The position numbers and the translations under genes were made by a program. Below the pieces are notes generated by a model. That model had not been told where the DNA came from, searched no databases, and saw nothing but the letters and a program-made list of their open reading frames with translations. Positions 1-64,000 of a stretch of DNA of 64,000 nt are shown piece by piece. The DNA lies in contig OX442318.1 of assembly GCA_949358305.1 (NCBI GenBank), positions 6,744,501 through 6,808,500 on the forward strand, written 5' to 3'. The DNA is from Strigamia acuminata. Lineage: Eukaryota > Arthropoda > Chilopoda > Geophilomorpha > Linotaeniidae. The stretch's first letter is position 1. Every line of letters starts with the position of its first letter.

Positions 1-544
1 ATTGTCATTTAAATTCAATTTAAACATTTTTTTTTACAAAAAAAAAATAAAACCCAGAAGGAGATTTTCTGAATTTGTCTCTTGTCTCGTTAATTAATAA
101 CACCACTCTCAGTTACATGACTGAACTTTGATTCAACTGATAATTCTTTTGGAAAATATGGTGTAATAGGTCACACAACAGCTATTCATCAGTCAAGTTC
201 ACACTCCACTGCTTTGCAGCACCTGTGGACCAAATATTGCCATTCAGTCACCTATAATGTAAGTAGTCAGAACATAAGGACTTTAGAGCATGTCAACTTG
301 CAGTAAAACACAACAAAATTGTATTTCTTAACCCAAAAATTATATCTTGGCCAATACGTACATGATAACCTTTCTACTGAAAGTTACGTGGCTTGCTACA
401 AGTTGGCAAGTTTTACATTACTGAAAAACATAACACAGCTTCAGAAAATGTAAAATTGCACATTTTTGTGGTTAGTAAAAGACCAGGAGTAGAAAATTAT
501 TTTCTTTTAACCTCCTGATCCTTGACGTGGCAGTTCTCAAGTCT

Positions 545-930
545 CTAAACTACCGTATTACCCCGCTTATTGCCGCATGCTGTTGGGCATGGGTTTATCA
601 TCTTTTTTAAATCTAGCTCAAAAAGTCTATACCGGCTTGCGAGTATAAAGCGAAACATGCCGGTATAACTGAAAAAACTGTTTTTTTTGTTTAAAAGAGT
701 CCAAATGAATAATTATGTTAAAATTTGGGCCTGAAATTTAAGTTTTCTTGATATTCTGAAGATTACTACTAAATTTTTGGGAAAATTTATAGATTTTTAG
801 ACCCTACATCTTAGACATCTAAATATGCGTTTTAAGCATGTTTTGGGCTCAAAATTAAAAAAAATTCGTACTCACTTACACCGGCACGCTATTAAAAACG
901 GGGTTTATCGGCATGGGCGGTTAATAGGAT
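545..930 (+). repeat. dispersed repeat family, copy 1
   Basis: This stretch reappears in reverse complement at about 32140-32578. Shared landmarks include a GCATGGGTTTA-like segment near one end, a run of T beside TTTAAAAGAG, and a GGCCTGAAATTTAAG-like block. Both copies carry short CCGGCATG-type segments. There is no coding capacity. The copies are diverged, which suggests an old non-autonomous element, but I could not define its termini. Confidence 0.65.
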
Positions 931-961
931 AAATTTAATTTAATTTAATTTAATTTAATTT
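930..961. repeat. (AATTT)n microsatellite
   Basis: Five or more copies of a 5-bp AATTT unit sit just before the T-run that precedes the UGT start. Confidence 0.85.
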
Positions 962-990
962 TTTTTTTAGATATCCAACCCCGATCCAAA

Positions 991-3630
991 ATGAAGTCAA
1001 ACAGAACTCTGAGTTTCCTCAGTTTAGTGACCATTTTATTACTCCAAACATCCTCAGCATACAAAATCCTTTACCTACTCCCACTAGCATCACAAAGCCA
1101 CAAAAACGTCTTTGATCCACTAATAAAAGAACTTGCCACAAGAGGACATCAACTAACAGTAGTTGCACCATTCAAGTTCCCTAAACCAGTATCTAATGTG
1201 CAAGAAATCCTAATTGAGAACCCAGTAACTCCAGAGAGTTCAAAACTCATATCAGACTGGATAAAATACAGCAATTACCACCCTTTATACACAGCATCTT
1301 ACTACAAACCCTACACCATATCTGGTTGTGAAGCTTACTTTGAAAATTCACAAGTCAAACAGCTGCTGAAATCAGGGAAACAGTTTGATTTGGTCATTGT
1401 GAATGCACTTCTCAATGATTGTGCATTGGCAACCGCCCCATTGCTGGGTCATTACATCATCATGCATAGTCCTACTTGTCTCATCCCATGGAACCCTACT
1501 TTTGTGCCCCAACCTCCATCATATGTCCCAATCATGTTTCTTCCCTACACCTCAACCATGAACTTCTTCCAGAGACTGAACAATGTTGTAACAAAGGTTG
1601 GTTTTGACTTAATGTACAATTTCTATCTTTTACCTGCTGTTCAAGATGAAATAGCAAAACATGTGGCTGAAAATCCGTCGGTTCATCAAGCTCACCAAGC
1701 GGTTTCATTCACTTTGACTAATTCTGACCCAGTTCTCACAAGTGCAAGACCCACAATGCCCAATGTGATTAATGTTGGAGGGTTGCATTGCAGAGAAGCA
1801 AAGCCGTTACCGAAAGAACTCGAAGACTTCGTTAAGAAATCGGGGAATGATGGGTTTATTTACTTCAGTTTGGGTTCTACTGTCCAAATTAGGGATTTAG
1901 AGAAGGGATTCATAGATCATTTGTTGAATGCCTTTTCACAATTGAAGCAGAAAGTGATTTTTGTGAGTGACGAAGAATTGAAGGATTTGCCCGGTAACGT
2001 CAAACTAGTAAACTGGGCACCGCAGCAAGATCTTTTAGGTAAAACCTCTGTGCAACTTCAGCAAGGCCGGATTTAGGTATTTTGGGCCCATAAGAACAAA
2101 AATAAATCTTACAAAATCTAAAAAATGCACTTATTATTATCTCTTTATACAGGGTGTTTCGTTTAAGACTCCCCAGTCAATTTCCAAAATAAGTAAATGC
2201 TTTTTTAAAAAACCAAGCAGACTATTCTATAGCAAAGTATGGATGACGAATCCAATGGTGTAATCAAATTTCATGCCAGACATGCAACAATGCACTTTTC
2301 ATTTGCTAACTCGTTAGCTGATTGAGATAGAGCAAAGTTTCCAATTACAAAGTTGTAGAGCACCATAAAATTAGTACTATCCGCGTCTCACGCATATCGC
2401 CACGTTTGCCAGGTTAAAGCGCAATTCTCAAATAAAAACACACAATCGGTAGCCAACGGCAGAAGTTTATTACAAGAGATGCTCTACATGTCCACCGTGT
2501 GCATCAATGCATTGTTTTTGGGGCTGTGACTAAATGGAAATTTTTTTTTGAAATTTTTGATTAGTGGAAACGTGATCTCCTGGTCTCCCTCTATACCTCC
2601 TACTTCTGTGTAACATGAATTGTGAAACACCCTGTATAATAAATATAAACACATAGGCGACAAAGCAACTGCTTATTTTGCTTATACATAAATCCGGCCC
2701 TGGACTTCAGGGAGTATAGTTGGCTGCTTAATGCTAAGTGTTTGCACTTTTAGGGCATCCAAAAGTCAAGGCTTTCATAACCCATGCAGGACTTTTAAGT
2801 TTGCAAGAAAGTGTGTGTCATGCTGTACCAGTAGTTGCTATACCATTGTTTGGTGATCAACCATCAAATGCGGCCAGAGTAGAGGAATTGGAAATTGGAC
2901 TCAAGCTGGATTATCATAGTATTTCCTCTGAAAGCTTATTGGAAGCGGTGAATAAAATACTTTTACCAAAGTGAGAACTGGTTTATTAAAGTTTGTTTCA
3001 GTCTAAGTGTGGCACTCCTCCTACTGGCTAATGGGATACACAGCACTCCCATTGGCTGGGAGAAAAATGGTGGTCATAAACACCACCATCTAGTGGCAAA
3101 TTGCTGCATTTTGGGAACTATTTTTCGCAACGCATTTATACTGGTGTTATGAATCTCCCAACCAATGGGAGTATTTCAAGTACTTTTCGGAATAGAGTTT
3201 AGGTATAACTCTGTGAACTGTTCTTTTGTTATTTGGCGTATTAGCCAATAGGAGGAGTGCCACACTTACACTGAATCAGACTTTAGATGTTTTGCATTTG
3301 TAATAGTCAATTCTTCTTGTTTCGTGCAGATACAAAGACAATGTGAAAAAATATTCGACGGTTTTTCGTGACTATTACCAACATCCAGTACAGCGAGCTG
3401 TTTTTTGGGTCGAGTATGTTGCTCGCCATGACGGTGCAAAGCATTTGCGAAGTCCCGGAGAAGATTTAAACTTTTGCCAGTACTTTTTGTTGGACGTTAT
3501 TGCACTTTGTTTGATTTGTTTCGTGTCCGTATTGTGGGTATTGTTTTCAGTAGGAAAGTGTGTGTCAAACAGAATTTGCCCTTGTAAAACTAAGAAACCA
3601 CAAAAACTAACAGTAAAGAAAAAACAGTAA
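991..3630 (+). CDS. UDP-glucuronosyltransferase (UGT), GT1 family
   Basis: Three exons (991-2038, 2754-2970, 3330-3630) encode 521 aa, the usual UGT length. Seen: an N-terminal signal peptide (about residues 1-23); His37 in the SH pair where the catalytic base of GT1 enzymes sits; an Asp in an NALLND context that fits the partner Asp; the UGT signature FITHAGLLS...FGDQ, completed across the first intron; a C-terminal membrane helix; and a short Lys-rich tail ending KKKQ, which fits a KKXX ER-retrieval motif. The enzyme should move a sugar from a UDP-sugar to small lipophilic acceptors in the ER lumen; the acceptor cannot be told. Both introns (715 and 359 nt) are mainly MITEs. AATAAA-type signals follow the stop near 3640. 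XRRA1 ends tail-to-tail 232 bp downstream. Confidence 0.93.
2062..2702. mobile_element. hAT-like MITE in UGT intron 1
   Basis: Ends CAAGGCCGGATTTA and TAAATCCGGCCCTG form inverted termini of the widespread hAT type. The flanking octamers AACTTCAG (2054-2061) and GACTTCAG (2703-2710) match at 7 of 8 positions, as expected for an 8-bp target duplication. There is no transposase. It carries a second element, 2150-2634, inserted inside it. Confidence 0.85.
2150..2634. mobile_element. mariner-like MITE nested in the hAT element
   Basis: Inverted ends CAGGGTGTTTC and GAAACACCCTG are each bordered by TA (2148-2149 and 2635-2636), the signature of Tc1/mariner insertion. The element is 485 bp and non-coding. 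Lying inside the hAT-like element, it arrived later. Confidence 0.85.
2999..3273. mobile_element. MITE with 34-bp inverted termini in UGT intron 2
   Basis: The ends are inverted repeats of about 34 bp with two mismatches, beginning CAGT[C/G]TAAGTGTGGCACTC. The element is about 275 bp and fills most of the 359-nt intron. No clear target duplication was found, so the superfamily is unassigned. Confidence 0.8.
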
Positions 3631-3862
3631 CTCTAACACAAATAAATAAAGAAAATAATCGGAATTTAAATCTGAATAAATTCGAACAAACAACCATTTA
3701 TTTTTTCATTGCTCACTTTGTACCATCAATAACGGTCAGCAAAACTCATTAATTTACAACCATGTTAGTTTTTTTTTTTAAATTAAAGCGCTTTTTAATT
3801 GAATGTCCTAAAAAAATAACATCAAACTTGTAAAATATATTATTTTACAGTATATTAATACC

Positions 3863-6800
3863 TTATTGAACAGATGGATCGTTACTGTCTTCCCGTTTTT
3901 CAAGCATCGATTGTTCCTCTACAGTTTGCCACATTTTAGCCTCCTATTTTCATCAAAAAAATATCAATTTTAAATATTTAAAATTCTAATAATTCAATCT
4001 CATCGATGTACATCAATACTCAATGATTTATTGAAATCTTCGAACATGTACGGTTTCAGCACTTTAGTCATAGCGATTTTAACAGCTTGAATAGCTGAAA
4101 TAAACAACAATTCACCTAACATCCCAATTCAATTCAATTCAATCTAAACCGATCAACTATAGAACTTCACATCCACCATTTTTTTGAAATCCAAGTCGTC
4201 CCACAAACGGCGGACAACTGACATCCTGCATTTACATTTTTGGCGGACGTTATGACGTAGTTCAATTATATCTAACGTTTGATGCATGAAAAATAATATC
4301 TAAAAATATAATAAATAATTTCCAGACATTATTTTTAACTTCAACATAAAATATAAATTTACCACTTTATAATGTCCTCTAAAAATTTAAATGAGGAATA
4401 TCAGATGTCGATTGCAATGTCTGTACTTCTATTTATATCTGTTTGTCTGTATAATGCTTTTCGGGTGTTTTGGGTCTTCTTTTTGTAGCAGTACACCAGT
4501 GAAATGGCTTGGCCAATGGGAGCCAAGCTTCAGAGGGGGCCTTTTGAGTGTGGAAAAAGTATACTGTAGATGTGAAGTCCTGTAGTTGAGCGTCCTAGAT
4601 TCAATCAACTACTTGAAGGCAAAGTTGACGGCGCAACACGCTCCAGAGTGACCAAACATATTTCCGACAAACGAAATGGAGTATCCGGACTAACAAGAAA
4701 ACCCGTCGATTTAACAGCATTCTCAGCTCCGTTGTCCTGAAACTGACACATCTACCAACTTTAAAACGCTGATATAAATAAAAACAACCTTTTTCAATAC
4801 ATTTTGCGATGGCGGCGGCAAAGATTGCATTCTCGGAGCAGTGGTCACGGCTGAATCCTTGTATTTCTCCATTTGAGTTGTTGTGTGCAGCATTCTGTGA
4901 CAATGGCAGTAACCTTTATCCCTGGCCTACAATAACATCATTAACACCCATACTATTACCATTAATACAATATCAACGATACATCAGCCGGTAGAAGTCT
5001 TTTAATGAGTCCTTGGTTGTGGAAAGGGTCTATAAGGGGGTCGTGGATACGACAACTGAATTGACTGTAGCGGATATTCAGACTAGACACAATCAACTTG
5101 TCGAATGGCTTTAATCGCGTAGATTTAAGAGCAGCGACTTTGTTATCGAGTATAACTAATTCTTTCATTTGTTTCCAGGTGTGTACTGCAAACAAGCCGC
5201 TCTCTTCTTCAATCTAAAGATGGAAACACAAGAGAGCGGGTAAAATTCCAAAGCTTGCTAGTACAAGTTTAAAGAGGGAGTCATTGACGAGCTCACTTGA
5301 CCCGCTTTTGGCTTACCAGCTTATGCGGGGCGCACACATACGACGATTTCACATCGCGTCGCGATTTCACAAGCGAAATTGCCCTGTGAATCGCGCGCAA
5401 TGCTACACACACGTAGCTATTTCAGCTCTGCGATTTCAATCTTATGACGCCATTCCTGATCCGAAAAACCTGCCCGCCATTGGCTGCAACACGAATCGCA
5501 GGCGAAATAGTACTTGGAACAAGTAAGCTTAGATTTCAAACCGGGGCGAAGGAAATGACGTCATCTGCGCATGTGCAATGGCAACGTGATTGCGACGCGA
5601 TGCGAAATCGCGGTATGTGTGCGCCCAGCATTAACTGGCAAACCCATGCTAACAGATAGCTAGCTAGAAATTCCCGACAAAATCTCCTCCAAGAATTTCT
5701 TCCCGATTCTGATTGGCTGTCAAAGTCACATGACCAAAACACCAGCAAGCTTGAAACTGGTAAATCAAACTCAGTTTGATCGAAGCGGGTGAGTACAAGC
5801 TCGCTTCAAAACAAAGCTTTGAATAAAAATGCAAGTTTGTGTTTGCTCAAGCGTGCGAGTTTTTAGCCGCTTTTTCAAGTAAAAGCAAGCTTTTAAATTT
5901 TACCCGCTCCCTTGTGTTTCCACCTTTATGCATGTGGAATGTTCTGCCCGTGTTATTGGGGTTTGTTTTGTTTGTTTTTACCTTGTTTTGCTTTAAATTT
6001 AACTGGCGGAGTTTTGGAAATGGTAAATGGTCGTTTTTCTCATCCCGCAAGTAAATTCCCATGTGCTTCCAATTGATCACTTTTGACATAGAGGTGTTGA
6101 TGAATTTTGAAAATCTGTTTGATTTCTTCAGAGTGTTTAGTGTTGTTTTTTTATCAAAGGATTTCGGTTTTATGTTTAAAATCGCTTCGTTCGGTATTAT
6201 TTCGAGCACACCTAATTTCTTCATTTCAATCCGCACACTATCAATACTTGCTTTGGTTTCTATGAAAGGTAAACACCAAATTCCATTCTGTTCCAAACTC
6301 AGGCACCGCAAACTAAATGAAATTTGTTTTAAAAATATAATGCAGGAAAAAAAATTTTTTCTACCTTGGAAGTCGAGATAAAATTTTGATATTGTTTGGA
6401 TGACACATGGAATTGCAATCCAGAATTAGAACGTTCAACTGCGGATAACTTGTCGCGTTTAAACCACTTGGCAATAACTCAATGTTGTTCCCAGTTAGAT
6501 TCAAAATTTTCAAAGAATTCAGATATCCCAAATTGTAAATGGCAGCTGGAGTCACGTCATTACAAGACAAATCAAGATACTAAAATAAAATAATAAAATA
6601 AATAAATACCACTAATCCACAAAGCAGCACTTCACTGCAATGCTTTTGTATAGTAAATTCAATGCTTTCTCCACACATTTCTGCGATTGGTACGGCGACT
6701 ATTCATCGCCCGATTTCTCATCGCGCGACCATTCATCGCTGCTAAGTAATCGCGCGGACAAGTCATCGCGCGGCTAAGTCATCGCGTGAAAAGTAATCGC

Positions 6801-8632
6801 GTGGCCAACTCATCAGGGCGACAATTGGACGGTTGTCAAGTAATCGTGCACCAACTAATTGCAAATTTTCGGGTGTTTTTCGGACGGTTTTCGAACGGTT
6901 TTCGAACGCGATGCATTACGCGATGATCAAGCGATTACTTGACAACCGTCCAATTGTCGCCTTGATGAGTTGGCCACGCGATTACTTTTCACGCGATGAC
7001 TTGACCGCGCGATTACTTAGCAGCGATGAATGGCTGCGCGATGAGAAATCAGGCGATGAATAGTCGTGGATTCCTGCGATTTACTTATTTACCACTAGTT
7101 TTGCAAAGTCTCCTGGATAAATATTAATAACTGTGATTTTGTTGAGTGGTAGAAGCAGTTCTTGCAATTCCCGTCCATCTCTGAAATACTCTGCTAACAA
7201 TTACAAATGTCACACACTGCAAATCACATTAATACCTAATTCAAATAAATTTTCACCCGCATCAACACCGATTAGATTTTTGCACACTTTAAATATGTTT
7301 TTATCAACCTGTTCAAAAAACAACATAATTCAAGAAAACTTCAAGAAAAGTTTTTAAAAAAATGAAATTATACTCCATTTAAGTGTTTCCCACGCACATC
7401 GATGTATAAAAGCTCCCGCAAGTTTAGTTTGTGGTGTATGGACTTCTAAGTGAGAAAGAAGAGCGTTTACGGATTCATTTTCGAAACAACAGAGAGTTTG
7501 CGGGATGCATTTTTCCCTTATTTTTCTCTACGTTACACTATTTTAGTGCTTTATCGTAAGGGAAAAATCTTTAGTGTATCGTTTTCAACACTAAATTAAA
7601 ATATAGCGCAGCCAATCAGAATTGAGAACACTATATTGTTAGCTTTGCCCATTGCAAATGGCGATTATTTTGTTGTCTTGATCAAACACATCACAGTTAT
7701 AGGTACATCGATTGAATGATAAGTGAGGCCCAAAATTGAATTTTAGGCCCAAAACCATACTTTATAGGCATAATAATGGAATTTTATGCAGAAATTTGCA
7801 CATTTACGCCCCCAAATTAAATTTTTAGGCCCAAAATTACTAACTGTCAGGAGTTGGCTGAAATATTGTAGTGATAAGGAAAAAGTGCAGCCCGCAAAAA
7901 ACTTAATTTATCATTTTTCCTTTACACTATTTTTATACCGTATAGTGTTTAACTGTAAGGGAAAAATGCATCTCGCAAACTCTCTAATGTCGCACTGCAC
8001 TCACGAGCAATTTTTCATCTAAATCGCCGTTGTCGGTCCCATCAACTCGGCAACGTTTATCAAAGCCTACATTTGGAAATGATATGAATTGTAACAGTTG
8101 CAGGGATTCATCCAATCGTAAATCAGCGACGGATAGCGAACTGGAGATTGATTTTTCTGATGTTCTCTCGCTGTTTAAACAACATATTGGAGCTGATTTT
8201 GAAGAACGAATTAAAACATCTGAAATGGACGATTCGTCATAAACGATACAACATCTGAATAACGAGATGCTTACTTCGGCTTACTTGTGTGTCACTCATA
8301 TTGTATGAAATCGAAAAAAAATTACTGCAAATTTAAATTACATATCTAAGACTAATCATATTTGATCCTAATTTAAAAATTGATAACTCATCGTGTTAAT
8401 AATCTACTAATGGCGTGGATTTGTTGGATTGTATTGTTTTATAAGTAAAATGAAGATTGAATTGTAGCAAACAATGCAATTCGTAGCTAACCTTATTCTA
8501 TCTTAATAAACTTTTTTTTACTCTTACCTTACCGTTATTTCGTGATTTCTCAATATTTCTTGAAGAAAACCTAGGAAATCCGTGATGCTGCCCTTTCAAA
8601 CTGACGCCATCTTCTCCTGGCGGTAAACATCG
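3863..8632 (-). CDS. XRRA1: XRRA1-like leucine-rich-repeat protein
   Basis: Exons read on the minus strand: 8533-~8632 (5' limit unresolved), 8005-8219, 7374-7445, 7236-7308, 7093-7193, 6365-6579, 5982-6312, 4983-5213, 4158-4299, 4012-4094, 3863-3943. Phases agree throughout, giving more than 510 residues. The order of repeats follows human XRRA1 as I recall it: a GENLFEL segment, an LQELLLPLNKI repeat, a YLDLSCNDV repeat, a LTGNNIELLPSGL repeat, a LDCNSMCHPNNI repeat, a LSLEQNGI repeat, and after a linker PFPKLRQLNLKQNKI. XRRA1 is a poorly understood protein first linked to X-ray response. The N-terminus and start codon are not resolved: the first exon frame has no upstream ATG. Three introns are enlarged by MITEs. 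Exon 8005-8219 is also open on the opposite strand, but the minus strand has consensus TTTCAG and GTGAGT borders. Confidence 0.82.
5217..5926. mobile_element. MITE in XRRA1 intron, abutting a splice acceptor
   Basis: Inverted termini AAG[A/G]TGGAAACACAAG extend through GAGCGGGTAAAATT at both ends and are bordered by TA (5215-5216 and 5927-5928). The 710-bp element makes up almost all of the 768-nt intron 5214-5981. It contains the Harbinger-like element 5324-5630. Its left border TA is part of the TAG acceptor used by the XRRA1 exon ending at 5213. Confidence 0.85.
5324..5630. mobile_element. Harbinger-like MITE nested in the 5217-5926 element
   Basis: The ends read TGC[G/T]GGGCGCACACATAC in inverted orientation. 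TTA sits on both sides (5321-5323 and 5631-5633), the 3-bp target type of PIF/Harbinger elements. The 307-bp interior is unusually GC-rich for this window (many GCGATTTC-like words) and non-coding. Confidence 0.8.
6689..7073. mobile_element. foldback element with ~150-bp arms in XRRA1 intron
   Basis: Two imperfect inverted arms of about 150 bp (from 6696 rightwards, and back from 7066) consist of repeated words such as CATCGCG and AAGTAATCGCG. They flank a centre of about 90 bp. An exact octamer CTGCGATT occurs at 6681-6688 and 7074-7081, consistent with an 8-bp target duplication. A transcript through it would fold into a long hairpin. Confidence 0.8.
7491..7985. mobile_element. MITE with 30-bp termini in XRRA1 intron
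   Basis: Termini AGAGAGTTTGCG[G/A]GATGC continue through ATTTTTCCCTTA, about 30 bp with one mismatch. An internal TTTTCCCTTA/TAAGGGAAAAA pairing recurs. The 495-bp element fills most of the 559-nt intron 7446-8004. No clear target duplication was found. Confidence 0.8.
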
Positions 8633-9055
8633 TAACTTACATTCACATCGTATTTACCGTACAGTACTAAAACGACTTATTCCTTTACCATTTAGTCAAT
8701 GGTAGTTAAGAAACTGGATTAAAATGAACATTTTCATTAATTTTAATCCACATACCAAGTCGTAAATAAAAATTATTTGAAATTTACTGCTAGTTTTACA
8801 CAGTACCCGCCAGGTTGTGCCGGAGTGCTGTATTTATTTTAATGCATTTATTATTTATGATTACGGTATTATAATTTGTGTGCAATGTTTAATGTTTAAT
8901 TTTGATAAGCAATATGATTGCATCAATAAAAAGACACCGGTTTTTATTTTCCATTTCTTTATGTAAAATGAAAAACCACATTAACAAAAATTTACAAAAA
9001 AATTTCTTGGGGTCAAAAAATAAACGGAAAAATACAATAAAATTTTCCCAGTTTA
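8633..9055. other. spacer between XRRA1 5' end and DCAF1 3' end
   Basis: AT-rich sequence with no supported gene. It contains a small inverted repeat around 8719-8751 (GGATTAAAAT facing ATTTTAATCC) and the likely 3' untranslated region of DCAF1. Both genes are on the minus strand, so the XRRA1 promoter should also lie here. Confidence 0.5.
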
Positions 9056-12000
9056 TCATAAGTTATTCAACGCAAATAAAACGTCGTCATCTTCATCGCT
9101 CGCTAACGAAGACAGATCTTCGTCCTCGTCCTCGTCCTCTTCCTCATCTTCCTCGTCTTCATTTTCATCGTCGTCGCCATTGTCGCCATTTTCATCTAAA
9201 ACAAAACAAAACAAACGATTAAAAAGAAAAAATAAATTTCACAATTTTCAATACCATCATTATCGTCGTCGTCGTCGTCATCGTCTTCGTCCTCAGACCC
9301 CAATTCGTCGCCCTCCTCCTCTTCCTCCTCCATTTCGTCCTCCTCGCCTCGTAATCGCCCAACTTCGTACAACCGACAAATACTTTCCACGTTTATCCCG
9401 TCACGCGCCGTCTGATTCTGCAATAAAACCAACCGCCCGTTAAAAAAAAACAACTTAAAAGTAAATTCCGAGTCGATTTACTTCAATTATCGCCAAAAAA
9501 CAGTCCGATTTGTCCGTGCAAAGGTCAAATATATTTTTCCTGATGTCGATTGTGGCAATATTCGAATAATCGGTCGCATCGAACGTCCGGAACGAGGAGC
9601 CGAACGGACTTTTCATTTGCTCCTCCTCCATCTCGACATCGTCCTCGGACGTGTGCATCGCGCCGTAAATCACGTTTCCTTGGTGATTAAAGGTGACTTG
9701 ACACTGATCTAACGCCGGCACGGTGTGTAAAAGGTGAAACGTCCTCAAATCCCACTAGAGAAAGAGGAAAAAACTAAAATTTAACGTAAATTAACGCGTT
9801 TTTCGCTTACAATTTCGGAATTTGCGATAATTTCCAGCCCGTTCGGATGAAAAACACCGTTGATGTGCGGGTTAAATTTGTCAAATTTATGTACAGCGGT
9901 TTGTGAAAGCACGTCCCACAAAACTCCGTCGGATAAAACCAATTCGTCAGTGGGACTGAACGTTGCCCGATTTTTCGTGTAGTTATTCGACCGGTCGGGA
10001 TCTCTCAGTACCATAATTCGCTGCCCCGTTGTTAAATCGTAAATCTAAAAAAATCACAAAACCAAATAAATTTTAAAATTTAAATTCGCGAATTTCAATT
10101 TCGGCGATTTTACGTGAGCAGTTTCCCCTTTGGTTCCGATAATTCGATCCTGAGCGAACCGACTGAATTCCACGTAATGATCTTCCTCAAACGAATGTCT
10201 AAAATCGTCAAAAATAAAATTTAAAAACTCTAAAACTCACAATTTCTTTCCAATTACTTCATCTCAAATGTGCCGTGCAAATTCCACAGCGCTGACAACG
10301 GTCGCCGCCATGATGATGACGTCAGAATTAATCGCCCGTCCTCCATTTTGTAAGAAACGAAAAATTCGTCAAATTTCATTCCTTTTTTCTTTTAAATTTA
10401 ATTAAACATACTTTTGATGGTTCACAATGCGTTAAACCGGAATCGTGACAAAGATAAGTCGCTTCTTCCTGTCCCGAGTATACATTGTATAATTTTAATT
10501 CGCCGGCGTAAGTTCCTAGCGCGATCATTTGATCACACGCCTGGAAATTCGATTCAAAACATTAAATAAGTGGGAAATGAAATTTAAATGTTATTAAATA
10601 TACCGAGAAAGCACCACAAGTGAAGCATCCATCATCTTCGATGTCCCTGTAGACTCTCACGGGCCGAAAACGGCTGAAAATCAACTTGCGGTCCATTTTA
10701 GACCCGTCAACACCCCCGAATGGCGGAAAAAGCTGTTGGAAAATATTGTTTTAAGTTCCATAGTCTTAGTTAATCATTCAATTTAATTTAACTGGTCGCC
10801 GTTGAGCCCTGGCTGTGAAATTCGTCGGTGCACAATTTCGAAATTTAGGATCCGGACATGAATGTGGACTTGAAAAGAAAAAACAAGCAAAAATTTCAAT
10901 TTTATGAAAAAATAATCCCAGTTATGTCAAAATTCAACGTTCAAGATCACCCAACACGAAAATTATTGCCTAAAAATCAGATTTTTAGCACCTTTTGTTT
11001 ATAACTCAACTATCTTCATAAAAATCAATTTTTCTGCATTAAAAATCAATTTTTCTGCATTAAAAATCAATTTTTCTGCATTAAAAATCAATTTTTCTGC
11101 ATTAAAAATCAATTTTTCTGCATTAAAAACCAATTTTTCTGCATTAAAAATCAATTTTTCAGCTCCAAAATGCAATTTTTCAGCTTCAAAATGCAATTTT
11201 TCAGCTCCAAAATGCAATTTTTCAGCTCCAAAATGCAATTTTTCAGCTCCAAAATGCAATTTTTCAGCTCCAAAATGCAATTTTTCAGCTCCAAAATGCA
11301 ATTTTTCAGCTCCAAAATGCAATTTTTCAGCTCCAAAATGCAATTTTTCAGCTCCAAAATGCAATTTTTCAGCTCAAAAATGCAATTTTTCAACTCCAAA
11401 ATGCAGTTTTTATCTTCTCCCAACAAAACATAAAAACAAACAAACAAAAATTCATACACAAACAAATCAAACGGCGGACACGTGATGACCGGATTGCGAC
11501 ACAACGCGTGCTGTTTCCTCAAATACTCCGTCACGATATTATCCAACGTCACCGTCGACCCCGAATTCACCATCACATTCCCAGTCGCCTGCACCAACTG
11601 CTGCCTCTTCATAATCGGACTCTGTTGATACCCGCTTCCAGTTTGACATTTCTCCAACAGCGACGGCCTCAACGACCCCGGCGTCCTTTGCAACGCCCTA
11701 TCGGCACCCGTCAACGGCCTATTACAAGCCAAAGTGACCCTGATGGGCCCCCCGGACGTCGTGCAGGCCCCGATCGACGCCGGAGTGGCGCCGGGAAGCC
11801 GGGAACAACCGGCCGTCGGAGGAACGACCGGAGAGTGCAGCGCCGGCGATGAATGGATGATCCGCGACAGTTTGACGGCCTGCGGGGGTGTGGATATGAG
11901 TCTCGAGGGTGCCGCCGAGGTGCCGATCTTCGGGGGCCCCTTGGGAAGACTGGCCTCGCGTAATAAGACGCCGGCGGACTCCGCGTAGCCGTTGTTCAGA

Positions 12001-15000
12001 AGATGTTGGTGGATGAGTTGCAGCAGTTCTTTGCCGTGGTAGACGATTTTTGTCTGCGCGACCACGTCGGCTTTGTTGATTTTAAAGATGGAAGATTCCA
12101 AACCGGTCGCTAAAGGTTTTCCGGTCACTCTTTCGATGAGTTCCAGGGCGAATTTGCAGAATTTCACGTGTTCGACGCGTTTGTCTTGGAGGACTGGTTC
12201 TTTCATGAGGACTGTGAAGGCAAGTGGTCGTGTTTAGGGTTGGATTTTGGTTTGGTTTTGGGTTTTGGTACCTTGGAGGAGTCCTCTTGTGAATAGCGGG
12301 AGTTTGCTGACGATTTGTTTGACGGTTTCGCAGCGGGCTAGACCCATGAGAGCTTTGCAAGCAAGGGCGCGGATGGAATCGGCGTCTGTGATGGGGGTTT
12401 TGACCATTAGGAGAGAAAGTAAGACCTAGAGGAATGAATGGTTGGAAAATTAATGGTTTTGTTTGGTTTTTTTTATTTTTTTTGTGTGGATTTGTGTTTT
12501 TTGTTTGTGATTTTCAGTTTTTTTTTTATTTTTGGTGTAAGTTTTGTATTTTTGGTTTGAATTTTGTTATTTGTGTGTAAATTTTGAATTGTGGATCTAA
12601 ATTTTGAATTGTGGATCTAAATTTTGAATTGTGGATCTAAATTTTGAATTGTGGATCTAAATTTTTAATTGTGGATCTGAATTTTGAATTTTGGATCTAA
12701 ATTTTGAATTTTGGATCTAAATTTTGAATTGTGGATCTAAATTATGAATTGTAGATCTAAATTTTGAATTGTGGATCTAAATTTTAAGTTCTGATCTAAA
12801 TTTTGAATTCTGGGTCTAAATTATAAATTCTGGATCTAAATTTTGAATTGTGGATCTAAATTTTGAATTGGGGATCTAAATTTTGAATTGTGGATCTAAA
12901 TTTTGAATTGTGGATCTAAATTTTGAATTGTAGATCAAAATTTTGAATTCTGGATCAAAATTTTGAATTCTGGATCAAAATTTTGAATTCTGGACAGGGC
13001 TGGACTGAGAACAAATTTATTGCCGGGAAATCTGGGTGTCCGGGTCACAATTAATGAAGTCGGGACAAGCCACAGCAGGCTGCGACAGGCCACAGCGGCC
13101 ACGGGCCAGTCCAGCACTGATTCTGTATGTAAATTATGAATTCTGGATCTAAATTTTGAATTCTGGATCTAAATTTTGAATTCTGGATCAAAATTTTGAA
13201 TTCTGGATCAAAATTTTGAATTCTGGATCAAAATATTGAATTCTGGATCAAAATGTTGAATTCTGGATCAAAATTTTGAATTCTGGATCAAAATTTTGAA
13301 TTCTGGATCTAAATTTTAAATTCTTTTTATAAATTTTAAATTCTTGGTATAAATTTTCAATTCTTGGTGTAAATTTTCAATTCTTGGTGTAAATTTTCAA
13401 TTCTTAGTGTAAATTTTCAATTCCATGCCTAAGTTTTCAATTTTATGTGAATACATTCCATTTATTGGTGGAATATTCAAGTTTTGGTATTGATATTCAA
13501 GTTTTGTATAAATATTAAAGTTTTAGTAATAAAACTTTCAATTTCTACTCCAAATTCTCAATTCTCAACAACCAAAAAACCTACCATAATCCCATTGTGC
13601 GACTGCACGCAATACCACATCTTCGTCAACAAATCCTCCCCGCTCCTCAACGTAGTCTTCTTCTTCGCACTTCCCCCGACAATCCTCCCAATAGCACCCG
13701 TAAACTAAACCCAAAAAAAAAAAAAAATCAATAACCACAACCAACCACTCCCAAAACCCCAAACCCAACAAACCCTCGCAATCGGTCCACAAACGCAATT
13801 AATGATCACATTCAACGCCGCTCTCTGCACGTCCGGATCCGAAATAATCTCCCCTTCCGCCGCGCCCAACAAAATGCTCATCCCGACCGGATTCGAGTCT
13901 TCCGGCAACCTCACCGGCTCGCACAGCGCCAACTGCGTCTTCGCCATCACCGAACACACCGTCAAAATGTCCAACGCGCTCCGAACGGTCTCCGCTCGCC
14001 CGGAATAATTCCACTCGAGCGTCATCGCGATCAACTGCAGCAAAAGCGTTATTCCCGACAATTCGTGCAATTTATCGACCGGTTCCCACTTCTGACCGAA
14101 CGGCATCAGCGAAACGATGTCCAAATTCTCCTGCACCACTTCCGACGAAAACTTGGACGCCTTGCTCAGGAGCGTCGAGTGGCAATACGTGCCCTGGCTC
14201 CGGTTCTGACTCCGGCGGATCTGTTCGGCCTTTTTCGCCAAATGCGCCTCGTAATAGCGCTTCAGAGCCACGCACACGTGGCGCGCGGTTTGTCTCGACG
14301 CGAACACTTCGTCGTCGCTGAATAGCGCGCCTTGGCCGTCGATCGACAGAACTTCGAGCGTGCTGATCTGGAAAAAACAGTTTTTTTTTTTTAAATAATT
14401 AATTTTCGTCTTTGTTGGCCTTCAATGGCTATTTACAACGTTGAATAGTTTGCGGAGTCCATCTTGCGAGTCAAATAGGTCCAATATCCTTTGGAAATGG
14501 AAGGATAGGCCGAAAAACATCGTTGCGTGACATCTGCCGGATTCGTGGGAACATTCTAGTAACCATAGAGCGTAACTGGAAGATAAAAATTGTTGAATTT
14601 TTGTTAATTTTTTTTTTTTTGGTTTTGTACTTGACAAGTTCGGATAAGACGTAATCTGATAGTAAGCAGACACGTTCCATGGCGTCTTCGCTGTAGGCGA
14701 GGTAATATAAACACATGGAAACACCGGTAGCAGCAATCGAGGGACGATGAACGGCTAATAACTGTTCTAAGCCGTGGACTCCTATAAATTCGACTGCAAA
14801 TTTTTTATGGCATAAAAGAGCTGCTAAATACTGCAAAGCAAAACGTCAATTTTTAACATGGAAAAAATCGTTAAGAAATAATTTTTGATATCAAAAAATC
14901 ATAAAAAATCGACGTTTTATATGGAAAAATCATATAAAATCGATGTTTTATATGGAAAAATCATATAAAATCGATGTTTTATATGGAGAAATCATATAAA

Positions 15001-17790
15001 ATCGATGTTTTATATGGAAAAATCACATAAAATCAATGTTTTATATGGAAAAATCATATAAAATCGATGTTTTATATGGAGAAATCATATAAAATCGATG
15101 TTTTATATGGAAAAATCACATAAAATCAATGTTTTATATGGAAAAATCATATAAAATCGATGTTTTATATGGAGAAATCATATAAAATCGATGTTTTATA
15201 TCTAGAAATCATAAAAAATCAGTGTTTTATATGGAGAAATCCTATAAAATCGATGTTTTATATGGACAAATCACATAAAATCGATGTTTTATATGCACAA
15301 ATCACATAAAATCGATGTTTTATATGGACAAATCATATAAAATCGATGTTTTATATGGAGAAATCATATAAAATCGATGTTTTATATAGAAAAATCATAA
15401 AAAAACGATGTTTTATATTGAGAAATCATATAAAATCGATGTTTTATAAGGAGAAATCATATCAAATCGATGTTTTATATGGAAAAATCATATAAAATCG
15501 ATGTTTTAGATAAAAAAATCATAAAAAATCGATGTTTTATATCGAGAAATCACATAAAATCAATGTTTTATATGGAAAAATCATATAAAATCGATGTTTT
15601 ATATACAAAAATCATATAAAATCGATGTTTTATATACAAAAATCATGGAAAATAGATTTTTTTACGCCTAAAAATCGGAAAACGATTTTTTTACGCCTAA
15701 AATTCCGAAAATCAATTTTAGTACCCCTAAAAAATCAAAAAATTATTTGTTTTTCAATATTTTGATACCAAAAATTATTTTTTCCAACCAAACGTATTTT
15801 TTACTTTTAGTGCCTCAAATGCCAGTCTGACATCACTGTTCGCTTTGAGATTTATAAAATGTAAAATCGACTTCAACGCATTATGCTCAAAAACATAACT
15901 CAAAAGCTAAACAAACAAAAAAAACAATAACATTCCACATTAATTCGCCAAATCCTTCCATTTACCTCCTGATATTCCCCCATCGGAGTCAAATACTGAA
16001 GAATTAACCGCAGCCGCATCTTCTTATTCAACGGATACATCTGAAACGAACCAATAACAAGCGGTTCCATTTCCGCCCAACTGCTGTTACTGTTCTCATT
16101 AAGTCCCGGATGTTGTTTCGGCGATGCTAATGGCGACGGTTTTATTTCACCAAACTTAAACTTAACCTAAAACAAAAATTACAAAACTACAAATTACAAA
16201 AAAATAAAACAAAACAACTCACTTTAGTTTCGTCTCGTTTCCCACTGTCACTGTCCGGTGCATCGCACGCGTCCTCGTTCACCGGAATCTTTAAATTCTC
16301 ACTTGTGGTATTCGATGTCGGGGTCTGGATGCCGTTGAGTTGAGTGTTGATTTCGTCGTTACGCAAATCCCACAATCTTTGCAACATCAAAGGCACTAAG
16401 CGTGAATTTTGTTCTCGAAAATTGCCCGCAATGTCTTGGATTTCCATGGCCGCGGCCAACAGACCCGTGGCGTAAGAACGTAATGGTTCGGGAGAATTTT
16501 CGGCCCATTGGAATAGTCTGGGGACTAAGCCCTCGGTTTCTTGGAATACTACGGATGTTTCGAGGCCCGGCATGACGTCTAGGAGTAGTCGGCATGCGGC
16601 CATGTTTAAGTCGCGACTGTCTCGGTGTAAAACGTAGTTGTTGACGAGCTGGAAAACGATTTCGGTGTTGGTTTGAATTGGGTGAAAATTTTTCAGTGGA
16701 AGTTTTTTGTTTTTTAAATATTTTGTTGATAGAAAGTGATTTTTTTTAGATTGTGATGGAATAAATTATTTTTTGTATTTTAAGATAAAAAATAATTTAC
16801 TTTTTATATTTTCTGTATGAAGAAAATAATTTTTTTATGATTTTTCCACATAAAAATCAATTTTTCATAATTTTTTTGTTTAAAAAATCAGTTTTTCATA
16901 TTTTTTTTGTTTAAAAAAACGATTTTTCATAATTTTTTTGTTTAAAAAATCAATTTTTCATAATTTTTTTGTTTAAAAAAATCAACTTTTCATATTTTTT
17001 TGTTTAAAAAATCAATTTTTTATAACTTTTCCTTTACTTTTTATATTTTCTATGATTTTTCTACATAAAGAAAATAATTTTCTCTGATTTCTCCACATAA
17101 AAATCGATTTTCTATTATTTTTCAGTTAAAAAATCAATTTTTCATGATTTTTCCTGTTAAAAAATCGATTTTCTATAATTTTTTTATATCAAAAAATTGA
17201 CTTTTGAGCAATAAAATTACTTTATTTGTATTTTTTAACCAATAAAATAATTTCCTTAACCACTTAATTAAAAAAAATCGTCTAATTTAGTTACAAAATC
17301 GACATTTCCATCTTAACCATCCATTTCACCCGCAAAATTCAAATTTTCTATATACCTTATTCATAAAATCATCATTTTTAAAAAGCGCTTTCAATAAATG
17401 ACCTAAAGTACATTGTGGATCTGCTCTACCTAAAAAAAAAATTAAAATAAAAAAATAAATAAAAAAACACATAAAATATTCAAAACCCTCAAATAAAAAT
17501 TTAATTCATTATAGACAAATACCCGGATGTCTATCATCAAAAGGGTCCGGATCCATCTTAAGATATGCTTCAGTTTCCTTCTCAACGAGCTCTGCGATTC
17601 TAAATTCAAAAAAAAAAAATGAAAAATATTTTAATAAAACCCCAAAAATATAAAAATAAATAAATAAATATCAAACTCGATCATAAACAAACCGCGATAA
17701 AACCGGTAATGGATCCGCATTTTCTCTCAATCCTTCCTCCCATCTTTGAAGGAGCACTTCTAACTCCGATGTCGAGTTTAAACTCGCCAT
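9056..17790 (-). CDS. DCAF1: DCAF1 (VprBP), CRL4 ubiquitin ligase substrate receptor
   Basis: Twenty-one minus-strand exons: 17693-17790, 17523-17599, 17356-17429, 16223-16648, 15966-16166, 15805-15906, 14631-14830, 14437-14575, 13774-14367, 13585-13704, 12272-12425, 11458-12211, 10793-10868, 10604-10732, 10412-10540, 10258-10340, 10114-10198, 9811-10044, 9482-9754, 9255-9417, 9056-9195. The sum is 4251 nt, 1416 aa (human about 1507). Seen in order: an armadillo-like N-terminal half with the [11 protein letters not shown] segment, a LisH motif in exon 12, a WD40 propeller in exons 14-19, and an Asp/Glu-rich tail. In this family the protein links DDB1-CUL4 to substrates in the nucleus. One of the paired WDxR DDB1-contact motifs is kept (WDLR); the preceding one reads WDVL. 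The exon at 10258-10340 has a weak acceptor. Several introns hold tandem arrays. Confidence 0.96.
11020..11410. repeat. two abutting 21-bp tandem arrays, DCAF1 intron
   Basis: About six units built on GCATTAAAAATCAATTTTTC give way at about 11155 to about twelve units built on GCTCCAAAATGCAATTTTTC. Both have a 21-bp period and can be aligned to each other. Each unit has an A-tract and a T-tract about 9-10 bp apart. Confidence 0.92.
12560..13400. repeat. 20-bp tandem array, DCAF1 intron, split by a MITE
   Basis: The unit is ATTTTGAATTGTGGATCTAA with drift (TGTGG to TCTGG, TCTAA to TCAAA) over about forty copies. The array is interrupted at 12995-13119 by a short hAT-like MITE, so it predates that insertion. 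Confidence 0.92.
12995..13119. mobile_element. short hAT-like MITE, family CAGGGCTGGACTG, copy 1
   Basis: Ends CAGGGCTGGACTG and CCAGTCCAGCACTG are inverted. The flanking octamers ATTCTGGA and ATTCTGTA match at 7 of 8. Related copies lie at 32378-32510 and about 59830-60008. All three share a block reading GGGAAATCTGG or its complement. Confidence 0.82.
14890..15655. repeat. 31-bp palindromic tandem array, DCAF1 intron
   Basis: About 24 units of 31 bp. Each carries CATATAAAA, then TCGATG, then TTTTATATG, a near-perfect 24-bp palindrome, followed by GAAAAAT. A- and T-tracts are about 10 bp apart across the whole array. Confidence 0.92.
16750..17210. repeat. degenerate ~31-bp A/T-tract array, DCAF1 intron
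   Basis: Loose copies of an ATTTTTTTGTTTAAAAAATC-like unit followed by AATTTTTCAT. Spacing varies and the edges are unclear. Confidence 0.65.
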
Positions 17791-18698
17791 TATCTGCAAA
17801 AATAAACACGAAAAAGTTTAATTAATCGCTACAAACGGAAATTAACCCTCGTCAGCGATACCGGCTTCTATAACAATGTTTTTATGGCCGTTTGCGTCGT
17901 CTCACGTATCCGTACCCGGTACCGTACGGTGTTTCGGTGCGGTTCACGCGTAGTGACAAACAAATGTGCCGGTATCGGACATTTTAATTTAAATGAATGA
18001 ATAAGCACTCACATAAAGTTTTCCTTATCCTTTTTGCTTTAGTCTCATGTGGTGTAAGCTAAACTTCCGCATCTGTTTCCGGTTTGTTTGTTTGTGTAGC
18101 GCCATCTTTTGATGGCGAATAATACAAATTGGAGCGTGAAATGGTGAATGAATATTTAATTTTGGTTCATTTCGTTTAAATAAATGCAAAATAAAGTTAA
18201 GATTTTAATATTTGATTGAATAAAATTAGATTTTGGCATTGAAGCTTCGTAACCTTCAAGGAATTAGGTAACATCATTACGTAAGATGTAATTTCTGGAA
18301 AACATTTCATTTAAATTATTTTATATGAATATTTAGAAAATAAATCTTGGATTCGACAACTGTATTTTTCAGGATAAATTGCCAGAATTTTAATAAAGAA
18401 AAAAAAAATCAAACTCTTTACAATCTCTGTGAAAAATTTACGACGTCAAACGATCTAATCTACCAACACTCAGAGAATAATTGATGACGTCATTCAATAT
18501 AGCTATGATGTATACAGATTAGATGCTGAAGTGATTCATATCTTACGTCACACGTCTGTCTTTGAGCCTGGGTTTGATCTCGTGTAATGTCTCTAGCAGG
18601 CCAGAAATAACAACACCCATTACCGATGAAGATCGGATTGTTTTTGTGCGCATAATTTTGATAGATGGGTCGGCAGCAAGCGGAATAATTTTTTGAAG
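17791..18698. promoter_or_regulatory. divergent promoter region between DCAF1 and CLEC16A
   Basis: The start codons of DCAF1 (minus, ATG at 17790) and CLEC16A (plus, ATG at 18699) face away from each other across 908 bp. The DCAF1 side is locally GC-richer around 17870-17960. No TATA-like element or other specific site can be named with confidence. I saw no gene inside. Confidence 0.5.
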
Positions 18699-21600
18699 AT
18701 GCTTAGACGTCGTGGTTGGTTCGGTGGAGGGTTGTGGAAGCCGAAAAATCCCCATTCGTTGGATCATTTAAAGTGAGTTAAAATGTGTGCAAATCAATTT
18801 GGACATTTAATCGATACAATTTCCTCTCGTTGTTCGTTCTATTTTAGATATTTGTACAATTTGCTGGCCAGAAACCAGGTCGTGACGGAGCAGAATAAGA
18901 GTTTATTGGTCGAAACACTCAGGTCCATTGCAGAGATTTTAATCTGGGGCGATCAAAATGACAGCACAGTTTTCGAGTACGATGCTAAACAGCTGATATT
19001 TCTCAATGTGTTTCTGTGTTGTTTTCACGTGTTCTTGTTTTGATGCCAAACTGCTGGCTTTCTTTTGTTTTCTTTAAATATTTGTTGATGTTTTTTGGTG
19101 TTTTAATGTTGTTTCGATGCGAGACACATTTTTTGAGGTTTTTGGATGCTCTTTGGCGATTTTATTTATAATTTTTGACGATGTTTGACGTTTTATAGAT
19201 GGTTTTTTGTTATTTTTTGACGTTTTTTACATTTTTTGACGTTTTTGAAGTTTCAGAACGCTTATAGTGACTATTTTTGAAGATGTTTGACATTTTTGAC
19301 GTTGTTTAACGACTGTTTTTGACGTTTTAGACGTTTTTAGTGATTATTTTTAACGGTTTTTGACGTTTTTTAGTGTTTTTTAATTATTTTTGACGTTTTT
19401 GAAAATTGTGCAGTTTTTAAAGAAATTTTGACGATTTTTAAATGTTTTTGACGTTTTTAAATTTTTTTTGACGTTTGTTAAATATTATTTATGTTTTTTT
19501 TTGACGTTTTTTAAATTTCTTAAAATTGCTATGACGATTTTTGACTTTCTTTCAAATTTTTGACGTTTTGTTGAAATTATTTTTCGTGTTTTTCTTTGTT
19601 TTTGGTGTTTATCTTGACTGAATTTTTATAGGTGATGTTGCAATGGTTAATTTCTTTTTCCTTTTTTAGTTTTTTCCTGGAGAAGAACATGTTATCGTTT
19701 TTCCTCAAAATTATGAGACAAAAATGCGGGAGTTACGTTTGCGTGCAATTACTTCAAACGCTCAACATTTTATTTGAAAATATCCGAAATGAAACATCAT
19801 TATGTAATGGACTACATTTAATGTTACACAAACATACTGATAAAACAATAATTATTTTTTTTTTTAGATTATTTGTTGTCCAATAATCACGTGAATTACA
19901 TAATCGTACACAAGTTTGATTTCTCCGATGAAGAAGTAATGGCGTATTACATTTCATTTCTCAAGACACTATCATTTAAGCTAAACGCTCATACCATTCA
20001 TTTTTTTTACAACGAAGTAAGCAAACACAAAATTTAGTTTGCCAGGTGTCTTGTATTTGCGGGATTGTCACGAAATAGGCAAATATCAGACAATTTATTC
20101 TGACAAATGAATTTATTAGGCTACAAATTGAATTTTTTCTTAAAAAAATGATATAATATAATTTTTTAGACAAAATTGATTTTTTAGACACAAAAGATAA
20201 TTTTTTAGACATAAAATTGAAAATAATTGATTTTTTAGACATAAAATTGAAAATAATTGATTTTTTAGACCAAAAAATTGATTTTTTTAGACCAAAAAAT
20301 TGATTTTTTTAGACACAAAAATTGATTTTTTTAGACACAAAAATTGATTTTTTTAGACACAAAAATTGATTTTTTTAGACAGAAAATTGAATTTTTTGGT
20401 AAAAAATTGAAAATAATTAATTTTTTAGACAGAAAATTGAATTTTTTGGTAAAAAATTGAAAATAATTAATTTTTTAAATCCAAAAATTAATTTTTTTAT
20501 ACTTAAAATTGATTTTTTAGACAAAATTGATTTTTTGACATAAAATTGATTTTTTAGACACAAAAATTGATTTTTTAGACATAAAATTGATTTTTTAGAC
20601 ACAAAAATTGATTTTTTTTAGACACAAAATTGAATTTTTTGGTAAAAAATTGAAAATAATTAATTTTTTAGACACAAAAATTGATTTTTATACATAAAAT
20701 TTATTTTTATACACAAAAATTGATTTTCTAGACATAAAATTGATTTTTTTTTAGACATAAAATTGATTTCTTAACGTTAAAAATAAAATTTTAAATTTAT
20801 TTACGCTAAAATACGACACCTGGCAGCCCTACAGGAAAAACTCCAATATTTCTTACAAAAACAACCATTTTTTAAACCTTTGTTTCAGCACACGCACGAT
20901 TTTCCACTCTACACCGAAGCCATAAAATTCTTCAATCATTACGAAAGCATGGTTCGCATCGCTGTTCGCACACTCACGCTCAATGTATACAGAGGTAAAA
21001 ATCCGAAACCCCTCACCAAAAAATAAAATTAAAAAAATGATCATTCTAATGTTTTAGTAATAACTTTTGCAGTTGAAGACAGATCAATGTTGAAATTCAT
21101 CCGCGACAAAACCGCAGCTCCATATTTCTCCAATTTAGTTTGGTTCATTGGTAATCACGTGCTGGAATTAGATTTGTGCGTTAGAAACGATGCCGAGTAC
21201 GTATAAAACAATGGATTACCAAAAAATGTAAAAAAAATTAAATTTGGAAAGTGTTAATTTCAGCCACCAGAGCAGAAACCGTCTCTCTGATCTCGTAGCT
21301 GAGCATTTAGATCATTTGCATTATCTGAACGACATCTTATGCCTGCAAATAGACTCGTTAAATGACGTATTAACCGATCACTTTCTTAATCGTTTGCTCA
21401 TTCCACTCTACGTTTACTCGTTAACCAAGAGGCGTCGTCACTCGCAAGTTGAGGTAAATAAATTCCGAACAGAAAAATCCAAATTGATCGAATAATGACG
21501 TCATAATTCGCTTTTTAGGACGATAAACCTCACGTGAGCTCGGTTGTGTCACTGTTTCTCTTGTCCCAGGTGAAATACCACATTTTTTGCTTTTAAATTG

Positions 21601-24600
21601 TGTTAATTTTTGTTAATTTGTGTTGATTTTTGTTGATTTTTGTTGATTTTTGTCGATTTTTGTCGATTTTTGTCGATTTTTGTCGATTTTTGTCGATTTT
21701 TGTCGATTTTTGTCGATTTTTGTCGATTTTTGTCGATTTTTGTTAATTTTTATTACTTTTTGCTAATTTTTGTCGACTTTTGTTAATTTTTGTTAATTTT
21801 TGTTAATTTTTGTCGATTTTTGGTACTTTTTGTTAATTTTTGTCGACTTTTGTTAATTTTTTGTTAATTTTTGTTGATTTTTGTTGATTTTTGTCGATTT
21901 TTGTCGATTTTTGTTACTTTTTGTTAATTTTTGTCGACTTTTGTTAATTTTTTGTTAATTTTTGTTGATTTTTGTTAATTTTTGTTAATTTTTGTTGATT
22001 TTTGTTGATTTTTGTTAATTTTTTCAGGTTTTTTTAATCATATCGCACGTGCCTCTCGTTCGTCAATTGGCCGACATAATTCTTAATCGAGACATGGGAA
22101 TTTTCTCTGAACAATTTCGTCGTCGACTTTTGCTTCCTGTAGTAAACAAGAAAAAATTTTTCTTTGGATTTTTCAAAATTTTTTTTAAATTTTTTGTTTT
22201 TTTTAAATTTTTTGTTTAGGGGTCTCATTCGTTTCGTCCGGGGTTCATCGCGCCGCACGAAACGCTGGAGAAATCGCTCGAGCACCGGATGCCTCGTTCG
22301 GTAGCGTCTCTGTACGGAATAAAATCAAAGGAAGATTCGTCATCACCTTCGATTCCTTCGTCACATTCTGCTGAAGAATCCATATCTGCAATCGCAGAGC
22401 CTTTAACAGAAGTTCCAGAATCATCGCTCGAAGACGAATGTTTCCAAGCACCCGTTGGTAATAAATTGCACACAATAAAACCATTTAATAATTTAAATTT
22501 TTGATGCAAAAATGCATTTTTAGATGCAAAAATGCATTTTTAGATGCAAAAATGCATTTTTTAGATGCAAAAATGCACTTTTTAGATGCGAAAATACACT
22601 TTTAGACGCAAAAATGCATTTTTAGACTCAAAAGATGCATCTTTTAGATACAAAAATGCATTTTTTAGATGCAAAAATGCACTTTTAAACGCAAAAATGC
22701 ACTTTTAAACGCAAAAATGCACTTTTAAATACAAAAATATATTTTTAGATGCCCAAATGGACATTGGTTATAATTATACGATTTCTCGTTTTCACGCAGA
22801 GGAATTACCGAAAGATATAAACATAACGGACGAGGAAAAACAAAAACATGTAAAAACAAATCACCGCATTCTTCCAGCTGAAAATCAGTGCAATAGCCAG
22901 AGATTGAATGATGAGTTCTCTCTACTTAATCGGTAAATCCTAACCTCCAAAATCAATTCAAACCACCCAACTAACCACTATTTCTCACAAACACAGTCCG
23001 TATTTAGAGGCAACTTTTAACGCCCTCGAAGTCTCGGAGAACGATTACGCCGCTCTTTTCTCCGTCTGTTTACTCTACGCTTTGGGAAACAATCCAGGTA
23101 AGCCTAAATCACTAAATAAGCCTAAAGTACATTACACGATGCACTTTTTCCCCCCTCTGCCACTTATTACGCCGATTATCAAGACGGTAAACTCGATAAT
23201 TCGTTTTAAATCTACTATTTGTACAATTTTAGCTTTAATTTAATTTTTTCCACGTTTTAGGAATCGACCAAGAGCTCTTAGACTCTGTTCTCATTCCCAC
23301 AAACCGTTCGGAAGTGAGTTAGCGGCCATTTTGTTGATATTTTTAAAATGTTTTATTTTTTGATTTATTTTCAGACAAAACATTGGTATAACGTGAATCT
23401 CGTTGATCGATTGGTTAAAATAATATCTAGCAGCTGTCAATACAGTAATTATTGAGTTTTTCGTTCATTTTAATGTTTTTTATTTGTTTTTTATTTATTT
23501 TGTAGATAGTAAAGTGCGCTTAGCGACGTTGGACATGAGTATTTTACTCCTGAAAAACTTAGTCATTAAAAATGGAGTGAGTTGTCTTCAAGATCGTCAT
23601 CTGGCGGCCGTGGAAGGCGCTCGGGAAGAGAGTACATTGTTATTAAGGAATTTTTATAAAGTAAAAATTTGTTTGTTTTTTTAAATAAAAGGAATTAATC
23701 TTTTTTTTTTTTTTTTTTGGAAGAGCGAAGAGATTTTTCTCGATATGTTCGAAGACGAGCATCGCGAATTGAAGAAGCGGGTGCTGAACGTGGAGTATTT
23801 GATGATGGATTCGAATTTATTGTTACCTCCGACCGGAACTCCACTCACGGGAATCGATTTTTACAAAAGGCTTCCGTGCGGTGAAGTGGAGCGCGCAAGA
23901 CGAGTTTAGTACCGAAAATGGGTCGAAAATGAATGAATTTCGCTTATTTCAATTAAATTTAGCCGAAAAAATCAATAAAATTCGCTTAAATTGATTAAAT
24001 TTAGCCGAAAAATCAATAAAATTCGCTTAAATTGATTAAATTTAGCCGAAAAATCAATAAAATTCGCTTAAATTCATTAAATTTAGCCGAAAAATCAATA
24101 AAGTTGGTTTAAATTGATTAAATTTAGCCGAAAAATCAATAAAGTTGGCTTAAATTGATTAAATTTAGCCGAAAAAATCAATAAAATTCGCCTAAATTGA
24201 TTAAATTTAGCCAATAAATGAATGAAATTCGCTGAAATTGATTAAATTTAGCCGAAAAATCAATAAAATTCGCTTAAATTCATTAAATTTAGCCGAAAAA
24301 TCAATAAAGTTGGTTTAAATTGGTTAAATTTAGCCGAAAAATCAATAAAGTTGGCTTAAATTGATTAAATTTAGCCGAAAAAATCAATAAAATTCGCCTA
24401 AATTTCGCCTAAATGAATGAAATTCGCTGAAATTGATTAAATTTAGCCGAAAAATCCATAAAATTAGCTTAAATTAATTTAACTCAGCCGATAAATGAAT
24501 GAAATCCGCTTATGTTAATCCAATTTAGCCGAAAAATCAATAAAATTCGCTTAAATTGATTAAATTTAGCCGAAAAATCAATAAAATTCGCTTAAATTTA

Positions 24601-27148
24601 CTAAATTTAACCGAAAAATCAATTAAATTCGCTTAAATTCATTAAATTTAGCCGAAAAATTAATAAAGTTGGCTTAAATTGATTAAATTTAGCCGAAAAA
24701 TTTAATAAAATTCGCCTAAATTGATTAAATTTAGCTTAAAAATGAATGAAATTTGCTGAAATTTATTAAATTTAGCCCAAAAATGAATGAAATTCGCTGA
24801 AATTGATTAAATTTAGCCAAAAAATCAATAAAATTAGCTTAAATTAATTTAACTTAGCCGATAAATGAATGAAATCCGCTTATATTAATCCAATTTAGTC
24901 GATAAATCAATTAAAATTCGTTATATTTATTAAATTTAGCAACAAAACGTATTTATTAATCCATTTTTTAATTTTTTTTTAGACGATTCGCGTTTTCTTC
25001 TTGTTGCGGGATTTGTCGCTGACGTTGCGAATGGAACAGGAAAATCAGCTGCCATTGACTAATCCGCAGGCGTGCATTCATATCGGCGATGTGCTCGACT
25101 TAAGTGCGTTTTCCGAAAAAAAAAAAAATTAAATGAAACAAAATTGAATCTTTATAATAAATTTTACTTTTCTATCTCAAGCAGATAACAGCGATTTGAT
25201 TGCATGCACCGTGATTAGCAAAGATAGTCAGAAAATCCGTCGATTCCTCGTTATCGATGTCATTCAACTCGTTCTCGTGGAACCTGATACGAAAAGACTC
25301 GGCTGGGGAATTGCGAAATTCGTCGGTTTTCTTCAAGTAATTTAAAAATTAAAAAAAAAAAAAAAAAATTAATTTAAAATAATTTTTTCTAAGGATGTGG
25401 AAGTAATTGGAGATAAAGATGACAGTCGTTGCTTGCACGTGACCATTCTACGCCCCCTATCGTCGGCAAATGCGAATCGCGTGCCCCTTTTGTCGGCAAA
25501 ATTCGTTTTTGATGATCACATTCGATGCATGGCGGCAAAACAAAGGCAAAATAAAATATTTTATTTTATTTTTTAAATTTATTTTTGTTTTAAATTGTAG
25601 GTTGACGAAAGGTCGATTGAAGGCGCGTCAAAGGAAAATGCATTTGATAGCTCGGTTGCTGGAGTTGCCGGGGAACATTCAGCCGTGTCCGTCGCCGCCC
25701 GCACACGCGATTCGTTCGTTGCGCCATCTGGATGGCAGTCCAAGTGGGTTTGAGGGTTTAATTTTGTTGGATTTTGGTTTTATTTGTTTTTAAATTGATT
25801 AGGGCGGTCTATGATGCCGAGAAGTCAGTCGCACGAACAAGGGATGAGGATTAGAGCACCCGGGTCGTTGGCAGCCGGTCATTATAAACCGATGTTTACG
25901 AGTGGACATAAAGTTCCGGGGTTTGCTGCGGCAATGCGGAGGGAAGATGCGAGAGGAACGAGAGGTAGAATTAATGAGTTTTTGTTTGGTTTGATTTTTT
26001 TTGGGGAGTCTAAGTTTTTTTTGTGATGAAATTTGGATTTGTTAAATTTATTTAGAAAATAAATGTGAGATTTTTTGATTTTTTTGAAAGGGAATTAAAA
26101 TTTTTGAATTTCTTGAGAAAAAATTGAATTTTTTTAAATTTTTTTAGACAAAAAATGAATTTTTTTGAATTTCTTTATACAAAAATTGAATTTTTTTGAA
26201 ATTTTGGAGCAAAAATTGAATTTTTTTGAAATTTTGGAGCAAAAATCCAAATTTTGGAGCAAAAATCCAAATTTTGGAGCAAAAATCCAAATTTTGGAGC
26301 AAAAATCCAAATTTTGGAGCAAAAATCCAAATTTTGGAGCAAAAATCCAAATTTTGGAGCAAAAATCCAAATTTTGGAGCAAAAATCCAAATTTTGGAGC
26401 AAAAATCCAAATTTTGGAGCAAAAATCCAAATTTTGGAGCAAAAATCCAAATTTTGGAGCAAAAATCCAAATTTTGGAGCAAAAATCCAAATTTTGGAAC
26501 AAAAAAATCAAAATTTTTTAGCAAAAATCAAAATTTTTGAGCAAAAATCAAAATTTTGGACCAAAAAATAAAAATTTTGGAACAAAAAAATCGAAATTTT
26601 GAGCAAAAATCCAATTTTGGAGCAAAAATCCAATTTTGGAGAGCAAAAATCCAAATTTTTAAAGCAAAAATCCAAATTTTGGAGCAAAAATCCAAATTTT
26701 GGAGCAAAAATCCAAATTTTGGAGCAAAATTCCAAATTTTGAAGCAAAAAATCAAATTTTGGAGCAAAAAATCAAATTTTGGAGCAAAAAATCCAAATTT
26801 TGGAGAGCAAAAATCCAAATTTTGGAGAGCAAAAATCCAAATTTTGGAGAGCAAAAATCCAAATTTTGGACCAAAAATCCAAATCTTTGGGCAAAAAATT
26901 AAATGTTATACTTCATTTCAATTATAAACACCAAAACTTAAACAAAAATAAAATTCCAGATCCATCAGACCGCGAAAGACGTCAAAGTCTAAGTCCCAGC
27001 GGTAGCGGTAGACAGCATAGATCGCGCGAAGGAAGTCCCAATTCAAAATCCGGCGAGGAAATCCCCTTAGAAAACATGTCTCAAGAGCGTTCGTCTCGCA
27101 CTGGTCATCAACGGAAAAGTGCTCCCGACTTACCCGCAGTAAAAAAAA

Positions 27149-27184
<36 letters not shown>

Positions 27185-27556
27185 ATATATAAATTTATAA
27201 AATTTCTCCCTCAGTCTCAAGATGGACTTCCGCCATCATCGAATACATCACAAAAGAAACTTCGCTCCTTTTCCGAGCCCACAGCACCAAAGACGCTTCG
27301 AGTGCATCACTCGCCACAAATATCCCTGATCGAACCCAAACCGGAAGCGGACCAACTCCAGACCCCGCATCTGCTCCCCCCATCACTATCCACCGGAGAA
27401 GCCGCCGCGATCGAAACCGAGGCCATACAATTGCAAATCGAAACATCCTTCTTCAATACCGCAGAAACCGAAACCGAATCCGAAAACATTGAAAATGTAA
27501 ATAAAAAATCGGAAATTGACGGCCCCAAGTCCAAAGGGGCCGTAATGAACGTGTGA
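18699..27556 (+). CDS. CLEC16A: CLEC16A, endosomal/mitophagy regulator
   Basis: Twenty-three exons: 18699-18772, 18848-18976, 19670-19803, 19868-20016, 20889-20994, 21073-21196, 21264-21453, 21519-21569, 22028-22138, 22220-22457, 22800-22932, 22997-23097, 23261-23313, 23375-23444, 23506-23660, 23724-23903, 24983-25103, 25185-25336, 25394-25545, 25601-25743, 25803-25964, 26960-27138, 27215-27556. The sum is 3249 nt, 1082 aa (human about 1053). The N-terminal FPL domain is highly conserved ([49 protein letters not shown]), as is the segment [12 protein letters not shown]. The C-terminal quarter is Ser/Pro-rich and poorly conserved, as in the family. Known role: with RNF41/Nrdp1 in endosome-lysosome and mitophagy control; the Drosophila orthologue is ema. 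Intron 25546-25600 is GC-AG. Long introns hold arrays; the rest are about 46-75 nt. Confidence 0.96.
19080..19600. repeat. degenerate TTTTTGACG repeat, CLEC16A intron 2
   Basis: Many loosely spaced copies of TTTTTGACGTTTTT, without one strict period. Tracts of T recur at roughly 10-20 bp. Confidence 0.6.
20140..20790. repeat. ~20-22-bp array, CLEC16A intron 4
   Basis: Units resemble AAAATTGATTTTTTAGACAC with length drift of a few bases. Some variants read TTTGGTAAAAAATTG. The array fills most of the 872-nt intron. Confidence 0.85.
21600..22025. repeat. 10-bp tandem array, CLEC16A intron 8
   Basis: The unit is GATTTTTGTC or GATTTTTGTT, about 42 copies, placing a five-T tract once per 10 bp. 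This is the purest 10-bp-phased array in the window. Confidence 0.92.
22500..22760. repeat. ~20-bp array, CLEC16A intron 10
   Basis: The unit TGCAAAAATGCATTTTTAGA with drift, about twelve copies. The core AAAAATGCATTTTT is shared with arrays in other genes. Confidence 0.88.
23930..24950. repeat. 41-bp tandem array, CLEC16A intron 16
   Basis: Units of 41 bp contain TTCGCTTAAATTGATTAAAT followed by TTAGCCGAAAAATCAATAAA, about 24 copies with deletions. Four A/T-tracts per unit give a mean spacing of about 10.25 bp. Confidence 0.9.
26170..26900. repeat. 20-bp tandem array, CLEC16A intron 21
   Basis: The core is about fourteen near-identical copies of CCAAATTTTGGAGCAAAAAT (about 26235-26495), flanked by diverged copies. 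It is open in several frames on both strands because it contains few stop codons; this is not evidence of coding. Confidence 0.92.
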
Positions 27557-28131
27557 AAAATGTGAAAAATTAGCAAAACAAAATTTTATTTTATTATTAA
27601 TTAATTAATTAAATTATAATTTAAAAAAGAAATAAAAATGTTAATTAATAAAAAAAAAAAAAAAAAAATAATCGATGGTCGAGTTTCCCAAATTCGTCAC
27701 CGGGCTGTCCGCCTCCGAAGCGTTGGCCGGTAGTTTCCGAGAAAAACAGCGCTGATTGATTCGCGGAACCGCGTTGACAAGGGCGCTCTAAGTCGACATT
27801 TGGTTGAGCCTAGCTCCCGGCACTATGCAGCTTCTCGGAACCGTCTCCTCGGCGACCGGTCGCTGTTTACAAACCTAATTACAACTCGCTCGTTCCAGGA
27901 ATCGCAACCGTACACCTGGTGAGCGTATAGAGAAGCGCAACAAAACAAAACACGAAAAATACATAAATAACATTGATTTAATGCAATTGATTAAATTTTC
28001 CCGAAAATTGTACACGAAATCTTTACAAATCAGTCAATTTTTCACATTTTGCGACGTGTGGAATGACGTAATTTCACCTATAGCTGCCTCGATGCACTTT
28101 TAAAAAATAAAAAAAAAGGTCCAGGAATGTC
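27557..28131. promoter_or_regulatory. convergent CLEC16A/SOCS spacer with clustered STAT-type sites
   Basis: After the CLEC16A 3' end, the stretch 27690-27920 is clearly GC-richer than its surroundings. It holds four TTCN3GAA palindromes: TTCCGAGAA (27735-27743), TTCGCGGAA (27760-27768), TTCTCGGAA (27832-27840) and TTCCAGGAA (27893-27901). TTCN3GAA is the STAT consensus, and SOCS genes are classic STAT targets. The block lies 3' of the SOCS stop codon. A donor-like CTG/GTGAGC at about 27918 on the plus strand could mark a non-coding exon. Confidence 0.55.
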
Positions 28132-28770
28132 TCATTGAGGATAGGGATAATCCCTGAGATAAATAGTCAAACTATGCGGCACTGGTAGTAGACCGAATCG
28201 CTGCTGCGCGACGTGTTTCGCCACGGTTGTCCGACACAGATGCTGCAAACTGCCGACTTGTCTATAGAGAGGACGGCACAGGCGTATGTGCAGGTCGCGC
28301 CGTCCGCTCTGGTCGAGCCAGACATGATTCCTCGCTTTATCCGTGTTGCTTAGATGCACGTAGTAGTCAATGAGCGACATCACGCACTCGAACACGGGCA
28401 TTGTTTCGAATAGGTTCGCCTCGGCATCGAGCCGGAAGTTGCCGTGCAAGTAGTGTATCCGCACGTTGGTCGGGCCGCGCTCGGTCTGCACGCTCAGCGA
28501 GAACAAGTAGCGCGGGTCGGTGCTGTCCCGGATGAGGAAAGTGCCGACCGGCTTGTGCTGCAGCAGCTGCGCCGCATCGACCAATGCGAGTCCCTCGTAG
28601 TAGAACCCGGATGCGTGCAGACGGCGCATGGCCACCGTCAGGCGGTTCATATCCAGACTGCACTCCATTGCAGGCTGGATTTTCGCACTGTTTTCATACT
28701 TGCTCGCTGTATTTGTGTGTGTTTTAGCGACTGCTGTACAGTAGGGATGGACGGTCGAGGCCATGGTCAC
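28132..28770 (-). CDS. SOCS2/CISH-like suppressor of cytokine signalling
   Basis: A single open frame of 212 aa if the first Met (28770) is used; Met near residue 35, before CSLDMNRL, is an alternative. An SH2 domain is plain: GFYYEGLALVDAAQLL, the phosphotyrosine-binding FLIRDS motif, then LRIHY-like and FRLD strands. A C-terminal SOCS box follows with PLYRQVGSLQHLCR and a SLTIYLRDYP-like end. Spacing and motifs resemble vertebrate SOCS2/CISH more than SOCS1. In this family the SH2 domain binds phosphorylated receptors or JAKs and the SOCS box recruits elongin B/C-CUL5, giving negative feedback on JAK-STAT signalling. The coding region is far more GC-rich than its neighbours. I saw no introns, but an intron in the 5' untranslated region is possible. 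Confidence 0.9.
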   Translation of the reverse strand: MTMASTVHPYCTAVAKTHTNTASKYENSAKIQPAMECSLDMNRLTVAMRRLHASGFYYEGLALVDAAQLLQHKPVGTFLIRDSTDPRYLFSLSVQTERGPTNVRIHYLHGNFRLDAEANLFETMPVFECVMSLIDYYVHLSNTDKARNHVWLDQSGRRDLHIRLCRPLYRQVGSLQHLCRTTVAKHVAQQRFGLLPVPHSLTIYLRDYPYPQ

Positions 28771-30055
28771 TTTTCGGTCCGAAATCGGCTCGAAATCGGT
28801 GAAAAGTCCGCATCAGGTGACCGTTTCGCGCTGTGCCATCGTTATCGTTGTGCCACCGATGCTGGCGCGGGCGCCCGGGTCGAGGGTACATGGGAAAATG
28901 GCGCTGCACTCGTTCGGCTTCCACGAAGCGGGCGATGCGCGCTCGCTAACCGTTTAGCGGGAAATGTGCAAATGGCCGCCGCCTCTTACCGGGAATCGGT
29001 GTGGCGAGAGCGATCGAGGTTAATCTTGATCTGTTTCCAGGGACCCGATGCCAAATATGGATCGGACACGCCTCGCTTCGGTGACGTCATTTGTTATTTT
29101 CAGTCCCGCTCTCATTCACATGACCGAGCCGAGCGTACTCTCGACGAGGCCGATTGAATAAGTTCGACAGCGGTGAAGTGCGCCCGCCCCGGCCTATTAT
29201 TTCGAGCTACCGCCCACGCTTCTTCTCTCCTCCAATCGCTGCGCGCGAAAATCCAGGAAAATGGCGCGACTCATTTCAACGTGAAAAATGGGGGATTTTC
29301 ACATTTATATTTCTATATATATATTTTTTTTACTAGGATGTATTAATCGATTTTCCCATTATTCAAATTTACGTGGAATTAACCGTTTGTCGACTCGTTT
29401 ATCTTTTTTCTTTTATTTAAAAATTTTTATGTTTATTTTTATTTGCTGCATGTTTTGCACAATGGCGGCCATTTGGAGGAAAAAATCATTTCGTTTCGTA
29501 ACAAAAAGGTCGAGAAATGTGTTGATTTATTCGATTACAAAGGAATTTTATCTTACGACGCCCCAACTTTTAGATTTCTTTTTTTTCTTTTAATCTTTTT
29601 GTTTTATTTCCAGGAACGTGATATAATTTAACCCTTTGTTTCCACTGCTCTTCTTGGAATCCAGTGCCACCATCCATTTCCGGCTGGCCAGTGAATATCC
29701 AAGCAACCAAATACCACATTTCGACCCCCCAGCGCCCCCCCAAACGTTAAAAACATGCAAAAAAACACTCACAGTTTACATTAAACATGTTTTATTCATT
29801 AATTCATTCAATTAATAAGTTTTGTGTATTTTTTTTTAATTTTTAATTTTTTGTTGTAGTCGAGTGAACTCATCCATGCATTGCATTGAAAACATTTTTT
29901 TGTGTGTTGCTTCTTCCTGGAAGATTGAAACATGAACTGAAAGGCCTGTTGTCATCTTGGAGAATTCTTTCTTCTTGGAAAAGCTTAGACCGCCCACAGG
30001 TGCTGGAGAAATGTGTGAATGCAAGTCGGGATTTATTTTTGGGGAGGTTTTTGGT
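28771..30055. promoter_or_regulatory. SOCS upstream region and IFT56 3' flank
   Basis: The first 450 bp (28771-29240) are GC-rich, as expected for the SOCS 5' untranslated region and promoter. TTCN3GAA sites occur at 28919-28927, 29651-29659, 29914-29922 and 29972-29980. Toward the right the sequence becomes AT-rich. A minus-strand AATAAA at about 29790-29795 is a likely poly(A) signal for IFT56. I saw no further coding exon. Confidence 0.5.
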
Positions 30056-33000
30056 TCATATTGGGACTCTGTTTTCTTTGGCCCATTTTTTCATGATGCG
30101 CATCATGTAGTCCACTTGGGGGTTGTTGGTGTTGCGGAGCAACTGTACGATGTCGATTAGGGATTCCCTGGGTGAGAGTTGGTTTTTAGTTGGTGGGAAT
30201 TTTTTTTTTTTTTTTTTTTTTTTTTTGTACTTTGGTTCGTGTCCGGCGATGATCATTTGGAAGACTCCGACGCAAGCGCCTCGTTTGCCTTCCCAGTATT
30301 CGGGGTTCGGGTCGAGTCGTTCTAGGACGTCGAAGGCTTTGGCTGCGTAGTAGAATTGGCCGACCTGGGGAGGTGGTTGGTTGGATGGGTTTTTTGTTGG
30401 AGATTTTAAGTTTTATTTTTTGATGTAATTTGGTTTTTTTTTTTTGTGGATTTTGGAATTTTTTTGTTGGAGATTTTAAGTTTTATTTTTTGATGTAATT
30501 TGGTTGTTTTTTTTTTTGTGGATTTTGGAATTTTTTTTTTGTGGATTTTGGAATCTTTTTTTTGATAATTTTGGAATTTTTTTTTTGATAATTTTGGAAT
30601 CTTTTTTTTGATAATTTTGGAATTTTATTTGATAATTTAGAAAATTTTTTGTGATAGCGTTTTGACTTTTTGTTGGAAAAAGAAAGTTCAAACGATTTTT
30701 TTTTCTTTTGAAAATTCGAAAAATTTGAAGAATTTTTGAAAAATTCGAAAAATTTGAAGAATTTTTGAAAAATTCGAAAAATTTCAGGAATTTTTGAAAA
30801 ATTCCTAAAATTCTAGAATATTTTGAAAAAAATATTCCGACAAAATTTGTCATGTTTTGATAAATTCTAACAATTACGAAATAATTAAATAGATTTTTAG
30901 ACAAATTCAAAAATTTAAAAAAAATTCTGACCTAAATTTAAAAATTTCATAAATTTCATAAATTAATAAAATTAAAAAAAAAAAATTTACTTTAGATGAA
31001 TTTCAACAAATTTCATCTTTTAATCCCCAGCAGACCCACACGTTCCCACCCAATCCCAACGGTAATGTCCTGTTTCGCCGAATTCTGTTTTGCCGAATCC
31101 CGTTTCGCCGAAAATTGAATTCCCGTTTCGCCGAAAATTGTATGGAAATGTGTGGAAATGTGGAAAAACGAAAAATTTGAAAAATTGATCGATTACTCAT
31201 TTTTTTCATTTTCGGCGAAACGGGAATTCAATTTTCGGCGAAACGGGAATTTTCTTTTCGGCGAAACAGGTAGAAATCATCCCAACTTTACCTTATAACA
31301 ATCATTAGCAATGAGCTGCAGCAAACTAAAACTCTCCGCCGAAGTCTCCATCTTGAGGTACAGCTCCCAAGCCAGTCGTGCCTTTCTATTCATAATATCT
31401 AAACCGCAAACTCATCCAATCAAAATCAATCAAAGCCCCTTTTAATCACCCACTTAAAAAACCCACTTACAACATCTGGCCAACCAGCTCACATACACAT
31501 AATCATTCTTAAGGATCTCCTTCTGAATCATTAAGAAAATCTACAAAACACAATTTCATTCATTAAAATTTACTCAAAACAAACACAAGTCGAGGTCACA
31601 CCTCTTCAGCCTCTGTGTATTTCCCAACTGCAGCTTTGGCTTGAGCATAGTTAAAGTTGTAAAGGTCATCATTGTAAAAATAACTCTGTACAGCCAAAAG
31701 TAAAAGAGAAAAATGCAAGAATTCTGCTTTCCACGAACAGTTAGAAATGCTACCTTAATAGAATTCAAGTAGAGCAAAACATCGTCAAATTGTTTCAACA
31801 GAAAGAAACAGGAAGCCATGCACTGGCGTCCTGGAATAGTGTCTGCAATCAAATAAAAGCTGTTTTCAACATGTTTTTTTCTCTACTAGTGTTAGAAAAT
31901 AATAGGTGTGTTCAACAGTGGGAGGATAAGTGACCTAAGGAAAGTCACACTTCGTACAAGCCACCTATTAACCTCCTTTTCAGCTTTGTACAAGTGATTT
32001 CAGGGTTACCGTTATGCACTGGCAAAGCAAGCAGTTGCCATGTTATTCAATGGGAATGACGTCACGTACAGACACGAAACGAGTTTTGCATACGTTTTAG
32101 AGTTTTTGTATGCAGCTACTCGAATTAGTTTTGCTCGCTTAAAGCCGTATGCCGGTATAGTGCTAGTTTTACCGGCATGCCGGCGTAAGTCAATAAGAAT
32201 TGAGCCTAAACAAGCTTAAAAGCATTTTTAAGTGTCCAAAATGTAGGAAATTGGCCTAAATTTCTATAAATTTACCCAAATTTTAGTAATAATCTTCAGA
32301 AAATTAAGAAAACTCAAATTTCAGGCCCAAATTTCAACATAATTATTCATCCGGGCTCTTTTAAGTAAAAAAAAAGACAGGGCTGGACTGGATACAAATT
32401 TAGTACTGGGAAATCTGGATGGGTCGCGCCAGAGGGACAGGCTACGGTGGGCCCGCCATGGGCCACCAGGGCACAGGCCACCGGCAAATTCCCGGGCCAG
32501 TCCAGCACTGCCGGCATGCCGATATAAACTGTTTGCCTGAAATTCCAAAAACCTGGTAAACCCATGTCCAACGGCATGTATACTCTGGTTCGACTCAAGA
32601 GTATGTCCTTCTAAGAGCCGCATTACTCCTAACTCAAGTTTTATTACTACCACTAGAAGAAGTAGTTTTTATTTTTATTATGATTTGTGATTGTTATTAC
32701 CATTTAAGTTGATATAATTTTGATTATTTTTATACATAAATGTTACTTCCTTGTAAGAAATAAAGTTCTATGGACATATGAATGAAAAACTCATGTTTGT
32801 TATGGTGTTTGGGTCTCCATTTATGGATCACTACACCAGTGATGCGGCTCTTAGAAGGGCATACTCTTGAGTCGAACCAGAGTATAGCTTGGGTTAGGGC
32901 CGTGTGGGTGGCACTGGATTCTAAAGCGACTTTTTTTTTCTTTCGGAGATCTTTAATGCACCAAAATAATTTTTTGTTTGTGGCACCATTTTGTCTCACG

Positions 33001-36000
33001 TCGGCCCTTGGTAACTTTTTCACTCGCGCATGATTGATGGCTATTTTGAATTGTGGGGGGCCCATGACATAAATTAACTAACCGCATTCACTCGCTGAAC
33101 CTCCAACTAATTGAAAGTATTGCTGAGCAGTTTTCATGTGTTCTCTCTAAAACAATTAAACTGTAAATCTTCTGTTGTAAATTCAATTCTAAACAATTTA
33201 ACTGATCCTTGTTCCTGTCCTAATGCAGCATTCACCACCCCTTTGAGAATATATTCCTGTGGTACTGTTGGTTCTAAGTCTTTAATCAAATTGTATGCAT
33301 CCACTAATTCATCTAAAAATAAACAAACATGTCAGCATCTTAAAAAACTAACACAAATATAGACCAAGTACGACCTTGCCTCAAATAATAAATAACTAAA
33401 TTAAGTCTAGCTTCTGGAATTACATCTACCAACGGTGGCAGCACTTGCAGTGCTCCATCCCCTGCACGAAAAACCACCTACACAAAACAAATCAACCTTA
33501 GGTTAAGACTAAACAGTTACCAAGCAACTATTTTTACCAAGTTGTGCTTAATAAGATCCTTGCCAAAATTGAACGTAGGTGGAACCAAATCCTGAAGTGT
33601 CTTCAATTCGGTCTGAAATTAACATTCAAATTCATTTTTATTTCTGTGCAGGTACACAATTATCCCAATATCCACACTAACAGTATAACAGTAATAAGGA
33701 AGTAAGAAAAGAACTTAGCCGATGTTTACACTAGTTCGGTACAAGAGTGAACACAGTGTACAGAACCTTCAGCTTTATAATGTATACTTTAGGCTTTACG
33801 CAGTATGCCGTCGGCTTTACGCAGTATGCCGTCGGCTTTACGCAGTATGCCGTCGGCTTTACGCAGTATGCCGTCGGCTTTACGCAGTATGCCGCCGGCT
33901 TTACGCAGTATGCCGCCGGCTTTACGCAGTATGCCGCCGGCTTTACGCAGTATGCCGCCGGCTTTACGCAGTATGCCGCCGGCTTTACGCAGTATGCCGC
34001 CGGCTTTACGCAGTATGCCGCCGGCTTTACGCAGTATGCCGCCGGCTTTACGCAGTATGCCGTCTGCTTTACGCAGTATGCCGTCGGCTTTACGCAGTAT
34101 GCCGTCGGCTTTACGCAGTATGCCGTCGGCTTTACGCAGTATGCCGTCGGCTTTACGCAGTATGCCGTCGGCTTTACGCAGTATGCCGTCGGCTTTACGC
34201 AGTATGCCGCCGGCTTTACGCAGTATGCCGCCGGCTTTACGCAGTATGCCGCCGGCTTTACGCAGTATGCCGTCGGCTTTACGCAGTATGCCGTCTGCTT
34301 TACGCAGTATGCCGTCGGCTTTACGCAGTATGCCGTCGGCTTTACGCAGTATGCCGTCTGCTTTACGCAGTATGCCGCCGGCTTTACGCAGTATGCCGCC
34401 GGCTTTACGCAGTATGCCGCCGGCTTTACGCAGTATGCCGCCGGCTTTACGCAGTATGCCGCCGGCTTTACGCAGTATGCCGTCGGCTTTACGCAGTATG
34501 CCGTCTGCTTTACGCAGTATGCCGTCGGCTTTACGCAGTATGCCGTCGGCTTTACGCAGTATGCCGTCGGCTTTACGCAGTATGCCGTCGGCTTTACGCA
34601 GTATATCTTCGGCTTTACACAGTGTACCTTTGGCTAAAAAGTACGGTATCATTGAGGTTTAACCAGGCCCATCTTTAGCATTGGGCTAACTGGGCTACAG
34701 CCCAGGGGTGCCGGGCACAGGGAACGCCGGACACAGGGGCTAGATGGGCACAGAAGGGTGCCGGGCACAGAAAAGTGCTGGGTTTTATTAGCCCAGTGCG
34801 CTGAAAAGTGTAAAGACGGCCCTGGGTCTACCCTGGTCGTGATGGATGTATCCGAGCGTGCAAGATCCAACTAAGCATCCAACCATGTACTTTTTGGTCT
34901 GCGATTTTGATCGCAGCCAATCAGGTGTGACCTGACGTCAAAATCGCTTATCGAGGCTGCACAAATCGCATTGCACCTAAGGTGTCCCCAGCATGAGGCT
35001 ATACACAGTATACCTTCGGCTTTACGCAGTGTACCTTTGACTTTACCCAGTACACCTTCGGCTTTGCAATAGCTCTTCACTTTCTTACAACATTAGTTCT
35101 CTTGCGTTACTGTTAATTCTTACTGACAGTGTGAACATTTCTTCTAAAAATTTCCACTACCTCGGCTGCTTTCCCACTGTAAAGCCGAAAGTTATTGCAC
35201 GCTTTCAGATTAGTAGCAATGGCACTGTCAGGGTGTTGTTGTAAATACACAGCCAAAACTTCCTATCAGAAACAATCTTAGCACAAACACAGCCTTGTGT
35301 ATAGCAAAAATCAAAATTACCTGCGACACATCGTAATAATCTAACTTGTAATAACAAAGTGCCACATAGACATTCAGTGCCAAATACTGCCTGTTGTCTA
35401 GAAGAATCCTCTTGTAGATGTCAATGGCCTCTTGGTAATGACTGCGTAGGTAGTGAATTGAAGCCAGTGATAGTTGATCCTGAATGATATCTTGTAATTG
35501 CTGATGATGAACCATTAGCCGTTTCTCGTCATTAAACTTGTGTGATAAGTGGAACGAAAGACGATTCTTTAGCTGACCTTTTGGCCCTTTTGCCACAGCT
35601 TCATCCGCCTCTTTGTATAGACCCAGGTAGAAATAACAACAGGCCAAGTTAGACCATGTTTCTGTGTTAAATCCCTTCTTCTTTGTGATCTTCTCGTATT
35701 CCTGAATTTACACAACTATTAATAAAAGTGTTCTTTCATTTTTGAATAAAAATTAATTTATTTAAAATCAAAAACTGATTTTTTTAAGGCCAAAATTTTA
35801 TTTTTACGACTAAAAATTCACTTTGTGGACCAAAATTTCAATTTTCGGATTAAAATTTCACATTCAGGCCCAAACAAATTCATTTTTAGATCAAAATCAA
35901 TCTTTTTTGAACCAAAAACGTTTAATTTTTGGTTAAAAACGTTTAATTTTTGGTTAAAAACGTTTAATTTTGGTTAAAAACGTTTAATTTTTGGTCATAA

Positions 36001-36700
36001 ACATTTAAATTTTGGTCAAAAACGTTGAATTTTTGGTCAAACACGTTGAATTTTTGGTCAAAAACGTTGAATTTTTGGTCAAGAACATTCAATTTTTGTG
36101 TGGGAAAAATTTAGTTGATTTTCCTGTGTATTGACTGAGCATGCTCAATCGTGTTATTTTATCAGCAGCATCTGGTGAGGATTACTGGAGAACTTTGAAC
36201 TTTGAACTTTGAACTTTGTTCTGCGTTGTAGATTTAGAAATCGTGGACAAATGTGTCAGTGGCAATGTCAGTGTCAGACATTGATGTTTACAGTCACGTG
36301 TGTGGAATGTGAGATTAAAATGATATTTAAGAGTTTACTCACTTCCATTGCTTGCTTATACTCGCCCAAATGAAAGGCACAATATGCAATCCAGACATCG
36401 TTATCGTCTACTGGTTTCCCAGTCTGCCTTTGAAACTGAAATAATTCATAATTTACACATGCAATCTGCAGTGACGATGATTTGCTTCACTGCAAAACTA
36501 ACTTCGAGTAGCGTCATTGCACCGGTGAAGTCGCGCTGACTAAGGAAATCATCCAGTTTGGGCAATTGACGTCGAGATTTGGCATCCTGCGACTGTGTAG
36601 TCGCAGTATCCTTCGATACGGCTGGTTTATTCCTCGATAAATTCTAAAAATCTCCATTAATTAATTTTAAAGTATAAAATAAACAAGTTAGATGTACCAT
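30056..36700 (-). CDS. IFT56: IFT56 (TTC26/DYF-13), intraflagellar transport TPR protein
   Basis: Fifteen minus-strand exons: 36698-36700, 36503-36643, 36343-36435, 35321-35701, 35161-35262, 33538-33612, 33375-33477, 33203-33312, 33083-33146, 31754-31842, 31602-31685, 31471-31540, 31292-31398, 30231-30364, 30056-30167. The sum is 1668 nt, 555 aa (human 554). Conservation is very high, for example [37 protein letters not shown] and [20 protein letters not shown]. It is built of tetratricopeptide repeats. Known role: an IFT-B subunit that carries a subset of motility proteins into cilia. The first coding exon holds only the ATG, followed at once by a GT donor. Introns near 33613-35160 and 31843-33082 are enlarged by an array and MITEs. 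An X-box-like site lies 20 bp upstream. Confidence 0.96.
30395..30760. repeat. degenerate T-rich repeat, IFT56 intron
   Basis: A direct duplication of a stretch containing TTTTTTGTTGGAGATTTTAA is followed by copies of TTTTTTTGATAATTTTGGAA, about 20 bp apart, then A/T-rich decay. Confidence 0.65.
31069..31270. mobile_element. foldback element of GTTTCGCCGAA repeats, IFT56 intron
   Basis: Left arm CCTGTTTCGCCGAA with further GTTTCGCCGAA words and right arm TTCGGCGAAACAGG form inverted arms of about 65-75 bp around a short centre. The whole element is about 202 bp. The origin is unclear. It resembles the other foldback element in XRRA1 in design but not in sequence. Confidence 0.75.
32140..32578 (-). 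repeat. dispersed repeat family, copy 2, with nested MITE
   Basis: The reverse complement of the repeat at 545-930, interrupted by the MITE 32378-32510. It is cut on the right by another MITE starting at 32581. It lies in the IFT56 intron 31843-33082. Confidence 0.65.
32378..32510. mobile_element. short hAT-like MITE, family CAGGGCTGGACTG, copy 2
   Basis: Ends CAGGGCTGGACTGG and CCAGTCCAGCACTG are inverted. It sits in the dispersed repeat copy 32140-32578. No matching flanking octamer was seen. Confidence 0.78.
32581..32884. mobile_element. MITE with ~50-bp termini and TA borders, IFT56 intron
   Basis: Inverted arms of about 50 bp begin TACTCTGGTTCGACTCAAG and continue through CTTCTAAGAGCCGCAT with few mismatches. 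TA borders both sides (32579-32580 and 32885-32886). About 304 bp, non-coding. Confidence 0.82.
33788..34620. repeat. 21-bp GC-rich tandem array, IFT56 intron
   Basis: About 39 units of 21 bp starting GGCTTTACGCAGTATGCC, with GTC, GCC or occasional TCTGC-type variants at the junction. Unlike the other arrays it has no A/T-tracts. Because 21 is a multiple of three and no stop arises, it is open in several frames on both strands. Diverged units continue at about 34985-35075, beyond an inserted MITE. Confidence 0.95.
34664..34824. mobile_element. hAT-like MITE in the IFT56 intron array
   Basis: Ends CAGGCCCATCTTTAG and TAAAGACGGCCCTG are inverted termini of the common hAT-type CAGGGCCGTCTTTA. 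The flanking octamers GGTTTAAC and GGTCTACC match at 6 of 8. It separates the main 21-bp array from its diverged remnant. Confidence 0.78.
34985..35075. repeat. diverged remnant of the 21-bp GC-rich array
   Basis: Three or four degraded units of the GGCTTTACGCAGTATGCC type, such as GGCTTTACGCAGTGTACC and CTTTACCCAGTACACC. They lie beyond the MITE, so the original array reached about 35 kb. Confidence 0.8.
35880..36090. repeat. ~20-bp array, IFT56 intron
   Basis: Units resemble AAAAACGTTTAATTTTTGGT with drift to AACGTTGAATTTTTGGTC, about ten copies. A-tract and T-tract are about 10 bp apart. Confidence 0.82.
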
Positions 36701-37191
36701 GTTTTGTTGTTTTCATATGGTAGTCATAGCAACCTACGTTTCGGTTTCCTACCAATAGAGGTCTTAAAACACGATATTTACGGAAGAAAACTCAAATTTT
36801 AGGAAAATAAACAATTCAATAATTGTTTCATAAAAATAACAAAATTAAAGTGTATTTTTCAGATATAAAAATTAATTTTATTCGGGAGGGTTCTATGATA
36901 TTGATATCACCTTTTCCGTTTTGCCTCGATCGGTTACTTAGGTCAATCTTATCACTAAAAAACGTGATCAAACTCAAATTAAAACAAAATAAACAATCTG
37001 AATTATTACAAAACAAAAAAAAAACGAAATAAAATTCTATTTATTTGATTTTATAAATATAAAATCTTAATTTAATAATTTTTGTGATATCACCTTTTCC
37101 GTTTCGCCTCGATCGCGTACTCAAGTCAATCTTAGCACTGGAATATAGCGGCGAAATATAGCGTGAAAAACAATAAAATGCACACGTAAAC
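36701..37191. promoter_or_regulatory. shared divergent promoter of IFT56 and ULK4
   Basis: Only 491 bp separate the two start codons. It holds an X-box-like site (36720-36733) and a direct repeat of about 54 bp: TGATATCACCTTTTCCGTTT begins at 36902 and again at 37085, both copies followed by GCCTCGATCG-like sequence and ending near TCAATCTTA. Sharing an RFX-type site fits the ciliary roles of both genes. Confidence 0.6.
36720..36733 (-). promoter_or_regulatory. RFX X-box-like site
   Basis: On the minus strand it reads GTTGCTATGACTAC. This matches the X-box consensus RYYNYYWWRRNRAC at 13 of 14 positions with a perfect GTTGCT half-site. It is 20 bp upstream of the IFT56 ATG. RFX factors drive ciliary genes in animals. 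A similar 13/14 word occurs by chance elsewhere in the window (near 52935), so the position, not the word alone, carries the weight. Confidence 0.55.
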
Positions 37192-46669
<9,478 letters not shown>

Positions 46670-47153
46670 AGTATACTAAAATAGCTATGTAAATATTTAA
46701 GTTGTATAATAAACATGTATTCAGAGCCCTAAGTTAATTTGAACAGCTGCGAAGCTATAAACATTTATTGATTGGGAAATGAGCAAAAGGAGTTGTAGGT
46801 TGTGCATTGTGACGCTAGATGGAGTGTATACTTCCGGTTTGATAAATGGGTGCTATTTGGTTGATGTAAAATTGTAGGAGATTGTAAAATCGGTGCGATA
46901 TTGGTTTTTGAAGATATGTTTTTTCACGCTGGTGTAGGATATTAAATTATTTTGCTCATAAAGTGAGTTGGTGTTTTAGCGGTTGGTGAATGGATAATGG
47001 TTGGTCTTGTTTTTTGACGGAATGGTCATGACGTGGCTCATTTATTAATGACCGTATGCTTGATTGAGGTTACGGCTAAACAAATGTGTTTTAATGTTTG
47101 ATTTGTATTGTTTTCGTTTTGTTTGCAGACTTTGCTGATTATATTTCTCGTTT
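46670..47153. other. ULK4-ICA1 spacer
   Basis: Contains the ULK4 poly(A) signal AATAAA (46708-46713). A TTTGCAG acceptor-like site at about 47122-47128 suggests the ICA1 leader has a non-coding exon and intron here. No coding exon was seen. Confidence 0.5.
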
Positions 47154-51645
<4,492 letters not shown>

Positions 51646-52674
51646 AGTGGTATTTTAAAAATCATTTCCAGTCGATTAATTGAATGGAAAAATATTTTTT
51701 TATTTATTATTCTTGCTTATTTGAATTTGTTTTATTTTGTTTTGTTTTTTATATTTATTTTGAGTGTGGATCTGGTGAAAAATATATATATCTAGTCAAC
51801 TTTCATATATATATATATACCGGTATATATATTATATATTATACACAATATAATGTAAATTTTTGCATTATTCTTTTTTTAAATGATGACACATTATGTA
51901 CCAATTTGTCATGTTAATGCCAAATACTAGCGGTATATGTAGAATCGTTAAATGTCTCTTGGTGAATTCTAGTCCGATTAAAAATCCTATTATCTAAAAA
52001 GAAATGTCTGTGGAATTGTCCATGCAGGCGAGCCAAGCACCTATTATCAATAAGTTGCAAAACATGCATTTTTATTGTCAATAAGTTACAAAATATGCAT
52101 TTTTATTGTCAATAAGTTGCAAAATATGCATTTTTATTGTCAATAAGTTGCAAAATATGCATTTTTATTGTCAATAAGTTGCAAAATATGCATTTTTATT
52201 GTCAATAAGTTGCAAAATATGCATTTTTATTGTCAATAAGTTGCAAAATATGCATTTTTATTGTCAATAAGTTGCAAAATATGCATTTTTATTGTCAATA
52301 AGTTGCAAAATATGCATTTTTATTGTCAATAAGTTGCAAAATATGCATTTTTATTGTCAATAAGTTGCAAAATATGCATTTTTATTGTCAATAAGTTGCA
52401 AAATATGCATTTTTATTATCAATAAGTTGCAAAATATGCATTTTTATTGTCAATAAGTTGCAAAATATGCATTTTTAGCAAAATAAATGCATCTTGTAGT
52501 AAAAATGCATTTTGTTTTTACAATAGAAATGTAACAAGTTGCAAAAATGCATATTTTAGTCAATAAATTTGGAAAAAATACATTTTTGTGACAAAATAAA
52601 TGCAACAAGTATCCAAAATAATTCTTTTCTTCACAAGATGTGTTTGTACATAAAATTTAATTTCTCAATTTGTT
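51646..52674. other. convergent spacer between ICA1 and the cysteine-rich gene
   Basis: No gene supported. It contains AT-dinucleotide-rich sequence (51780-51860) and a 31-bp array (52050-52485), then degenerate ATGCATTTTT words to about 52620. Confidence 0.6.
52050..52485. repeat. 31-bp tandem array, intergenic
   Basis: About fourteen nearly identical units of 31 bp containing GCAAAATATGCATTTTTATT and GTCAATAAGTT. One of the two clearly intergenic arrays. Confidence 0.95.
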
Positions 52675-53910
52675 TTACATCGATATTATAAGTAGACTTA
52701 AACTAATAACAAAAAGACACAAATCCAACCTCCAAATATTGGCATTGCCATAAACCGGCAGTTTACCTGCATACGCTAGAGCCGGGAAATCTGTTCTCAT
52801 TATCGAATCGCACTGTGTTGCAGCTAGCATCGCGCCATAATACCCCTTATAATAGTTAACCGCACTCTTGGATTTACACGAGTCTAATTTTCCAATCACA
52901 CACATCAGCCATATTCCCTTTAACCTAACAACCGAGTAACCATAGCAACAATCCCTATTCAAAAATAGCAAAATACTAACCGACATTCTTTGAAGTTAAA
53001 TTTTGGTACTTCTTTTTCCAATGCTGTCGGTGCGGGCGGTAACTCTATCGTCGTCAAATCAATCCAATCTTCATAATATTTTAATTCCTCGCACTTGGTT
53101 AGGTCCGACGACCTTCTCGCCACACAACCCTTGCCGGTCTTCTCGTAATCTGAAACGACGCCATTTTTATTTTTGAGTTCAAATTTCAAATTTCATTACG
53201 CGTTATTTTTCATTTCATTATTTAAAATCAGTATGAATTAAAATAAAATCGACCTATAAACGATTTTTTGGCATTTTCACACAGGTGCACTCGCCCTGCG
53301 TTGTACTGGTGAATTTTATCCGCGTATAATTTATGACTCTCTTTGGCTCTTAAACAAGTCTTAAACGAATTGTACCCATTTCTGAAACACGTTGTATTTT
53401 CCTTCATGCGTCTGTAATAAATAAATAATTGAAAAAGCATTAAATTTCAACTGAATACTACAGCGGATGACGACAGCGTGCTCCGGGACCAGGAATGACT
53501 AATGCTAGCTTAAGTTTGCGCCTCGGTATGCGCTCAAAGTCAAAACACACGCAGTTCCGCACACAACGCGAAATGGAGCGGAATAAATCAAACTAACGAG
53601 TAAACAAATTACAAATTCAATACTGTATATTCCAATACTGTACATGCATATATGTGCTCGGTGATTTTCAAACTGATCAAGCATTACTTATTCCTGGCGC
53701 GGAGTACGCTGTCGTTATCTGGTTTCGATTATTGTCACGTACGCGCATATTTCGTCCACGAAAGCTTCTGCGTTGGCTACTGGCAATGTTCTACTGGGTT
53801 TCTGACAGCCGTGCAATTGAATAATTAAATTTTTGGGAGTGATTTGTAGTGCATGCAGACAGCCTGTATTTATCTCCATTATCCTGCTGTCTGCTTTCGT
53901 TCTTCGTATG
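52675..53910 (-). CDS. unrecognised cysteine-rich, probably membrane-anchored protein
   Basis: Minus-strand exons 53795-53910 (5' limit uncertain), 53254-53411, 52981-53149 and 52675-52924 join in phase and end in a stop. I do not recognise the family. Seen: at least ten cysteines spread over about 230 residues, an NTT N-glycosylation sequon, a Pro-rich stretch (ELPPAPTALEKEVPKF) and a hydrophobic C-terminus (LCLFVISLSLLIISM). This pattern suggests a secreted ectodomain held by a GPI anchor or a tail helix. The N-terminus with any signal peptide is not resolved. An open minus-strand stretch at 54470-54600 (PAGCGENKQEYLKYERKQ-like) may be an upstream exon, but its phase did not fit. The last intron would be 56 nt. 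Confidence 0.6.
53461..53722. mobile_element. MITE in intron of the cysteine-rich gene
   Basis: Left end CAGCGGATGACGACAGCG and right end CGCTGTCGTTATCTGG begin imperfect inverted arms of about 42 bp, which continue through a CCAGGAAT-like block. About 262 bp. No target duplication was seen. Confidence 0.72.
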
Positions 53911-54765
53911 CTGTAAACTGATAATAAAACGAGAAATAGAAGAAAAGTTGATTATCAAATTATCAAATAATTACCAAATATTGTACAAACACAAAAAAGT
54001 TGAAAAATGATAAAAATCTTGTACATGTTTGGAACATATCAGTTTGGTTTATTTTTATTTATTTATCTGTTATTGTTCTTCTAACAATGAAGATGTAACA
54101 ACTCGAACTGATTCCAGGACAGTTTAATACGTCAAAAGTGAACTGGAATCCATTGGTAATAATGGCGGCTGGTTCTAGCACAGTTTCAAATAAATGAAAA
54201 CGAATCGGTTTTATTTTAAAAGTAAATATTGCATCAGAAATTTAATTTCACTCATCTACGCGTATCAATTTCTATTTTTTAACTGAAAAAATTTATAAAG
54301 GAAATAAAAAAAATTTTAAAAAGTCACGTGTCGTTCAAGGTTATTACAGAAGCCTGATGCCAGACATTAGAGTGGTGTAATTCATCGCAGACAAAAAGCA
54401 CGAACAGATAAAGTTCACCAATCAGAACGAAAATAGATATTCGGGAAATAAAAATGAACAATTGAAACATTTCGCTACAACTTAATGTATTTTTTAATTT
54501 CTGTTTGCGTTCATATTTCAAATACTCTTGCTTGTTTTCTCCACAACCAGCTGGCGCTGCAATCACAAAATGTGTACTATACACTGAAAAGACATAAACA
54601 TCCGGGTATTGTGTCAATGTTATTATCACGTTCGTAGCATGGTTCGTATGTCAAGCATCGGCATCATTGGATGCCGTTCGAGTCCAAAGTCTTGTTGACG
54701 ACCTCCACTCGATATTTAAACGCATCAGTACATATTTTATATTTATTTCTCACTATTCATGCGGC
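53911..54765. promoter_or_regulatory. divergent region upstream of MTHFR and the cysteine-rich gene
   Basis: No exon could be assigned with confidence (see the possible exon at 54470-54600 on the minus strand). The MTHFR side holds a TATA-like TATTTAAA at 54713-54720, followed by CGCATCAGT, whose TCAGT resembles an arthropod-type initiator. Confidence 0.5.
54713..54720 (+). promoter_or_regulatory. TATA-like box of MTHFR
   Basis: TATTTAAA is 53 bp before the MTHFR ATG, implying a leader of about 20-25 nt. The context TCGATATTTAAACGCAT closely resembles that of the box upstream of the knottin gene (62468-62475). Confidence 0.5.
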
Positions 54766-57700
54766 ATGGTAAGTGCGCGACTCCCAACCGTCCATTGACC
54801 TAAACCTTTATTTTCGTAAATAAACTAAAGAAAATTAAATTTCTTTGTTCGGATTTAATTATTTAATTATTTTATTATTTTATTCTCAACTCCAGACTTC
54901 ATTGCAAATTTTATCAAATTGCTATCACGGGAAAGTGGAATTTGAACAAATAAAATCCGAAGAAAATGGATGCGAACCCGATAGTACCCGATGTCACCAC
55001 AACCCGGAATCGAGCGCTTATCTCTCGCTAATCCAACGGATTAACCAACATATTGACACCGGAGAAAAATTCTTCTCCCTCGAATTTTTTCCGCCGAGAA
55101 CCAACGGCGGAGCGGTTAATTTACTTACCCGGTGTGCCAGAAAATATTTTTAAAATTTTTTTAAATTTAAAATTTTTATTTATATAATTTATGTTTTATT
55201 TATTTTTTAGGTTGAATCGTATGCGAGTTGGTGGACCCCTGTTTTGTGACATAACATGGCATCCAGCGGGGAATCCCGGTGGGGACTCGGAGACGAGTTC
55301 GATCACGATCGCGAGTGCGGCGTTGAATTATTGCGGGCTGGAAACCATGTTGCATTTGACGTGTGTCAATCAAACGAAAAACGAGATTCATATGCATTTG
55401 ACGCGAGCAAAGGAGTTGGGGATTCGAAATATTTTGGCGTTGAGGGGCGATTTACCCAAGAACGGGCGGTGGACGCCGGGGAATTGCGGCTTCTTTTACG
55501 CTTTGGATTTGGTCAAGTTCATTCGCAAGGAGTTTGGCAATTATTTTGTCATTTGTGTCGCGGGTAAAATTTATTTTTACATTTTTTTAAATTATTTTAT
55601 TTTATTTTAATTTTTTGCAGTTTTTAATTTATTTTTTTCGATTTTTTTCAAATTTCTTTTCGATTTTTTCCAATTTTTTTTTTATTTTTTTTATTTTTCA
55701 GCGATTTTTTCGATTTTCTTTCGAATTTTTCGATTTTTGTTCGATTTTTCCGATTTTTTGTTGATTTGATATTAATTTTTTAATTTTAATTCTAATTTTG
55801 GCAGGATATCCGACCGGGCACCCGGATGCAGCATCTTACATCGAAGATTTAGAGCATTTGAAAGAGAAAGTGGATGCTGGTGCTGATTTCATTATTTCAC
55901 AAATGTTTTTTAAAGCTAATCGCTTCGCGCAGTTCGTCAGCGATTGTCGTCACATCGGTATACAAGTTCCAATTATCCCTGGCATCATGCCAATTCAGGT
56001 ATAAATTCGAGAATCTATTTAATCACTGTGTCAATAGATAATCTCTTTGTGTTTTGCAAACAACTGAATTCCCGAAATAATTCAAAATAACACCGCAATA
56101 ATCAACCTTCGATCATGCAAAATGATCAAAGCTCAAAATCGCATTTTAAAGCTCTAAATTGCATTCTGAAGCTCAAAATTGCACATTTAAACCCCAAAAA
56201 TTTCAGTTTTTATGCATAAAATTGCGGTTTTTAGCTCAAAATTACACATTTTAACCCCAAAATTACAATTTTTATGCATAAAATTGCAGATTTTAGCTCA
56301 AAATTGCAGATTTTAGCTCAAAATTGCAGATTTTAGCTCAAAATTGCAGATTTTAGCTCAAAATTGCAGATTTTAGCTCAAAATTGCAGATTTTAGCTCA
56401 AAATTGCAGATTTTAGCTCAAACTTGCAGATTTTAGCTCAAAATTGAAGATTTTAGCTCAAAATTGCACTTTTAGACCCCAAAATTACAATTTTATGCAT
56501 AAATTTGCACTTTAAACCCAAAAATTACAATTTTATGCATAAAATTACAATTTTAAACTCCAAAATTGCAGACTTTATGCATAAAATTACAATTTTAAAC
56601 TCCAAAATTACAAACTTTATGCATAAAATTGTACTTTTTTCGCTCAAAATGCCGAAAAAACCGCCCAGTTTGTTAGCAAAACGCAAATCCTGTGTAAAAT
56701 TCTAAAAAAAAATAATGCAAAAAATTGAATCTAGGGTTCCGATTCCTTGCGTCAAATCGTGAAACTAGCCAAACTCGAAGTCCCCAAAGAAATAATCGAC
56801 GATCTGACCATGCTCAAGGACAACAACGAAGACATTCGAAACTACGGCATCGAACACGCGGTCAATTTGATCAGCGAGTTATTCGACCTCGGAATAGCGC
56901 CGGGCGTTCACATCTACACCCTGAACCGCGAAGTCGCCGCCACCACCGTCCTCGAACGCCTCGGTCTCTGGTGCAAGGAGCCCTACCGCCCGTTGCCATG
57001 GAAACTGGCCGCCAACTACAAACGATGTCGCGAAGACGTGCGCCCCATATTCTGGTCGGCGAGGCCCGAGAGTTACATTTACCGCACCAGACACTGGGAC
57101 GAATTCCCGAACGGGCGTTGGGGCGATTCGGAGTCCCCCGCGTTCGGGGAGCTCAAGGATTATTATTTATTCTTTATGGCCAATCACAGCACGGAGAAGG
57201 AACGCCTGCAAATGTGGGGCGAGGAATTGACGTGCGAGCAAGACGTGTGGGATGTTTTTCATTCGTATATATCGGGGGAATGCAACAAAAATGGCGTCAA
57301 AGTAAAGAAATGATTGTTTTTGATGTTTTTGGTTGTTTATTTGCTTTTGTTTTGGTTTGTAGGTCACCACGACGGCGTGGAATGTGGAGGAATTGAGTGC
57401 CGAGACTTATTTGTTGCAGAATAAGTTGAGCACGGTGAATAAGCGAGGCGCGCTCACTATTAATTCGCAGCCGAATGTGAATGGGATTTCGTCGACTGAT
57501 AGCGTGCTAGGATGGGGATTTCCTGGTGGTTATGTTTATCAAAAAGTAAATTGTGGTTTGTGGATTATGTTTGTGTTTAAATATGCATTTTTTATGCAAT
57601 TTTATTTTTTTTTCGTCTAAATTATGCATTTTTTGTGTGAATTTTTGTGTAAATTATGCATTTTTGATGCAAATAATGGAGTATTTCATCTAAATTATGT

Positions 57701-58750
57701 TTTTTTGATGCAAATAATGGAGTTTTCATCTAAATTATGCATTTTTGATGCAAATAATGGAGTATTTCATCTAGATTATGCATTTTTGATGCAAATAATG
57801 GAGTATTTCATCTAAATTATGCATTTTTTGGATGAAAATGATTGCAATTTTTTTATTTACCATAAATGAAAAATGCTTAATTTAGTTGCAAAAATGCATA
57901 ATTTGGTTGCAAAAATGCATAATTTGGTTGCAAAAATGCATAATTTGGTTGCAAAAATGCATCATTTGGATGAAAAATGCATAATTTGGTTGCAAAAATG
58001 CATAATTTGGATGAAAAATACATAATTTAGATGAAAAAACATTTTTTTGGCTAAACAATATATTATTTCATCTAAAATGCTCATCACTTTGCTTCAAATT
58101 CCGAAACTTAACCTACTCAATAATGAATTTCACTTACTTACATGCAATTTTGTTTATTCTCTATCACTTCAATCTAGGCTTACCTAGAGTTTTTTGCGTG
58201 CAAACAATACGTGACTGCCTTACGACAGATTCTTCCCAAATACAGCGAAGTTAATTACCACATCATCAACAGCAGTGTAAGCGAATTCAGTGAAAAAAAT
58301 AAAATCTGAACAAAATTTAATTTATTTTCATTCTAGGGCGACGAAAACTACACAAATTGCCACAAACACAAACCAGTCGCAGTTACGTGGGGCGTTTTCC
58401 CCGGCAAAGAGATCATCCAACCCACTGTCGTTGATCCAGTCAGTTTCAAAGCGTGGAAGGTAAAATAAATCAAATAAAACAAGCAATTGTTGCCTAGCAA
58501 CGACGCCATCTTGTTTGTCTTCCCGCAGGACGAAGCCTTCGCGTTGTGGAAGGAACAATGGGGCAAATTGTACGACGACAACTCGCAATCGAGAAAAATT
58601 ATTAATCACATCCACGATACTTACTGCTTAGTCAATTTGGTCGACAACGACTATCCCAAGGAGAGTTGTTTGTGGAATATTCTAGAAGAGATGTTTGAGC
58701 TGTCGAGCGGACATGTTGTCACTGCTATCACTAACGACGAATTTATCTGA
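54766..58750 (+). CDS. MTHFR: MTHFR, methylenetetrahydrofolate reductase
   Basis: Nine exons: 54766-54768, 54896-55131, 55211-55563, 55805-55998, 56735-57301, 57363-57545, 58178-58276, 58337-58459, 58529-58750. The sum is 1980 nt, 659 aa (human 656). The first coding exon is just the ATG, with GTAAGT directly after it. Seen: [11 protein letters not shown] at the start of the catalytic TIM barrel, the folate/FAD-binding segments [22 protein letters not shown] and [10 protein letters not shown], then the C-terminal regulatory domain ([38 protein letters not shown]). It reduces 5,10-methylene-THF to 5-methyl-THF with NADPH and FAD, feeding methionine synthesis. The C-terminal domain binds S-adenosylmethionine as a feedback inhibitor. 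Introns 4 and 6 hold arrays. Confidence 0.97.
56150..56640. repeat. 20-bp array, MTHFR intron 4
   Basis: Core of about ten units of GATTTTAGCTCAAAATTGCA, flanked by related longer units with ATGCATAAAATTGC. Tract centres are exactly 10 bp apart. Confidence 0.9.
57555..58050. repeat. ATGCATTTTT-type array, MTHFR intron 6
   Basis: About four copies of a unit of roughly 50 bp (TTATGCATTTTTGATGCAAA then TAATGGAGTATTTCATC), followed by about six 20-bp copies of TGCATAATTTGGTTGCAAAA. Confidence 0.85.
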
Positions 58751-59055
58751 TACAATCGGATAAAATCGGATAAAATGGTCCAAATTTTGATTTTTTAATC
58801 GTGTGGAAATGTAATTTAAGAAACTTGTTTTATTTAAAAAAAAAATGATTTTCTTATTTGACAGAAATAAATATTATTTTACAGACTTTATTTTCAAGCA
58901 TTGCCACTAGATGGCGAATGACATCCACTTTTTTAAAGTTTATTTCTCTACAGAAACCTTAAAAACAGTTTTATTGACTGAAAATAACCCCAAATTTATT
59001 GTTTTATTTAGAGATATGCGTACATGAGTATGTTGTTTTTAATTTTTATTCGTTT
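58751..59055. other. convergent MTHFR/GALK2 3' spacer
   Basis: 305 bp between two stop codons. Candidate poly(A) signals occur on the plus strand (AATAAA at about 58866). No gene seen. Confidence 0.6.
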
Positions 59056-61205
59056 TCAAGGAATAACAATGGCGGCACCACTGCCGGGTTGAGTCGGGAA
59101 CACTTTAGCTTCGATATTTCCCATTCTTTCCGGATAGCGGAAGTAAAATTCATTTTTAACCGTCGTTAGGAAAGAGTTGACGTCACTTGTTGGCACTAGT
59201 GACACAGTACAGCCTCCCCATCTAAAAACGAATCAAACTGACCTTTATCAACAACTCTAATAATTCATTTCACCAAAGGCGGATTTATAGATTCTAGTGC
59301 ACACGCTATGCTGACAGTTGATATTTTAAATAAATATTATTGAATCAGTCTGAAAATTTAATCGGACATTACTCGAGTGGTATATTTAATAATCTTAAAA
59401 GGAAAATTAAATCAAAATATTAGAAGTTAATTTTTTTTCAAATTTTTCGTCATTCCGCAGACTTTTTGGACGCACCTTAGGCCCGCCTCTGAGTGTGTGA
59501 AGGACCCTGCAGACCATAAATCCGCCTTTGCAATCCACGAATACAAACCCAGCTCCGGTGAGACGTGAACCAAGGGCCCCGGATTTGGTGGCAATTTCTA
59601 CAAATTCATCCAAGTTGGGATGACTGCATTCGTACAAGTCGCGACAACTTGCGTGGCTGGAGTTCATCAAATTTCCAAGATTTTCCATCCCCTGCTCCGG
59701 GTTTTTGTCACAAACCTCTTTAAATTCCCACACCCTACTGGCCTCTGTAAATTCCATCAAAATAGATAGAATCCTTATCAATTAATTAATTTTTTATTTA
59801 CAGTGTACTCTGTACGGACCGGACAAGTTGGCTGGACCCGAGTACCCGACCTACGTCCTCTCCGATCCAAACAACTTTCTGGCCCGGCGGGATACCGGGA
59901 ATTTCCCGGTGGCCCCCCGATCTATCCAGATTTCCCGGTATAAATTTGTTCCCGTGACTCGAGCTGTCCAGATTTCCCGGTACTAAATTTGTTCCCAGTC
60001 CAGCCCTGCCTATGTCCGGGCTACACGGAGTATTTAATTATTTACCACTGAACACGTGCATTGCTCGTTTGTACAGTTCGAATCGTTCGAGCTTCGGGTT
60101 AGCACGTAAACTCAAATCAGCAAGTTCCGCGCTAGAAACTTGTAAAATATCGCAAACTTCATCCTTGGTGTACGCATCTTTGTGAAATACACTGCCAACA
60201 ACGTCAGCCATTTTTTCCAACGATATTCCCAATGCTTGCTGCACTTGACTCAATTTTTCAAAGTTCCGCCACTCCAACCCACTTTTTTGAGCAATAATCT
60301 AGAAAATATATTCAAAAAAATATATTTTTTTAAATATTATTTTACAATTTTGGTTTGTACGTTCCGATTCATGTACCTGCGTCGCCAACCGGCATTCAAC
60401 CACTCTGGAATTATAATGCGAAGTTGCAGCTTTGTTCATGTCGCTGCAGCTGTTGGCGACGACGAAAGTTGCACCTTGCGGTAACCGAACATCCGTCGTA
60501 CTCAGCGGATTAAACTCGATCAACTTCGCCGTACCCTCTTGAGCGAGGAAAGAAATTGCCTGGTCCATTCCTCCGCCCTGTGTTCCCACATACCGCTCAC
60601 TTCGTGCGCACAGAGCGGCTAAATCCTTCTTGTTCAGCGACAACCTACGAAAATCAACGTGTGAATACAATAAAAAATAAAATAAAATCAATAAAAATTG
60701 TCTTCAATCACCCATTAGCATGCAAAGTGGCTAAAGCTGCAGCACATACCAACGCGCTTGAACTGGATAAGCCAGCGCTCGGCGGGACGTTCCCGTCGAC
60801 CAACATGGCGATCCCAACGGGTTTTTCCGGCTTGAAATGTTCGATAATTCCCAAATAGCCGCTCAGTGCGTAGTTGTACCAGTTTGGTACGCTTTTGTCG
60901 ACGTAGACAGATGTGGCGTCGCATTGGAATGGAAGATATTGGTCGTCCGCGTTGGAAAGTTGTAGTTGGTTGGTGTCGTTGGTTGAGCAAGAGATGAGCA
61001 CGTCCTGCTCGATGGCCATTGGAAGGACGGAGTAGCCGCAATAATCGATGTGTTCGCCGATTAAGTTGACTCTGCCCGGTGCGCGGACGGTGAACGAAGG
61101 GGTTTTGTTGAATTTTTTGGTGAATAGCGATTCGAGGTTGGTGATACGGTGTTTTTGGGGGCCATCGTAGGTTTGGATGGAGAATATTGGTACGTTGTTC
61201 GACAT
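59056..61205 (-). CDS. GALK2: GALK2, N-acetylgalactosamine kinase
   Basis: Five minus-strand exons: 60712-61205, 60377-60644, 60046-60298, 59549-59744, 59056-59221. The sum is 1377 nt, 458 aa, the same as human GALK2. GHMP-kinase motifs in order: the galactokinase signature [20 protein letters not shown], the ATP-binding [30 protein letters not shown], and the C-terminal LTGAGWGGC, which is completed across the last intron. It resembles GALK2 more than GALK1, so its main substrate should be GalNAc (to GalNAc-1-phosphate) rather than galactose. Start: an in-frame upstream Met exists at 61403, but the Met at 61205 fits the family. The intron 59745-60045 carries a MITE copy. Confidence 0.95.
59830..60008 (-). 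mobile_element. hAT-like MITE, family CAGGGCTGGACTG, copy 3
   Basis: The right end CCAGTCCAGCCCTG at 59995-60008 and the adjoining GGTACTAAATTTGTTCCC block are the reverse complement of the family start. A duplicated CCAGATTTCCCGGTA block lies inside. The left end is not clear. In GALK2 intron 3. Confidence 0.65.
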
Positions 61206-62467
61206 TATTGTAGGGATTTTATCTGTTTGAGTGAATAAAATGGTAATAATATGTTGATGAAAGTGGTTACAAGGAAGAACGATATTATTATACTTGATAT
61301 TGTTCAGGCGGTGGCTGTTGAGGCGTCTGTTCCAGATAACGTGTGGTTGTTGCTCCCTCTGTTGGCAAAACACGTAAATACGTGTGACAAAGCGAAGTGT
61401 CAAAGTAGCCTTCCGCTTTTTTAGGCAAAAATTAAGGCATTTTTAAGCAAAATTTAAGGCATTTTTAGGCAAAATTTAAGGCATTTTTAGGCAAAATTTA
61501 AGGCATTTTTAGGCAAAATTTAAGGCATTTTTAGGCAAAATTTAAGGCATTTTTAGGCAAAATTTAAGGCATTTTTAGGCAAAATTTAAGGCATTTTTAG
61601 GCAAAATTTAAGGCATTTTTAGGCAAAATTTAAGGCATTTTTAGGCAAAATTTAAGGCATTTTTAGGCAAAATTTGAGGCAATTTTTAAACAAAAATGGA
61701 GACAATTTTTAGACAAAAATGAAGGCATTTTTTAAAAATATATTTTTTGGGTCAGAAAATGCTCTTTTGATCCAAAACATGCTTTCATACATATACCAGA
61801 AATATACCCATATACCCAAAATAACCCAACTCTAATAAATGCTCTATTATTTGTTTATTTTCCAACTCCAAAATCTAAAGTGTTTATGTATAAACACGCA
61901 AGAGATTGCATCTCACTTGACGGAAAAAGCGAACCCCTAACCGTGGGTTGATTCGGCTTCTGGGCAAGACCCTCTGTTGTCAGAGAGCCTCCAAACGTTG
62001 ATGTGAAAATTATTAGCACAAAAAATTCAAACACAAAACAATATGAAAGAATAGAAACACAGCAGTGTGTATACAAGCAAAAGACAGGAAAATTTAGAAA
62101 TGTTTACAAAGATGAAAATTTTCAAATAAATAATACTGTAGAAATTTGAACTTTAGAAAGTTTTTATTTTTTTAATAATTAAAGTGAAAATCTTCTTATT
62201 TGTATCACTGCAGCTGTACAGTTGCGACTGTAATAATTCATCCGAAATGGTTTGGGAACGAGCTGTATAATTAAACTGAGGTTTTACCTTTTCCATTAAC
62301 GTGTTAACAGTCAAGAACACTTGCGTGCAATTCCTAATGTATTTTTAATAATGTAACAGCTATCATTTTGTTTTAGGTAATTTTGCTCGAGAAAACTCAT
62401 TTTCTACGTTCATTAGCTTTGCTCTCCAATTGGTTCGATTCAACGCACGTGCGATGTTCCTCGATCC
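61206..62467. other. divergent spacer between GALK2 and the knottin gene
   Basis: Holds a 22-bp array (61430-61740) and AT-rich sequence. The stretch 61900-62000 is somewhat GC-richer but has no recognisable RNA or protein gene. The GALK2 promoter should lie near 61206-61420. Confidence 0.5.
61430..61740. repeat. 22-bp tandem array upstream of GALK2
   Basis: About twelve near-identical units, AGGCAAAATTTAAGGCATTT plus TT. The right edge drifts. Intergenic, within the GALK2 5' flank. Confidence 0.93.
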
Positions 62468-62475
62468 TATTTAAA
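62468..62475 (+). promoter_or_regulatory. TATA-like box of the knottin gene
   Basis: TATTTAAA followed by CGCATTGG. A likely leader exon follows, with a 5' untranslated intron from GTAACA (about 62568) to TTATACAG (62625), then the ATG at 62645. Confidence 0.55.
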
Positions 62476-62644
62476 CGCATTGGAAAAACCAATACAGCAT
62501 CAAAAAGAAATTCAGCCGAACACGCTTCATTTCAAAAAAAATTCATCGTTCAATCCTGAAAACTGGTAACAAAATAGAAATTGCTATAATCTAGCTTGCT
62601 TTTGACATCATTTTATTTTATACAGCAATCCAATAAGAAGAATC

Positions 62645-63199
62645 ATGGCCAAGTGTTTTATTCTTCTGACGGTGTGTGCTTTCGTGGTGTTTGCTCAAAT
62701 GGTTGTGGCTACACCAATGGCGGAATTAGGTAAATAAACAAAAATAAAGTTGTTTTATGACTAAAAATGTGTGGTCGCTGGTCTTACTTATCCAAGTACG
62801 CTTACCAAGTAAGCCTTACATTGACTTTTTGCTATACCACTGTGAGCACACATTATACAGCTAACTAATTTTCTTTTCAGAAGAAACTGATGCTGCTTTC
62901 AATGACGTTGACGGTCAAGATAGAGCTGAGTAAGTTGGCCATAATGTGTGGGTCCAATTCTAAGAATCCACCAAAGCAGCATTCCTCAATGCATTTTGTG
63001 CAAGGATTCTTCACGCTCGTGTAAATCATGCGTTTACTCTAATCGTTTTTGTTGCAGTTGTCTTAAGAAAGATGATACATGTGATTTTAACAATGACAAA
63101 TGCTGCAGAAATTTGGCTTGTTTTAATAACATCTGGCCCTTGAGCGATTATTGTATAGTCGCTCTTCCAGCAAGTTCTGGCAGAGGAAGACACGGATGA
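62645..63199 (+). CDS. secreted six-cysteine knottin-type peptide precursor
   Basis: Three exons (62645-62729, 62881-62929, 63058-63199), 276 nt, 91 aa. Seen: a hydrophobic signal peptide of about 22 residues ending near VVA, a short acidic propeptide (exon 2), then six cysteines spaced C-x6-C-x6-CC-x4-C-x10-C, the inhibitor cystine knot framework, and a Gly/Arg-rich C-terminus. All the cysteines of the knot lie in exon 3. Knottins with this spacing serve as ion-channel ligands, protease inhibitors or antimicrobial peptides in many animals, including some venoms; nothing here decides which. The gene has its own TATA-like box and an AATAAA at about 63232. Intact, with no frameshift. Confidence 0.85.
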
Positions 63200-64000
63200 T
63201 AGACAGTCTTGATGAAAACCAAAAAGGAATTAAATAAAGATAAACTTATAATGGAAATAAAAATTATGAATTAAAAACTCGTAACACAAACAAAGAATTT
63301 TATTTAACAAATATTATTCAATATTAAACCACAAGATAGAATGTGTAATCAAGTGGCTTAATTAAGTTCTTTGAACACGCGGTTTGGTTGAAAGCAAAGT
63401 GCCTTATGGTTCGTCATTTTGTTGCTTTGGAGTCCCGGGTAGCTTAATTGCAGTGACCCGTGTGCAAGTTGGGACATTGATGAGCCCTTTAACATCCTTT
63501 TGTGGCGGACAAGTGTATTTTTTTATTCTCCATGGGCCCCTTAGACTCTTGGGCATGTGGCCTATGTCTGATTGCTGGTTTTGCTTCGACTATATAGGAG
63601 ACATATCTCAAAAGCACCTCTCACCCACCCGCTAGTTTTGGTCGCAGCTTTAGCACTCCTCATAGTCCGAGAAGTTTCGTTTATTCAACCGGACATTTGG
63701 AGGCGGGAGATCATTGTGTTGTTTGCTGTGCGTCAGCTCCATTCGAACAAATTCCACCTGGCGTCTCCGATTCGGTGGCTTCAACAACTTCTTTGTCCGT
63801 AGTTTGCTTCCTGTTGCCATCTTGGCATTATTGACTGTTAGTGTGCTATTGCCCGTTGGTTTATTGTTGTTGGTGACTGTGGCAACTCTCTACACATTCC
63901 TTATCTGCAATGTTTCTCTATATTTTCTTTGTTTTTTCCTGGATTAAACTGTTCCCTCTACTTGAAATGGTCCATGACTGGCGTGTGGAAAGAAAACTAG
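63200..64000. other. 3' flank of the knottin gene, nothing identified
   Basis: After the poly(A) signal, 63380-63700 is GC-richer and reads open for about 80 codons in more than one frame. I find no family resemblance, splice structure or terminal repeats. It may be part of a transposable element running past the window edge. Confidence 0.4.

Follow-up and report, generated by a model that had tools for sequence, protein, structure and literature searches.

The window, by which we mean the whole 64,000-nucleotide stretch analyzed, carries many short tandem arrays in and around conserved genes (Table 1). The arrays are ~0.1–1.3 kb long and lie inside genes, with no large satellite-type blocks in the window. 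As for their intronic position, which an earlier note on this DNA had proposed, it is borne out in MTHFR, ICA1 (48258–48722), and CLEC16A, where Pfam-placed exons flank arrays on both sides. In DCAF1, IFT56, and ULK4, named as further hosts, the intronic position is putative, these genes being recognizable by eye as open reading frames with weak or partial Pfam support. The description of the hosts as housekeeping genes fits those of the window and the TBP gene of sample locus L011, in which a phased stretch lies between two Pfam-placed TBP exons, its scope being this handful of genes. Arrays occupy 10,411 of the 32,751 bp of gene-body non-coding DNA vs. 1,762 of the 21,495 bp outside gene spans, figures to be read knowing that we placed the gene spans and many exon limits around the arrays. 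The unit of the array at 42661–43945 is, according to TRF, AAAAATTCAATTTTGTTGCA; as tabulated (42662–43956), this array has DNA matches of 67–84% identity elsewhere in the genome among the 40 of 312 candidates that were scored.

Table 1. Tandem arrays of the window, and one phased stretch without detected repetition, with the evidence for each
Feature	Position	Evidence
21-bp unit A/T-phased array, 18.7 copies, DCAF1 region	11021..11411	TRF; period 10.50 bp, power 89 vs. shuffle maximum 10
20-bp unit array, weak 10-bp phasing, dominant period 20 bp	12578..12994	Unit shuffle, period scan
20-bp unit array, weak 10-bp phasing, dominant period 20 bp	13120..13423	Unit shuffle, period scan
31-bp unit phased array, 24.8 copies	14894..15662	Period 10.34, power 204
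31/93-bp unit array	16852..17197	17045–17183 part: unit-shuffle rank 0.005
10/20/40-bp T-rich phased array	19172..19499	Phasing tests on 19324–19498
20–22 bp array, CLEC16A intron	20158..20769	Pfam FPL flanks ~19774–20026, ~20838–20990
10-bp unit array, 42 copies, CLEC16A	21601..22023	CLEC16A_C flanks ~21271–21441, ~23712–23906; period 10.06
20/83-bp phased array, CLEC16A	22497..22759	CLEC16A_C flanks ~21271–21441, ~23712–23906; period 10.30; unit rank 0.005
41-bp unit array, 206-bp higher order, CLEC16A	23926..24940	CLEC16A_C flanks ~23712–23906, ~25184–25555; period 10.28
20/30-bp phased array	26101..26897	26229–26897: period 10.14
21-bp unit phased array	35913..36098	Period 10.48
Phased A/T stretch without detected repetition, ULK4-region exon end	37830..37990	Power 15.8; self-similarity no higher than tract-keeping shuffles
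30/61-bp array, ULK4 region	38001..38188	TRF alone
31/93-bp phased array, ULK4 region	39222..39496	Period 10.32; unit-shuffle test
40/180-bp array, ULK4 region	39896..40353	TRF alone
Two 21-bp unit arrays, ULK4 region	41150..41571	41150–41426: period 10.50; unit-shuffle test
20-bp unit array, 64.8 copies	42662..43956	Period 10.00, power 193
20-bp unit phased array	44604..45144	Period 10.04
Mixed 20/31/41-bp array	45654..46150	In phase, 10.30 bp
41/81-bp array, upstream of ICA1 first Arfaptin exon	47302..47520	TRF alone
41/83-bp array, ICA1 intron	48258..48722	Arfaptin exons ~47750–47878, ~48767–48976; period 10.30
T/G-rich array after ICA69-domain exon of ICA1	49456..50080	Right-hand exon by eye only; 49954–50078: rank 0.025
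31- and 20-bp arrays	50933..51522	TRF, unit shuffle, period scan
31-bp unit phased array, 14 copies	52042..52477	Period 10.34
20-bp unit array, MTHFR intron	56130..56650	Pfam flanks end ~56037, start ~56729; 56150–56640: period 10.14
41- and 21-bp arrays, MTHFR intron	57650..58039	MTHFR_C flanks ~57354–57554, ~58502–58702
22-bp unit array near 5' end of galactokinase gene	61418..61732	Period 11.04, off common phase

Transcribed non-coding DNA carries alternating A- and T-tracts whose centers lie ~10.3 bp apart. The earlier note had measured such phasing by eye in seven arrays, and a scan of AA/TT periods from 4.5 to 45 bp finds it in all of them, far above all 20 dinucleotide shuffles: the strongest period is 10.00 bp for 42661–43945, 10.04 for 44575–45135, 10.14 for 56150–56640, 10.06 for 21600–22025, 10.30 for 45665–46150, 10.28 for 23930–24950, and 10.34 for 14890–15655. 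Among the remaining window arrays of at least 150 bp and at least three copies, 16 of 17 exceed all 20 shuffles in the 9.4–11.4 bp band. The median array period is 10.26 bp (quartiles 10.07 and 10.34), some arrays with 21-bp units sitting at 10.5 bp. There are exceptions: the scan shows no helical peak in the array at 30390–30610, the peak of the whole unit (~20 or 21 bp) is higher than the helical one in 12578–12994, 13120–13423, and the GC-rich 33792–34623, and the off-phase array at 61418–61732 peaks at 11.04 bp. Unlike tracts (A to T or T to A) have center distances that peak at 10 and 30 bp; between like tracts the peaks are at 20 and 40 bp, with further ones at 31 bp and, smaller, at 10 bp. 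No A-to-T spacer motif is common to the arrays, and since the commonest, TGCA, is present in just 5 of 68, we claim no common binding motif. Between copies within arrays, A/T letters in tracts diverge less than those outside them (0.033 vs. 0.052), which holds in 27 of 33 arrays (p = 2e-4). A mutational context effect could be reflected in this lower divergence.

It might be argued that any AT-rich unit of ~20 bp, once tandemly repeated, gives such peaks, and the gene-body arrays are 74% A+T. The earlier note had itself named this alternative, and unit shuffling speaks against it. Within units, AA/TT power at the helical harmonic is 5.12 over 64 arrays, vs. 1.49 in shuffled units and 0.78 at the remaining harmonics. 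When each array was ranked against 200 of its own shuffles, 58 of the 64 fell in the upper half and 26 in the top 5%.

Unit lengths, whose quantization the earlier note did not mention, cluster at ~n × 10.3 bp (best period 10.4). The clustering (R = 0.79 for 39 window arrays and 0.76 for 45 arrays sampled elsewhere) is matched by none of 2,000 jittered sets in either case. For units of 15–110 bp, the distance from the nearest multiple of 10.3 is no more than 1.5 bp in 29 of 33 window arrays and in 29 of 38 from the sample, the expected fraction being ~0.29; 4 of 33 and 9 of 38 are off this ladder. Units of 20–21 and 30–31 bp are the commonest; 41 and 62 bp are also present. The unit-shuffle test shows that phasing within units goes beyond what their length gives. 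Microhomology seeding in ordinary DNA was considered as the origin of quantized units and rejected: in array-free DNA, the spacing of identical 6- and 8-mers does not favor 10.3 bp (R = 0.013 and 0.016, vs. 0.057 and 0.040 shuffled), so plain seeding of this kind does not yield such units.

Across the genome, runs of four alternating A4/T4 tracts number 23,626 with 10-bp steps vs. 217 with 8-bp steps, and three-tract counts on both strands are 88,622 vs. 9,843 at 15-bp steps. In 10-kb stretches sampled elsewhere, from several contigs, the arrays behave like those of the window; tandem arrays, some of them unphased, make up 10,626 of the 190,000 bp sampled. Array-free DNA is phased more weakly, with a peak at 10.2–10.3 bp and a ratio of 1.35 over shuffles. 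An origin of the pattern in base composition and tandem repetition alone is contradicted by the unit shuffles and the other harmonics, by unit-length quantization, by the 8- and 15-bp control counts, and by the peak in array-free DNA, and we reject it as exceedingly improbable. The description of the phasing as locus-specific minisatellites stands in part: the strongest phasing is tandem, but a weaker one is found outside arrays as well. Introns of the window from which arrays are excluded show a weak contrast of 0.039, little above that of exons (0.032). In overlapping array-free windows, power reaches at least 10 in 20 of 2,647, the count being 2 after shuffling and 1 and 3 for the control periods.

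These array-free stretches bear on a neutral reading, in which curved or nucleosome-wrapped AT-rich DNA would be copied by slippage or break repair, chiefly in whole helical turns, phased minisatellites would spread in introns without benefit, and phasing outside arrays would be decayed array. Introns tolerate insertions, tandem arrays hold the strongest phasing, and among 20 loci, those with higher array coverage tend to have stronger array-free phasing (Spearman 0.61, p = 0.004), as expected from decay. One array-free stretch, L022:2040–2300, is self-similar beyond its phase, at a level that none of 100 tract-keeping shuffles reached. The strongest, L011:7461–7760, is marginally so, its self-similarity of 29 exceeding the maximum of 25 in 200 plain shuffles but being equaled in 9 of 100 tract-keeping ones; its identity is 0.44 at lag 82, and because simulated decaying arrays at such a level retain some phase, it may be an old array. 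However, self-similarity beyond phase is not significant in 14 of the 15 array-free phased stretches (this marginal one included), and 13 of the 15 give no sign of repetition beyond phase. Simulated decay loses nearly all strong windows once unit-lag identity is ~0.33, the 6- and 8-mer distances lack a 10.3-bp preference, and divergence within arrays is lowest in the tracts. We regard neutral expansion as a tenable but lesser explanation, with perhaps one chance in three.

The host had been taken for a non-nematode, and its features agree. TTAGG stands at the start of contig C1, TTAGGC occurs at a single, internal place, no run of four TTAGGG exists in the genome, Chitin_bind_4 has 54 matches, and the mitochondrial strand partition is of arthropod type. 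A nematode host is rejected on these grounds, and the animal is best described as arthropod-like. The nematode TTR-52 family has 0 matches in the genome, as it does in the control genomes, so this absence carries no weight. The mitochondrial gene order is rearranged, with COX1, COX2, COX3, ND6, and ND2 consecutive. That the arrays are an assembly artefact or contaminating nematode DNA is scarcely credible, because they sit between exons of conserved genes on a multi-megabase contig and recur in stretches of several contigs, and the telomeric repeats argue against contamination.

What might such DNA do? The claim that it should be curved is supported by a model with the wedge values of Bolshoy and others, which predicts a bend of 147 degrees per 100 bp vs. 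48 when shuffled. The helical repeat of free DNA is 10.5 bp and that of nucleosomal DNA differs from it. Both the array median (10.26 bp) and the array-free peak (10.2–10.3 bp) are nearer the nucleosomal repeat than 10.5 bp, and they lie at the ~10.2–10.4 bp AA/TT period of nucleosomal WW dinucleotides. Our preferred reading, to which we give a probability of about 0.5, is that this DNA is PATC-like, determines how nucleosomes are rotationally set in transcribed introns, and is amplified as phase-preserving minisatellites. Phased tracts would make DNA strongly curved, as the model computes, and the curved DNA would offer nucleosomes one preferred rotational setting. A constraint on phase would then act on local tandem duplication and leave units of 1, 2, 3, 4, 6, or more turns, because only duplications of whole turns preserve phase. 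The likely effect would be a regular and curved array of nucleosomes in gene bodies, holding intron chromatin in a defined state, an action comparable to that of Caenorhabditis PATCs. By analogy with these, a germline anti-silencing output is possible.

PATCs are defined by phasing without tandem sequence repetition. They constitute 6–10% of the C. elegans genome (PMC7725773). The DNA described here shares with them clusters of A- and T-tracts at ~10-bp steps, recurring over hundreds of bp, at several percent of the genome and within introns (of MTHFR, ICA1, CLEC16A, and TBP); it differs in its host and in consisting mostly of locus-specific minisatellites with units quantized in helical turns. 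In its narrowest form the likeness would mean that phased introns mark genes as self against piRNA-type or heterochromatic germline silencing. In C. elegans, silencing in the germline is prevented by introns that contain PATCs (PMC7725773), and the anatomy is the same. In a scan of four loci picked as extremes, domains of cellular genes occur in the two array-rich ones (TBP and GOST in L011; in L010, a glycosyltransferase domain), and the two array-free, GC-rich ones carry LTR-retrotransposon pol domains, with no phasing. However, a germline role is not obvious for ICA1, ULK4, and IFT56, and PATCs are reported to be largely absent beyond the Caenorhabditis group (PMC6468775); we consider this narrow form improbable. 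Somewhat less so, although still doubtful, is an independently evolved arthropod equivalent that would mark cellular genes against transposons, its phase kept by selection and renewed by whole-turn minisatellite expansion.

As for other systems, the curved A/T-tract satellites of insects are pericentric, whereas the arrays here are short, of many different kinds, and scattered one by one through introns of ordinary genes. Near one end of contig C1 there is a dispersed repeat whose A/T core is similar. In worm, fly, and zebrafish, a 10-bp WW period is linked to the position of the +1 nucleosome at ubiquitous and germline promoters (PMC7706728). The A/T dinucleotide period is shared; ours is intronic and tandemly amplified. 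A survey of Daphnia, Drosophila, and Apis (PMC3152781) reports minisatellite units of 10–50 bp, gives its six dominant unit classes as 1–5, 10, 11, 12, and 17 bp, finds 10- and 20-bp classes notable in Daphnia coding sequence, and describes Daphnia units above 8 bp as much rarer in introns than elsewhere. In contrast, units of 20–21 and 30–31 bp are the most frequent here, and within the window arrays are densest in the non-coding DNA of gene bodies. Our literature search, which covered titles, abstract openings, and few subscription papers, recognized no report of helically quantized intronic minisatellites in an arthropod.

A strong counterpart of PATCs in an arthropod-like animal would allow the purpose of such DNA to be compared between lineages. 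The quantized unit lengths provide a clean test case for whether the birth or survival of minisatellites follows the DNA helix, since length variants that keep the phase and variants that break it can be counted in populations.

Once overlaps are removed and units of at least 8 bp in at least three copies are kept, arrays amount to about 12.2 kb of the 64-kb window, for which TRF returned 135 rows. Outside the window, they occupy 10,626 of 190,000 bp (5.6%) in 19 other 10-kb stretches from contigs C1, C3, C5, C8 and C11. The earlier note had placed A-tract and T-tract centres 9 to 11 bp apart in nearly every array measured by eye; the spectra of all seven arrays that it cites peak at 10.00 to 10.34 bp. 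Among the 57 arrays of at least 100 bp with units of at least 15 bp, 52 lie above all 20 shuffles in the 9.4 to 11.4 bp band, and the median period is 10.26 bp (quartiles 10.07 and 10.34 bp).

Two separate signals go beyond tandem repetition: the unit lengths are quantised, and the tracts are phased inside the units. For quantisation, 39 window arrays give a Rayleigh R of 0.79 at 10.4 bp, and 45 arrays from 16 sampled stretches give 0.76 (one array >110 bp being dropped from each set), values that none of 2000 sets with unit lengths jittered by up to 5 bp reached. When arrays with units of 15 to 110 bp are considered, unit length differs by at most 1.5 bp from a multiple of 10.3 bp in 29 of 33 in the window and 29 of 38 in the sample, about 29% being expected. 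As for phasing, the possibility raised earlier that random AT-rich units in tandem would produce the same peak does not account for it, as power at the helical harmonic is 5.12, versus 1.49 for shuffled units and 0.78 at other harmonics (64 arrays). In the window and 16 stretches, tract centres mostly alternate A-T-A at 10 bp, with like-to-like distances peaking at 20 and 40 bp, also at 31 and, smaller, at 10. Genome-wide, a search of one strand gave 23,626 occurrences of A4N6T4N6A4N6T4 (217 for the version with 8-bp steps), and a search of both strands gave 88,622 of its three-tract version (9,843 with 15-bp steps).

Other repeats were also seen. A GC-rich 21-bp minisatellite in the IFT56 region (window 33792-34623; 39.6 copies, 97% matches) has no A/T tracts; it shares a unit-length class with the phased arrays, yet is not specifically A/T-phased. 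GC-rich short repeats at 6695-7029, with ATCGCGCG-like cores, have a period of 31 bp as well as periods of 15-16 and 47 bp, and the latter two classes do not fit the helical ladder. At about 26-110 kb of contig C1 lies a near-terminal dispersed repeat. Its units contain an A4-T4-A4 core with tracts stepped by 10 bp and, among the matches listed, are often spaced by about 122 bp or multiples.

The intronic position claimed for arrays in six genes is borne out in part, Pfam-placed exons lying on both sides in MTHFR, ICA1 and CLEC16A.

Arrays of the window flanked by Pfam-placed coding sequence
Gene	Array position(s)	Flanking sequence
MTHFR	56130-56650	flanking Pfam stretches end about 56037, start about 56729
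MTHFR	57650-58039	between Pfam stretches 57354-57554 and 58502-58702
ICA1	48258-48722	between Pfam-placed exons 47750-47878 and 48767-48976
CLEC16A	20158-20769, 21601-22023, 22497-22759, 23926-24940	bracketed by Pfam-placed exons

Within gene spans that we drew ourselves, and that do not include the UGT and SOCS loci, arrays make up 10,411 of 32,751 bp of the window's gene-body non-coding DNA, and 1,762 of 21,495 bp outside these spans. None occurs in the window's coding set, partly owing to how that set was built. Between two UGT-like open frames, 2077-3306 has zero TRF rows, unlike most long gene-body gaps here.

We then turned to array-free DNA, in which all TRF hits scoring at least 30 were masked and padded. 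Across 2028 windows of 150 bp, a sharp peak stands at 10.2-10.3 bp, at 1.35-fold the shuffled level. Power 10 was reached in 20 of 2647 overlapping 120-bp windows, corresponding to 17 separate stretches, versus 2 after shuffling; at the control periods of 7.5 and 13.4 bp, 1 and 3 windows reached it. Since about 2 windows are expected, a few of these stretches are due to chance. Hidden repetition was sought in 14 of the 17 (leaving out L016:5741, L010:4521 and L022:1811, named after sampled stretches) plus one of power 9.8, using shuffles with tracts held in place, and none was found in 13 of these 15. Self-similarity is in excess in L022:2040-2300 (0/100 tract-keeping shuffles) and marginal in L011:7461-7760 (9/100). 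The latter may be an old array because it lies above 200/200 plain shuffles, with an identity of 0.44 at lag 82. In the window, the lag contrast of array-free gene-body non-coding DNA (0.039) is little higher than that of exons (0.032), with 0.019 elsewhere, which argues against a strong signal specific to introns once arrays are set aside.

Four sampled stretches were chosen for a domain scan as extremes. L011 (C1, 10.0 Mb) has TBP-domain exons, two of which enclose a strongly phased stretch; a GOST domain lies on the opposite strand. TBP core-domain exons lie at three places within 10 kb (2340-3304 and 8863-9048), which suggests two neighbouring TBP-like genes. L010 has just a glycosyltransferase domain, besides a weak match to CENP-B_dimeris. 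The array-free, GC-rich L032 and L016 contain LTR-retrotransposon pol domains (plus strand scanned).

The expectation that such DNA is curved agrees with a wedge-parameter bend model, which predicts a net bend per 100 bp of 147 degrees in arrays versus 48 when shuffled, 45 versus 40 in array-free gene-body DNA and 37 versus 36 in exons. A rotational setting of nucleosomes would fit the period and position of the arrays. Within 37 arrays, divergence is lowest for tract letters (0.033), followed by other A/T (0.052) and G/C (0.104), with tracts less diverged than other A/T letters in 27 of the 33 arrays that could be paired. In simulated array decay, strong windows are nearly all gone once unit-lag identity is about 0.33, and short repeats of array-free DNA show no 10.3-bp spacing bias. 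Together, these three findings suggest that the phase is under constraint; a mutational bias operating inside DNA already phased may instead explain them.

The host, suspected earlier to be a non-nematode, is arthropod-like. In the 237.5-Mb genome (157 contigs, the window sitting in C6), (TTAGG)x5 has 18,915 overlapping matches on both strands, and the start of C1, which begins with TTAGG repeats, is among the matches listed; pattern searches of the genome found no TTAGGG run of four and TTAGGC at a single, internal place. Chitin_bind_4, a family typical of arthropod cuticle proteins, has 54 matches, every one above the family cut-off, and 0 in 14 control genomes. These domains cluster at C12 5.45-5.64 Mb, C11 4.47-4.49 Mb and C4 9.65-9.68 Mb. 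In the mitochondrial contig C157 (L029, L035; 15,068 bp, translated with table 5), COX1-3, ND2, ND3, ND6, CYTB and ATP6 share a strand, and the opposite one carries ND1, ND4, ND5, probably ND4L, and the large rRNA, protein genes being named by eye from translations. This partition is of arthropod type; gene order is rearranged, ATP6 being far from COX2 and COX3.

Set beside known systems, these arrays have an A/T-tract anatomy in common with Caenorhabditis elegans PATCs, as outlined in portions of PMC7725773 and PMC9071541. A passage of PMC6468775 calls PATCs largely absent beyond the Caenorhabditis group. A 10-bp signal exists in non-nematode animals, since promoter WW periodicity is noted in worm, fly and zebrafish in PMC7706728. 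A/T tracts can curve pericentric satellites of insects, according to PMC8122249. Part of PMC3152781 notes 10- and 20-bp tandem-repeat classes in Daphnia coding sequence; unlike the arrays here, the dominant classes it gives for Daphnia, Drosophila and Apis form no such length ladder. Differing in host and in their tandem organisation, the phased arrays fall outside the nematode PATC class by its definition. They are PATC-like in build and plausibly in action.
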